From assembly GCA_021292105.1 (NCBI GenBank), contig CM037874.1, forward strand, positions 57,948,539 through 58,012,538: a stretch of DNA of 64,000 nucleotides, written 5' to 3'. This document shows, one piece after another, positions 1-64,000 of this stretch. The notes under the pieces were generated by a model that was not told the DNA's origin, made no database searches, and saw nothing but the letters and a program-made list of their open reading frames with translations. This DNA comes from Anadara kagoshimensis (lineage: Eukaryota; Mollusca; Bivalvia; Arcoida; Arcidae). Position 1 is the first letter of the stretch. Each line of letters opens with the position of its first letter. The position numbers and the translations under genes are program-made.

Positions 1-1060
1 TCCGCATTTTCACATGTATTAACAAGATTCCTTTGTACAAAAACCTCACAATTTTAATGACAAGAACAGTGTTATACCTCGTTATTCTTTGGCACGATTC
101 TTGTTTCGTGATTATTTTTATCCAAAGTTCATTTCCGGTTGAACCCTGCTCTAAAAGTTGACAAGCCGCCATCATGGATTTCTACCGGTGATGCGATTCA
201 TATTTCGAAGTTTGAATTTTAAAAAGAAAAATTAATCTAATGGAGAAGTTATTTTGTTTTTGGTACTGATTTAGTGAGAAGAAGAAGGTTTGTATTTATT
301 TACACTTTAAAAACCCTCTAATATTTGGTATGTGTTTGGTTTTTCTTTATTTACGGAGATATGCTAATAGAGGATGATTGTTATTTCTGGTGAACATGTT
401 TGACATTGAATGCCAGTTACAGGTCATTGTATCTGAGTGTATTATACATCTAGATATTTCTGTGATTCTTAGTAACATGCATTATTACTAAGATAAAAGG
501 AGGAACCATCATCTTATGTTGTTCAGTTAGTCAGTTGTTTGGGTTATAACACGAATGTATCGTTTATGTATACAACTATGGGGAAAACAGAGATGGTAAG
601 AAATCGGAATTAATTAAGATCTTTATTTTTTTCTTACAAGAAATTTTGTCAAATTATAGTCTCAATTTTTTGGGGTTTTTTTACAAGAAATTTTGTCTCA
701 ACTGAGCAGATCGGTATTAATAATTATGATTTCAATATTTATTTTTTCTTACAAGAAATGTTGTCTTCAAGGGACAAGGGAACAAGTGCTATTTTTAAGT
801 GAAGTTTACATGGGGTTCTATTTCTTAATTTTTTCACATGTACGTGTAATTTATGTTTTGGTCTTTTGGCATATTTGGTAAGGGGTGTACTTATCTATCG
901 TATAAAGGCGCTGACTAATATAATACACATTTAGCGCGCCATTGCCGGTTTGACCTTAAATACTTAACGATAATGATAATTATGTCCACTTAACGTGTTT
1001 GGCTATCTAAAAAATCGACATTCTTAACGTGCCCTTCATAACGTTTGTCCAAGGTATAGA
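1..1060. other. Non-coding flank, no gene seen
   Basis: AT-rich sequence with no convincing exon or RNA gene. A phrase reading approximately TTACAAGAAATTTTGTC recurs three times between about 635 and 760, as a short degenerate local repeat. From about 1050 the sequence grades into the satellite. Confidence 0.6.
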
Positions 1061-4000
1061 CATATGACCTTAATATAGAGGTGTTCACTATAGCAGGTTT
1101 TACTGTATAGACATATGGCCTTAATATAGAGGTGCTCACTATAGCAGATTTTACTGTATAGACAGTTGGCCCTTACATAGAGGTGGTCACTATAGCAGGT
1201 TTTACTGTAGACAGGTGGTCTTTATAAAGAGGTGGTCACTATAGCAGGATTTGCTGTATAAACAAGTTGTCACCAGAGCAGGTTTTACTGTATAGACAGG
1301 TGGCCACTTTAGCAGATTTTACTATATAGACAGGTGGCCACTATAGCAGGTTTTACTCTATAGACAGGTTGTCACTATAGCAGGTTTTACTTTACAGACA
1401 AGTGGTCACTATAGCAGGTTTTACTATATAGACAGGTTGCCACTATAGCAGGTTTTACTGTATAGACAGGTGGCCACTTTAGCAGGTTTTACTATATAGA
1501 CAGGTGGCCACTATAGCAGGTTTTACTCTATAGACAGGTTGTCACTATAGCAGGTTTTACTGTATAGACAGGTGGTCACTATAGCAGGTTTTACTGTATA
1601 GACAGGTAGTCACTATAGCAGATTTTACTCTATAGACAGGTTGCCACTTTAGCAGATTTTACTGTATACACAGGTGGCCACTTTAGCAGATTTTACTATA
1701 TAGACAGGTGGCCACTATAGCAGGTTTTACTCTATAGACAGGTTGCCACTATAGCAGGTTTTACTGTATAGACAGGTGGCCACTTTAGCAGATTTTACTG
1801 TATAGACAGGTGGCCACTTTAGCAGGTTTTACTCTATAGACAGGTTGTCACTATAGCAGATTTTACTGTATAGACAGGTGGCCACTATAGCAGGTTTTAC
1901 TCTATAGACAGGTGGCCACTATAGCAGGTTTTACTCTATAGACAGGTTGCCACTATAGCAGGTTTTACTGTATAGACAGGTGGCCACTTAAGCAGATTTA
2001 CTGTATAGACAGGTTGCCACTATAGCAGGTTTTACTCTATGACAGGTTGTCACTATAGCAATTTTACTGTATAGACAGGTGGCCACTATAGCAGGTTTTA
2101 CTCTAGAGACAGGTGGCCACTGTAGCAGTTTTACTCTATAGACAGGTTGCCATAGCAGGTTTTACTGTATAGACAGGTGCCACTTTAGCAGATTTTACTG
2201 TATAGACAGGTGGCACTTTAGCAGGTTTTACTATATAGACAGGTTGCCACTATAGCAGGTTTTACTCTATAGACAGGTTGCCACTATAGCAGGTTTTACT
2301 GTATAGACAGGTTGTCACTATAGCAGGTTTTTCTGTATAGACAGGTGGTCACTATAGCAGGTTTTACTGTATAGACAGGTGGCCACTTTAGCAGGTTTTA
2401 CTGCATAGACAGGTGGTCACTTTAGCAGGTTTTACTCTATAGACAGGTTGCCACTTTAGCAGGTTTTACTGTATAGACAGGTGGCCACTTTAGCAGGTTT
2501 TACTGTATAGACAGGTGGTCACTTTAGCAGGTTTTACTGTATAGACAGGTGGCCACTTTAGCAGGTTTTACTGCATAGACAGGTGACCACTTTATCAGGA
2601 TTTACTGTATAAACAGGTAGTATTTATGTATAGGTAGTCACTATGACAGAGTTGACTTTATATACAGGTGATCTTTATATATAATAGGAGCTCATTATAG
2701 CAGGTTTAACTGTATAGACAGGTGGTCACTTTAGCAGGTTTTACTATATAGACAGGTGGCCACTTTAGTAGATTTTACTCTATAGACAGGTGACCACTTT
2801 AGCAGGTTTTACTGCATAGACAGGTGTCACTTTAGCAGGTTTTACTGTATAGACAGGTGGCCACTATAGCAGGTTTTACTGTATAGACAGTTCGCCATTT
2901 TAGCAGGTTTTACTGTATAGACAGGTGGCCACCTTAACCGGTTTTATTGTATAGACAGGTGGCCACTTTAGCAGGTTTTACTGTATAGACAGGTTGTCAC
3001 TATAGCAGGTTTTACTGTATAGACAGGTGGTCACTTTAGCAGGTTTTACTGTATAGACAGGTGGCCACTTTAGCAGGTTTTACTGTATAGACAGGTGGTC
3101 ACTTTAGCAGGTTTTACTGTATAGACAGGTGGCCGCTATAGCAGGTTTTACTGTATAGACAGGTTGTCACTTTAGCAGGTTTTACTGTATAGACAGGTGG
3201 CCACTTTAGCAGGTTTTACTGTATAGACAGGTGGTCACTATAGCAGGTTTTACTTTATAGACAGGTTGTCACTATAGCAGGTTTTATTGTATAGACAGGT
3301 GGCCACTTTAGCAGGTTTTACTGTATAGACAGGTGGTCACTGTAGCAGGTTTTACTTTATAGACAGGTTGTCACTATAGCAGGTTTTACTGTATAGACAG
3401 GTGACCACTTTAGCAGGTTTTACTGTATAGACAGGTGACCACTTTAGCAGGTTTTACTGTATAGACAGGTGGCCAGTTTAGCAGGTTTTACTGTATAGAC
3501 AGGTGGCCACTTTAGCAAGTTTTACTGTATAGACAGGTGGCCGCTTTAGCAGGTTTTACTGTATAGACAGGTGGCCACTTTAGCAGGTTTTACTGTATAG
3601 ACAGGTGACCACTTTAGCAGGTTTTACTGTATAGACAGGTGACCACTTTAGCTGGTTTTACTCTAAAGACAGGTGACCACTTTAGCAGGTTTTACTGTAT
3701 AGACAGGTGGTCACTTTAGCAGGTTTTACTGTATAGACAGGTGGCCGCTTTAGCAGGTTTTACTGTATAGACAGGTGGCCACTTTAGCAGGTTTTACTGT
3801 ATAGACAGGTGGCCACTTTAGCAGGTTTTACTGTATAGACAGGTGGCCAGTTTAGCAGGTTTTACTGTATAGACAGGTGGCCAGTTTAGCAGCTTTTACT
3901 GTATAGACAGGTGGCCAGTTTAGCAGGTTTTACTGTATAGACAGGTGGCCACTTTAGCAGGTTTTACTGTATAGACAGGTGGCCACTTTAGCAGGTTTTA

Positions 4001-5955
4001 CTGTATAGACAGGTGGCCGCTCCAGCAGGTTTTACTGTATAGACAGGTGGCCACTTTAGCAGGTTTTACTGTATAGACAGGTGGTCACTTTAGCAGGTTT
4101 TACTGTATAGACAGGTGGCCGCTTTGCAGGTTTTACTGTATAGACAGGTGGCCAGTTTAGCAGCTTTTACTGTATAGACAGGTGGCTACTTTAGCAGGTT
4201 TTACTGTATAGACAGGTGGCCACTTTAGCAGGTTTTACTGTATAGACAGGTGGCCACTTTAGCAGGTTTTACTGTATAGACAGGTGGTCACTTTAGCAGG
4301 TTTTACTGTATAGACAGGTGGCCGCTTTAGCAGGTTTTACTGTATAGACAGGTGGCCAGTTTAGCAGCTTTTACTGTATAGACAGGTGGCCAGTTTAGCA
4401 GGTTTTACTGTATAGACAGGTGGCCAGTTTAGCAGGTTTTACTGTATAGACAGGTGGCCAGTTTAGCAGGTTTTACTGTATAGACAGGTGGCCACTTTAG
4501 CAGGTTTTACTGTATAGACAGGTGGCCACTTTAGCAGGTTTTACTGTATAGACAGGTGGCCGCTCCAGCAGGTTTTACTGTATAGACAGGTGGCCACTTT
4601 AGCAGGTTTTACTGTATAGACAGGTGGTCACTTTAGCAGGTTTTACTGTATAGACAGGTGGCCGCTTTAGCAGGTTTTACTGTATAGACAGGTGGCCAGT
4701 TTAGCAGCTTTTACTGTATAGACAGGTGGCTACTTTAGCAGGTTTTACTGTATAGACAGGTGGCCACTTTAGCAGGTTTTACTGTATAGACAGGTGGCCA
4801 CTTTAGCAGGTTTTACTGTATAGACAGGTGGTCACTTTAGCAGGTTTTACTGTATAGACAGGTGGCCGCTTTAGCAGGTTTTACTGTATAGACAGGTGGC
4901 CAGTTTAGCAGGTTTTACTGTATAGACAGGTGGCCAGTTTAGCAGGTTTTACTGTATAGACAGGTGGCCAGTTTAGCAGGTTTTACTGTATAGACAGGTG
5001 GCCACTTTAGCAGGTTTTACTGTATAGACAGGTGGCCACTTTAGCAGGTTTTACTGTATAGACAGGTGGCCGCTTTAGCAGGTTTTACTGTATAGACAGG
5101 TGGCCACTTTAGCAGGTTTTACTGTATAGACAGGTGGTCACTTTAGCAGGTTTTACTGTATAGACAGGTGGCCGCTTTAGCAGGTTTTACTGTATAGACA
5201 GGTGGCCAGTTTAGCAGGTTTTACTGTATAGACAGGTGGCCACTTTAGCAGGTTTTACTGTATAGACAGGTGGCCACTTTAGCAGGTTTTACTGTATAGA
5301 CAGGTGGCCACTTTAGCAGGTTTTACTGTATAGACAGGTGGTCACTATAGCAGGTTTTACTGCATAGACAGGTGGTCACTTTAGCAGATTTTACTGTATA
5401 GACAGGTGGTCACTTTAGCAGGTTTTACTGTATAGACAGGTGGTCACTTTAGCAGATTTGACTGTATAGACAGGTGGTTACTATAGCAGGTTTTACTGTA
5501 TAGACAGGTGGTCACTTTAGCAGGTTTTACTGTATAGACAGGTTGTCACTATAGCAGGTTTTACTGTATAGACAGGTGGCCACTTTAGCAGGTTTTACTG
5601 TATAGACAGGTGGCCACTTTAGCAGGTTTTACTGTATAGACAGGTGGCCACTTTAGCAGGTTTTACTGTATATACAGGTTGTCACTATAGCAGGTTTTAC
5701 TGCATAGACAGGTGGTCACTTTAGCAGATTTTACTGTATAGACAGATGGTCACTATAGCAGGTTTTACTGTATAGACAGGTGGCCACTTTAGCAGGTTTT
5801 ACTGTATAGACAGGTTGTCACTATAGCAGGTTTTACTGTATAGACAGGTAGTATTTATGTATAGGTAGGCACTATGGCAGACTTGACTTTATAGACAGGT
5901 GATCTTTATATATAATAGGAGCTCACTGTTTCAGGTTTTACTGTATGTATAACCA
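1061..5955. repeat. 34-bp satellite array with higher-order structure
   Basis: About 4.9 kb of head-to-tail units. The typical unit runs GCAGGTTTTACTGTATAGAC followed by AGGTGGCCACTTTA (34 bp), giving roughly 140 copies. Each unit contains the self-complementary octamer GTGGCCAC or a variant (GGTCAC, GGCCAG, GGCCGC). Copies are more varied left of about 2700 and very uniform from about 3700 to 5340. The left edge (1061-1260) has longer units that include an extra ATATAGAGGTG segment. There is no open frame of note. Confidence 0.97.
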
Positions 5956-6090
5956 CGATTTGTATTATTAGTTTGTCTTTCAGCAATATTTCGCAGTTGT
6001 AACATCATGAATGGGAAGAAAGCAGGTGAAGGAATTATATATATATATGTTGTACATAGATCCTATCCTACATACACATAGTGTACGGTA

Positions 6091-6335
6091 CAGACCTGTC
6101 GAAAGTTGGGTCGACGAATTCGTACCGAAACGGCAGCTGATCTTGGCTTCTCGTCATCTATATCGCGACAGCTGCAATATATATCTGTGTCGCTTTTCGA
6201 CTACTCTCTTCATCACGGCCATTCGGCAGCCGGTGTCGCTTTCCGGCCACTTCCTTTATCACGGCCACCCGGCAGCCGAGTTTCGTGTTTCCCCGTTATT
6301 TTCGTTAGCTCTGTGTTAAACTTTCGACAGGTCTG
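6091..6335. mobile_element. MITE family 1, copy 1 (TA target, CAGACCTGTCGAAAG ends)
   Basis: Both ends carry CAGACCTGTCGAAAGTT as a perfect inverted repeat, flanked on each side by TA. The 245-bp interior has no transposase. TA duplication and short inverted ends suggest a Tc1/mariner-type non-autonomous element. Four other copies occur at 8656, 49277, 54537 and 56983. Confidence 0.85.
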
Positions 6336-6343
6336 TACTATAG

Positions 6344-8650
6344 TATCCCCTCTTCCTTCTGTTATAACATGTATCACTATATAGTTATGTGTGTAAGACT
6401 GTTCCCAGTGTTTGATATATGTCTGTGATTATCTTTCCCAGTCTACGAGTTCTTTATCAATGTTGTAATCAAGGCTGTCCTTCCCTTTTCCTCCTTCAAT
6501 TAAAATATTTATCATTGATGTATAGGGATGCTTGTTCCGTCTAGTCCAATAGTCCAAGAGATCATGCACTAAATCCGGGTGAACGAGGCTAAAGGGTTTG
6601 AAGGTTGACTCTTGTATGAAAATGTTCCTAGTTACTGAAAACTAATTTTCTACGCGTCAAATCGTTTCCAATTTTTTAATCAGAAACAGTGTTTGAAGAA
6701 ACGATTTGCAAATGTTAAATTTTGGGAAAAACTAAAAATTCCAGATTTTGAAGCATTTTGTGGCAAAAACAACACAAAAATGTTCATTCAATCATTCATT
6801 GTGGACACATGATAGATTAAAAGGCAAAACATCCTGACAGTTTTCCGATTTTGTGTCAAAATTCTAAAAAAAAAAAAAACCCGATAAAATCGGTGCTGTA
6901 AAATGCGTTTTTATCATATCTTCCGTCTTTTGATTCTTGTAAATTTGTTGTTTATGCACTAAAGCTGACAAACTTTTTTATAGGTGTTACAAAAATTTGG
7001 AAATATACCGTAGAAAATAAATATGCTTCCCCTAACCAAAAAAATACGAAAATGTCAAAAATTCATTATTTTGGCCAATACTTGCCAATAAGTGTCTAAA
7101 ACAAAACATAATTGTTTGTTACATCTCTCGTCTGTTCCCAACATATTTATAAAACAATAATATGTATAGTGTTTTGTGATTTTATTATATGAAAATTTGC
7201 ACTTTGCATATAACAATAGTGTGGAAAATGATGCGTTTTCATTAAATCTCTTGTACTCTACTTCTTGTAATTTTGTTATATAGGCATTGAATCTCGAGAT
7301 TTATATGTTTCTGTATTGCCATGGCACATTTGAGTCTGACAACATAAAAAACTATCGGAAATACCGAAGTTTTTAGATGAAACGGATAAATTTATTTCCC
7401 CTACCCCAAAATTGAAAAACATGTGAAAATCCAATTTTGTGCAATATATGCTGGTTTGTGATTTCTAATTGAGATTTCAAGCAAAAGTAAACCGAACAAT
7501 GATAAAACAAGCTTCGAGGATTTAAAATATTAGTGAAATGCTTTAGCTTAAGGACAGATAGGTCTAATTAACATTGCTTATTTTATTCACTTACATGTTT
7601 TCATCTTGCAAGAGATCAGTTGTTGCTTAAATGTACAAAGAGAGATACTAGTATAGTTCTATGTTTTTTGCATTTTTGCAATTGTTACGCCAAATTTTTG
7701 TCGGCTTGATGTCACCTGTAAGTAAATACATGTATTAATAATACAGTATAATAAAACATGTCAAAATTTGTTAAAGCTGACAAACTTATGTCCAGCTATA
7801 AACTACAATTCTAGGGTCTCCAAACATCCAGACTGGACTTTTGAATCTTCTCACAACCCACGTTTTGGGCGGATCCTTCTATATGGATATTCCTAATGAA
7901 AAGTCAAGCGGACAGTTCAATGTTGTTTGCCTATATAAAGTGTGACTTCTTTATTTCATTTTTCCTATACAAACATATATCACTGTTTGGTCCGAAATTA
8001 CGTAATTTTTGCGAGAAAATACCAATTTCCGCGGTTGCATTGTAAATTCATTTAGTGAATCAATACTCGAACCTATACCCCGGTTGCTAGTTGGTTTTTC
8101 CACTAGTATCCATAGGAAATGGTTTGAGGATATCACATGATATCTTAATAAAGCAGTTTATCTAAAATGTGTATATTGGTTGCTTTGTTGTGTATTATTT
8201 AGTAGCTTCAAGTCCCTTTTATTCTTAATTTTTTAAATTAATTCAAAATTTTACACGGGCGGGTATAGCTAGCTAGGCTGGAGGCACTTACCCTTATAGA
8301 GCACCTGACCTCACATCCCTGATGGAAGTCCAAGTGTTGTAACTGGATTGGCCAGTTTTTAAAGTATTTGCTTTTGGGATTGTGATTTAGACATGTTTGT
8401 TTTTGATTGAAATAATATTCTATTATTGTTCTAAAACTTCTTAGTTTAGCTTACCTGCTCTACATGAATTACTAGCCCTACATATATCCATTTGAAGTTC
8501 CTCCATTGTTTGGACCCGTATGTAGTTGTAATTTCTAATATATTTGTCAGTGCATTTATATTACATACCCTCTCCTCTGTAAGCGCCCGTCTATAAATCT
8601 ATGTTTTCCATTGTGTTGGTTTAGTTAGTTACGTTAGTTTTGGTTAGTTA
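6344..8650. other. Non-coding AT-rich stretch
   Basis: No exon recognised. Two diverged blocks (about 6890-7090 and 7230-7440) share phrases such as a CTTCCCCTA-like motif and a TTCTTGTAA(A/T)TTTGTT motif, suggesting an old internal duplication. Reading frames here are short and have no family resemblance. Confidence 0.5.
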
Positions 8651-8655
8651 CGGCA

Positions 8656-8876
8656 CAGATCTGTCGAAAGTTTAACACTTACTGACTTAGCTAGCGAGAT
8701 AGTGGCGAATTGACAGCTGATCTAGATAGCTCGTTAGCTATATATCTCAAAAGTTTTGCGACAACTGATATATATATCAGGAGCTTTTCGGTCCCTACCT
8801 GTCCATATTTCGGCCTTTCGCTTGCTTAGCTTTGAATCCGTATCGTCAGCTCAGTGTTAAACTTTTGTCAGGTCTG
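8656..8876. mobile_element. MITE family 1, copy 2
   Basis: Left end CAGATCTGTCGAAAGTTTAA and right end the inverse (GTGTTAAACTTTTGTCAGGTCTG). The flanking TA has decayed to CA on the left and TG on the right. The interior is palindrome-rich and non-coding. Confidence 0.8.
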
Positions 8877-8920
8877 TGCTATATTCAGACCCATGATAAT
8901 GAAAAATTGTCAGTGGATAC

Positions 8921-9471
8921 CACAGGGGCCAGTTTCATAATAAAATTTTAAAGCTACCCATAAGTATATAAAAAAGAGTAAAGGGGAACAACGAATCGGA
9001 TCTTTCACTTGTAGGTGCTCCAACAAAATTCTAAATTACTTTTTTAATTTTTGTCCGATCATCGTGATCTTGGTGTCATTTTGTTTCCAGGTAAATATTC
9101 TTTAAATTGACATTCAAATTTTGGACATAATTTAAAATCTTAATAAAATGTTAACAAGGAAAACACAGAAAAGCGTTGTAATTTTGCCCGATGTAGCTAA
9201 GCCCGTCCATGTAAAAGTAGCTTTAAATTCGCATTGCAATCATGTTTTCACTATCAGCATCTGTGATAACTACAACTGCTGATGTGGATCGATGAACAAA
9301 ATAAAAAGCAAAAGTGACACCAAGATCACGATGATCGGACAAAAATTAAAAAAGTAATTTAGAATTTTGTTGGAGCACCTACAAGTGAAAGATCCGATTC
9401 GTTGTTCCCCTTTACTCTTTTTATATACTTATGGATATTTTTAAAACTGTATTATGAAACTAGCCCCTGTG
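8921..9471. mobile_element. hAT-type MITE with long inverted arms and 8-bp target duplication
   Basis: Starts CACAGGGGCCAGTTTCATAA and ends with the inverse. The two arms (about 8921-9089 and 9303-9471) are inverted copies of each other for about 165 bp with few differences. A perfect 8-bp direct repeat GTGGATAC flanks it at 8913-8920 and 9472-9479. The 8-bp duplication with CA...TG ends fits the hAT superfamily. The spacer has no transposase. It sits about 340 bp upstream of the BTB gene start. Confidence 0.92.
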
Positions 9472-9812
9472 GTGGATACAATGAGAAAATATTTACCAGC
9501 AACACACAAGTATTTAAATGGAATAACGCAACATGTAGATGAAAAACGCCTACTTGGAAAATACCAATGAAATCAAGGACACAAAACAAGTCTTGAAAAG
9601 AGAACAACCCTGTTTTATGTTATCTGTAAATAAATTATGAAAACATAGTAATGTTCCCATATTTGTTTTAAAATTATTATTGAATTATAGCATATTGGGG
9701 TTTGTGTCTCAACAAGTAAAAAATTAAAATGGGGGTTTAGTTGGATGATTAGTTGGGCTATTTTCATAGACGCATGCAATAATAAAATCATATACGATTT
9801 CTTTATTTGAAG

Positions 9813-11803
9813 ATGTCCTCAGAAAAGAACGATACAAGAGGCTGGCAGAGTCGGAAAAGCCTCCCTGAATGTCTGGCATACATGTTTGAAAATCGCCTGT
9901 CTTCCGATATAACTTTCCTAGTAGGGGAGGACCAGACAGAAGTAAAGGCACATAAGTTTATATTATGTCGGAGTCCTGTGTTGTTTGATATGTTAGAAGA
10001 CGAGGACCAAGTTGACGGTGGCCGTATCATCATAGACGATATAGAAGATGATATCATGAACGCTTTACTTAGGTATGTAATATACAATATAATGGGGTCC
10101 TCTAGCGTAACATGTGATAACCCCCTAACATTTGTAAATTATGCACTTGTGACTAGCCATCAAAGTATCCCATTTGATTGGCCAGAATTATACACTTGTG
10201 ACAAGTCATCAAATTCTCCCATTTGATTGGCCAGAATTATACAATTGTGACTCGCCATCAAATTCTCAAATTTGATTTGCCAGAATCATACACTTGGGAC
10301 TAGCCATCAAACTCTCCTATTTAATTGGCCAGATTTAACTCCCATTTGATTGACCAAAATTAACACCCATTTGATTGGCTAGAATTATACACTTGTGACT
10401 CGCCAAAAATATCTGTCCTTTTTGATTGGCCAGATTTAACTCCCATTTGATTGGCTAGAATTAGACACTTGTGACTCGCCAAAAATATCTCTCCTTTTTG
10501 ATTGGCCAGATTTAACTTCCATTTGATTAGCTAGAATTATACACTTGTGAATAGCCGTCAAATCTCTCATTTGATTGGCCAGAATTATACACTTGGGACT
10601 AGCCATAAAACGTTCCTATTTGATTGTCCAGATTTAACTCCTATTTGATTTTCCAGATTTATACACTTGTGACTCGCTATCAAAATGCCCCATTTGATAG
10701 ACCAGAGTTATACAAGTTGACTGTTTTTTAATGTCAAATACATATTTCAGTCACAGCTATCTTTCTTCTATTTTAGATATCTATATACCGACAAAGTGGA
10801 CGTAGATGCTGACAACGTTACGTCACTATTAGTAGCCGCTAATAAGTACGGTATAGATGGACTCGCGGACCATTGTACCTCCTATTTAGAAGCCGGAATG
10901 ACCACCGATAATGTGTGTCTTCTGCTAGAAAAGGCTCATATGTACGATCAGAAAGAATTATATAAAAAGTGTATGAAAATGATTTTAGATAACCCAGAGG
11001 AAAGTTTAAATTCTCAATCTTTTGTTCAAATTTGTAAGGAGTGTTTGGAGAAAATCGTTGACTCTGACAAATTGGCATTAAAGGAAGAAATTGTTTTTGA
11101 GTCCGTCATGAGATGGGCTGATGCCGAATGTAAGCGATGTGAGCTCGAACCTACTGACGAGAACCGTAGAGAGGTAGTCGGAAATGTGCTATACGCAATT
11201 CGGTTTCCTTTACTGGAGAAGGAATATTTTGATGAACAAGTCCTTACTAAGGACTTACTTGTCGAGTCTGAAATAGCTTCAGTAGTAAAGAAACAATACA
11301 AAGTTGTCGATCTTGAAAAATGTATGTTTAAACCCTACAAAAGGTTGATCAATACTACGAAGGTCATCAGATTTGAAAGTGATCCAAAATGTAAATGGCC
11401 GTATAATGGTCAGCCGGATGCCATATCGTTTGCCGTTTCGGATGAAATGTTTCTACATGGAATTATAATATATGGATCTTTTGAAACAGAATGTTCTTAT
11501 AAGGTTAAACTTGATGTATTTCACGCCGGTTACATGCTGCATAATCAACATATTGAAGTTGATACAAAACCGGAGCAGACGACATACAACATGGAAATAT
11601 TACCTCCCCTGAAGCTTGAGGCGGGAGTTCGGTATGTAGCAGTGATGCATATAGAAGGCGATCCATCCTATTGGGGCGACCACGGGATCAGTGAAATTAT
11701 TGTCGGAGAAACACTAGTTCAATTTCATTCTACAACTAGGTCAAAAAATGGAACAGATAAAAACAAGGGACAGTTTCCAGGACTTTTACTCTCACATGCT
11801 TAA
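9813..11803 (+). CDS. BTB-BACK-PHR domain protein (BTBD1/2/3/6-like), two exons
   Basis: Coding exons are 9813-10072 and 10777-11803. The junction is AG/GTATGT to TTTTAG/ATAT in phase 2, which restores the BTB segment LLRYLYTDKVDVDADN. The product is 428 residues, near the family's usual size. Residues about 15-115 are the BTB/POZ fold (ITFLVGEDQTEVKAHKFIL). Residues about 120-245 are the BACK region, with the family hallmark WADAECKR at 200-207. Residues about 283-425 are a PHR beta-sandwich (WPYNGQPDAISFAV). Related proteins serve as substrate adaptors for cullin-3 ubiquitin ligases; that role is inferred from the family. The ATG at 9813 is chosen because the two codons upstream in frame are TTG AAG. 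An AATAAA at about 12328 is a possible poly(A) signal. No stop or frameshift interrupts it. Which of BTBD1/2/3/6 is the orthologue is unresolved. Confidence 0.95.
10105..10735. repeat. Intronic minisatellite, ~50-bp units
   Basis: Lies within the BTB gene intron. About a dozen imperfect units repeat phrases like CATTTGATTGGCCAGAATTA followed by TACACTTGTGACTAGCC. Units vary from about 35 to 60 bp. Nearly every unit contains ATTGG, the reverse of a CCAAT box; a regulatory meaning is speculative. Confidence 0.85.
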
Positions 11804-13491
11804 TTAACATTGATTTATTGATTTCGTTCAAGCTTAAGAATGATATCTATGACTTATCTCCCTTTCATTGAATTTCTTTAATTTGAAGATGGTGGGTACA
11901 AAGTGCGTCTCTGAGATATGGATGGTTTGTTCTTCAGTTGTCATTTTGTAAATGGTTGGATGTCTGAATTTAATCATGAATGGATGATCCTAAGTTTTCT
12001 CTCTATCGGATTAGCGTGAACAACGTGTGTGAATAATTTATGAAACTTCAACTTATCATAACTTAATACCTGAATACTATAGAAATAATAATTTTCATTA
12101 AATGACGTCATTTTATATTAGTACATCACATGTTAATTTGTTGATCATTGGATAACTACATGAATTCTATTTCATGTAGAAACCACATACGCAGAAATCA
12201 AAATCGACCCGTAACTGCGCATGCGTGAAATAATCTTAAAGACAGCTATACCTGCGGTCACACCTGTACATTACTTTACTATGGGAAAGTAAAAGGTGGA
12301 GATTTTAAACCTTGTTTTTCGTTTTTAAAATAAATTTTATGAAAATCTTATAGTTACCATAAGAAACTACAGATTGTCATGAACATTCAAATATAAAAAT
12401 GATCCAGTTGTGTTAAAAAAAACCGTTTCCACTTTTAATTACAAATTTTGGTGACATACTCATAATATTTAAAGTACAGTTATGCCGACTCCGTCATTTT
12501 TTTGAAAATTGTGTGTTTTTGAACACAAATTATTAATTCAAAGACAAAATTTAGGAAAATCTTATAGTTACCACTAGAAAATATAAATCTTCCTGAATAT
12601 TCAAATATTGAATTCATAAAAATACCTTTAAAAAAACCGTTTCCACTTTTAAATTGAAAATTGTGTGAAAACGGGTTTTACAACTGTTTAGTTGGATGTT
12701 CAGTCGAGTGTACAGACAACTGCTACACGGGAATTGTTGGATTGTAACAGTGGCATTATATTATTTGTAGAATTCATAAGAAAATTTGTTGATTTGTTTT
12801 ATTATTATTTTCAGTAATTTGTACGGGCCTGGTAAATTTCGTATTAATTAGAACTTTAAAATTTGAACAATGAAAATTTCTCCATAAATCCGAACCATTC
12901 AGTAGATAAATGAATCAGTGACATTAGATATAGCTAGATTCCCACTCATTTAATAAATGCAGATACATGTATTTTCTAATGGATAATTTTTATTTACTGG
13001 AAAATAATAGTCTCAACATTTTTTTTTATAATTCTTTCTATTGTTGTACTTCAGGTAGAATAAACAAAACAGAAAACTTAGATCCTATCACTGTAATTTT
13101 ATATTGTTATAACCATTGCTATATATAAAGTTACAATGTTTTTATAAACAGCTTTTTTCTTATTTAAGAAATAGAAAATAGCACGGATTCCTCTCTCACA
13201 CAGCTAATTGTCAATCACCCAGCGTAATGACCAGTTAATTAGTGGTACTGATTAATTAATTCGTGTACACCCTTGCGATCAGGTGATTATGTAATTTACC
13301 AGTTTGCTGAAGCATGAAAGAATCCAGGTAGTACTGACCAGTCTTAGGTGATAGGGTTATTTACCTGATCGCTGAGGCGTGAAAGAAACCATTTTATTAT
13401 AGTCTCACCTATGAAGAGACTTCTATGAATAGTGATTCCATTAATCATACGTGAATTTATCTAATTTACCTTTTTAAACCAAGGGACATGG

Positions 13492-13494
<3 letters not shown>
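11804..13494. other. 3' flank of BTB gene, non-coding
   Basis: No exon recognised. Two diverged direct copies (about 12337-12445 and 12546-12665) share AAAATCTTATAGTTACCA and AAAAAAACCGTTTCCACTTT. A second weak duplication occurs at 13280-13320 and 13350-13392 (AGCATGAAAGAA / AGGCGTGAAAGAA). These look like old mobile-element debris. Confidence 0.5.

Positions 13495-13530
<36 letters not shown>
13495..13530. repeat. (AG)n microsatellite
   Basis: Uninterrupted AG dinucleotide run of about 36 bp. Confidence 0.97.
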
Positions 13531-13533
<3 letters not shown>

Positions 13534-14689
13534 TAATTTTTAGCACACAAGATTATCTTTTTTGTATATTTTTATAGCACGATGCTCTGACTTACAAAAG
13601 TCAAAATTTTTGTACAATTTGTTAACGTTTTTATTTTTAATTGGTTTTAAAAGGGAAATAAATCTGTCTCATTTGACGTCCGTTTATCGGCTTTACGGAA
13701 CAAATCCGTCTAAAATAATCAGTGTTTTTTCAACTTATGTTCGGTTGCACCTTTAATGCGCAATGATGAAAGTGACTAACTGCCATTTTAAACCTAATAA
13801 TATAATAAAATTAACTGGAAAGTTCAGATGAATGTCATAATAATAATAATAATGATAATAAAGAACACGCAGTTACTACCTGACTACCTCTAAATTAAAT
13901 AAATCTGCGATGTTAATTGCCTATCTGGACACAAATAACATAATCTAGGTAAAGTGATTAGTTAGGTTCGATTTTTAGTTGATTGGGAAATATTAATTGA
14001 TTATTGAAACGGGGTCTTCCCGATTCTCCCACGTTTAATTACTGGTAAATATAAACATTGGTCTTAACTGTTGTTTTAGTAATTATAGTCTATTTCATTA
14101 TCCTTCATTTACCTGGATTTTATGTTAATATCATTTGTATTTGTATTTTTTAACGTAAAAAATAAAAAATAAATGAAAATGAAATTTTAAAAAATACCTG
14201 TTATTATTATTTTTTATTATAAATATTATTATTATAGCACTAACTTATGAATCATGATTATAATTGGAGCCAGCCAAATAATACTGATCAGCCGTAATTT
14301 TTATAAAAGTTAAATGTAAAAAATATTAAAAAATGGGTCAAAGGTTCAATGTTGTTGGTTTTTTTTTTTTTTTTTAATTTCTATTTAATGGTTGTAATGT
14401 GTGGAAGAAACTTTAAATAATTTCACAAAGCAAGGTGCACAAGTGTTTTTTTTTAATAGTGCACAGAAAGTCATGAAAAATGGAGAATAGGTCCAACAAT
14501 GACAATATATATATATACAAGAGTAATACAACAAGTATATATATGTATTAGAAAAATCTCAATCATTTAACATTTTCTAAAGCTACAGTAAATTGAAAAA
14601 ATGTGCACCAGAAACTTTACATTGGAATGGACTGGACGAGACCCTTTTTCAAACTCTGGAGAACGATGCCATTAAGTCATGTGCACATC

Positions 14690-15058
14690 TTTGATAATCT
14701 TTTGATATACAGTACAAAGTAACTAAGTTTCAAAGTCTGGGAAAATGGGGGAAAAAATCCTGAAATATTTCCAAAAAGTCAGTTGCACATCTTCAATATT
14801 TACAGAAACATTCTGTGAAGTTTCAAGGTTTTTGATTGAAAACTGTAAGAGGAGTTGAGTTCACAAAGTAGGTACTCCCAGTTCAAAAACTTGCTAAAAA
14901 GTGACTAAGTTTCAAAGTCTGGAAAAATGGGGAAAAATCTTAAAATATTTCCTTAAAGTCAAGTGCACATCTTCAATATATATAGGAACATTCTGTGAAG
15001 TTTTAAGGTTTTTGGTTGAAAACTAGATGGAGTTGAGTTCACAAAGTTGGTACCTATT
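14690..15058. repeat. Short tandem duplication, ~120-150 bp units
   Basis: Two to three diverged copies share the order AACATTCTGTGAAGTTT, then AAGGTTTTTG, then GAGTTCACAAAGT(A/T)GGTAC. The surrounding 13.5-16.5 kb is AT-rich with no gene seen. Confidence 0.75.
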
Positions 15059-15552
15059 TTAAAACAGACTATATTCTTAATCCTATTGTTTTAATTGTAT
15101 ATCTAAGGGATTACAATTCTATAAGTAATTAAAAGTGGGAGAATCGGGAATGAACCATTGAAACAAGTCGGTAAACCGTCACGCATGAGCCCCTACTGTT
15201 CCATAGAAACGTTATGTTAAGATTTTTTTAAGTTCTCATGAACTTTTAGAATATTATATTGCATTTTGACCATGTCCCAATCATGTCCTGATTGTTAAAA
15301 TAAAAAGTAATATTATTGTATATTGATCATATTTATTGAACAATATTTGTGACTCTCTCTCTCTCTCTCCAAAACGTTACACATGTGTCAGGTTTATGTT
15401 GCATTCTTTTCACAGTTCAGGTCGATAAATAAAATAAAATAAAATTGAATAAAATAAGATATTGCAATTAACTATTCAGCATTGGATTTGTCGGTTCAAT
15501 TAGATTAATATCAAAACATCTTGTTTTGAAAAATAAACATAAGAAAAATCAT

Positions 15553-15554
15553 AG

Positions 15555-15586
<32 letters not shown>

Positions 15587-15687
15587 AAGTATATAATCAA
15601 GCTAAAATGAAATAAAAAAAAGAAGATTTATTTCTTATTTCAATCTCTGCTAGATTGCATTGTTGATGCTGAGAAAATATCTTAAAC

Positions 15688-15733
<46 letters not shown>

Positions 15734-15747
15734 AATAATAATAATTT

Positions 15748-15798
<51 letters not shown>

Positions 15799-15812
15799 TT
15801 TTATTTATTTAT
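15553..15812. repeat. Microsatellite cluster (TTTA)n, (ATT)n, (ATTT)n
   Basis: A TTTA run at about 15553-15583, an ATT run at about 15690-15732 followed by its inverse AATAAT, then an ATTT run at about 15745-15812. A simple AT-rich cluster, with no gene. Confidence 0.95.
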
Positions 15813-16544
15813 GTAAAAACATTAATATAGCTAGAATGGAATATTTAAAAACGCTGATTTAATTTTTATTTTTACTTAAGAGTAAGTATATAAGACCCCG
15901 ACAAAACGAATTTAAAACAAATACTTGAAATATTTGTAAAATTATGATTTCGTGCAAATTTTCAATAAGCTGGACATATGGATGTTAATTTTTTTCATCA
16001 TTTTAAATACGAGATGCATTCAAGTCATTAGTGTCTAAATACTGATTATAATCCGTCTGCGTTTAGCCAGAGACATATAAAACCCCGATTGGATTTTTGT
16101 TGATCACTTGTTATTGCTCTCCCCAGAGACATATAAAACCCTCTCTGTCTCTGCCCCAAATTGGAATTATCTAACAGGTCACGCTCGACTGAACAACACT
16201 ACCATCTTTATAACACACCTGTATCTGTATATAAAGATGGTCAGTATAGGACGACTTCTAATGTAGGGGCAGATAACCCTTCAAATCGGATCTCGATTTC
16301 TGGACATGATCTGTCCTTGACTTAATCCTATCGGCTCGGTCACTATACCTCTCCAGACAACACTATAGGAGAACAGTTCCCTCGGCAGAGGTCCAGAATA
16401 GATTGATTTATAATGTCACTGATGCCGCCAAGGCGTTGACAAATTGTGGGAAACACTTGGCTAAGCTAGTGGGGCTTTTGTACAACCGGGGTCTAGTTTA
16501 CATATACCTTGTTTGGTTTTGTGTGTGTGCGTTGGTTGAGAGCT

Positions 16545-17240
16545 TAACTAGCTATAGCTAGCTGAGCGTATGGCATGGTGAAGCGTGTGTTCGTATGTGC
16601 GGCCATGCGTAAACTTAGATATTTTCCTCTGAAACCACCGCGTCAATTTTAAACCAAATTTAGTGTGGACGGTCCCAAGGTGGAGTAGATCAATCTTTGT
16701 ACAAGACAGCCTCGTACGATATCCAAGGTGGTCGCCGTTACTATATATAATAGCAATATTACTGAAATAGCCATTGTTGATTCAGTTTTCTGCCGATTTT
16801 CTTCAAATTTAAGATAAAGGAAAGAAGATACCTGGGTATTTAACATATATAACGGGTTTTTCTTAGAATTTTTTCATTGACCCAAATTGTGATGTTAGTT
16901 TTTACTCAATTCTTTGAAAGTCTTCTCTTCAGAATCCAATAGGCCAATTGAAACCGCATTTGTTGTGGAAGGTCCCTTTGTGGGGCTTATTAAGGTTTTT
17001 ACAAGGCGACCCTGTATTTAATACAAGATGGCCGCCGTTACTATCAATATCAAAGTCACTAAAATGGCCATTGTCGATTCACTTTTCTACCGATTTTGTT
17101 AAAATTTGAAGTATAGAAAGAAGTTACCTGACCATTAAACATACATGTATATAACAGGTTTATCTCCAATAATTATTCACTGACCCAAATGAGGTTAAAT
17201 TTTACTAGTTGAGCATTACATGCCCTTTTGGGCCTCTTTT
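16545..17240 (+). mobile_element. Pearl-like (putative Helitron-like) element, copy F1
   Basis: Begins with a GAGCGTATGGCATGGTGAAG phrase matching the left end of the copy at 60743 and ends with CCCTTTTGGGCCTCTTTT, the family's GGGCCTC end. The core is two tandem ~310-bp units (about 16620-16920 and 16925-17215), each with GGTCCC, AAGGTGG/AAGATGG, CGCCGTTACTAT and ACCTG. Non-coding. Confidence 0.7.
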
Positions 17241-18275
17241 GCAACGATTGCTTACCGATTAGTTAAGCTGACGAGGTTATGTAAGAAGGACACTAGTTTA
17301 TATAAAATATTGAGTTTTTCTTTCATTTTAGGCTTACTTTGTCCATAGAGCTTTGTTGTTTTTAATCACCATTTTGTCTGCTGTCCGTCAGTCGCCTCGG
17401 CGTGACATGAAAAAAATTTTTTTATATACAACGTATTTCACACAAGTTTCACATCTTTGTCACAAGTCACATCTTTGTCGCCATTATGAGTAAACAAAGC
17501 CAGACCAAATTCAACATTTTATTACCTGTATTTACACGTGTTGCTGGGACTTTATGTGGGTGTGGAGTGGGGGGGGGGGGGTCATGTTAAATTGTGTGTG
17601 CTAATGTGCTGTACATTGTATTGTAAAAACATATAATAAATAGACAAGCGTTTTAGGAATAGTTCATTATATATTTCATGATCATATGTGCTATGTTGGA
17701 GAATTCATTTCATTTAAAGTGTTTTTCCAAACATTTAGGTAGTTCCCAAAAAAAGGTGAAGTTAGGACAACAGCCAACACCCCTTTTTGCCCTAGTAATT
17801 TTGTAAAAATAAAAAATGGTCTCCGGTGAGCTACACTGCACATAGGCCTTTGGATAGTAATTGCAGTTGTAAACAACAGAAACAGTGTAATGTAGGGAAC
17901 ATATATTTCAATGAGTACCATAATTGTTATTGCTCAATAAATTATAATGAGGACTGTTACATGTGTGTATGATTATTTTATTTTACAATTTTTTTATTAA
18001 AAAATAACCAGCACTGGGGCACATCTAGATAGTGGGCGTCTAGTCACTTTGTATGAAATGCACTTGTATTGGTTTCATAGTCAGTGACTAGACGAACAAC
18101 ACCAATCAAACTGGAGTTTATTAGATTAGGTTCTGATCCATCAATTTTTACATAACGTTATTATTTGACTTTCCCATGGACCCCTATCATAAACAAAAGG
18201 ACCGTTGACGATAGAAATAATTCGACGTAAGCTTACCTGCCCTTCAGATCTATGTGTTTAATAAAACAATTTTAT
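17241..18275. other. Non-coding stretch
   Basis: No gene seen. Contains a G homopolymer of about 12 bases near 17568-17580 and AT-rich sequence. Confidence 0.5.
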
Positions 18276-18610
18276 TCAAAGAGGCGGATTGAGCAATGGG
18301 GTTTTACGTCCCAGTCAAGAATATTTCACTTATATCGAGACGTCGCCAGCTATAGGCGAAGGTGCAGAAATTTTGCATGTGCGTAGCGCTGATGGCATTA
18401 TACAGCAGTTCTTTAGCGTGACAAGCCCAACGTGGCACGGGACATCATTTATTTTACGTTCCCATCCGAAAGAACCGCGACTTTTCGAGTGCTTGGCTAA
18501 AGAACAGTCACTACCCACTTTAAAATCCTGGGTCAGACCCGGCCGGGTATCGAACCCACGACCTCCCACTTACGGAGCGAGCATTCTACCAACTGAGCTA
18601 CCGCAGTGGT
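18276..18610 (-). mobile_element. tRNA-headed SINE, family a, copy 1
   Basis: On the minus strand the element starts near 18610 with a tRNA-like head: an A-box-like GGTAGCTCAGTTGGTAGA and a B-box-like GGGTTCGATACC. A body of about 250 bp follows, shared with 52812-53115 and 58757-59072. The head and body travel together, so this is a SINE and not a tRNA gene. Confidence 0.85.
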
Positions 18611-18616
18611 TAAGTT

Positions 18617-18880
18617 TATTCAAAGAGGCGAGTTGAGTAATGGTGTTTTACGTCGAAGTCAAGACCTTTTCCCTTATATCAAGGATGCAGTTCGGGAAGT
18701 GCACTGTGGAGGAAACCAGAGTGCCTCGAGAAAACCTCAGCAAAAGAACTGACAAATTTTCTCACACTAGGATCTGTTCAGACTGGGATTCGGACATAGA
18801 GACGAGGTTATCTGCTTTAGAGCACATACTAGGAATTTGTAAACATTTTTCCAAGTACATTTCATTGTGGGAGTAATCAT
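18617..18880 (-). mobile_element. SINE family a fragment lacking the tRNA head
   Basis: Repeats the tail end of the neighbouring SINE (TTCAAAGAGGCGAGTTGAGT, then TTTTACGTC) immediately next to it, then diverges into a stretch with GGAGGAAACCAGAGTGCCTC. The tRNA-like head is absent. Confidence 0.65.
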
Positions 18881-19299
18881 CACGTAATACACACTGGCTA
18901 ATTATTTGCCTTAAGAATGTGCGAGAGCAACAAAGCATCCTGTATGGAGCATCTTACTTGGATAGACGATTCACTGTTAAAAGGTAAGACTAGTAGGAGT
19001 TAGCCATTGCGGTTGCCAAGACATATGCTGTTTCTTTTAAATTTCAAATCAAAATCATAATGTGTGTATTCTATGATAATAAATGATTAAGTAGTTAGTC
19101 GATTGTTTAATTGTAGATGAAGCAATATCTGAAAGAACATTAAAAATTATAAGATAATCAGAAATGATTTTGTCAGAGTTGTTCAAAATTAAAAGTCAAT
19201 GGGAGCGCAAACTCTGGTACTTAAATTACCTTTAGGAGGCCGATTTTCTGCATTCATGGTAGAAATAATCAAACGAACTACCATCCCTGGTTACATCTC

Positions 19300-19800
19300 G
19301 ATATAAGTAAAATTATCTTGCCTGGAACAATATTTCCAGCACTACCTGGTGATGTATGGATATAAGTGAAATAATCTTGCCTGGAACAATATTTCCATCA
19401 CTACCTGATGATGTATGGATAAAAGTGAAATAATCTTGCCTGGAACATTACTTCCATCACTACCTGGTGATGTATGGATAAAAGTGAAAAACATTTGCCT
19501 TGAACATTATTTCCATCACTACCTGGTGATGTATGGATATAAGTGAAATAATCTTCCATGGAACAATATTTCCATCAATATCTGGTGATGTATGGATATA
19601 AGTGAAATAATCTTTTATGGAGCAATATTTCCATCACTACCTGGTGATGTATGGATATAAGCGAAATAATCTTTCATGGAGCAATATTTTCATCACTATC
19701 TGGTGATGTATGGATATAAGTGAAATAATCATGACTGAAACAAAAAACGTCATCAGTCCCTAGTGACATCTCGATATAAATGAAATAATCTTGAATCAAA
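19300..19800. repeat. ~60-bp minisatellite, array 1
   Basis: About eight units of the form TACCTGGTGATGTATGGATA, TAAGTGAAATAATCTTGCCT, GGAACAATATTTCCATCAC. The edges are more diverged (GGTTACATCTCGATATAAG on the left). The same unit recurs at 24280-24480. Confidence 0.93.
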
Positions 19801-20014
19801 GTACTGAAAGTACTAAAATTCGCGAAAGATTAGAAAGACAGGGAGTTCAGTGTCTCCATCAATGTAGTGTCAGGTATATGAAGTTGTCAGGTCTCTGAAA
19901 GGAGGTTGTTATGTTCACCTTGCATTGCTCCAAAGACAACATAGCGGGTTCGTGTAGTGTGCAATGTGCAGACTATGAGCATGGGGCTGTTTTAATATTC
20001 ACACATTGGATTTA

Positions 20015-20874
20015 TAACCTTGACCATTGGACCGATGACCTACATTCATATATCAAAATGAACATTGTGTAAATGCCTATAACATTCTGATATACATGCC
20101 TATAGAGAAAGTTTATAGTTTCTGAGATAATTAACCATTTCAGTATTTGTTTGCATCTATGACCTTGACCTTTGAACCTATGACCTTCATTCATACATGG
20201 AAATGACCGTAAGGCAAATGCCTACAGTATTCTAATAAACATGCCTACACAAAAAGTTCATAGTTTTTGAGATAATTAACCATTTCAGTATTCATTTACA
20301 TCTATGACCTTGACCTTTGAACTTATGACCTCTATTCATATATAAAAATGATCGTTGTGCAAATGCCTACAGTATTTCAATACACATGATGATGATGCCC
20401 ATACAAAAAGCTTATAGTTTTTAAATATATTGACAAATACATTAATTTAGCAATTTCCCCCTAGAGTTCCTTGCCATTATCTCATTTTGGCCCCTACAGC
20501 TACAATATGTGCAAATCTAAAACTAGGTGCCCATAGTGTTTTACATGAAATATCTAAGTTATATCTCTATAGGTTCAGAGCAGATGATTTTTAAAGATTT
20601 TCACAAATTACTCCTTTATGGGGCCCCAAGGGGACATAATTCTTGCATTTGTGCAAATCTGAAAACCCCTTACTTAGGCATCATTACTGTCAAATATCAT
20701 CCAATTTGGCTCTGTAGTTTTGGAGGAATTGATAAAAAATGTGAAAAGTTTACACATGACGCACATCGGACGAAGATAAATGGCAATTGCTCATCTGAGC
20801 TAAAAAGTTTATACAAGACGGATAAAGATAGATGACAATTGTTCATCAGAGCCTTTGGCTCAGGTGAGCTAATA
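20015..20874 (-). mobile_element. Pearl-like element, copy F2
   Basis: Three ~145-bp core units (each with GACCTTGACCTTTGAAC, ATACATGCCTA, and GAGATAATTAACCATTTC). A right segment ends in the hairpin GAGCCTTTGGCTCAGGTGAGC at about 20849-20869. The core matches those at 36740-38260 and 61240-61920. The opposite GAGGCCC end was not found, so it is probably truncated. Confidence 0.8.
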
Positions 20875-21367
20875 AGCTTCTGATATTTTTCATGTCATAA
20901 TTGAGAATATTTTTTAAATAAATTAATAACTTAAAAAAAAAACTATTATTTTATTATTGTTCATATCACCAGAGTTGTGTTTTAAGAATTCAATAATTTT
21001 TGGAAGACTTTTTATTAAAGAGACCAGCATAATTTTAGTAAACCTTGTAAACAACATTTTTTCAATCGGGTGGCCGTTAGGATCCCCGCTGAGTGGGTTT
21101 GACAGGTGACCCCTCTACAAAGGTTCTGTACATGATAAAAATGTAGTTGACAGATGACCACTCTACGAAGGTGATCGCTATTCCAGATTTCACTCTAATC
21201 AATTCAAGGATGACTTCACGGAAGGCTTTGAAAAGGGGGGGGGGGGTGTCAATAATAATTTTTCAAAAATCAGATTTTAACCTCCTGGCTACTGCACAGG
21301 AGAAGCAGTGATGATAGCATGAAATTCCAAAATTTTTGTCTTAATATGGAGAGACTCCTCACATCAG

Positions 21368-22528
21368 CAGGGATTGAGCTTAACTTTTCGATGAGCCATA
21401 CAATGAACTGTCAAAAGTGATGATTGATTTTAACGCAACAAGGCCCCAACTCCAGCACGACAACCTACCATAACACCTGCACCATCACAAGAAAATGCTG
21501 CCAGTTTGGTAATAAATGCTTCTTTGCATACTTTCAAATTTGTAGACAATATAGAATAAAAACAACAATATTTTCAGCATTAACTTTCTCTGTTGATTCA
21601 ATGTCTACAAAGTGCCACTTTTCCTTTGTTACAAGTGCAAATAAACTGCATTTCCTGCTATTTTATTGAAGAATATGTGCTCCCATCTCCTATCAGGCAT
21701 ATACATTTGGATTATTCTATCCCTTGCTTTACTTTCTGATATTCAACATCTGCAACATTGACAAATGGTTTTGCAGAAAATGTTGATCTATAGGTACTAC
21801 CAATGTCAAATCCCTTAACTTCATCAAGTTCATTTATCCAGGTAAAATCAGATATGGGATGGTTGTGTAAAACAATACTTTTACAAGTTCTGAACACTTT
21901 GTCGAGTCTTTTGAATACATCCTTATTAAGTGACTGTATAATTTTGGCAGCTTTTGATTTATGAGCAGGAACTTGTTTTGCATTACTTAAGGCTTGGGCC
22001 TGTTAGTGAGATTCAGAAATTGCATGTTTATTTACACTGTCAAGTTTATAAGTAGTGCAACCCTCGGTAAATACAGATTTTTCCTGTCGAACTCTACACA
22101 AACGGCACACTTCATTCCGTCCTGCGTATCATACAACCAAGGCCTGCCATCTTCCCATGACTTTTTATATGCTCCGATGCGTTTGGACTTATCATACTCT
22201 TGATAGTACTTTCGTTTTCCCCCACATGGCAGACAGCCGGAAGTATCATTTTATACATAAATTTAAGAAAAGGAAACGAAATGGCACCGTATTTGAATTC
22301 CGGTCGGAACACCGGTCCATTTACACTTGTTGACTATATGATACCCATTTTTTAATTTCACTATTATTGTCGCCAGTCAGAAATAAACAGGAAATCGGTA
22401 AACGGATCGGAATGTCAAATACACTGAACTGAAAATTCTAATCGCCATCTGGCAGCCCTGGGCGACCTGTGTATGACACATTTATCGCTCAGAGCGAAAA
22501 ACTGGGCGCCCGTTAATCTCAATCCCTG
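21368..22528 (-). mobile_element. Decayed hAT-type element
   Basis: Ends are CAGGGATTGAGCTTAAC on the left and the inverse of CAGGGATTGAGATTAACG on the right. Between them lies a broken transposase on the minus strand. The adjacent 8-bp flanks do not match, so either the target duplication has decayed or the true ends differ slightly. Confidence 0.75.
21430..22333 (-). pseudogene. hAT transposase relic (ZNF862-like type)
   Basis: Read on the minus strand from about 22333. The fragments are FRPEFKYGAISFPFLKFMY, then after frame changes AKQVPAHKSKAAKIIQSLN, HNHPISDFTWINELDEVKG, and CLIGDGSTYSSIK followed by QEMQFICTCNKGKVAL. These are the pattern of hAT-derived proteins annotated as zinc finger protein 862-like in many animals, covering the region around the first catalytic acidic residue (GDGST). 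At least three stops and several frameshifts break it, so it cannot encode a working transposase. Confidence 0.75.
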
Positions 22529-22533
22529 ATCGT

Positions 22534-23029
22534 GAGGGTTGGCAGGTATGGTAAAACCATTGAAAGTTAATTACTGCTAAAAATAGCTAACATCTGGGTC
22601 AAGAAGACGATCTCAACCAATCAGATTTCAGATTGTAATATATACAAGGATACACTGTTTGATCGGATTACTTTCTGTGTCTGTTTTTAGTAAAGTGTCA
22701 CCCAAGCTGATGTTACTTGATTTCGGTAATTATACTGGATGAGTAGTTTTCAGTTTTGTTTTTATTGATAAATCTCCTTACGATTTGGGCAAATATAATA
22801 TGGAAAAAATCTGTTGACCGGGAGGGGGGATCCGCGTGACGTCATCAACATATTCTATCCTCAAATACAACAAAATGCAGCGTTCTCTTTTCAATCTCGT
22901 ATCAATTTCTTCCTTAGTCAATATTACTCAATAAATAAACCCCATTTACATGACAATTTACCCATCAAATCCATAGAATACAAAAGTTACTAAAATTTGA
23001 ATTATCTTCCTTTATTCAACTTCAACCTA
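22534..23029. other. Non-coding spacer
   Basis: AT-rich, no exon or known repeat recognised. Confidence 0.4.
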
Positions 23030-23039
23030 CATACGAGAG

Positions 23040-24152
23040 GGTGCAAGTCATTTCGGCACCAGGTCATTTCGGCACCTGTAGAAAAAGTCATTTCGGCACC
23101 GAGTCAATTCGGCACCAGGTCGTTTCGGCACCTACAATAAGTCACTTCGGCATCTACGATCGGTCACTTTGGCACCTCCATTTTTTAAAATTTTTATTTC
23201 AATAAAATCACTACAGAATGTGTTTTAGTAGCTATAATTAAAAATTAATAAAATTTAAATAATAATAATAATAATAATTACCGGTGCATCAGCGGTACCG
23301 TGATTATTTACTTTTACAAATTCTTTAGATCTATGTAATAATAAAGAAATGGTGTGTACTGGTAGATTAGAGTGGAAAATGTGTTGAAATCTGGGCCGCG
23401 TGGATTGATTGGTGTTGCTGAAATATGTTTTTACATGTGTTTAATATGCTACTTTTCAAGTTTTTGAATATTTTAATTGAGTAGCCTATCAAGAATATGC
23501 GGCTTTGCAAAATATTTTACTTTCGTAGCTAGTCAAGAATATATTTACCTAAATCAAAATACAATATAACAAGTCAAAAGTATTTCATTGAAAACGCCAA
23601 TCTCTGCAGAAATTGTGGAAAAATTGTTTGTTTTAATTTAAACAATATTTTATTCACAAAATACAATAATACAATCATATACCAAGACCAATTAATTATC
23701 AGATTTCTATATATCTTTAAATTTTCATAGAAAAAATATTAAACTTCGTTTCAAAAGAAAATGAATTATGAATTTCTGCCAATATTTTGTCATCCGATAC
23801 CATTAAAATACTGAATTTTTGCATTTTTTAAACTTCAACAGAATTATTTTAAATGTAATTTCTGGGTGTTACATATAAACATTGTAAAAAGTGGATAAAA
23901 ATGATATGTGCACTGGGTTGTGTAGAGGGAAAACGTCAATAGTGTGATTATTATAATTATGTCCTCAGAATTATGACAAAGTTATACATAACCAATAATT
24001 TACAGTACTGACGATTAATCAGCTCTTAATAGTAAGTGTATTAGCAAGGTGCCGAAATTACCCGGTGCCGAAATGACCTTGTGCCGAAATGACTTGCCAA
24101 GTGCCGAAATGACCTGGTGCCGAAATGACCCGGTGCCGAAGTGACTAGGATT
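23040..24152. mobile_element. Foldback-like element D, subrepeat word GTCATTTCGGCACC
   Basis: The left arm (23040-23182) repeats the word GTCATTTCGGCACC about seven times; the right arm (about 24050-24146) repeats its inverse six times. The flanks are a perfect 10-bp direct repeat CATACGAGAG at 23030-23039 and 24153-24162. The interior is AT-rich with no transposase. Ends read GGTGCAAGTCATT on the left and, inverted, AATCCTAGTCACTT on the right. The architecture resembles foldback or Mutator-like elements with subrepeat-built terminal inverted repeats. Confidence 0.9.
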
Positions 24153-24279
24153 CATACGAGAGAGAGGTGGATTTTTGTAACGGAAGGACATAATTTCGAT
24201 ACGGGTTAAGAAATCTGCATGTAACAGCTACATTCGAGAAAGATCAAGATCTTTCGCGAATAATAAAACAAGGAACCTT

Positions 24280-24480
24280 ATTATTACCTGGAGATGTCTT
24301 GATATAAGTGAAATAATCTTGACTGAAACAAATGTTCCATTACTACCTGGTAATTTCTTTATATATGTGAAATAATCTTAACTGGTACAATAAACTCCAT
24401 AACTACATGGTGACATCTCAATATAAGTGAAATAATTTTGCATGGAACAAGACGTTTATCACTACCTTATGACATCTTAA
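24280..24480. repeat. ~60-bp minisatellite, array 2
   Basis: Three to four diverged units of the same type as 19300-19800 (GATATAAGTGAAATAATCTTG with ACTACCTGGT). The two arrays are separated by a pearl-like element, a hAT relic and foldback element D. Confidence 0.85.
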
Positions 24481-24709
24481 TATTATGGCAGCATATTTAG
24501 AACACGAATGAATTTTTTTTTTCTGTCCAAGCAAATTATTATTGTGCCCGAGCCGAATTTTTTTTATCTTTCGTTGTCCTAAATGGACTTCCATAAAATA
24601 TAATCTGGAATGGAACACAAAAATCCATTCCACATAAAAGTAAATTATTTCAAAACATTTTCTAGACTTTATTTCATATCAAACTGTGACATACTACAGT
24701 ATCCAATAG

Positions 24710-24912
24710 TCTTGGCTCCAGTTTCACAATCATTCCTTAGCTAAGATATTCCTCAACTTAAATTTTAAATAGCAGATTTTGGTAATCTCTTTTTGGAACT
24801 ACTGATGAATATTTAAGTCATAAATGACATATTAAATTTCTGATTATCTTAATTAACAAAATTATAAAGATATGCCAGATTTAAGTTAAGGAACGATTGT
24901 AACACCATGGCT
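24710..24912. mobile_element. MITE family 2 (CCAGTTTCACAATCATTCC ends), copy 1
   Basis: Left CCAGTTTCACAATCATTCCT then TAGCTAAGA. Right is the inverse, TTAAGTTAAGGAACGATTGT. A hairpin-like ~200 bp element, non-coding. Other copies: 30229, 30486, 45790 (left part), 51965 and 57327. Confidence 0.8.
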
Positions 24913-25261
24913 TATTATAAACATCTAACATGTAGTAAAATGGTAGACATCACATTACACAAAAGAAAACCTGCTCTTTATCAACTACATCTACCTAAAC
25001 ATATTCCATGGATTAAATAATTAGTTCAGAAATAATATTTTTTAAAATTTCTGAACCATTCTAAGTTATGAGAAAGAATTTACCCATTTCCTATGTTTTT
25101 TAGACCATTCCAAATTACAGGGAAGAAATTATCCAATTTAAAGACTTTTTTTGGACCATTCAAATTTTATGGGAAAGACATTAGTCATTTCTAATGATTT
25201 TTGGTCCATTTCAAATTATGGGGAAGAAATTATCCTTTTCTTTGGATTTTTAAAAGTAAGT

Positions 25262-25545
25262 TAAAGTCTGTCCCGAGCCATTAGGCCCATCAGGCCGGAG
25301 CTTATCCCGGTTTCAGTTGCGTTAAGCGACTGAGAGTACAAGACTCTCCCCTGAATGGGACGCCGGTCCATCGCAGGGTTAACCCCCAGCATTTTTGCTG
25401 GTACTCATTTATTTTTCAGCTGAGTGAACTGGAATGTGAAATTAAGTGTCTTGCTCAAGGATACAACACATCGCCCGGTCCAGGGATCGAACCCACAACC
25501 TTCGAATCATGAGTCCAACGCCTTAACCACTAGGCCACGCGCTTC
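25262..25545 (-). mobile_element. tRNA-headed SINE, family c (conserved central domain)
   Basis: The minus-strand head near 25545 has GTGGCCTAGTGGTTAAGGCG (A box) and GTGGGTTCGATCCCT (B box). The body includes CTGAATGGGACGCCGGTCC and the CAGCTGAGTGAACTGGAATG type of motif found in deeply conserved metazoan SINE domains (Nin-type; recalled, not searched). Confidence 0.8.
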
Positions 25546-25559
25546 CACTTTGGATTTTT

Positions 25560-26340
25560 GGACCATTCCAAAAGACTGGAATGAATGTATTTCATTTCTG
25601 TTTTTAATTTTACTTTTGGAATAATCAGGAAGAAATCATCTGGCTTTTTTTTTTTTTTTTGTTAATTTTTGGACCATTCAAAATTAAGGAAATAGAGATT
25701 ATAACCGGATGAAGCAGAACTGACAAGACAAATAAGTATAGAACAAACATGGTTTGACAAACAATTCCGACCAAGAAGCTATCGGACCATAACAAATACT
25801 TTCTGGTCCAATACTAGGTCATCTGCTCACTATCACATTTATCAGTGTTGGCAATATTTTCTATTTAATGGCTCTAAAGTTGGTATTGATCCTCTTGCAG
25901 TGTTTTCCACAAGAGGCAGCAACAGGCAGATTTGACCGCTTAAAACTCCTAATTGGCCGGTTAGAATTTAAAAAATAATTGCCTTCAGAAGACATGAAAT
26001 CATTTTCGGACTAGGAGTCTCTTTGACCTCTGGCCTGTTGGATTAGTCAATTTACCACCTGCTACAAAATTTAGGGAAATCACTGTCTTGTGGATTTTAC
26101 CAGAGGTAAAGAAATTTACTGATGGAGGGCTGAAGAAACACTTCCAGTATTGTATATATCAACTGATAAATTAATGTTTTCACATTCCAGCCTTCACTTT
26201 GACTGACAGGCCACTCACAACATGTACAGGCTTAAACTCGGCTTAAATTTTTTTGTCATTTCCAATAAATACATTTATAAACCTTCTAAACATACTATCT
26301 GGATGACAGTAATAATAATTATCAGCCTTCAATAAACAAA
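25560..26340. other. Non-coding spacer
   Basis: AT-rich. The phrase TTTGGACCATTC(C)AAA recurs several times from 25040 to 25680, on both sides of the SINE at 25262, as a loose ~70-bp repeat. The SINE appears to have inserted into this array. No gene seen. Confidence 0.5.
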
Positions 26341-26346
26341 CAATTA

Positions 26347-26841
26347 CTGTAAACATATTTATTTTTGCGGTGTACTAAATTTCGCTTATTTCGTGGTCGT
26401 TTGTTTTACGCCAAAACTAATACAAGGCGAAAATTATATTATACTTATATTTCATATTTCAAAAACGCGAAAAAAATAACTACGCAGATATTATAAGTTA
26501 TACATGGGGCTGTGTAACCTGCCAAAGCCCAGTATAACGTTTTTGTCATACTTCAAAGCGTAACCAGTTGAATCTTTTTAAATTCCATTTCGTATTTTGT
26601 GTGACTTGCGTACACTGTCGCCATGTTTGTTTACTGTAATTAGACGTCAGTGATGTACGAGTTACTTCCCTTTTACCGCTAAATGTTGCATGGGTTCATG
26701 TACCCCGGCAGATTTCTGAACATAGTTCCATGTACCCTGGCAAGTTAACCAATCGCTATGCGAGAAATTTCTTTGAAGGGTGACAAGTCTTAATATCCTA
26801 TACCGCAAAAAAAATACACACAGAATTAAATATGTTTACAG
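26347..26841. mobile_element. MITE family 3 (TA target, CTGTAAACATATTTA ends)
   Basis: Left CTGTAAACATATTTATTTTT then GCGGT; right is the inverse, ATACCGC ... TAAATATGTTTACAG. TA lies on both sides. About 495 bp, no coding capacity seen. It lies about 390 bp beyond the C1QBP stop codon. Confidence 0.75.
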
Positions 26842-27232
26842 TATATTTTTTAAATTTTTTTTACAGGTGTCATATACATGTATTATTTATTTTTTTTTTG
26901 ACATTACACATATTACTGATCAATCAGTCGTCAAATTATTATGTTTGTTTTTTGTAATTTCCTCAAATTATATTAATTTTACTAATTTTTCACATAAATT
27001 TTAATGATAACACTAGGTAATTAAAAATTCTTTTTTTATTTTTAGAGCTTTGAATTAAGTGTCAAATTTTCCATTGTGATGTCTATATTTCTCTATACAT
27101 TTAATGTACACATTTCAAAACAGTGATATATTAACCGTAATATTTTAATTTTTTGCTAAATGGCTCAAAAATATCTTTTAAAACCTTGATACAAATTGTT
27201 GATATAAAAAATTAAAACACAATAAGACACAC

Positions 27233-28858
27233 TCATTTTTCATCGACAAAAGATTTCAAATCTTTCAAGAAGTTGACATATTGTCTTTGTTCATATCCCG
27301 TACTGTAATCAACCAACACATTAGCAAACTCGGAAGTTATACCTCTATCATGTAGCAGATCCATCAACATGTCATACATTGTCTGAAACAAACAAATAAA
27401 TAAATAAATAAAACAAGAGGCCCAGGGGCCACATCGCTCACCTGAGCAACTTGCTAGGTAGAAGCCGAAATGAGTTCAGTATTGAAGTGAGTGCAGGGGA
27501 GGGAGGTTTTGTACAAACTGAAATCTATACTTCCTACCGATGCTTTTCACTAAACAATTTGTAAGTATTTCTATGTACCGTAAAAGGTTGATGTTTCGAC
27601 AAGCCTCGGCTTATTCCGTTACCTTTTTCTTACAGCATTTCAACCAATGAAATAATTTTAAAAAAAATTTTCATCATGCAATCTACCAATCTCAAAAGAG
27701 AGAAAATGCATAGGCAATCGGGAAATGGCAAATAGAAATTATAGAATACAGCAGGATTTACATTAAAAATTAGCTTTTAAATACAAGTACTATTAATATA
27801 TTTCTCATGAACAATATATTTAACTTTATATCAAAATACTTATATAAAAGAATACAGCATGGAAAATACACTATTATTTAACCATGATTTGAACAAACTT
27901 GAATCTACACTACCTGAGGATGCTTCCATTTTAATTTGAGCTTTCCTGGCCTAATAGTTTTTGAGGAGAAGATTTTTAAAGATTCTCTCTATATATTCCT
28001 GTGTAAAACTTGACCCCCCTCTTGTGGCCCCACCCTACCCCCAGGGACTATGATTTGAACAAACTTGAATCTACACTACCTGAGGATGCTTCCATTTTAA
28101 TTTGAGCTTTTCTGGCCTAATAGTTTTTGAGAAAAAGATTTTAAAAAATTTTCTTTATATATTCCTATGTAAAACTTGATCCCCCTCTTGTGACCCCTCC
28201 CTACCCCCGGGGACCATGATTTGAACAAACTTGAATCTACACTACCTGAGGATGCTTCCATTTTAATTTGAGCTTTCCTGGCCTAATAGTTTTTGAGGAG
28301 AAGATTTTTAAAGATTCTCTCTATATATTCCTGTGTAAAACTTGACCCCCTCTTGTGGCCCCACCCTACCCCCAGGGACTATGATTTGAACAAACTTGAA
28401 TCTACACTACCTGAGGATGCTTCCATTTTAATTTGAGCTTTTCTGGCCTAATAGTTTTTGAGAAAAAGATTTTTTAAAAATTTTCTTTATATATTCCTAT
28501 GTAAAACTTGATCCCCCTCTTGTGACCCCTCCCTACCCCCGGGGACCATGATTTGAACAAACTTGAATCTACACTACCTCAGGATGCTTCCATTTTAATT
28601 TGAGCTTTTCAGGCCTAATAGTTTTTGAGAAGAAGATTTTTAAAGATTTTCTCTATATACTCCTATGTAAAACTTGATCCCCCTCTTGTGGCCCCTCCCT
28701 ACCCCCGGGGACCATGATTTGAACAAACTTGAATCTACACTTCCTAAGGATGCCTCCACAAAAGTTTAAGCTTTACAGGCCGAATAGTTTTTGAGAAGAT
28801 TTTTGAAAAATACCAACAAAGTTTCAATAATTCTCAATTATCTCCCCTTTAAAGAGGG

Positions 28859-28897
<39 letters not shown>

Positions 28898-28945
28898 TAG
28901 TGGTGCTTTGTGCCAAATTTGGTTGAAATCTGCCCAGTGGTTCGT

Positions 28946-28984
<39 letters not shown>

Positions 28985-29004
28985 GACGACGACAGACAAC
29001 GGAC

Positions 29005-29036
<32 letters not shown>

Positions 29037-30187
29037 TGGCTCAGGTGAGCTAAAAACAAATAAATAAATAAACAAGTCAAAAAAAAACTAAAGCAGCCTC
29101 ATAAGAGACAAATCCCATTCCCCCATGACTAGACGGATGGACCCACTCCCCCATGACTAGACGGATGGACCCACTCCCCCATGACTAGACGGATGGACCC
29201 ACTCCCCCATGACTAGACGGATGGACCCACTCCCCCATGACTAGACGAATGGACCCACTCCCCCATGACTAGACAGATGGACCCACTCCCCCATGACTAG
29301 ACGGATGGACCCATTCCCCTATGACTAGACGGATGGACCCACACCCCCATGACTAGATGGATGAATCCACTCCCCCATGACCAATCCAAATTCAAACACC
29401 AAAGTTTATGGACCTTGTGGTTCCTGGATAGATAAATTGTCTGATCACTGTAGAAAAGAAAGCAAGTGGTTTTTCAAAATCCATTGCATATCAACAACCA
29501 AAACAAGCAACACCCTACAGAAGTCTATAAAATGAAGGTATACTCGAAGTATTTTCCTTTAGCTAAATTTGGTTAAATATATTTAAGGTCCTTTGGAAAT
29601 TTTTTTAATCCCTTAAAAAAAATTTTGGTTTCACAATTTTGGTCAAAGCACTACTGATGAGAAATTGTATTTCCAAATAGCTGTCTAGTGCTGTAAATTT
29701 AACACTTTGGATATTTTTTTTTAGCCCCTTAAAAAATTTTGGTTCACAGTTTTGGTCAAAGCACTACTGATGAGAAACTGTATTACGAAATGGCCGTCTA
29801 GTGCTGTAAAATTAACACTTTGGATATTTTTTTAGCCCCTAAAAAAAATTTTGGTTTCACAATTTTGGTCGAAGCACTACTGATGAAGAATTGTATTCCA
29901 AAACTGCCGTCTAGTTCCGTAAAATTCACACTGGTATAGAACATGTGATCTAAGTGAGTACAAAGAAAAAAGATGAGGTTTCTGCCAGGTGAATTAGTTA
30001 ACGAAAGATCTTACCCCTTCCATGGAAGATGACAGAACACTGTAACTAGATTCTTGTTGTTTGTTCTCGTATATAGCCACTGAATCTATCTCGTATAAAT
30101 CATCATCTTCGGCTGTAAATAAGTAAATAATTTATTAAGAATGTCCTGAACATTTTAAATAGTCATAGCATAACTTGGAGAATGTCC

Positions 30188-30222
<35 letters not shown>

Positions 30223-33200
30223 TTAAATCGGGCCCCAGTTTCACAATTGTTCCTTACCTAAGATTTTTCCTAACTTTAACAAATTATGGCAATCTTTTAT
30301 TGAAACTACTAATAAATATTTTTGACAAAAATTACCTTCAAAATGCCACTTTAAACCTATTAATATCTGGAAAATAACAAAATTATTAAGTTTTAAAATT
30401 TTCTATATTTACATGTAAATTAAGGGGAAAAGCTCAGTTTAGGAATGATTGTGAGAGCCAAGGCTAAAAATTTTTTGGTTAGATCACGCCCCGGTTTCAC
30501 AATCATTCCTTAGCTAAGATTTTCCTTAACTTATGTTTAGCAAATTTTTGTAATCTCTTTATGGAACTACTGGTGAATTTTTTTGTCGAAACTTAATGCA
30601 AATATTTTAATCTAGATAAGAAATTATCTTAAAATTGACACCTTAAATTTCAAAATATCTTGAAATTAACAAAATTATAAAGATGTGAAATTTTGTCATA
30701 TTTAAGTTACAGAAAATCTTGGCTAGGGAATGATTGTGAAACCAGGGCCTGGGCTGGCAAACTAAATTTTACCTTAGCAGTTATGATTATAATACAAAGG
30801 GGATTAAATATCTGTAATGTCTAACAAAGCTGGAATTTACAGAAACTGGAACCATAGCTTGTGATGAAGACCATTCTGTCACTGTGGCACACTACATGTA
30901 AACTTGTTGTGATGATATGCCAGTGTCTGTCACTGTGGCACACTACATGTAAACTTGTTGTGATGATATGCCAGTGTCTGTCACTGTGGCACACTACATG
31001 TAAACTTGTTGTGATGATATGCCAGTGTCTGTCACTGTGGCACACTACATGTAAACTTGTTGTGATGATATGCCAGTGTCTGTCACTGTGGCACACTACA
31101 TGTAAACTTGTTGTGATGATATGCCAGTGTCTGTCACTGTGGCACACTACATGTAAACTTGTTGTGATGATATGCCAGTGTCTGTCACTGTGGCACACTA
31201 CATGTAAACTTGTTGTGATGATATGCCAGTGTCTGTCACTGTGGCACACTACATGTAAACTTGTTGTGATGATATGCCAGTGTCTGTCACTGTGGCACAC
31301 TACATGTAAACTTGTTGTGATGACATGCCAGTGAATGGTCTCAAACAGCAATACAATAGTTTAAGCAACTAATCCTTGTGCACATAAGCAAAAGAGAGAA
31401 CACAGAAAGCACAGCTCTGGCTGGGTTCTTTTTGGGTCGATACTCTGTCCTATTCACAATTTTAGAAATTTCAGCTTTAAAAAAAACCCAGTATTTTGGA
31501 GTTTTCTATCACTTTTATCTTTTCACAATTATGGTTAATTATCATGCTAATTTTCACAATTGCAGAGGCCTCCAACCCATTCACTAAAGGCAGAGAGAGA
31601 GAGAGAACATGCTAGTTACCTCTACTCAGGGTTCATGCTGTCGTTTGCTTTTTTCGCAAAATGAGAAAAATAAATAAATTTGGCGATAAAAACCAAACAT
31701 CTTCGAAAGTGATGGCGAAAAAAAGTTAACATTAACAGGTTCACTGTGCATTGCAGACATGAGCAGAGAGTCATTAAAGCAACAGGTTTCTGTCTATGTG
31801 TATATCAAACAATCGATCTAGTGAGTTCCAAATGAGTTTGTTTGGATCATCGAAGCCATTCCTATAACCGACTGACGACTTGGAGAATTTGGCTTAAGCT
31901 CCAAAGTTGTCATCAAATAAAAGAAATAAAACAAGAAAACTGTTGTTGTTTTTCATGTCATCAGGCATGCATTGCATTAGACAATTTTATTTCTCTTAAA
32001 TTTTCGCTAGAAATAAGATCAGAAAATATCTTTGGCCCATAAAAATTATATTTGGCGAAAAAAAAAAAAAACGTTCTGGCGAAAGTTTTGGAGAAAAAAA
32101 GATAGAAGTCAGTGTGACCCGTTTCTACTAACCAGGTGCTTCATTAGAATCTTCTGATGATTCTTCCATATCTCGTACATCCTCTAGAGGAAATGAACAC
32201 TGAAAGCTCAAAACCTTACCAGAAGGTTTCTTTATCTCCACTTTAAATGTTGGTGTAGACTCCATCTAAAATAAAAAATATTTACAAAATAATGCAATAA
32301 CTTGATTATAACACAGAGTAAAGGTCAACATGTTCATTATTTACCGTTAACTGTAAGATCTACTGGTATATACCTGACATTATGACTACATATTTTATAT
32401 ACATTACAACAATCAACGTTTATTGTCAAGCGTGTACACATTTACATATTATGTAAACGTTTCAGCCTTACATATATTAATTATTGATTGCATTTTACTG
32501 ATGAACAATTATTTTTTTAACCATTCACATTGCAATATGGATATATTGAGAACAAAAGCAATAAAGTTTTTTACGGATTAAGATTAACAGGGTCCCAGTA
32601 GCCCATGGACCCTTGAATTCAGTCTGGGCCACTAAATTGTTACACATTCTAGCTATTTCTTACTATAACAACTTTTTTTCTGAAGTGAGCTGGAACCCAA
32701 CTCAAAATAGTTAAGCTAAATTCCTGCTTCCCACTATACAGGAAATGATGGCATCCAAGTTGTATCAAGAAGCTGGCTGGTTGGCTGAATGTTGTTTTAT
32801 GTCACATAAGCAATTTTTCAGCTATCAAATGCGCTTCAAGCTGTTGAAGTTTCACTGTACACTGTTTTAAAAGGATATGGATGATGCCAAAGTTTTTTTT
32901 AAACCTGTCAACTTACAGTTGGAACCTGTTCCTCATCTTCACCAGTCTGTGTAACCTCGTCCATCCCAAATGTATCATCAGTATTTACAGAATCAACAGT
33001 ATTAAATGTCACTGTAATCCTAAAATACAAACAAAGGATCATTCTGAACAAGTCTGTTGAAGTTTTGACTAAAGTTGTGGCATTACGAGTGTTAACAAGA
33101 TTTCTCTTTTATTTGGTTGGTTGAATGTTGCCTAACGTCGCATCAGCAATTTTTCAGCTATTCGCAACGAGAACTATTTAATTAATCTCTATGGATTAAT

Positions 33201-36200
33201 CTATGAACAATTTTTGTGCATGCATGTGAAGTGCGAGTGTGTTGTATGGTATGTCTTGTACTAGCGCGCACTCAGGGCGACTTTACCGTGCTAGCTCACA
33301 GAGTCAGTATGCCGCAGACAGGCGTACCACTCCCCCAGTCCATTATACTGATACCAGGTGAATCAGTAAAGGCCAACGGTAAGGAAAATTCACTTTCCCA
33401 CATGTAGTCCGAGCGGGACATCGAACTCACAGCAGTGAGAGACCCTGGATTTGAAGACTGGCGTCTTATCCATTAGGCTACCGCGCCCTCCTTTCTCTTT
33501 AATTTTTGCTAGTGACCTACTTATTAACCAACATAGCCCTTATACAAACTTAATTTAGATTTTGTCAATTAGATTACTATATCTAAGTGTGATGTAGTTT
33601 GGATAAAATTGTAGTCTTTACAGTGTTATCAAGCAACTATTGATGCACGACAAACATCGGTCAAAGTCCGGTTACAATGTGTGCTCAGGTGAACTAACAA
33701 GAAGTAATCGAAATTGAATGTCACACAACCCTATATCAGGGTTAGAAATTAAGACAACTCAACCAGCTTGAGCTGTATAACTTTTCAATCAAACCTGCAA
33801 TATGATGTAATTTGTGTTAAAACATTGAAATCCGAGATCAAACCAGGTTAAATTTTCAGCCTATTTTCGGACAATGTCCTGTAAGGTTGATATTCATACT
33901 CATGCCTAAATTAGAATTTTTAATGTCTCTCGGCACAGTGCCTTTAATAGTAAAGTAGGAATAAATAGGTAATAGAAATGTTTGATGCCCTAGACACCAG
34001 CTCAAAATAGTAAATGTAAATTCCTGCAGCTTGGCCTTCACTCACAATTCATCTTCCACTGTTCTTGTCATTGTAACGTTAGATTCATCTGTCTTGATAT
34101 CCCAGTCTTCTATTGATGGAAGTGGCTTTGAAAAACTGTCTGAAGACCTTTCAATCTTTATTTCTTTTTCTAGAAATTCAGAAAATTCTTTATCTCCTAC
34201 AAATAAAAAACAAAATTACTGAAAATCCAAAGTTGTATGTTTTATAGAAATATCTTTGATTTTCAGGGCTTATGCTAGGTAATTTTTGGGGCCAATATTC
34301 TGCCCCATTCACAATTAAAAAATCTTATGGTTTCAGGGATTTTTTTGGGTATCCACAGGGTCTGGTAAAGGGACCCATTCCCAATGCAAAAAAACCCATA
34401 CATTTTCCCCAATTCTATAGTAAAAAATTCCCAATTAGCTATGCTTATCAATTTTTTGAGAAAAAAAATTCACAAGATCATCAACATCATATTTGGAGGA
34501 TATCTCGTTCTGATAACAATTTCAATCTATATTAACCCACATTTTGATTTATATAGAGACAAAAGAGACAGCGCTATTTTGCTGTGAACACAGATATAAT
34601 TTGTTCAATTACCAGTATTCTAGTGGTCTAGAATTTTTAATATGTTGTTGTGATCAACAGAAAAATCCCTGTGTAACAGACACCTCTGTAGAGTCAAATA
34701 AAGAGTAGGCCACATGTATAAGAAACTATTGAATCAGACATAAAACTAAACCATGAAAACCGCCTAGCTGAACACTGGACTTGCAGAAGAGTGATACAAT
34801 GGTATTTTATAGTTTTCCCTCAGAAATGGTGGTATTTCAATAAATATATTTGTATTTCACAACGATGGAAAAAGGTACCAATCAAACGATGTCTCTTGTG
34901 TAATAATTGTAAATTATTAATTGAAGTGCTCTTGGGTACTCCAAAAAATGGCGGAATTTATAGCACAGGCATAGAAACGGTATCTGGTCAACTCGTTCCA
35001 ATTCCAACTCGTTCCAATTCCAACTCGTTCCAACTGATTTTCGCCAACTCGTTCCAACTTTTTTACCAACTCGTTCCACTTTTTTATGCAGGGTTTTTAC
35101 ATCTCTGTTTTAATTACCAACTCGTTCCAACTAAATTACCAACTCGTTCCAACTTTTTTTACCAACTCGTTCCAACTTTTTCTCCAACTCATTTTAAGAA
35201 TTTTTAATGATTTTAGCCGTTACCAACTCGTTACAGCTTTTAATATAATTAAATAATTAATTTAAGATAAATTGATTTAAAAACCAACGATCTCCTAATT
35301 TTTAATTAACCACAACGTTGCCCAGCTCTAACCACGTGGTTGAGCCACAATAGTCCAAAGTTCCAAAAAATATTTATTATATTACAGTTTTTTTTTTTTT
35401 TTAATGTTACATTTTTTATTTTCTTTATTTCTTTTGTATCTTTCTTCATTTCTTTTCTTAATTTGTTTATTATTTTATTCATTCTGATTGGTGCGATGTT
35501 ATTTTTTACTGTTATCGAAGTAGTTTTTTTTAAAAGTTCGTTTGATTTTGTTTAAGAATAATTTGCGTTTCAAGTTAAACCAATGTCATGTATTTTTCAC
35601 GCACACTTGTTGGCAAAAAGAGGAAATTTCACACTAATGTAGACAGGGTTTATTTGTGAATTTAAAATTCCTTTAAAAAATAAAGGATACGCTGCTAACC
35701 CGCTAGTTAATGAGCTTGTTAACCGGACAAACTATCCGGTTAAATCTGTTTATGGTGCCGATCTACCAACTAGTAGAGTTCCGACGGCCGTAATAAACAA
35801 AGAAATAGCAATTAATTGTGATCACCATCCATGATATTATTTATTTGTTAGATAATTTACTTGTTTCTACATTATGCTATTCTAGAGATGATAGTACGTC
35901 AGGTTTAATGTGTGCTTAATTGTCACTTGAATTAAAGGAGACTATGGGGAATATTTATCTATTAAAATAAAATAAAATAAAATAAAAACGCATGTACATA
36001 GATATAATCAACTTTATTGAGAAACTTGGTACGAGTTGATAGTTGGAACGAGTTGGTAATTCAGTTGGAACGAGTTGGTAGTCAAAAGTGGAACGAGTTG
36101 GCAAAAATCAGTTGGAACGAGTTGGAATTGGAACGAGTTGACTAGTATTCATAGAAACCGGTCCCTAGAAAATAAGCCCAGGGAACAAAATAAGCCCAGG

Positions 36201-39200
36201 GAAAGCCCAGGGAAGTTTCCCACGCCCAGGAAGTTATAAAGCATTACATAGATGTGAAATTCACATATTTATTAAAGATCATATCATATTTTATCATGTT
36301 AAAAAATTGTATCGATCTAAACCAGAATGACAAAGTATTTTATCATTGATTTTTTCACCTTACAGTATGCGTCGGTGAGTGAAGGGAGATAACTCACTAT
36401 CATAGAATACTCAATTATTAACGTGGGGGAATGTTATCTATTGTCTTTCTAATTTTGGTTTTTGAATTGGATTTGTTATGCAAGGTGACGTAAATAATTT
36501 AATAAAAGATTCCTGACGTACAGAGATGAGATTTAAAAAATAATAACGATGAATACGGTATATTTACTTTACAAGTGAAAAATACTAATTTTTCCCTTCA
36601 TTTACAAAATGTAACTAGTCTTTAAAACAAAACAAGAGGCCCATGGGCCTGATACGCTCACCTGATAACTAATGGCTAGCTGATAGATTTAAAGACAACA
36701 TAAATACTAAACCCCAATGACTTTTTTCTTTACATCATGATAACCGTTGTATCAATACCTACAACATTCTAGTATACATGCCTATACAAAAAGTTAATAG
36801 TTTTCAAGATAATTAACCATTCAGTATTGTTTCACATCTGTGACCTTGACCTTTGAACCCATGACCTTTTTCTATACATCAAATGATTGTTGTATCCATA
36901 CCTACAACATTCTAATATACATGCCTATAAAAAAAGTTTATAGTTTTCGAGATAATTAACCATCTTGGCATTGTTTCGCATCTGTAACCTTGACCTTTGA
37001 ACCCATGACCTTTTTCTATACATCAAAATGATTGTTGTATCAATACCTACAACATTCTAATATACATGCCTATACAAAAAGTTTATAGTTTTCGAGATAA
37101 TTAACCATTTTGGGATTGTTTCGCATCTGTGACCTTGACCTTTGAACCCATGACCTTTTTCTATACATCAAAATGATCGCTGTTTCAATACCTACAACAT
37201 TCTAATATACATGCCTATACAAAATGTTTATAGTTTTCGAGATAATTAACCATTTTGGCATTGTTTCGCATCTGTGACCTTGACCTTTGAACCCATGACC
37301 TTTTTCTATACATCAAAATGATCGTTGTATCAATACCTACAACATTCTAATATACATGCCTATAAAAAAAGTTTATAGTTTTTGAGATAATTAACCATTT
37401 CGGTATTGTTTTGCATCTGTGACCTTGACCTTTGAACCCATGACCTTTTTCTATACATCAAAATGATTGTTGTATCAATACTTGCAACATTCTAATATAC
37501 ATGCCTATACAAAATGTTTATAGTTTTCGAGATAATTAACCATTTCGGTATTGTTTCGCATCTGTGACCTTGACCTTTGAACCCATGACCTTTTTCTATA
37601 CATCAAAATGACCGTTGTATCCATACCTACGACATTCTAATATACATGCCTATACAAAAAGTTTATAGTTTTTGAGATAATTAACCATTTCTGTATTGTT
37701 TCGCATCTGTGACCTTGACCTTTGAACCCATGACCTTTTTCTATACATAAAAATGATTGTTGTATCAATACTTGCAACATTCTAATATACATGCCTATAC
37801 AAAATGTTTATAGTTTTCGAGATAATTAACTATTTCGGTATTGTTTCGCATCTGTGACCTTGACCTTTAAACCCATTACCTTTTTCTATACATCAAAATG
37901 ATCGTTGTATCAATACCTACAACATTCTAATATACATGCCTATACATAAAGTTTATAGTTTTCGAGATAATTAATCATTTCCGTATTGTTTCACATCTGT
38001 GTCCTTGACCTTTAAACCCATGACCTTTTTCTATACATCAAAATGATCATTGTATCAATATCTACAACATTCTAATATACATGCCTATACAAAATGTTTA
38101 TAGTTTTCGAGATAATTAACCATTTCGGTATTGTTTCGCATCTGTGACCTTGACCTTTGAACCCATTACCTTTTTCTATACATCAAAATGATCGTTGTAT
38201 CAAACCTACAACATTCTAATATACATGCCTATACAAAAAGTTTATAGATTTCGAGATAATACTTATAATCAGAGGTAAAAAAAATAAGGTCACGACCTTC
38301 ACAATTGACCTTGACCTCATTTTGAAGATACTAACAAGAAGATGTCAAAACTGAAAACCCCATGTCATTATCTGGTCAAATAGTCAAGTTATAACAATTT
38401 GAAGCTATTTTACGATTTTTTCAAAATTAAACGCAAAAACGCGTAACCTATTTTTTGTCCGAATTTTACAAAATGAACAAACTATAGGCTTAAGACCCTA
38501 GAGAAGCCAAATATCACATCAGATTTTTTCTCTGATCAGTAATTTCGGAGAAGAAGATTTTTTAAGATTTTTGCACCCCTAGGTCACCTTGACCTAGTTA
38601 TGGTAGCCATGGCAACGCCACGAACAAATCTGAATTGCACCGGCCCATATATACTTCTGACAAAGTTTCATTAAAAACTGTCCAGTAGTTTCAGAGTAGA
38701 AGTCGAAAATAGGTGTTAACGACGCACGCACGCACGCACACACGCACGCACGCACACACGCACATACACACGCTGCGCTATGCCATAAGCTCACATGACC
38801 TTCGGTCAGGTGAGCTAAAAAGGAAATAATAAATTTTCATAATCGAAGGTTTTTCTGAGTTTTTACGAAGTAATGTCTAATAACTGTTTTAAAGGACTTT
38901 TTGTGAATTTTTGGTTTGTCAGTAATGTATTGGCTTATACTAATACTATGGAGTTTCCTGACGAAGGACAGTTAGTATGTTAAACACATTTTAATGTTAA
39001 CACTGAAATTATTGTTCTTGTTTTGTTTGGCTTCTTCTTTGAAATTAAAATTAAATCGTGTGTAAAACAATTTGCTGTTATCAAATTCTTTGTCTCAGGT
39101 AAGCCAGACAAGTCTGTTACAAGGTGAACACGTGCCGTGAATAAACACCCGCCGGGTATAACAGACGACCTCAATATACTGTGACGGGTATAAAGCCTGA

Positions 39201-41265
39201 TCAATCAGTACTGATTCATACTCCTAATTAACGGATTAATTTACATCTTCGGTTAATCGGATTATTAATATATCCCGTAAAAGTGTTAGGAACTTTATGC
39301 ATAGTATATATTTGTTTTGGTATTTGATCCTTATTATGGAGAAAATATTTCCAATCATGACATACCTTCATATCTGTATTATTAAATAAATAAATTATAA
39401 ATTAAAAGTTGTGTAGTCGACATGCATTACTGTACATGTTATAAATAGAAGAGTATTTGCCCGTTTTATTTTCGTACATTAGTGTGAATATATTTTATGG
39501 AGAGATTCAATAAATGATGATGGCTGTCATAAGAAATGTACGAGATGATTGTTTCATCTTTGTAATAAATATCTTATAAACCGTCACTCATAGAATCCAG
39601 TATCGGGTTAGTGTGTTAAATTCTCTAAGAAAATTGTTCTATTACATAGAAATTTCGTCCGCATATTTACAGTATTGTTCGGAAAGTGCCGTCATCTAAC
39701 GGTGGAGAATCTCTCTCTCTCTCTCTACCAGATTAGAGGATCGAAAATGTCGACTTTACACCATAAAAAGATGGAGGGGCATTATTAAATATTAATTATT
39801 TAACATACTCCTAAAACATTGCGGTCTGTGAAAAAATCGTTTCGAGCGGACCTATGTCTTTTGTGAGTACAATTGTTGTCTGACAAACTCTAGAAATATT
39901 GCGATGAATATTCACACAATAAATACAACAATCCCGATAACAGAAAATGGCGGGAAATGGCACGTGGCGACGGAATCTTTTCATATCTTCTCATATCTTC
40001 AGTGTAATTTAGGAAATCAACTTTTGAAAAATTCTCACTTTGGTTCATGAGTTTAAATTATGAAGTATTAGTAGGTAAATAAATTTCACGGAGACATAAA
40101 CGGAATGTATACTTTCGTCCTTAATACTTTTGATATTACAGTGCAGCAAGCCGCTAAATATTACCCGGACCACTTGTTCATTAGTCAATTACTTTCCACC
40201 GTGTTCACTTGTTCACGATTAATACGAATTAAGAGTTTTTAACTGGCACAGATGATTTGTTTGCCTTTCAAAAATGCGTGTACCAGGCGTGATAGTTCAT
40301 ATTCTAAGGCTACCAACGATCCAAGGGAAGATTATAAAAGCTAAGCTTGTATATTACTTGATTATTGTTGAGGCATATTCGGCTTTATATAGTTAACTAT
40401 TGTTAAAACAAAACAATATTCACCTCAATTCAAATAGAACAGTATTGTGTGACCGTGCACTTTTAGTGACTTGTTTTATTTTGGATTATTAGTGGCCTTA
40501 GAATATAAATATCACGCCTGGTACACGCACTTTTAAAAGGAAAATAAATCGTAGATAACCTCAACCGTAAATTGTCGAGTTTTCAAAAACCTCGTATATC
40601 TTTAACAAACTCTGGCCCCTTTGCACTGCTCTATGACGTTGACTATCTTAATATCTTTTCATTTTTTAAAATAAATTCGTTATACAAGGTGTAAGCTTTT
40701 TCCCCCCAACACGTGTATTTTTGCACAATTTTCTTTAAAAAATGCAATAAATATTTTATAAACTCTTAAATTATCAATTCCTATTTTATTTGTATTTATA
40801 AATCTTCACACTTGTGTAGATAATTTCATAATTATACCCCTATTTCACGCTTTTCAACCAAATGGTTTTCACTTGAATTTTCCTACTTAGATGACCCTTA
40901 AACAACATTTTATTCAATAAGTACAATTACAAATAATGAAATGATAGGATTCTGGGACTAAAATTTGTTGTCGACGAGAGGTGCATTTCAACAGTGGTCA
41001 ATAGAAAGGCAATGGGATTGCATAAGTTTTTGAATCAACTTTACACCCGGCAGTAATAACTTCATAATATGTCTCGTTCACACTTGTCCTTCAACGACAG
41101 TAATGTGATGCAAGTTACAAATTGTCATACATTACTTCTACGGGGTAATGGAATAAGTAAATCATTAAAATGGTTATTATGATGATGTATGAATTTCTTC
41201 AAAAAATATTTTTACGATTATATCTATACATAATAATATTCATTTATAGATAGTGTGTTTTGTTG

Positions 41266-41301
<36 letters not shown>

Positions 41302-42051
41302 AGATCCAATGTCTACAAGAGTTATCTCTCTTTGATGATAAAGCCTAGCGGTCTCACGGTGTCGGAAATTCAAAGTCAAATTATTCCATTTTTCTTTCAC
41401 CAATCTCATGCATTTTTTAACAAGATTATAAATAACACATGTTTATCAGTATTTCAAAATCACAGACTTCTACCATGCATTGTAAACTCCTGGGCGGAAA
41501 AAATATGCATAGACTGTACAAGCATGGAGTCGCTGCCGATATCAAAAACGAAAAGTGAAATTTCTCCATTTAAACTCAATCAATTTTAATGATTTTTTCA
41601 CAAAAGTATAAATAGCATATCATAAGTAATATTACAAAATTTTAACCTTCTAGCATGTATAGAATACTCCTGGGCACGAGAAACGTCCCTGGGCTTTCCC
41701 TGGGCTTATTTTCTAGGTACCCCATAGAAACAGCACAGGCATAGAATAGAAACAAGTAGGAATGAATGAAATTGCATACATCGGTATATTATCACCACCA
41801 GTTTTACCTTCAGTGTGCATTCTCCGACTGTCACATTTGTTGCAGAGGTTATTGGATAAAAACTGTAAGCTGTCCATGTTTTGAGTTGTCTTCACCATTG
41901 ACCAGTGGTAACCTCGTGTTTTTCCAATGTCACAAATCGAATACCTCGGGGAAACTTTTATGTGATCAGTTACACGAATGCATTTTTGGCTAAAGTTCTT
42001 CAACAATTTGCATGTTGAAGACGTCACTGTTCTACCAATCAAAGATGTCAT
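27233..42051 (-). CDS. C1QBP: Mitochondrial p32/gC1qR (complement C1q-binding protein), six exons
   Basis: Exons on the minus strand: 41808-42051, 34046-34196, 32917-33019, 32133-32265, 30015-30112, 27233-27382. All introns are GT-AG and the phases (1,2,0,1,0) keep one frame, giving 292 residues against 282 in human. Residues 1-80 are basic, Ser/Thr/Lys-rich and low in acid, as a mitochondrial targeting presequence. The mature part starts near HTEGDKEFSEFLEKEIK, then ITVTFNTVDS, an acidic loop (TGEDEEQVPT), STPTFKVEIKKPSGK, EDDDLYEIDSVAIYEN, and the C-terminal helix pair TMYDMLMDLLHDRG ... FLKDLKSFVDEK. These follow the MAM33/p32 family in order. The family forms a doughnut-shaped acidic trimer in the mitochondrial matrix, with roles in mitoribosome function and C1q binding. 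Intron 1 is 7.6 kb because of inserted elements. A candidate AATAAA lies about 195 bp past the stop. Confidence 0.95.
27412..29055 (-). mobile_element. Pearl-like element, copy F3, in C1QBP intron 5
   Basis: Left end AACAAGAGGCCCAGGGGCC followed by CGCTCACCTGAGC; right end hairpin GAGCCTTTGGCTCAGGTGAGC then TAAAAA. The core has about five ~168-bp tandem units starting ATGATTTGAACAAACTTGAA and ending in a CCCCTCCCTACCCCCGGGG-type phrase. A short CGA repeat (28977-28992) sits near the right end. AAATAAATAAATA-like sequence flanks both sides. Confidence 0.88.
29117..29385. repeat. 28-bp minisatellite
   Basis: Nine to ten near-identical units, CCCCCATGACTAGACGGATG plus GACCCACT, just beyond element F3 in C1QBP intron 5. 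Confidence 0.95.
29560..29935. repeat. ~115-bp tandem repeat, three units
   Basis: Three diverged units with AAAATTTTGGTTTCACA, TTTTGGTCAAAGCACTACTG, ATGAGAAATTGTATT and GTCTAGTGCTGTAAA. Ends about 80 bp before exon 5 of C1QBP. Confidence 0.88.
30184..30222. repeat. Poly(T) tract
   Basis: Run of about 30 T in C1QBP intron 4, directly left of a family 2 MITE. Confidence 0.9.
30229..30470. mobile_element. MITE family 2, copy 2
   Basis: Left GGGCCCCAGTTTCACAATTG, right inverse AGGAATGATTGTGAGAGCC. Adjacent to copy 3. Confidence 0.8.
30486..30754. mobile_element. MITE family 2, copy 3
   Basis: Best-kept copy: left CGCCCCGGTTTCACAATCAT then TCCTTAGCTAAGA; right AATCTTGGCTAGGGAATGAT then TGTGAAACCAGGGC. 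The arms pair over about 45 bp. Confidence 0.88.
30874..31333. repeat. 51-bp minisatellite, nine near-identical copies
   Basis: Unit: CTGTCACTGTGGCACACTAC, ATGTAAACTTGTTGTGATGA, TATGCCAGTGT. Because 51 is a multiple of three and no unit frame has a stop, long open frames appear on both strands; these are by-products. The array is bracketed by a perfect 9-bp inverted repeat, AGACCATTC at 30868-30876 and GAATGGTCT at 31333-31341. It lies in C1QBP intron 4. Confidence 0.97.
31640..32110. other. Repeat-like block with TGGCGAAA motifs
   Basis: The phrases TTTGGCGATAAAAACC, GATGGCGAAAAAAAG, ATTTGGCGAAAAAAA and TCTGGCGAAAGTTTTGG are scattered over 470 bp in C1QBP intron 4. It looks like an unclassified mobile element; ends were not defined. 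Confidence 0.4.
32775..32875 (-). mobile_element. SINE family b tail fragment
   Basis: GGCTGGTTGGCTGAATGTTG, then CAATTTTTCAGCTAT, matches the tail of the SINE at 33105-33490. No tRNA-like head. Confidence 0.6.
33105..33490 (-). mobile_element. tRNA-headed SINE, family b
   Basis: On the minus strand, the head near 33488 reads GGCGCGGTAGCCTAATGGAT (A-box region) and has GAGTTCGATGTCCC (B-box region). The tail ends with the inverse of GGTTGGTTGAATGTTGCC. It lies in C1QBP intron 2, between exons 3 and 2. Confidence 0.75.
34265..34520. other. Repeat-like GGGCCAATATTCTGCCCC block
   Basis: Phrases such as GGGGCCAATATTCTGCCCC and AAAAAACCCATACATTTTCC are low-complexity and resemble a similar block at about 31420-31500 (GGGTCGATACTCTGTCC). 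Probably an unclassified dispersed repeat in C1QBP intron 1. Confidence 0.4.
34979..36149. mobile_element. Foldback-like element A, subrepeat word CCAACTCGTTCCAA
   Basis: The left arm (34988-35240) repeats CCAACTCGTTCCAACT about nine times and the right arm (about 36028-36141) repeats the inverse five to six times. Ends read GGTATCTGGTCAACTCG on the left and, inverted, AATACTAGTCAACTCG on the right. It is flanked by a perfect 9-bp CATAGAAAC at 34970-34978 and 36150-36158. The AT-rich interior has no recognisable transposase. It lies in C1QBP intron 1. Confidence 0.9.
36634..38820 (-). mobile_element. Pearl-like element, copy F4, with ten core units
   Basis: Left end AAGAGGCCCATGGGCC then GATACGCTCACCTGA; right end AAGCTCACATGACCTTCGGT then CAGGTGAGCTAAAA. 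The core (about 36740-38265) has ten ~146-bp units, each with ATACATGCCTATACAAAAAG, TCGAGATAATTAACCATTT and GACCTTGACCTTTGAACCC. An ACGC/ACAC microsatellite lies at about 38722-38770. It is the inverted relative of the copy at 60743-61995. Nested in element B. Confidence 0.92.
38821..40272. other. Interior of element B, no gene seen
   Basis: AT-rich non-coding sequence with a short CT run at about 39712-39727. Reading frames are short and resemble nothing recognisable. Confidence 0.4.
40273..40907. mobile_element. Partial copy of the TTAA-flanked inverted-repeat element
   Basis: The right arm (about 40620-40903, ending ATTTTCCTACTTAGATGACCC then TTAA) matches 59870-60124. The left arm is missing. 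In its place is an inverted pair containing GCGTGTACCAGGCGTGATAG (40277-40296) and its inverse at about 40517-40538. Confidence 0.7.
41270..41298. repeat. (CA)n microsatellite
   Basis: About 14 CA units followed by GAGAGA, within element B near its right end. Confidence 0.97.
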
Positions 42052-42138
42052 TGCAAAGAATTAAATGATTAGCCTGATGAAATGCAAAGTTCTTCTGTTT
42101 GACCTGAAACCGGAACACGTGTATTAAGTGAAGATATA

Positions 42139-42149
42139 CGCATGCGCAA
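42139..42149 (-). promoter_or_regulatory. Candidate NRF-1-like site upstream of C1QBP
   Basis: CGCATGCGCAA about 90 bp upstream of the C1QBP start codon. It matches most of the palindromic NRF-1 consensus (TGCGCATGCGCA), a factor that drives many nuclear genes for mitochondrial proteins. Functional use is inferred from position and target type only. Confidence 0.45.
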
Positions 42150-42373
42150 AACTTCTTCTTCTTCTATGGCGTTGTTACCTCCTCTAGCAGGAGCACCGCT
42201 ATTGCTGTTGAAATGGCGTATATTATTATAAATAAACGATTAGCACTCAAACATGTCAAATTACTTATATATCGATCTGCATGCAGTCCTCAACCAGGAA
42301 TATTTACATTTGGGTTGGGTTAATATACAATGTTCATAGTCTCTCAATGTCCATCATTTCACTGTTTATATTC

Positions 42374-43120
42374 CATAGGCGTAGGAGGGTTTTTAATATT
42401 TGGGGGGGGGGGGGGCAAACCGAAGCTATGTCTAAGTCGTGCCGCAGGTACGACCTATGGCACGAGGCGGGGAGAGTATGAGAGGGGTGCTAAACCCCTC
42501 GCATAGGTGGGGGTTCGGGGGGCCTCCCCCGGAAAATTTTCAAAACTAAGTCCTGTCTAGACGCATTCTCAATGTATTGTGCATCGTTTCGATAGGTAAA
42601 AATACTGTGGTATCAAGGCAAGATTATACCGTATGAAACAAGTTCCGTAATCAATCTCTCTCATTGAAGATGATTCAGAATTTTAGAAAGGGGGCGTATA
42701 ATGTGAAAGCCGAAGGCTCAAACCTTCTAGGGTGGTTCGGGTGCATGCTCCCCCGGAAAATTTTGAAAAAAATGGCGCAAAATCCTGCATTCTGGTGCAA
42801 TCTAAACTGATCAATATGTATTATTAGCGACAAAAGGGGGGGGGGGGTAAGCCCCCCGCTGAATCCGCCACTCAGGATATGGGGGTACCCCGGAAAATTT
42901 TGACGCCCTTTTACAAGTATAATGATGAAATTGATAATTGATTGGTTACCAGATGGACATTTCCTGTTAAAGCTCTTGGTTTTTTTTAATTTTTTTTCTT
43001 TTTTTTTAGCATGATACAAAATTTCACACAATATATTGCGGGGGCCTGGCCCCCCCCCCCTTCTCTGACATTGGGGGGGGGGGGGCGGCCCCCGCTGCCC
43101 CCCCTGCTCCTACGCCTATG
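42374..43120. mobile_element. 747-bp inverted-repeat transposon with CATAGGCGTAGGAG ends
   Basis: Left CATAGGCGTAGGAGGG, right CTCCTACGCCTATG, flanked by the 5-bp direct repeat TATTC at 42369-42373 and 43121-43125. Runs of G or C and CCCCCGGAAAATTTT motifs lie near both ends (42400-42545, 42735-42760, 42835-42900, 43050-43105). No transposase. Its left edge lies about 320 bp upstream of the C1QBP start. Confidence 0.88.
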
Positions 43121-43256
43121 TATTCACTCCTGCCCCATTAATGTTACTGTTACATCAAAAATTTTGTACGTCTTTGAACTAAGTTATAGCAGAGTCCTCC
43201 TGTAATTGTTTCTATTCTGTTAGTTTCCTTTTTATTGATGATATGAAAGGCGGTAC

Positions 43257-44415
43257 AGTCAATTATCGGGGTCGCAATTCTAGCAACATCAGTCGGAGTT
43301 CACACAATACAGATTGAGAGTAATTTCGATCATATTGTAAATAGGTTTTCAGTTCTGGTTCAGCAATGTACTTGTTTCGGATTGTGTCAAGCGAACTGCA
43401 GGTGACTAGGAAGTGTACAATATCCCCTGGTTCTTTCATGCAGAGTTTGCAGGTTGGTTCAATAGGCGATTTTGAAAATTTTGATCTATGAGATTGAAGT
43501 AATAAAGTTCCAACGGCAATTTTTGCTTTCATCGAGGCCATAGTGACTGCAAAGGGTTGAGTGCCAGAGCTACTCCAGATATTGTGAGGTTTACCAGATA
43601 CTGTGTCGTTCAAGCTTAGGAATTTCAGTGTAGATTTATCCTCAGCTTCTTTTTGAAGAATTGTGATGTGAAAGTTGTCGACTGTTCTATTGACTTATGC
43701 GTTCCATGATTCTTTAGGAGGTGGGCTAGATAAAAGTTCATGTGGACAAGGTAATTCGTACTTATTTGCAATTTCAACTACTTAAGCGAACCAGCTGTCA
43801 TGACTATTGCTGGTCATAGCAAGTTTTCTGAAGGATATTTCCTTTTCAATAAAGTAATCATTACGAATGATATTGCCAAACGTTTTGAGTATCTTTTTAT
43901 CTATTTCTGCAGATATTGGTATTCTTCCTAAAAGTAACAAAGAAGCACAGTTTGCAGTCCTTATAGGCAGGTGCTTTATTTGTTTTGTGAGTTTAACATA
44001 GAAAGAGTCCAGTTTTTTTACATATAAGCAAGACAGCCTGACAATATCGAGTCCATAGAGAAGACGAGGTATAACGAAAACTCTGATCAAATGCGATGAG
44101 ACTGTTGGACTTATCCCGTTGAGGCCATGTAGCCCCGCACCCATGAGAGCATATACTGTTCTTCTTGCTGCGATAATACATTCAGCAGATGTCTCTTTAT
44201 TTCCTGATTTGCAAGAAGTGTCTCTTATGATGCCGAGATGAACAGACGAGTTAGAAACATTGATTTCTTTATCGTTCAGTGTCCATTTACTATTTTCTTT
44301 ATCATTAAATACAAGGACGGTTGACTTCTGTTCGCTGATGAGATATCTTTGCTTGTTTGCATACGCAGTTTGTACATCAAGCATTGTCTGAAGTTCGTAA
44401 GGACTGTTGGCAATT

Positions 44416-44418
<3 letters not shown>
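43257..44418 (-). pseudogene. Non-LTR retrotransposon fragment (reverse transcriptase C-terminal part)
   Basis: One frame on the minus strand from about 44418 to 43263. It starts ELQTMLDVQTAYANKQRYLI, a phrase typical of the palm/thumb border in LINE reverse transcriptases (LQTMLD...), then VSNSSVHLGIIR, FVIPRLLYGLDIVRL, and a C-terminal zinc-binding-like C-x2-C-x8-H-x4-C (CKLC...HFLVTC). Two in-frame TAA codons (about 43782 and 43687) break it. The 5' part is absent and the fragment stops at a TCA microsatellite. The clade (CR1/Jockey-like) cannot be settled by eye. Confidence 0.8.

Positions 44419-44482
<64 letters not shown>
44417..44482. repeat. (ATC)n microsatellite
   Basis: About 21 ATC/TCA units directly at the 5' truncation point of the LINE fragment. 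Confidence 0.97.
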
Positions 44483-44737
44483 TTATAGCAAACCATTATC
44501 TATAAGTGAAGTTTAGCTTGTAAATATCAGAGACATATACTCGGCAAGGTTTTATATTTAACTAACTTACAGTAGTTTCAATTTTGCAGCACAAGACGAC
44601 CGTTTACGGCATGGGCCGTCTTACAACGATAAACGAGTTAAGAATATAGTAGAAATAGACTAGCTTATAATAGATTTTTCGTCGATCCACGGGTTTACAA
44701 GAAACTACATCCGTTGAAGAAAGGCAGTCTATTATTA

Positions 44738-45135
44738 TTATTATACCTCCACAAACTAGTTTGAGGGGGTATAGGGGATATATTGGAATCGTCATATGTC
44801 TGTCTGTCCGTCCGTCTTTCTGTCTGTCTGTAAAAATCGTGTCGGGATTATATCTCATAGCTGCTTTGGACGACTGTCATAAAACTTCACACGAATAATC
44901 CTCATGGTTCAAGGGTGTGTCATGACCGTGAACCAAGATCATATAGAAAAGGTCAAGGACATTGGTAATATATGTTTAAAAAATCGTGCCCGGGCAATAT
45001 CTCTTAGCTGCTTTGAAGGAACCCTGTGTGAAGGTCATGTCGCATTAACCCTTACAGATGTTGGGAGCGGAGGGGGTATTTGGCTCTCAAAAGACAGTTC
45101 AAGTTATCTGGTTATGATTATTATTCGACCTTAAA
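44738..45135 (+). mobile_element. Dispersed element end with CTGT/CCGT tetranucleotides
   Basis: Starts ATTATTATACCTCCACAAAC then TAGTTTGAGGGGG, with TGTCTGTCTGTCCGTCCGTC at about 44797-44816, then TATATCTCATAGCTGCTTTG. An inverted relative lies at 48820-49012. The tetranucleotide tract and head phrase resemble bivalve pearl-type elements (recalled, not searched). Confidence 0.6.
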
Positions 45136-45468
45136 CTGACCATATATGTATGCCGAGATGATTTTCCGCGCTCTAAAAACAATCAACAAAGGCGGCGGGA
45201 ATTGAACCCAAAGCGAATATCAAGTGAATATTTCATAGCGGAAGGACTGATCAAGATAGAAGAGTAACTGAATAACCAGGACAATGGCGATTAAACGACG
45301 ACAACCTAGTTATCTGAATATGAAGGTAAATTAAAGCTGTGACTGTAAGAATTGGTACATATTACGTTTTAGACTGTACACCAGAAGTGCCACGGTTATA
45401 GATAAGACACACTGAAGTCACGAATATAGGAATTATAAGTACCTCACGGTACTACTTGTATTTACAAT

Positions 45469-48400
45469 ATGGTTTGTCTACAAAGTATTGTAATTATCCT
45501 GGTTCTAAGCTCAGGTAATCGTTTAAAATACATATTCTTCATTGCTTTTACATGCTTTCAATATAGTAAATGATAAATTGAAAACGTTCTTCTTTTAGAC
45601 GCATTATTTTATAAATATTCAAAATAGCACAAACTGTAAAATGCCATGCTCTCTTATCATCTTCTCTATGTGTTATGTACATGTATTACTAGTATCTTAA
45701 TGTCACCACCAGATATGTAGGAGTGAATATAGATTTGTTGCAAAAAGTACTTACTGCAATAAACATTATGATAATTTCATATCGCTTGCCTGTGCTCCAG
45801 TTTCACAATCATTGCTTTACTAAGATTCCCCTTCACTTAAATTTTGCAAATTTTTGCAATCTCTTGTAACTATGGATGTACATTTTTTTACGAAACTAAA
45901 TGCAGATGTTTTACGGTGGAGGTGATCTACAAAATGACACCTTAAATTCACAAATATCTTAAAATGGCAAAATTATTAAGATTTCGAATTTACCAGTTTG
46001 AGTTAAAATGGAATCTGTAAAGAGAAAGGTAAAGTTAGCTACTAGTAACCGACTAATAGTAGCTTGCTACTTGTAGAAGAAAAGTTACCTACTAGTAGCC
46101 AATTACTTGTTAGAAAAGCAGCTGGTTACTTTAAAAAGATATCATCTATTTACAGAGTAACCAGCTTCTTTTCTAACAAGTAATCGGCTTGTAGTAGCTA
46201 ACGTTTCTCCCACAAGTAACTGGATACTAGCAGCTAACTTTTCTTCTACAAGTAGCCAGCTACTGGTAGCTAACTTTACCTATCTTCTGTAAAGTGTGCT
46301 CATTTATTAATCGTGGTATTCAACTATCAGGAAAAACCTTACTCGTTTGAAATGGTTTTTATTCTGCATCACTTTGACATATTCTTTTAACACTAAGGTG
46401 GTGAAATTGTAAACTGCTTTGCTCTCTTACCATCTTGGCTGTTACTCTGTGTATTGCTATATGTTATGTTGCCACCAGTTATGTAGAATACATTTCTGGA
46501 AAAAACGTTTTAGTATGCTTACTGCAATAAAAGGTATTGATATTGAAATTGAATTGAAATTTGAAATGGCACATCATCTGCCTTAAACTAAGTCGGATGG
46601 TGCTAGCTATACAGCTCATTCCACAAAGAAACGTCATCCCCTACTTTCCATAAAGACACGTCACCACTAGTACAATAATAGTAAGAACAAAAATACAAAT
46701 ACTACAAACGCATTTCATTTAGAAGTGATTTATTTAGAGTCAGTGGCATTGCTTAGTATCGACACAAGCTAATTATAATTCACAGAGGCACCTTTTGCTT
46801 GAATAACACGTTGAGGGAGTGGCGAATCAAATTTTGACATTCTGATTACTAGTACTTGATCCGTTACCAGTGCTTTTTAACAGACTGTCAAAGGTCTGTT
46901 GACTATCTTCGGCTCTCTTTTCAATGGAGTCACACAAATTTTCAATTTGACTAATAGGAGGAAAATTTCCGGGCCAATCAGGGGAAATTTCATTGTTTCT
47001 TGTAAGCAATTCACAATGAAAAATCCTGCTCAAATTTATATTTTCGGAATTACTAGTATGTTATATAAAGCTTAGGTGTACTTAAGCAGGTTACTGACAC
47101 CTTAAATAGTCAACGCTACCAAACATATAAAATAAGTTAATTGTGAATTGTGTATGTTTGGTTTCAGCAAGACCTTGCTCCTGCTCATGAATAGATCTAA
47201 ACCGAAGAAGCAGTTTCTTGAAACAATTGACATTGCTATCCTTGGCTGGCTCGGCAATTCTCGTGATATGACTCAAATTGAAAAAAATATGTGACTCTTT
47301 TAAAAAGAAAGTAGCCGAAGATAGTCCAAAATTGTCAGGAGCTTAGGCCATCTGTTAAAAATCACTGATATCAGACCAAGAAATCAGAATGTCAAAAGTT
47401 GTATCGCACACCATTTCGTCGTGTAAGGGATCTTGTTCAAGCTTCTACAAAATACTAGCTGAAAATTAGCTTGTGTTGAAACCAGGCAATGTCAATGTTT
47501 CTATGTAATTCACTTCTATCCAAGATACAATTTGTTGGATATGTATTTTTGTACCTACTGTTATCGTATGAGGGGTGACGTTTCTTTATGGAAATTAGGG
47601 GGTGACGTTTCTTTGTGGAATGACCTGTACAGGAGGAGCTTACCCTTCCTGAGCACCTGTTGAGCTTCCTGCTGGAAGTTCACGGTTTTAACCCATTAAA
47701 CCAGTTTCAAAGTTTTTACTTTACTTTGGGATTGTGATTTGTGAACTTTGTTTTGATTACATTCCACATTATTTGCCCCTTAAGACAACAATCTTAGCAA
47801 TGTGCTATACGACAACTGACACACCAAGTACGCAGGCATTCATCCTGAGAGCTGATAGAGTTGCTGCTGACAATGTTAACAACAATTCTAACATGACCTG
47901 CGTTTTCCTTCATATGAAACACGTAGAGAGCCAGCCGTGGTATAACAAACGATCCATCACTGTTTCGTTTTAATTAATGACGCACTCCCTTGCTTATCTT
48001 ATGACGTCATGCTATGTGTCACGAACAATGGTTGTGACGTAATTTTCATTCATAAAATTATCAATTTCAATGGCGGTAATTTCAACAGCCGAATTGTTTC
48101 AATGGACCTTTTTGCAAATAGATAGTATTATGTACTTCCGAAGAAAGAGTTCGCAATGTTTAGTTCAACCCTGTTTATCTAAGCCATGTTAGAATTGAAA
48201 TGATCAACTATTATCCGTGGTATATCGTCGAATAATACACGGGCCGTCGTTAACATGCAGCGCCGGAATATATCAATTGGTGGCATAGCCACCTCGTGAT
48301 ATATATTCTTCCACATGTGAACTCCGGCCAGTGTATTATTCGACGATATTCCATGGGTAATTGTTGATTATTTCTTAAATAATGTCATGTACTACATTTG

Positions 48401-49845
48401 AATGCATTATTTTATATCAATTCAAAAGTAGCACATGACAGAGGCATTATCACTATCCCTATTGTTTCTACTTATCTGTCAGATATCCCTGCTAGAGGTA
48501 GAACCCTTGCGTTTGAATCTTGATCCTTAATCTAGACCATAAGTGTATATGGTTGCATTATATTATCATATGGGACAAGGATGCCAACTTAAACACTGCT
48601 TGTCAAAATATTGTCACAATAACTTTACAGTCGTTCGGCTTTTGTTGAATAGGTTCGAATCCTGTTTGGAATATTCTGGTGTGAGAAAACCTTTTAGTTC
48701 GCTTGTCGAAGTTCGGTGGTTTTCTTGGGACACCACGTTTCCTACAACACAACTGATCGCCCCAATATAAGTAAAACTAGAACTGTCGATCGAAATACCT
48801 CCTCACCCAACATCTACAAGGAATTGATGTTTCCCTGCGACCTTGACATTTCCGATATGACATTGGTTCAAAGTCATGACACACCTTTAGACCATGAAGA
48901 TTATTCATGTGAATTGTTATGACAATAATGAGATATGGCCCGGACACGGTTTTACATGGACAGACATATGTCCCGTCAAACTAGTTTGCGGGAAAGGGGG
49001 GTTATAATAATCCTGACTGGAGTGTAAAGCAACATTACATCACGCCACTACAGTAGCCAGTAGGTCAACTGTTGTTTTTAGATAATTAAAATTTAAACGT
49101 ATTACTTTCATTCATTCATTATTTCAGCATGTTATGGTCAGTCCAGTCTTTGGTCATTCCTGGGGTGTAGATACATAACTAGACAGGACTGTTATTTATA
49201 TGGACATAATCCGGAATGTGGTACCGATGGCGTGACATACAGAAACAGGTACGATGTACGTGCATTGGTTACAGTACAAACATGTCCAAAGTTTAACACT
49301 AAGCTCAAATATAAGTGGTGAATCAACAGCTCGACTCTTTCCTTATATCTCAACACGTTTTTCTGGTTTCGACAACGTTTTAGCCACTAGCTATCCATAT
49401 TTTGGCCAACCAGCAGTCGGAGTTCGATTCCTTTTCGTTAGCCCAGTGTTAAACTATCAACAGGTCTGTACTGTAATTCTTGATAGCTCTACCTTTTAAA
49501 GATTTCTCGACTCTATGTAAGCACATAATTGTCGTATGTCCAGATTGCTTACAGTGCGTCAAGTTTAATTTTAATACTAGTATTAAAACAGACATATCCA
49601 TTGTGTAATTTAGGGGCTACATATATAAAGTTGATGGTAGTACCTGGTGTTTATGGTAATGAAACATGCTGTCTTACCTAAATCACACATTCTATGAGCT
49701 TAATCTAATATTCAAATTAAAGGTCAAACGGCCAGATCAAACTTGACACACTATACACGCCATTACCATGGCTCTACAACCGCTGTGTTTTTTTTTATAA
49801 AATGTGTTGTTTCACTGTTGTGACAGATTTCATAAAATCGGATAT

Positions 49846-49888
<43 letters not shown>

Positions 49889-51410
49889 TTAAATTTCTAA
49901 GTCACGAACAGAATGTTATCACAACGTTTTCAGATGCGACCTGAGTAAGAAAACTTGTGATTCAAAAGATGTTCACTTGGCTCATTATGGTGCATGCACA
50001 AGTACAGACAACAATATGACTACTGCTAGTCAAGTAACGACAGGAACCGGAAATACTATGGTTGCGGGAACAGGAAGTACGGCCATGGCAGGAACAGGAA
50101 GTACTCTCATGACAGGAACAGGTAGTACTGCGGTCGCTGGGAACACGAGTCCTGTAGTGGCGGGAACCACGATGCCAACAACACAGGGGGTCCAGACCAC
50201 AAACAAGCCTCTTTTGACTGGAGAGGAAGCAGCTTTAGATTTTTTCTGCCTTCTCCTCAGTCATGATTCGTGTCCACCGGAAGATGACCCAATTTGTGGG
50301 AGTAATAAGGTCACGTATAAAAACAGGTGCGTAATTGTTTTTGTCCATAACAAATCATGGCTATATCTGGTTAACCATGCTTTTCAGTCAATCGTAAATC
50401 CTCTGTTGAGACTATAGCAGGTTTTTTACGGGTTCGAACACTTATGCCTATAATATACATAAGAGTTCTTTCTTCATTCGTAGCTACTGAGATATTGAAA
50501 AGAAACCTGGTTAATTTTAGAGATAATTATATAATTAATCAATTCCATCTTAATGATCGGCTAAAATGATTACATTTGATTTATAAAAAAATTCGATATA
50601 TATCAATTCGGTGTACGTCATCGATTTTTGTTGACGTTCTCGCGTAAAACGATTATGACGTTATCAATTTAGTGTGCGCAAGTGATTGTGTCTCATCCGT
50701 AATGCCTGTTATTTTTTTTATTGAATCCGACTTTAAAGTCAGCCTGAGAGATCCAATAAATGCGTGTTATCTGTCAACAAAGAAACCGAAAACAAGCTAG
50801 ATTTTCTGGTCACATATGTGAGAAATCATTGTAAACCAAAGTGCCAAGTGAGGTGGCTGAATTATATAATAAAACCGTTAATGTACTTTTTAGTGATTGT
50901 ATATGGTGTGATACTAACCATAACATTACAGCCGAGTCTATAATGGGGTTCGCCGCTGTACCACGTGGTCAATACCTCTTAACGTTTGTGCGGAACATTT
51001 TGGAAAACGTCAACGTCACAAATTTCCCGGAATAACGTCGTATTTACGGGGAAACGTAATATTGTACGATTCCATGTCCATTGGAAACAAGCGTTTCGCA
51101 GACAAGTAAGAAGGCATCACGTGGTACAGCGGCGAACCCCATTGTATATATATATATATAATCTCACACTATTATTTTTAATCTTGTTATAATATGTATA
51201 ATAATTACATGTATTGAATTAAATATTTTTTTAAACTAATCCAGGAAAACTATCGCTCGTCCTCATCACCAATTAATAGTTCATTTAAACTTAATTGCAA
51301 ATCGACTAAAAATTGATAAAGTGATCTTTTTTTATTGCAGTTGCGAATTTGAAAAAGATAGATGTGTCTATAGAGATCTACATTTAGTGGACTTTGCTCC
51401 CTGCAGTTAG
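45469..51410 (+). CDS. Secreted double-Kazal protein with GT-rich repeat linker, four exons
   Basis: Exons 45469-45514, 49128-49248, 49934-50326 and 51341-51410, GT-AG, phases 1,2,2, giving 194 residues. Residues 1 to about 19 are a signal peptide (MVCLQSIVIILVLSSACYG). Kazal domain 1 has six cysteines around CGTDGVTYRNRC and ends HLAHYGAC; domain 2 has CGSNKVTYKNSC and ends HLVDFAPC. Between them are about six 8-residue repeats of the GTGSTxMA type, probably O-glycosylated and flexible. By Kazal rules (second residue after Cys2) P1 would be Leu in domain 1 and Pro in domain 2, so domain 2 may not inhibit. Each Kazal domain is cut by an intron at the same place and phase, just before Cys4. 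Role: extracellular serine protease inhibitor, inferred. Confidence 0.9.
45790..46013. mobile_element. MITE family 2, left part
   Basis: Starts CTCCAGTTTCACAATCATTG, continues through ACAAAATGACACCTTAAATT and a TTAAGATTT block. The right end is not recognisable and foldback element E follows at 46023. Confidence 0.6.
46023..46285. mobile_element. Foldback-like element E, subrepeat word GTTAGCTACTAGTAGC
   Basis: A near-complete hairpin. The left arm (46023-46135) and inverted right arm (46150-46285) share AGGTAAAGTTAGCTAC, ACTTGTAGAAGAAAAGTTA and TTACTTGTTAGAAAAG. Within each arm GTTAGCTAC(T)AGTA repeats three times or so. The flanks are a perfect 9-bp direct repeat TCTGTAAAG at 46014-46022 and 46286-46294. 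It lies in intron 1 of the Kazal gene. Confidence 0.9.
46612..47627 (-). mobile_element. Decayed Tc1/mariner element
   Basis: TA on both sides (46610-46611, 47628-47629). Ends are CAGCTCATTCCACAAAGAAA on the left and, inverted, CAGGTCATTCCACAAAGAAA on the right. Each end holds two tandem AAAGAAACGTCACC words. Transposase debris lies on the minus strand inside. Confidence 0.88.
46770..47300 (-). pseudogene. Tc1/mariner transposase relic
   Basis: The minus strand from about 47000 reads ISPDWPGNFPPISQIENLCD, a degraded form of the DWP..SPDLNPIENLW block of Tc1/mariner transposases. Downstream, DSPLPQRVIQAKGASVNYN resembles their C-terminal (RRxxAVIxAKGGxTxY) block. Many stops interrupt it. No intact DDE triad. 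Confidence 0.7.
48184..48389. mobile_element. Palindromic MITE family 4
   Basis: The left half has GTGGTATATCGTCGAATAAT, ACACGGGCCG; the right half has its inverse (CGGCCAGTGTATTATTCGAC, GATATTCCA). The two halves meet near a GGTGGCATAGCCACC palindrome at about 48280. Outer arms (ATGATCAACTATTA / TAATTGTTGATTATT) extend the pairing. In Kazal gene intron 1. Confidence 0.85.
48820..49012 (-). mobile_element. Dispersed element end, inverted relative of 44738-45135
   Basis: On the minus strand: ATTATTATAACCCCCCTTT, then GCAAACTAGTTTGACGGGAC, ATATGTCTGTCCATG, CGTGTCCGGGCCATATCTC. This parallels the order seen at 44738. It ends about 115 bp before Kazal exon 2. Confidence 0.65.
49277..49468. mobile_element. 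MITE family 1, copy 3
   Basis: TA-flanked; left CAAACATGTCCAAAGTTTAA then CACTAAGC, right CAGTGTTAAACTATCAACAG then GTCTG. Lies 28 bp inside intron 2 of the Kazal gene. Confidence 0.85.
49851..49886. repeat. Poly(A) tract
   Basis: Uninterrupted run of about 36 A, roughly 48 bp before Kazal exon 3. Confidence 0.95.
50943..51143. mobile_element. MITE family 5 (AATGGGGTTCGCCGCTGTAC ends)
   Basis: Perfect inverted ends of at least 26 bp, AATGGGGTTCGCCGCTGTAC plus CACGTG, with TA-rich flanks (CTATA on the left, GTATATATA on the right). The interior of ~150 bp is non-coding. In the last intron of the Kazal gene. Confidence 0.85.
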
Positions 51411-51422
51411 TTTTTTTATTTA

Positions 51423-51428
51423 AATAAA
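51423..51428 (+). promoter_or_regulatory. Poly(A) signal of the Kazal gene
   Basis: AATAAA 13 bp after the TAG stop, implying a very short 3' untranslated region. Confidence 0.6.
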
Positions 51429-51565
51429 CAACAAAAATGATAATTGGTTCTATTGATTTAATGAAGTATTGTCATATTATAAATTTTAAATTTTCGGAAT
51501 GAGAAAATTAAAAAGATTATAATATGACAGAATCAAAATGTGGTGTTAAATGCCAAAATACAAGT

Positions 51566-51729
51566 AAAGTCCAATCTGCTTTTAATGCCACCTCTATATA
51601 AAGGCCAGAAGAATTGTATTCCAATTGTTCTTTATTTATATTATTTGAACCTCTAAATAAGGACCACCTGCCCATAAAGGCCACTTTTACTGGTTCCCGT
51701 TGATGGCCTTTATGGACAATTTTGACTGT
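51566..51729. mobile_element. MITE family 6 (mariner-like CAGTCCAACCTGC ends), copy 1
   Basis: Diverged copy: left AAAGTCCAATCTGCTTTTAA then TGCCACCTC, right TGGCCTTTATGGACAATTTT then GACTG. The middle ATTGTTCTTTATTTATATTA matches the copy at 57657. Confidence 0.75.
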
Positions 51730-51760
51730 ATATCGAAAATATTCCGCATAAAACTGAGTA

Positions 51761-51940
51761 CAGTCCAACCCGTGTTTAAAGACCACCTAAGGGAAACAGA
51801 AAAAGTGGTCTTATTATAGGGAGGTGGTACCTTTGTACAGGTTCAAATAACATTAGTAAAAGCAATTCGGATAAAATTCCATTGACCTTTATAAGCAGGT
51901 GACCCTTGTATAGAGGTGGTCTTTAGGTCAGGTTTGACTA
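51761..51940. mobile_element. MITE family 6, copy 2
   Basis: TA-flanked. Left CAGTCCAACCCGTGTTTAAA then GACCACC; right GAGGTGGTCTTTAGGTCAGG then TTTGACTA. Starts 31 bp after copy 1. Confidence 0.78.
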
Positions 51941-51964
51941 TACATGGAGGCCAGAAAGATCAAT

Positions 51965-52175
51965 CAGACCCGATTTCCCAATCATTCCTTAACTTAAACC
52001 TTGCAAGGATGCGGTTATAAATTTGTTAATTTTTAAGATATCCGGGTATTTAGGGTGTCATTTTGGAGACCACTTAAAGCTTATAAAAGTTGTATTTAAT
52101 TTTGTACAAAAAATTTATTTTATATGAATAAAAAAATATGGCTAAATTGAAGTTAAGGACTGATTGTTAACCAGA
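51965..52175. mobile_element. MITE family 2, copy 5
   Basis: Left ACCCGATTTCCCAATCATTC, right GAAGTTAAGGACTGATTGTT. Diverged ends with the family's TTAAGATAT interior. Confidence 0.7.
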
Positions 52176-52811
52176 TTCGGTTAAGTTCTGGACGGATAGA
52201 GTAGATAATCTGAGTACCCACAGTTAACAACATATATATATGTACATGTATACTATGAGAGCGAACCGGCAACTTTAAATTTCTCAAACTGGGATCTGTA
52301 TAAAAGGGATTTGAACCTAAATGACGAGAAGTTCTTACCTGTGAACCAGCGCTTAAAGAACCACCAACTCTTTGTATAAAATATTTCGAATTATGGCATT
52401 GAGAGGAAAGCACTTTAACCGCAATCATGTTGTCTACTTAAATAGGAAATTGAGGCATAGTTATGGTCGCACTTTGCCTTCAGCGAAGCAACGAGTAAAG
52501 CCTTTGACAAGAAAAAGGAGGGGGGGGGGGGGTTGTGGACGTGTAGTCTTAAGCACAGCTCAATTCACAAATCCTGCCTAGAACATATCCTAGTATGGGC
52601 ATTTGGTAATTGTCTTTCCTTAGGTCGAAAGTTTTGTCTTCAACCATTACGAAACTGGCTGCATTTTCACTTTGTTTATGTTCATAAGAGTTGTAAATTG
52701 TTTAGTCTATAGAAATAGGAATTATTCAGCCCCTTTATGAGCAGCATTCACAAGCAACCCTGCTCTAAGGACGTCCATGAACTCTGCTTCTAGTACCAGT
52801 TAAGAGTTGAT

Positions 52812-53115
52812 TTGAGTTGAGTAATGGTGTTTTAACATCACAGTCAAGAATATTTCACTTATATCGAGAAGTCGCCAGCTATAGACCAAGGTGCAGAAAT
52901 TTAATTTGCCTGTGCATTGCGCTGATGACATTATATAGCGGGGTTCTTCAGCGTTCCAAGCCCACCGTGACTTTCATTTCGTATTTACCGAGTGCTTGGC
53001 GAAAGAAAAGTCACTATCCACTTTCAAGTCTTGGGTTCGACCTGGTCGGGTATTGAACCCACGACCCCCCACTTACGGAGCGAGCACTCTATCAACTGAG
53101 CTACCGTAGTGGTTA
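52812..53115 (-). mobile_element. tRNA-headed SINE, family a, copy 3
   Basis: Minus-strand head with GGTAGCTCAGTTGATAGA and GTGGGTTCAATACCCG. The body matches 18276-18610 (AAGAATATTTCACTTATATC near the tail). Confidence 0.85.
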
Positions 53116-53119
53116 ATGG

Positions 53120-54395
53120 AAACGTCCTGATCAGAAAGAGTTGGTCATATACAGACAGCGACCAAAGCACAGCGTCTCCCAACATCATTAGGCACGTGAT
53201 GCTTGTTGCTGGGATTTCTCGCCTTTATGGAGTGAAACCATAAGTTCTAAGGCACTAGTCAACGTTTTTGGATTATATCGTGATGGTAAGTTCTGGGATC
53301 CTGAAGGAAAACCATCACCAATTGTTTAGCGAGCTTGTCCATCCCACTCTCATTCTCTTTATCTCTCTCTGTGTGATTGAAGGTCTGAAGATTCTTTCAT
53401 TTATATCAAAACGGTCAGTTCCTAAATGGCGGAGGAAGCCGGAGAGTAAGATACCAACCAATGTGACACAAACACTCGCGCTCTCATGAGATCACTTACA
53501 ACTAATACCTGGCAGGTGAACACCCAATATTGTATGTAAAAAGGAAGCCTACCACATGTACTACTGTAGTAGGGTCAGGTTTATACAACTATCGTGTAGA
53601 CGAAACTAAATGGGGGAAATGAGAATGATAAGATGTTACACTTATGGTAGAGAGATAAGAAAATGGAGTAAACTTACTGTCCAACACACAAAATGATCAG
53701 CTTGGTGTTCCTGTACCGTAAGTATTGCATGGTTAATTGAAAATCTCTACCTAACTCAGAATACCTCCGTGGCCCAGTGGTACAAAGTATCGGCTTACCG
53801 ACCACAGAACCGCGGCGGCTCTGGTTTACTCTGGTTACTAAGGTCATATCATTAATGTTTGGATTTTCAGAATGAAATATCGAAAACTTTATAAGTTGTC
53901 ATATGACATTTGAAACTAGCCTACCTCAAACTCGGGAAATGTATTGTAATACAGGCGGCAAACTTCTTCCTAAAATCCGAGGGGGTGGGTGGGTGGAAGT
54001 GTTACAAGATGAAGGAATACTAGGTGCGCTTAATTTTGTGCCTAATTATATATTCTCAGCGTTTATCAAAAACAACTATTGGTACGATAGATACAGACGT
54101 CATGAATTAAATTAAATTAAATAGTAAATACCACAACTTATTAATTAATGACATAATGAAATGAAAAACACCTAAACAAATATATTATAAATATCACTAA
54201 ACCCGTTTTAATTTTGCAGCTTTATACGAATCCTCATAACTTATTCTCAGTTGTGTGTTGGTTCTTTGTTGTCTTGTTTGGGGTCGTGTCATGTTATTGC
54301 AGTTGTTTGCACCGGTTGTTGCCAAGTCTATTACTATAGAAATTAAACGATGCATTTTTTCATGCACTGACAATATGAAGTACGCGTGGCCCATC
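53120..54395. other. Non-coding spacer
   Basis: No exon recognised. A tRNA-like phrase CCGTGGCCCAGTGGTACAAA at about 53768-53790 may be the head of another SINE, but no matching B box was convincing. Confidence 0.4.
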
Positions 54396-54454
54396 CGTAC
54401 TTAACCTAATGACAGGTGTACAACCACACCACCGGGCATTTAAATCATTGACAG

Positions 54455-54800
54455 CATTAAATAAACACCCACAGCCGTTAATAAAAACAACAATAAATAA
54501 TTACATTATCTGTTGACGGTATCTGACAAAACAGTACAGCACTGTCGAAAATTTATCACTAAGCTAACACCCACAGCCGTTAATAAATACAACAATAAAT
54601 AATTACTCATCTGTTGACGGTATCTGTTTGAAGTAACCTTACAAAACAGTACGGGACTGTCGGAAATTTATCACTAAGCTAACACCCACAGCCGTTAATA
54701 AATACAACAATAAATAATTACTTATCTGTTGACGGTATCTGTTTGAAGTAACCATACAAAACAGTACGGGACTGTCGGAAATTTATCACTAAGCTAACGA
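54455..54800. repeat. ~117-bp triplication embedding MITE family 1 left ends
   Basis: Three tandem copies of CACCCACAGCCGTTAATAAA, ACAACAATAAATAATTAC, CTGTTGACGGTATCTG, then CAGTACGGGACTGTCGGAAA and TTTATCACTAAGC. Each contains the left end of a family 1 MITE. Confidence 0.9.
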
Positions 54801-54950
54801 ATTGTTGCCGGTCGAATCGCCAGCTCATCCCACCACCTTGTTATATGTAGCTATATATCGATATATTTATCTCTCGACAGCTTCTCGGACACTAGGTCTG
54901 TCACTCTGCAACCGAACTTTAACCCCTTTTCGTTAGTTCAGTGTTAGACT
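54537..54950. mobile_element. MITE family 1, copy 4, with triplicated left end
   Basis: Left end CAGCACTGTCGAAAATTTAT occurs first at 54537 and again in the two later triplication units (from about 54650 and 54766). The single right part ends TTCGTTAGTTCAGTGTTAGA near 54948 without the usual GTCTG terminus. Confidence 0.75.
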
Positions 54951-55044
54951 CCGTATCCACTGTATGTATAACATTTAATAATCAATAAACAAAGAGGAAT
55001 ATTATAGTTTGAACAGGAAAGGAACGATTGTCAAACATCGGGCC

Positions 55045-55440
55045 GAGGCATCAAGGATATATATACACATGGTATGATGTCTCCGTCCCGTTAAGGTGTC
55101 TGTATCGGTCCGAGGCCTTAATTAGTAGCCTTGATTAAGGGCCCTTAATTATGCCCCCGTCCCCGTAGTTGTGAAAGTGTGAATATAAAACCGAGGCCCA
55201 AACTAGTAGCTTTGGCACAAGGGCCCTGAATGATGCCCCATAACCGTAATTGCCAAGGTGTTAATATCGGATCGAGGCCTAAATTAGTAATCTTGGTACA
55301 AGGACCCCTAATCATACCCCCGTCCCCGTAGTTGTCAAGGTGTGAATATAAGACCGAGGCCCAAACTAGTAGCTTAGTTCAAGGGCCCTGAATGATGCCC
55401 CCGTCCCCCTAATTGTCAAGGTGTGAATATTGGACGGAGT
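55045..55440. repeat. ~90-bp tandem repeat with CCGAGGCC motif
   Basis: Four to five units of ATATAAGACCGAGGCCCAAA, CTAGTAGCTT, CAAGGGCCCTGAATGATGCC, CCCGTCCCCGTAGTTGTCAA. Palindromic GGGCCC and AGGCCT recur. No gene. Confidence 0.88.
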
Positions 55441-55599
55441 CCAACAATATCGTATTGGTCATAATGTAAAATTGGACAGAGATCTTCAGCAGCAGCCTTA
55501 GCACGTAAATATTTATAATAAGTATGAAAAATGTCTTGTAAAGTACTTGACAAAAATAACAAGGGGCATAACTCTGAACATGTCTATACATAATTGAAA

Positions 55600-55790
55600 T
55601 CCTTGTCCCCGCGAAGTAACGCAACGCGACAAAATGAAATTTTAAGGGGGAAATAATGCCACGTCATAAAAAGAATGACGAAGTTTTAAGGGCGAAATAA
55701 CGCCACGTCATAAAAAGAATGACGAAATTTAAGGGGCGAATTAACGATACGCGATAAAACAAACGACGGAATTTTAAGTGCGCGACGTCA
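55600..55790. repeat. ~52-bp tandem repeat
   Basis: Three units of AAATTTTAAGGGGGAAATAA, CGCCACGTCATAAAAAGAAT, GACG, with CpG-containing variants such as ACGCGATAAAAC. Confidence 0.88.
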
Positions 55791-56157
55791 TTCGAAAGAC
55801 AAAATGGTACAAAGCAGCCACCATACAATGCTTTATTAATGGCTATAATTAAAATGCTGTAGATAAAGATCTTTGTTTTATTACTGGATACTTTAAGCAA
55901 CAAATCGACACCTGTCGAATTTAATGCGAAATACGTAATAAACCAAATTTAATATGATTTAATAACAGTTAAGCTTTGATTCCAACGTATTATAGTGCGA
56001 ATCGGCGATCAACAACACACTCGGCGAAAATAATTTGCCGTGAAAACCACCGGATCACTATATTGTATCCTGCTTACTTTTAAAATCATCAAGTTCATGC
56101 AATTTTTCAATTTTAGAAACACGTGTGTTCAATTTTAAGATCGAGATCATTATTAGA

Positions 56158-59100
56158 ATGACCAGAATTACAGTATTATTGTTTTTTCTAGTGACTGTAT
56201 TTTCAAGATCTGTAGCCGTGATACCAGACATACCCGGATGTGTACCACTTGAAGACCACCCCTTCGACACCACCGATCCGGCATCCATCTTTGGAAGCAA
56301 CACAGAAGTCGGCATTAAGGCGCCACCGAGACGTGTCGGTAATCTACGTAGCAGAGGCGCTCTTCCTACAGGACACTTTGCCACCAATGAAATAAAAACT
56401 CAAAATCCAGAGCCACTTCAATTATTCCCATATCAAGGTATTTAAAGCTTTTGTTCAATTAAATAGAATTTAAATCATTTGCTTTGCTTTTAAATTTTTG
56501 CTTATCAAGGCCCTCAAAAGGTTTTATGGCCGTCATCACAGTATTGTTGATAAGTTTGATGTCTCTGTGTCTAGGATTGACCGAACCTGTTTTTAACGAG
56601 AAGCGCTGTGATTAGTAAACTGGTATTTTCTGAGACCTCACATTACCATCTATAGTATGGAACAACTATCATTATGCAGAAGAATGCGAGATCTAGAACG
56701 GATTATTGACCAAGATTAAATATAATTCTTTTGAATATTCCCTCTTAACACGATTTAATTTGGTTTTTCAGCAATACTAAAAAACGATGGTATTACTTAT
56801 GATGCTTTTACTATGGAGAGATGGTACGATCCAAAAAGAACGGACACCATGCTACAGCAGTCAGCCTGGGAGTCCGGAAAGCCGTGGAACAAAATCCTGA
56901 GCATGGGAACAAACCTGAGACAACTTGTTTCCGGACCTGATGGAAATCCGACAGGCGTATTTACAGGTAAATAAATACAGTACAGACGGCAATACCTGTC
57001 GTTAGCTTCACACTTAGCAACCGAGATGGACAGTTGAGGCTTGGATGCCGAATGACTGAGTAGTGTCTGAAAAACTGCCGATATAGAAATCAGGTGACGA
57101 AAATATGGTGAGATATAGTTAGTGAGGGGGTGATATGAGCTGGTTCGTCAGCTAAGTGTTAAACTTTTGACAGGTCTCTATATGTCATAAGTTTTAAAAT
57201 TCCCCAGTTATCCCATGGACAATATATTCCCCCTTGGAAGTCTTTATACTATATTCCCCAGCAAATAATATATCGAAGAAAATAAAATTAAGAAATATAA
57301 ATTTGTTATGATGTTTACGGTATTCAGGCCAGGTTTCACAATCATCCCTTAACTAAGCCTTTTTAACTTAAATCTTGCAAAATTTAAAATCTTTATAATT
57401 TTGTTTATTTTCAAGATATCCAGGAACATAAGTTGTCAATTTTAAGATAATTGTTAGAATTAAACATTTGCATTTAGTGTTACAAAAATATTCATTAGCA
57501 GTTTCAAAAAGAGATTACCAAAATTTGCTAAATTTAAGTTAAGAAAAATCTTAACTAAGGAATGATTGTGAAATCGGGGCCTGTATCTTGAAATGTATAT
57601 ATTACTTAACTTTGTAGATCTGTGGAAAATCTGTAATTGACTTGTAGTTACATGTACAGTCCAACCTGCCTTAAAGGCCACCTCTATATAAGGACCACCG
57701 GCTTGTAAAACACAGTAGAATTGTATCCCGATTGTTCTTTATTTATATTATTTGAACCTGTATATAGAGGTCACCTGTCCATAAATGCCAATTTAACTGG
57801 TTCCCTTGTGTGGCCTTTATAGGCAGGGTTGACTGTACCACAAATATAACTAGCTAGAAAGTGTCTTAATCTTGCGACAATACTCCAGTCCCCAACATTT
57901 AACGTTGTGACATTGACCTATGCATCTGAATTTTGAATGCGATATATCGTCTCATGTTGGTTGACATTTTGGTCAAAATCGACTCCTAGACATGGAAGAT
58001 ACGGAGCGGAAACAATGTTGTGACGGACGGACAAGGTGATTCCTAAACTTTTTGCAGGGGATATACTAATCATATGTTAAAGGCTCAAACCATTCCACAT
58101 TTACTTGCCGCCAGTATGTCAAGTTGCTTCTGATCCAACGGGCACCTGCTAATGAAACTGTTGAATCTTACCATCCTTGATACCTTCTAGATGATAAACG
58201 GCAGTTATGTTTTAAATAAAAATACAATACATGACAATATATATTATACTTATTAGCCACTTTTTAGTTTAAAATATATTTTTGCAGGGAAATCTGGTAT
58301 AAGAGTGGGAATATCTGGTAGTGGTGAACCGGAAATGACGGATTTTGGTGACCTATATGCCACATTTATGTATAGAGGCTCTGGTGGAGGAAGTATGGAG
58401 GTAAGTGGCTCAATGACATAATCATGGTAACGTTGCTATAGGGATTGATAATAGCCCGGATACATAATTTAATTAACATAGGACATGAGAGTGTTTTTTT
58501 AGGTTTGAACTTTGCTAAAAGTTTTTCGAGATTTTATGTGTAAAAATGCTTCCGATGTGATTTGTACACTATGTATAGATTTCAGCATATTAATGAAAAC
58601 ATGGTCATTTTGTTTATAGAGCTGCGGGTTCACTAGGCAGAAAGTAATGATAACGTTATGCAAGAGAACAGATTTACGAAATAATAACATGCTAGTCATT
58701 TGCCCCTTAAAGTTTCTGAAAGACGACATAACTATTTCCTCATTATAATATAATGTCTTTGCGCTGATAGCATTATACGGTAGGGTTATTTAGCATGCCA
58801 AGCTCACCGTGACACGGGGCATCTTTTATTTTAAGTTCCCATTCGATGAACTGACTTTCATTTCGTAATGCCGAGTGCTTGGCGAAAGAACAGTCGCAAC
58901 CCACTGTCAAGTTTGGGTCAGACCCGGTCGGGAGAGGACTTATATAGGCAATGCCTGCTGTCCAATCCTTTTCAACATTTTTTCTGAACAAAATATTGTT
59001 AAAATTAGACCCGGTCGGGATTTGAACCCACGATCTCCCACTTTACTACTAACTGAGCTACCGCAGTGGTCCGAATGGATGTAAATATCAGTTTGTATAT

Positions 59101-62100
59101 GGTTGTGTAATGTACGTTTTACTTTATATTCCCAGGTACCACTTGTCCGTGGGTCAGTACTACCAACACACATTTTCAAGAACGCAAACCCAATAATAAA
59201 GCCATATTGCCTAAGTAATTTTAATGGACAGTCGGTAAAATTTGATTGTCCAATAGAAAATTCCAGTAAGTATAAGGCATTATGTCTAAACCTTATTGAT
59301 ACCTTGTAATTTGGTCAGGTAATGTGTGATGTAACCCACAAAACCAAGAATAAAAAGGTAGAGTTAGTCAAAAAAATTTTCAGTTTGGGGTGAAATTGAA
59401 AATCTAACGGAGTGTGCAGACTTTTTGAAATAAGATTTTGAGCAGAGACTGACACTGTACACTTAAGGGTCATTTAAGTAGGAAAATTCAAGTGAAAACC
59501 ATTTGGTTGAAAAGCGTGAAAGAGGGTTATAATTATGAAATTACCTACAAAAGTGTGAAGATTTATAAATAAAAATAAGTAGGAATTGATAAATAAGCAA
59601 TTTTAAAATATTTGTTGCATTTTTAAAGAAAATTGTGCAAAAAATACACGTGTTGAGGAAAATAGCTTACACCTTGTATAACGAATTGATTTTAAAAAAT
59701 GAAAAGATATTAAGATAGTCAACGTCTTAGAGCAGTGCAAAGGGGGTAGAGTTTGTTAAAGAAATACGAGGTTTTTGAAAACTCGACAATTTACGGTTGA
59801 GGTTTTTTATGTTTTGTTTTCCTTTTAAAAATGCGTGTACCAGGCGTGATAGTCCATATTCTAAGGCTACCTTAATATCTTTTCATTTTTTAAAATTAAT
59901 TCGTTATACAAGGTGTAAGCTATTTTCCCCAACACGTGTATTTTTGCACAATTTTCTTTAAAAAATGCAGCAAATATTTTAAAATTTCTTAAATTATCAA
60001 TTCCATCTGTATTTTTATTTAAAAATCTCGCCACTTGTGTAGGTAATTTCATAATTATACCCCTATCTCACGCTTTTCATCGAAATGGTTTTCACTTGAA
60101 TTTTCCTACTTGGATGACCCTTAAGTCACATCCTAAAAATGATGCCACTAGAAAATTTAAAAAAAAAAAGTAAAATGTGACTACAATCCCTGAAAAAACG
60201 GGGTTCAGAAACATGTATAGTTTAGAAGAATTTAAATGTTTTGGAAATACAAATTATTATGACCACAATTAAAAGGGGAAAGATTGTTCTAGAAATTTAT
60301 CTCTTCATGACTTTAGTGCGGTCAGTAGATGAAGAAAATTTATCTCATAAAATTCCTTAACAGTCGAAGATTTTTGAATGTTGAGATGATAAAAAACAAG
60401 GTAAAAAATTTGTAATATGACAGTAAGTACAAACGCAAACTTCCACAAGAAAAGTCAGTCCAACAACCAAGGGACTCGTGCAACAACATGTTCATACAAG
60501 AGTAAGAAATTATTTCACTCTTGTTGAATTTTTATTGTTACAGTGGCAGATGGCGGAAGTGGCCACTTGTCTGGTTCGTGTTCAAATGGTGTGACTCGTT
60601 ATTCAATAACTCCAATTTGAAAACTGACAGATTAAGTAAAAAAAAACAAACCTGAATTTCCAACAGAGAAGCGAACCCAACCACATAGGGACTACAATTA
60701 AAATGTTCATAAAAGAATTTTTTTATTACTGTTTTTTCTTCATTTTTAGCTCAACTGACCAGAGGTCAGGTGAGCTTATGGTATGGTGCAGCGTGTGTAT
60801 GTGCGTGGGTATGTGCGTGCGTATGTGCGTGCGTCGTTAACAAATATTTTCGACTTCTCCTCTGAAAGTACTTGGCAGATTTCAATGAAACTTGGTGAGA
60901 AGTATATATGGGCCGGTGCAATTCAGATCTTAAAAAATCTTCTTCTCCGAAAGTATTGATTGGAGAAAAAATCTGATGTGATATTTGGCTTCTCTAGGGT
61001 CTTAATCCTATAGTTGGTTCATTTTGTAAAATTCGGACAAAAATAGGTTACGCGTTTTTGCGTTTCATTTTGAAAAAATCGGAAAATAGCTTCAAATTGT
61101 TATAACTTGACTATTTGACCGGATAATGACATGGGGTTTTCAGTTTTGACATCTTCTTGTTAGTATCTTCAAAATGAGGTCAAGGTCAATTGTGAAGGTC
61201 GTGACTTAATTTTTTTTACCTCTGATTATAATTATTATCTCGAAAACTATAAACTTTTTGTGTAGTCATGTAAATTAGAATGTTGTAGGTATTGATACAA
61301 CAATCATTTTGATGTATAGAAAAAGGTCATGGGTTCAAAGGTCAAGGTCACAGATGTGAAACAATACCGAAATGGTTAATTATCTCAAAAACTATAAACT
61401 TTTTGTATAGGCATGTATACTAGAATGTTGTTGGTATTGATACAACGATCATTTTGATGTATAGTAAAAGATCATTGGTTAAAGATCAAGGTCACAGATG
61501 CAAAAACAATACCGAAATGGTTAATTATCTTGAAAACTATGAATTTTTTGTATAGGCATGTATATTAGAATGTTGTAGGTATTGATACAACAATCATTTT
61601 GATGTATAGAAAATGGTCATGGGTTCAAAGGTCAAGGTCACAGATGCGAAAACAATACCGAAATGGTTAATTATCTTGAAAACTATGAATGTTTTGTATA
61701 GGCATGTATATTAGAATGTTTGTAGGTATTGATACAACAATCATTTGATGTATAGAAAAAAGGTCATGGGTTCAAAGGTCAAGGTCACAGATGCAAAACA
61801 ATACTGAAATGGTTAATTATCTCGAAAACTATAACGTTTTGTATAGGCATGTATATTAGAATGTTGTAGGTATTGATACAATGATCATTTTGATGTAAAG
61901 AAAAAAGTCATTGGGGTTAAGTATTATTTTTCTTTAAATCTATCAGCTAGCCATTAGTTATCAGGTGAGCGTATCAGGCCCATGGGCCTCTTGTTTATAT
62001 TATAGTGCAGACGGCGGAAGCGGCTACTTGTCTGGTACCTGTTCAAATGGTGTGCCGTATACAAAATCAATAATTCCAAAAGAGTGAAGGATGTACCTTG

Positions 62101-63941
62101 ATACAGTTTGCTGCTTCAACAAAAATCACAGTGGTCGTCGGTAGAAATCATCCTCCAATGATCACGTGTAAAACATCAACATGTCGTCTGGTAAAATGAC
62201 GGAAGAAGCGTGGAAGTAGATTCCGAATGCTTCCGGTATGTTTAAAGATTTGTAAGCTTAATGGAATGGATAGTAGTTATATATTATTACTATTATATTA
62301 TAACTGAATATAAATGATTGACCCTTAGTTTAAATATTTATGATGGAGCAGACATTGATGTGTAGGGAACACGGGTCTTTATTTTGCTTCATAATTTCTA
62401 TACAAACGTTAACTGCGAATCCCAAACACTACCATGTATTGGGTAATCGCATCTGAATACTGATAATGGACGTTCAGAGGACAGGTTGTTTTGGCGGTAA
62501 AAAACATCACATGTACATTTTTGTTATTTGTTCTATCAAACTGTATTGTATTTACAACAATTGTATTGCAGACGACACTATCATAAAGGTTCTGATCGCT
62601 AGCGTACACGTTTGTACAGAAATTATGAAACACGTTTATGTTGCATATTCCTTCAGGAGATTATGTAGTAATGTGGGAAGCGTAGCTGTACAACGTGGTA
62701 CCAATCAAAGTTTGTGAGAACAATTATTTCCATTGATCACGCGTTACATCGTCTACCTTATTACCACTTCCTCACAAACGTTAAGGGATTCCGAGTTCCT
62801 TTCGGAAATCTTTGTATTTTACTACAGGTGTCATGGCGTTTGCTGCCAATTATATTGGACGTTACATTTTACCTTGGGATTGGATTGCAAATCCGGAGGA
62901 AGTCACGTGTTCAGGAAGTGGAAAAAGGGACATACAGGCCAGGTCAGCCAATGATATATCGGTACACGCAAGATGCGATACAGGCCGCAATGTTGAGATT
63001 ATTGTCAATCTGGCTTCCAATAATATACCGGGAATAAGTAAGGTGAGAGATCAGGAAATAGTAAAATTTGGTGTAGTTTACTAAAGGCATTAAATTATTA
63101 TGTCCCAAAATGAAGTCATGGGAAGTTCAAACTCATTTCTTTCGGCCAACATTTTGTCCACCACTCGATATCTATTTATGAAACTCCACACGAACAATAT
63201 TCGGATGGAGTAAATTTGCTGTTGGCTTATCGTATTTACATGTTTGGACTCAGATGGTTGTTTTTTGTTGTGAGTCATTAGGGTATGACTTTTGAACTGC
63301 ATCGCCAGCGAATTCTGTAGGAAAGATAAGTACAAATATTGTGTACATTGATTGTCATTAAATGTCTTAGTCGACATGACAATTTTGCCAAATTTAGCAT
63401 CTTGCATCTCAAACGGTGCATTTCTTTTCATTTCCTGATGCCGTCAGTCTTTAGCTGTTACACCTACCGTGACACGGTGAATCGGTCACTTAATTTTCGA
63501 TGGACACGGTGATTTGCATATCTAAATACAAATGAAGGAAAAGTCACTACATTTTTTTAAATTCTTGGTTGGACCCAACAGGGGACAGTAATGTTGGAAA
63601 AGCTCATCATTTTCATGATTGAAAACGCCCCGATTAATGAACCTTGGACAGATCAAACAAGTGAAAGGTGAATTTGAAATGAAATGAATGGTTACAAAGA
63701 TTTATATATTTATGTACAATATGCTATTGGACCAGCAGATAAATGGGTTGTAACTCGCACCAATGTGCGTGCACATGTTCATTTGGTTTTGTTTGTTTTA
63801 TTGTTATTAGATACAATATGCTATTGAACCAGCAGATAGATGGGGAAACCCACCACCAATGTACACATGTTCATCAACCGTTTGTCAGAGAGTAGGTACA
63901 ACGGTAGTGATAAAGAAAACAGTTACTTCGGACAATTTGAA
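56158..63941 (+). CDS. Secreted protein, tentative GH81-like N-terminal region, 3' incomplete
   Basis: Exons 56158-56437, 56772-56966, 58288-58400, 59136-59265, then 60544-60588 or its duplicate 62011-62049, 62828-63042, 63811-63941, all GT-AG with matching phases. About 369 residues are in the window and the frame runs on past its end. The ATG at 56158 gives a signal peptide (MTRITVLLFFLVTVFSRSVA). Segments RGALPTGHFATNEI, LFPYQAILKNDGITYDAF and GSMEVPLVRGSVLPTHIF, in this order, recall the N-terminal beta-sandwich of GH81 endo-beta-1,3-glucanases (TNKFxxN, PYS, PLVxGxxxxT). This is by-eye resemblance; no catalytic region is visible. Later segments (YIGRYILPWDWIANPEEVTC, IQYAIEPADRWGNPPP) I do not recognise. 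Exon-rich secreted product, exact function unknown. Confidence 0.75.
56983..57178. mobile_element. MITE family 1, copy 5
   Basis: TA-flanked. Left CAGACGGCAATACCTGTCGT, right AAGTGTTAAACTTTTGACAG then GTCTC. Lies 17 bp inside intron 2 of the secreted-protein gene, close to the splice donor. Confidence 0.82.
57327..57585. mobile_element. MITE family 2, copy 6
   Basis: Left CAGGCCAGGTTTCACAATCA then TCCCTTAACTAAG; right CTTAACTAAGGAATGATTGT then GAAATCGGGGCCTG. About 40 bp of the ends pair. Confidence 0.86.
57657..57835. mobile_element. MITE family 6, copy 3
   Basis: TA on both sides. Left CAGTCCAACCTGCCTTAAAG then GCCACCTC; right TGGCCTTTATAGGCAGGGTT then GACTG. CAGT-type ends with TA duplication indicate a Tc1/mariner-related MITE of 179 bp. 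Confidence 0.88.
58757..59072 (-). mobile_element. tRNA-headed SINE, family a, copy 4
   Basis: Minus-strand head with GCGGTAGCTCAGTTAGTAGT and GTGGGTTCAAATCCCGACC. The sequence CAGACCCGGTCGGGA occurs twice (about 58919 and 59008), so the head-body border is duplicated. Inside intron 3 of the secreted-protein gene. Confidence 0.8.
59467..60120. mobile_element. TTAA-flanked long inverted-repeat element (piggyBac-like target)
   Basis: TTAA at 59463-59466 and 60121-60124. Ends GGGTCATTTAAGTAGGAAAA and, inverted, GGGTCATCCAAGTAGGAAAA. The arms (59467-59713 and 59873-60120) are inverted copies over about 245 bp. The loop contains GCGTGTACCAGGCGTGATAG. No transposase. A partial relative lies at 40273-40907. 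Confidence 0.85.
60743..61995 (+). mobile_element. Pearl-like element, copy F5
   Basis: Left TTTTTAGCTCAACTGACC, AGAGGTCAGGTGAGCTTATG, then a GTGCGTGC/GTAT microsatellite (about 60790-60836). Core of about four to five ~145-bp units with GGGTTCAAAGGTCAAGGTCA. Right end AGGTGAGCGTATCAGGCCCA then TGGGCCTCTTGTTT. It is the inverse of the copy at 36634 and sits between the two copies of the duplicated exon. Confidence 0.92.
62011..62049 (+). other. Duplicate of exon 5 of the secreted-protein gene
   Basis: Encodes GGSGYLSGTCSNG against GGSGHLSGSCSNG in 60544-60588. It has a GTGCAG acceptor and a G/GTGTG donor, and keeps the same phases on both sides, so either exon could be used. If the donor is not used, reading continues to a TGA at about 62086-62088. 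Confidence 0.7.
62090..62827. other. Intron sequence, no feature seen
   Basis: Between the duplicate exon and exon 6 of the secreted-protein gene. AT-rich, no repeat or exon recognised. Confidence 0.4.
63714..63786 (+). pseudogene. Decayed tandem copy of exon 7
   Basis: TACAATATGCTATTGGACCA then GCAGATAAATGG repeats the start of exon 7 (63811) about 97 bp upstream, followed by GCACATGTTCATTTGG. It lacks an AG acceptor directly before it and diverges in the middle, so it looks like a dead exon copy. Confidence 0.7.
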
Positions 63942-64000
63942 GTAAGTAACACTTGACAGTTTTATAGCAAATATAAACCTTCTGAAATACACAAGGTGTT

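Follow-up and report, generated by a model that had tools for sequence, protein, structure and literature searches.

Transposon ends that are built of repeats, with words specific to each family, are already described in mosquitoes and nematodes. Target duplications of Mutator-like elements (MULEs) are 8 to 11 bp long, and Rehavkus combines a PHD finger in its transposase with a minisatellite ahead of the 3' TIR (PMC6446971). Tm1 of Meloidogyne, from the Mutator/Foldback family, has asymmetric 7-bp ends (CGGTTAA and CCTACCC, the latter GGGTAGG as reverse complement), a tandem word of about 14 bp present in variable number in its arms, duplications mostly of 8 to 10 bp, many non-autonomous copies, and a MULE transposase of the Phantom type (PMC3169594). 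Among the MULEs of Aedes aegypti, 14 families have 8 to 9 bp duplications, subterminal tandem repeats of 9 to 15 bp occur in 10 of 12 long-TIR families, and many copies are non-autonomous; Muta1, for instance, has a 10-bp terminal motif, nine 12-bp repeats and duplications of 8 or 9 bp, and Muta5 an 8-bp motif with nine 15-bp repeats (PMC5225508). Outside this group, Galileo, of the P superfamily, has long foldback-like ends containing tandem repeats, and transposase binding sites lie in some of these repeats (PMC3688188); the Tetris/DAIBAM foldbacks of Drosophila virilis have tandem-repeat arms and 8 to 10 bp duplications, with no transposase found (PMC4079207).

The window analyzed here is a stretch of 64,000 nucleotides from Anadara kagoshimensis. 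An initial annotation had recognized in it four elements, designated below A to D, with inverted arms made of short words and flanked by direct repeats. Arms, words and flanking repeats were all found at the places reported, and both arms of one element do use the same word. The features are as follows, none with an assigned strand.

23031..23038, left target duplication of A, ATACGAGA, 8 bp, or 10 once the matching terminal bases are added
23039..24153, element A, 1115 bp with its terminal bases; termini GGGTGCAAGTCA and GAATCCTAGTCA, arm word GTCATTTCGGCACC
24154..24161, right target duplication of A, ATACGAGA
34971..34978, left target duplication of B, ATAGAAAC, 8 bp, extended to the 9 bp of CATAGAAAC when the neighboring C is taken into account
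34979..36150, element B, 1172 bp; termini GGTATCTGGTCA and GAATACTAGTCA, arm word CCAACTCGTTCCAA
36151..36158, right target duplication of B, overlapping the left duplication of C
36150..36158, left 9-bp target duplication of C, CATAGAAAC
36159..41722, element C, 5564 bp; termini CGGTCCCTAG and GGGTACCTAG, arm word AAGCCCAGGGA
41723..41731, right 9-bp target duplication of C, CATAGAAAC
46014..46022, left target duplication of D, TCTGTAAAG
46023..46285, element D, a foldback of 263 bp; ends AGAAAGGTAAAG and AGATAGGTAAAG, word GTTAGCTACTAGTA
46286..46294, right target duplication of D, TCTGTAAAG

Each of the four is a multi-copy transposon with inverted arms, a word of its own and a reproducible target duplication. 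DNA searches gave at least 118 matches for A (40 of 379 candidates scored), at least 163 for B (40 of 480), at least 70 for the right arm of C (40 of 150) and at least 157 for D (40 of 667), counts that mix in matches of an arm to the opposite arm and are not copy numbers. Genome-wide, the ends of A were found 216 times with at most one mismatch, versus 0 for a reversed-pattern control, and those of C 157 times, versus 0 in the control.

Duplication lengths were read with constant terminal bases assigned to the element, by script for A, B and D and by eye for C. Seven of eight A loci had a perfect duplication (six of 8 bp, one of 9 bp) and the eighth a mismatch. Among 30 B loci, 19 were perfect (13 of 8 bp, 6 of 9 bp), 4 had one mismatch, 2 had no duplication and 5 lacked an end. 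Seven copies of C showed 9 bp in five cases, 8 bp in one and an imperfect repeat in one. For D, 18 of 30 loci (one place entered twice) had perfect 9-bp duplications, 3 had one mismatch, 3 were worse and 6 lacked an end; since most D loci have one common target, these represent about three independent insertions. The duplications of 10, 9, 9 and 9 bp first proposed are thus reproducible in kind, but A and B have 8 bp more often than 9, and the '10 bp' of A is a repeat of 8 bp extended at either end by a matching terminal base. With the fifth family presented below (E), all five duplicate 8 to 9 bp, within the range of MULEs, and A, B and E have the long inverted arms of short tandem words that characterize the foldback type.

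The arms differ in their wealth of words. Allowing up to three mismatches, the left and right arms hold 7 and 6 words in A, and 10 and 6 in B. The boundaries of C could be fixed at 36159-41722 because a duplicated locus, L040, carries B and is empty of C. The window copy of C contains a 145-bp tandem array and no ORF of more than 111 aa; its inverted arms align over 45 bp only, with three exact words on the left and two on the right, and it is therefore hardly a classic foldback, while the TIR of another copy, L069, is 236 bp long.

These arms resemble those of Tm1 in being built of words, and the ends of C begin with CGGT and GGGTA as in Tm1; however, the Tm1 word is different, C has few words, and A and B differ from Tm1 in their terminal bases (PMC3169594). 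The anatomy is likewise that of the Aedes MULEs, a terminal motif with tandem words, in another host and with other words (PMC5225508). Tetris/DAIBAM share the arm design, but with a repeat unit of about 220 bp (PMC4079207), and Galileo differs by a THAP-type transposase and longer repeats (PMC3688188); no such protein is tied to the present elements.

Evidence for a transposase comes from two sources. In family E, also of this genome, a 497-aa FLYWCH + MULE transposase goes with arms of the word CATTACCGCGACAT; the protein scores 31.4 bits against the MULE profile, over the cut-off, and six full-length copies without a stop were found. E ends start with GGG, and 8-bp duplications were seen by eye in three of seven copies. 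As for C, its Mutator-like nature is supported by one long copy, L070, which ends like C, is flanked by a perfect 9-bp duplication (CTTCCAGTA, by eye) and contains an ORF that matches the MULE profile PF10551 at 26.8 bits, under the Pfam cut-off of 27.6; a solved-structure search with this ORF returned only recA fragments, over 28 residues. A Pfam scan of six L070 ORFs (partly fragments) and of the E protein found no PHD finger, the Rehavkus trait. Three other MULE loci, L071, L073 and L095, were rejected for want of clean arms; at L071 the C end faces away from the MULE ORF.

Autonomous copies of A were sought in five long A pairs of 3.4 to 5.7 kb; by eye, none overlaps the MULE matches of the genome (at least 76) or contains any of the matches to the E transposase (at least 89). 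In a 6.1-kb B copy, L074, no transposase was seen, the single ORF of at least 90 aa being without Pfam match. The rest of L074 holds only short open segments; the Pfam scan covered that one ORF.

We consider it likely that the four elements are copies, devoid of a transposase, of separate DNA transposon families, and, as part of the same judgement, that these families are foldback-type Mutator-like elements whose words would be family-specific binding sites for the transposase, D being left unplaced. The foldback or Mutator-like anatomy with subrepeat arms had been correctly recognized at the outset, and from this anatomy A and B are probably Mutator-like elements of the foldback type. Their ends would be bipartite, with a terminal motif of about 8 to 12 bp and a ladder of words inside it. 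The motif would be cut and joined, yielding the 8 to 9 bp duplications observed, and the ladder would most likely offer multiple sites to the DNA-binding domain of the cognate transposase. The same word would stand in both arms since a single protein has to recognize the two ends, and the difference in words from family to family would reflect a separate transposase in each, not replacement and arm-to-arm copying. Transposition would be by cut-and-paste, with several families side by side in the genome. Against this reading stand the failure to find a transposase for A, B or D, the L070 score under the cut-off and the three MULE loci that lack clean arms.

It is quite unlikely that Mutator-like status is confined to C and E, with A and B coming from a different superfamily (hAT or P/Galileo-like) that makes 8-bp duplications and has ends rich in repeats. 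Such a placement would suit their mostly 8-bp duplications, the lack of a MULE inside long A or B copies and the precedent of Galileo, a foldback-like P element (PMC3688188); yet the FLYWCH-MULE family E also has 8-bp duplications, GGG-starting ends and word arms, and the mosquito Muta1 duplicates 8 or 9 bp (PMC5225508). A search with the P-type profile PF21787 (41 of 41 candidates scored) found 17 places in the genome, none of them, by eye, within L074 or any of the five long A pairs, which made this placement slightly less probable than we had first judged.

The initial annotation had held all four elements to be one family whose words are replaced and then homogenized between arms, by hairpin-templated repair or gene conversion. 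The termini do not agree with a single family: D is unlike A, B and C, and over the first 10 bases the ends of C and D match those of A or B at no more than 5 positions, whereas one A end and one B end agree at 9 of 10. The proposal that A and B share a terminus was borne out, with 11 of 12 bases identical, at the same end, and the word beginning in the same register. A and B have no other detectable similarity (no blastn match at E 0.01); one stretch inside A matches one inside C over 37 bp (E 3e-5), which is unexplained. A single word in both arms of each element, and the A/B terminus with words no more alike than shuffled ones, would fit replacement followed by homogenization. However, left and right arms of the same B element are not more alike than those of different elements (identity 0.7430 versus 0.7409, from the 24 loci out of 30 that could be used; 231 of 2000 permutations reached this value), and the homogenization claim finds no support. 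The same test in A gave 0.6085 both within and between elements (n = 8), with little power as A arms hardly vary; identity of a left arm to other left arms is 0.997 in A and 0.915 in B. Nor is there turnover of words within family B: in 21 copies the arms are better conserved (0.95-0.97) than the interior (0.90), with word columns slightly above spacers. From a single terminal base the word could be told in all 51 recognizable ends (48 A-type, 3 B-type) among 100 sites listed, the other 49 carrying neither word, and no swapped combination was seen. Homogenization is therefore disfavored at the age of these copies, and a one-family history of that kind is very improbable. The novelty suggested for word replacement also falls away, as unlike words combined with 8 to 9 bp duplications were already known across the MULE families of a mosquito (PMC5225508).

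Common ancestry of words was tried and rejected across six words (the five families here and Tm1), best matches over all rotations being no better than shuffles in 14 of 15 pairs and borderline for A and E (0.055). In the register fixed by the terminus, the A and B words agree at 8 of 14 bases, four of these being the GTCA, which is not enough to settle the matter. That the shared terminus arose by convergence between unrelated families would fit these unlike words, the lack of a blastn match and the near-chance frequency of the bare terminus pattern once A and B copies are set aside (118 versus 88 in the control); we nevertheless judge it unlikely given the extent, position and register of the terminal identity, and because the other A and B ends are also alike in 5 of their first 10 bases and the GTCA that follows. 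It is conceivable, if rather improbable, that the terminus, as a cleavage motif, was kept, as was in one A arm the 16-24 word spacing of B arms, while all words in both arms were swapped, the ends thus comprising two modules that evolve at different speeds; the transposase might then have gained a new DNA-binding domain, and with it a new address word, while retaining its catalytic specificity. In the available portion of the Aedes MULE account, we met no discussion of a common terminus with differing words (PMC5225508).

These data argue against arm-to-arm gene conversion as what keeps arms alike, at least in B. They add well-bounded families to the foldback-type Mutator-like elements, one of which, E, has several uninterrupted transposase copies, and the A/B pair would provide a natural system for understanding how a transposase changes the address that it reads.

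The elements recognized by the initial annotation, together with the words (short repeated units) that build their inverted arms, are present in the window where it had placed them:

Element A, at 23040, with termini GGGTGCAAGTCA and GAATCCTAGTCA
Element B, starting at 34979, with termini GGTATCTGGTCA and GAATACTAGTCA
Element C, 36159 to 41722
Element D, starting at 46023

Each of the four gave numerous matches when used as a query against the whole assembly (1.115 Gb, 36 contigs). With one mismatch allowed, the end patterns of A and C occurred 216 and 157 times, respectively, and the reversed patterns not once. For A and B, the bases that travel with the element were identified by comparing insertion sites. 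As this comparison puts the outermost repeated bases within the element, the 10-bp repeat reported around the window copy of A consists of a duplication of 8 bp extended on each side by one terminal base of the element.

Perfect target duplications were found in 7 of 8 A loci (8 bp in six, 9 bp in one) and in 19 of 30 B loci (8 bp in 13, 9 bp in six); of the other B loci, four have one mismatch, two no duplication and five lack one end. One B insertion, lying within duplicated DNA, accounts for two of the fetched loci (L039 and L040). For D, the duplication is a perfect 9 bp in 18 of 30 loci (one mismatch in three, worse in three, an end absent in six), but most of these loci have a single target in common and thus represent about three independent insertions. 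Most D copies at L010-L038 have flanking DNA in common as well as the target TTCTATTAT, which suggests that D was multiplied mainly within a larger repeat. Copies of A are clustered at 8.63-8.75 Mb and 9.40-9.41 Mb of contig C8, some spaced by about 3.3 kb, probably through local amplification of a larger unit.

Insertion of C can be seen against an empty site. About 440 kb from the window, near 57.54 Mb of contig C18, locus L040 duplicates window positions 33490-36158 and 41723-43204, with B present and C absent; this segmental duplication extends over at least 4 kb, the entire fetched locus. The two alignments overlap at the joint by exactly 9 bases, which fixes C at 36159-41722 with the duplication CATAGAAAC. 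Four further C copies have, by eye, 9-bp duplications (CCCGAAATT, CCAAATACT and ACATTATTT) or an 8-bp one (TAAATGTG); another, at L070, has CTTCCAGTA, and at L069 the flanking pair is imperfect. Among the first 100 of the 157 C ends listed, ends face each other in 37 pairs, and in 30 of these they are separated by 1.6-3.4 kb. The 7.8-kb L070 copy, with C-type ends, contains a 206-amino-acid ORF that scores 26.8 bits against the Pfam MULE profile, below the cut-off of 27.6. Near it (L070:1965-4754) are ORFs matching NADAR (above cut-off), a GDSL hydrolase (slightly below) and, weakly, an OTU protease, which may be accessory or captured genes. L069 shares much content with L070, but the MULE ORF was not seen there, and the window copy has no ORF longer than 111 amino acids. 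Tandem arrays with a 145-bp period occupy window positions 36717-38260, 61234-61911 and 20006-20388; the one inside C accounts for part of its length. A separate array, at 1223-5849, repeats a 34-bp unit 136 times with 91% matches.

The initial annotation had read these elements as one family whose words are replaced and then homogenized between arms. Arm-to-arm conversion predicts private variants common to both arms of one element. In B, identity between left and right arms over the first 100 bp was 0.7430 within elements and 0.7409 between them (a value at least as high came up in 231 of 2000 permutations; 24 of 30 loci usable, with the L039/L040 and L044/L047 pairs each resembling one insertion in duplicated DNA), so that no such variants appear and homogenization is not borne out. 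Arms of 130 bp gave the same outcome (0.5914 within and between; 1021 of 2000 permutations). In A the value was 0.6085 both within and between, although eight copies with nearly invariant arms give this comparison little power. Arms are instead inherited by side, in B (left-left 0.915, right-right 0.884) as in A (0.997 and 0.964; first 100 bp). Moreover, among 21 B copies conservation is 0.95-0.97 in the arms versus 0.90 in the interior (aligned columns, gaps excluded), so the words look constrained rather than replaced.

Linkage between terminus and word was examined by scanning the genome for the terminus common to A and B plus a following base absent there from both window copies, which gave 118 matches versus 88 in the reversed control. 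Among the first 100, A words accompany 48, all with GAATCC, B words three, all with GAATAC, and neither word the remaining 49; no swapped combination was seen among these 100, and no third word was evident. In 14 of 15 pairs, Tm1 of Meloidogyne included, the words of different families resemble each other no more than shuffled words do, the pair formed by A and a fifth family, E, being borderline (0.055 versus shuffles). A and B share 9 of the first 10 terminal bases at one end each, and the first spacings between words are 16 and 24 in the GGGTGC arm of A, as in most B arms (16, 16 and 20 in the other A arm); outside the ends, blastn found no match between A and B. C comes closest to E, at one end (7 of 10 bases), and no other family has more than 5 of 10 in common with D. 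A 37-bp stretch is 84% alike (E 3e-5) between the interiors of A (about 23638-23674) and C (about 40898-40932).

Family E came from a MULE profile search, which found at least 76 places in the genome. At one of them (L072), a 497-amino-acid ORF with FLYWCH and MULE domains is flanked by arms of repeated CATTACCGCGACAT, with ends GGGTACATTAC and GGGGAAAGCTC and the 8-bp duplication GTTCATGT. Ends were fetched for six more copies: two have 8-bp duplications (TTTCACAT, with terminal bases changed at one end, and GAAAATAT), one has none, and in the other three one end is absent, divergent or unread. At least six transposase copies are full-length, stop-free and about 100% identical, which suggests recent activity of E. 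The genome therefore contains MULEs that are built like A and B, with word arms and 8-bp duplications. Elsewhere (L073; contig C15:2645800-2651000), two 479-amino-acid FLYWCH-MULE genes lie about 3155 bp apart as a tandem duplication, one of them surrounded by repeats resembling TTCATGATTGTCCCTTTT. MULEs are already known in bivalves (PMC10294476).

These are separate multi-copy families with 8-9 bp duplications, with a MULE-like ORF within a C copy and a FLYWCH-MULE transposase between the word arms of E. They presumably move by cut-and-paste transposition. The words probably serve as multiple binding sites, as judged from Galileo, a foldback-like P-superfamily element for which binding within tandem repeats was measured (PMC3688188), and a single word per family probably reflects one protein reading both ends. 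A P-type transposase profile matched 17 places in the genome, none within the five long A intervals (end pairs 3.4-5.7 kb apart) or at the 6.1-kb B copy.

Differing words with duplications of the same size are a pattern already known. Tm1 is a Mutator/Foldback family with asymmetric ends and a Phantom-like MULE transposase. Each arm holds one to nine units of a word of about 14 bp, which in two nematode species differs by roughly one base, and 45 of 53 elements have duplications of 8-10 bp (PMC3169594). In Aedes aegypti, the published account lists 14 MULE families with 8-9 bp duplications and, in 10 of 12 long-TIR families, subterminal tandem repeats of 9-15 bp (PMC5225508). The elements of A. 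kagoshimensis, rightly recognized as real, are fresh members of a kind already known.
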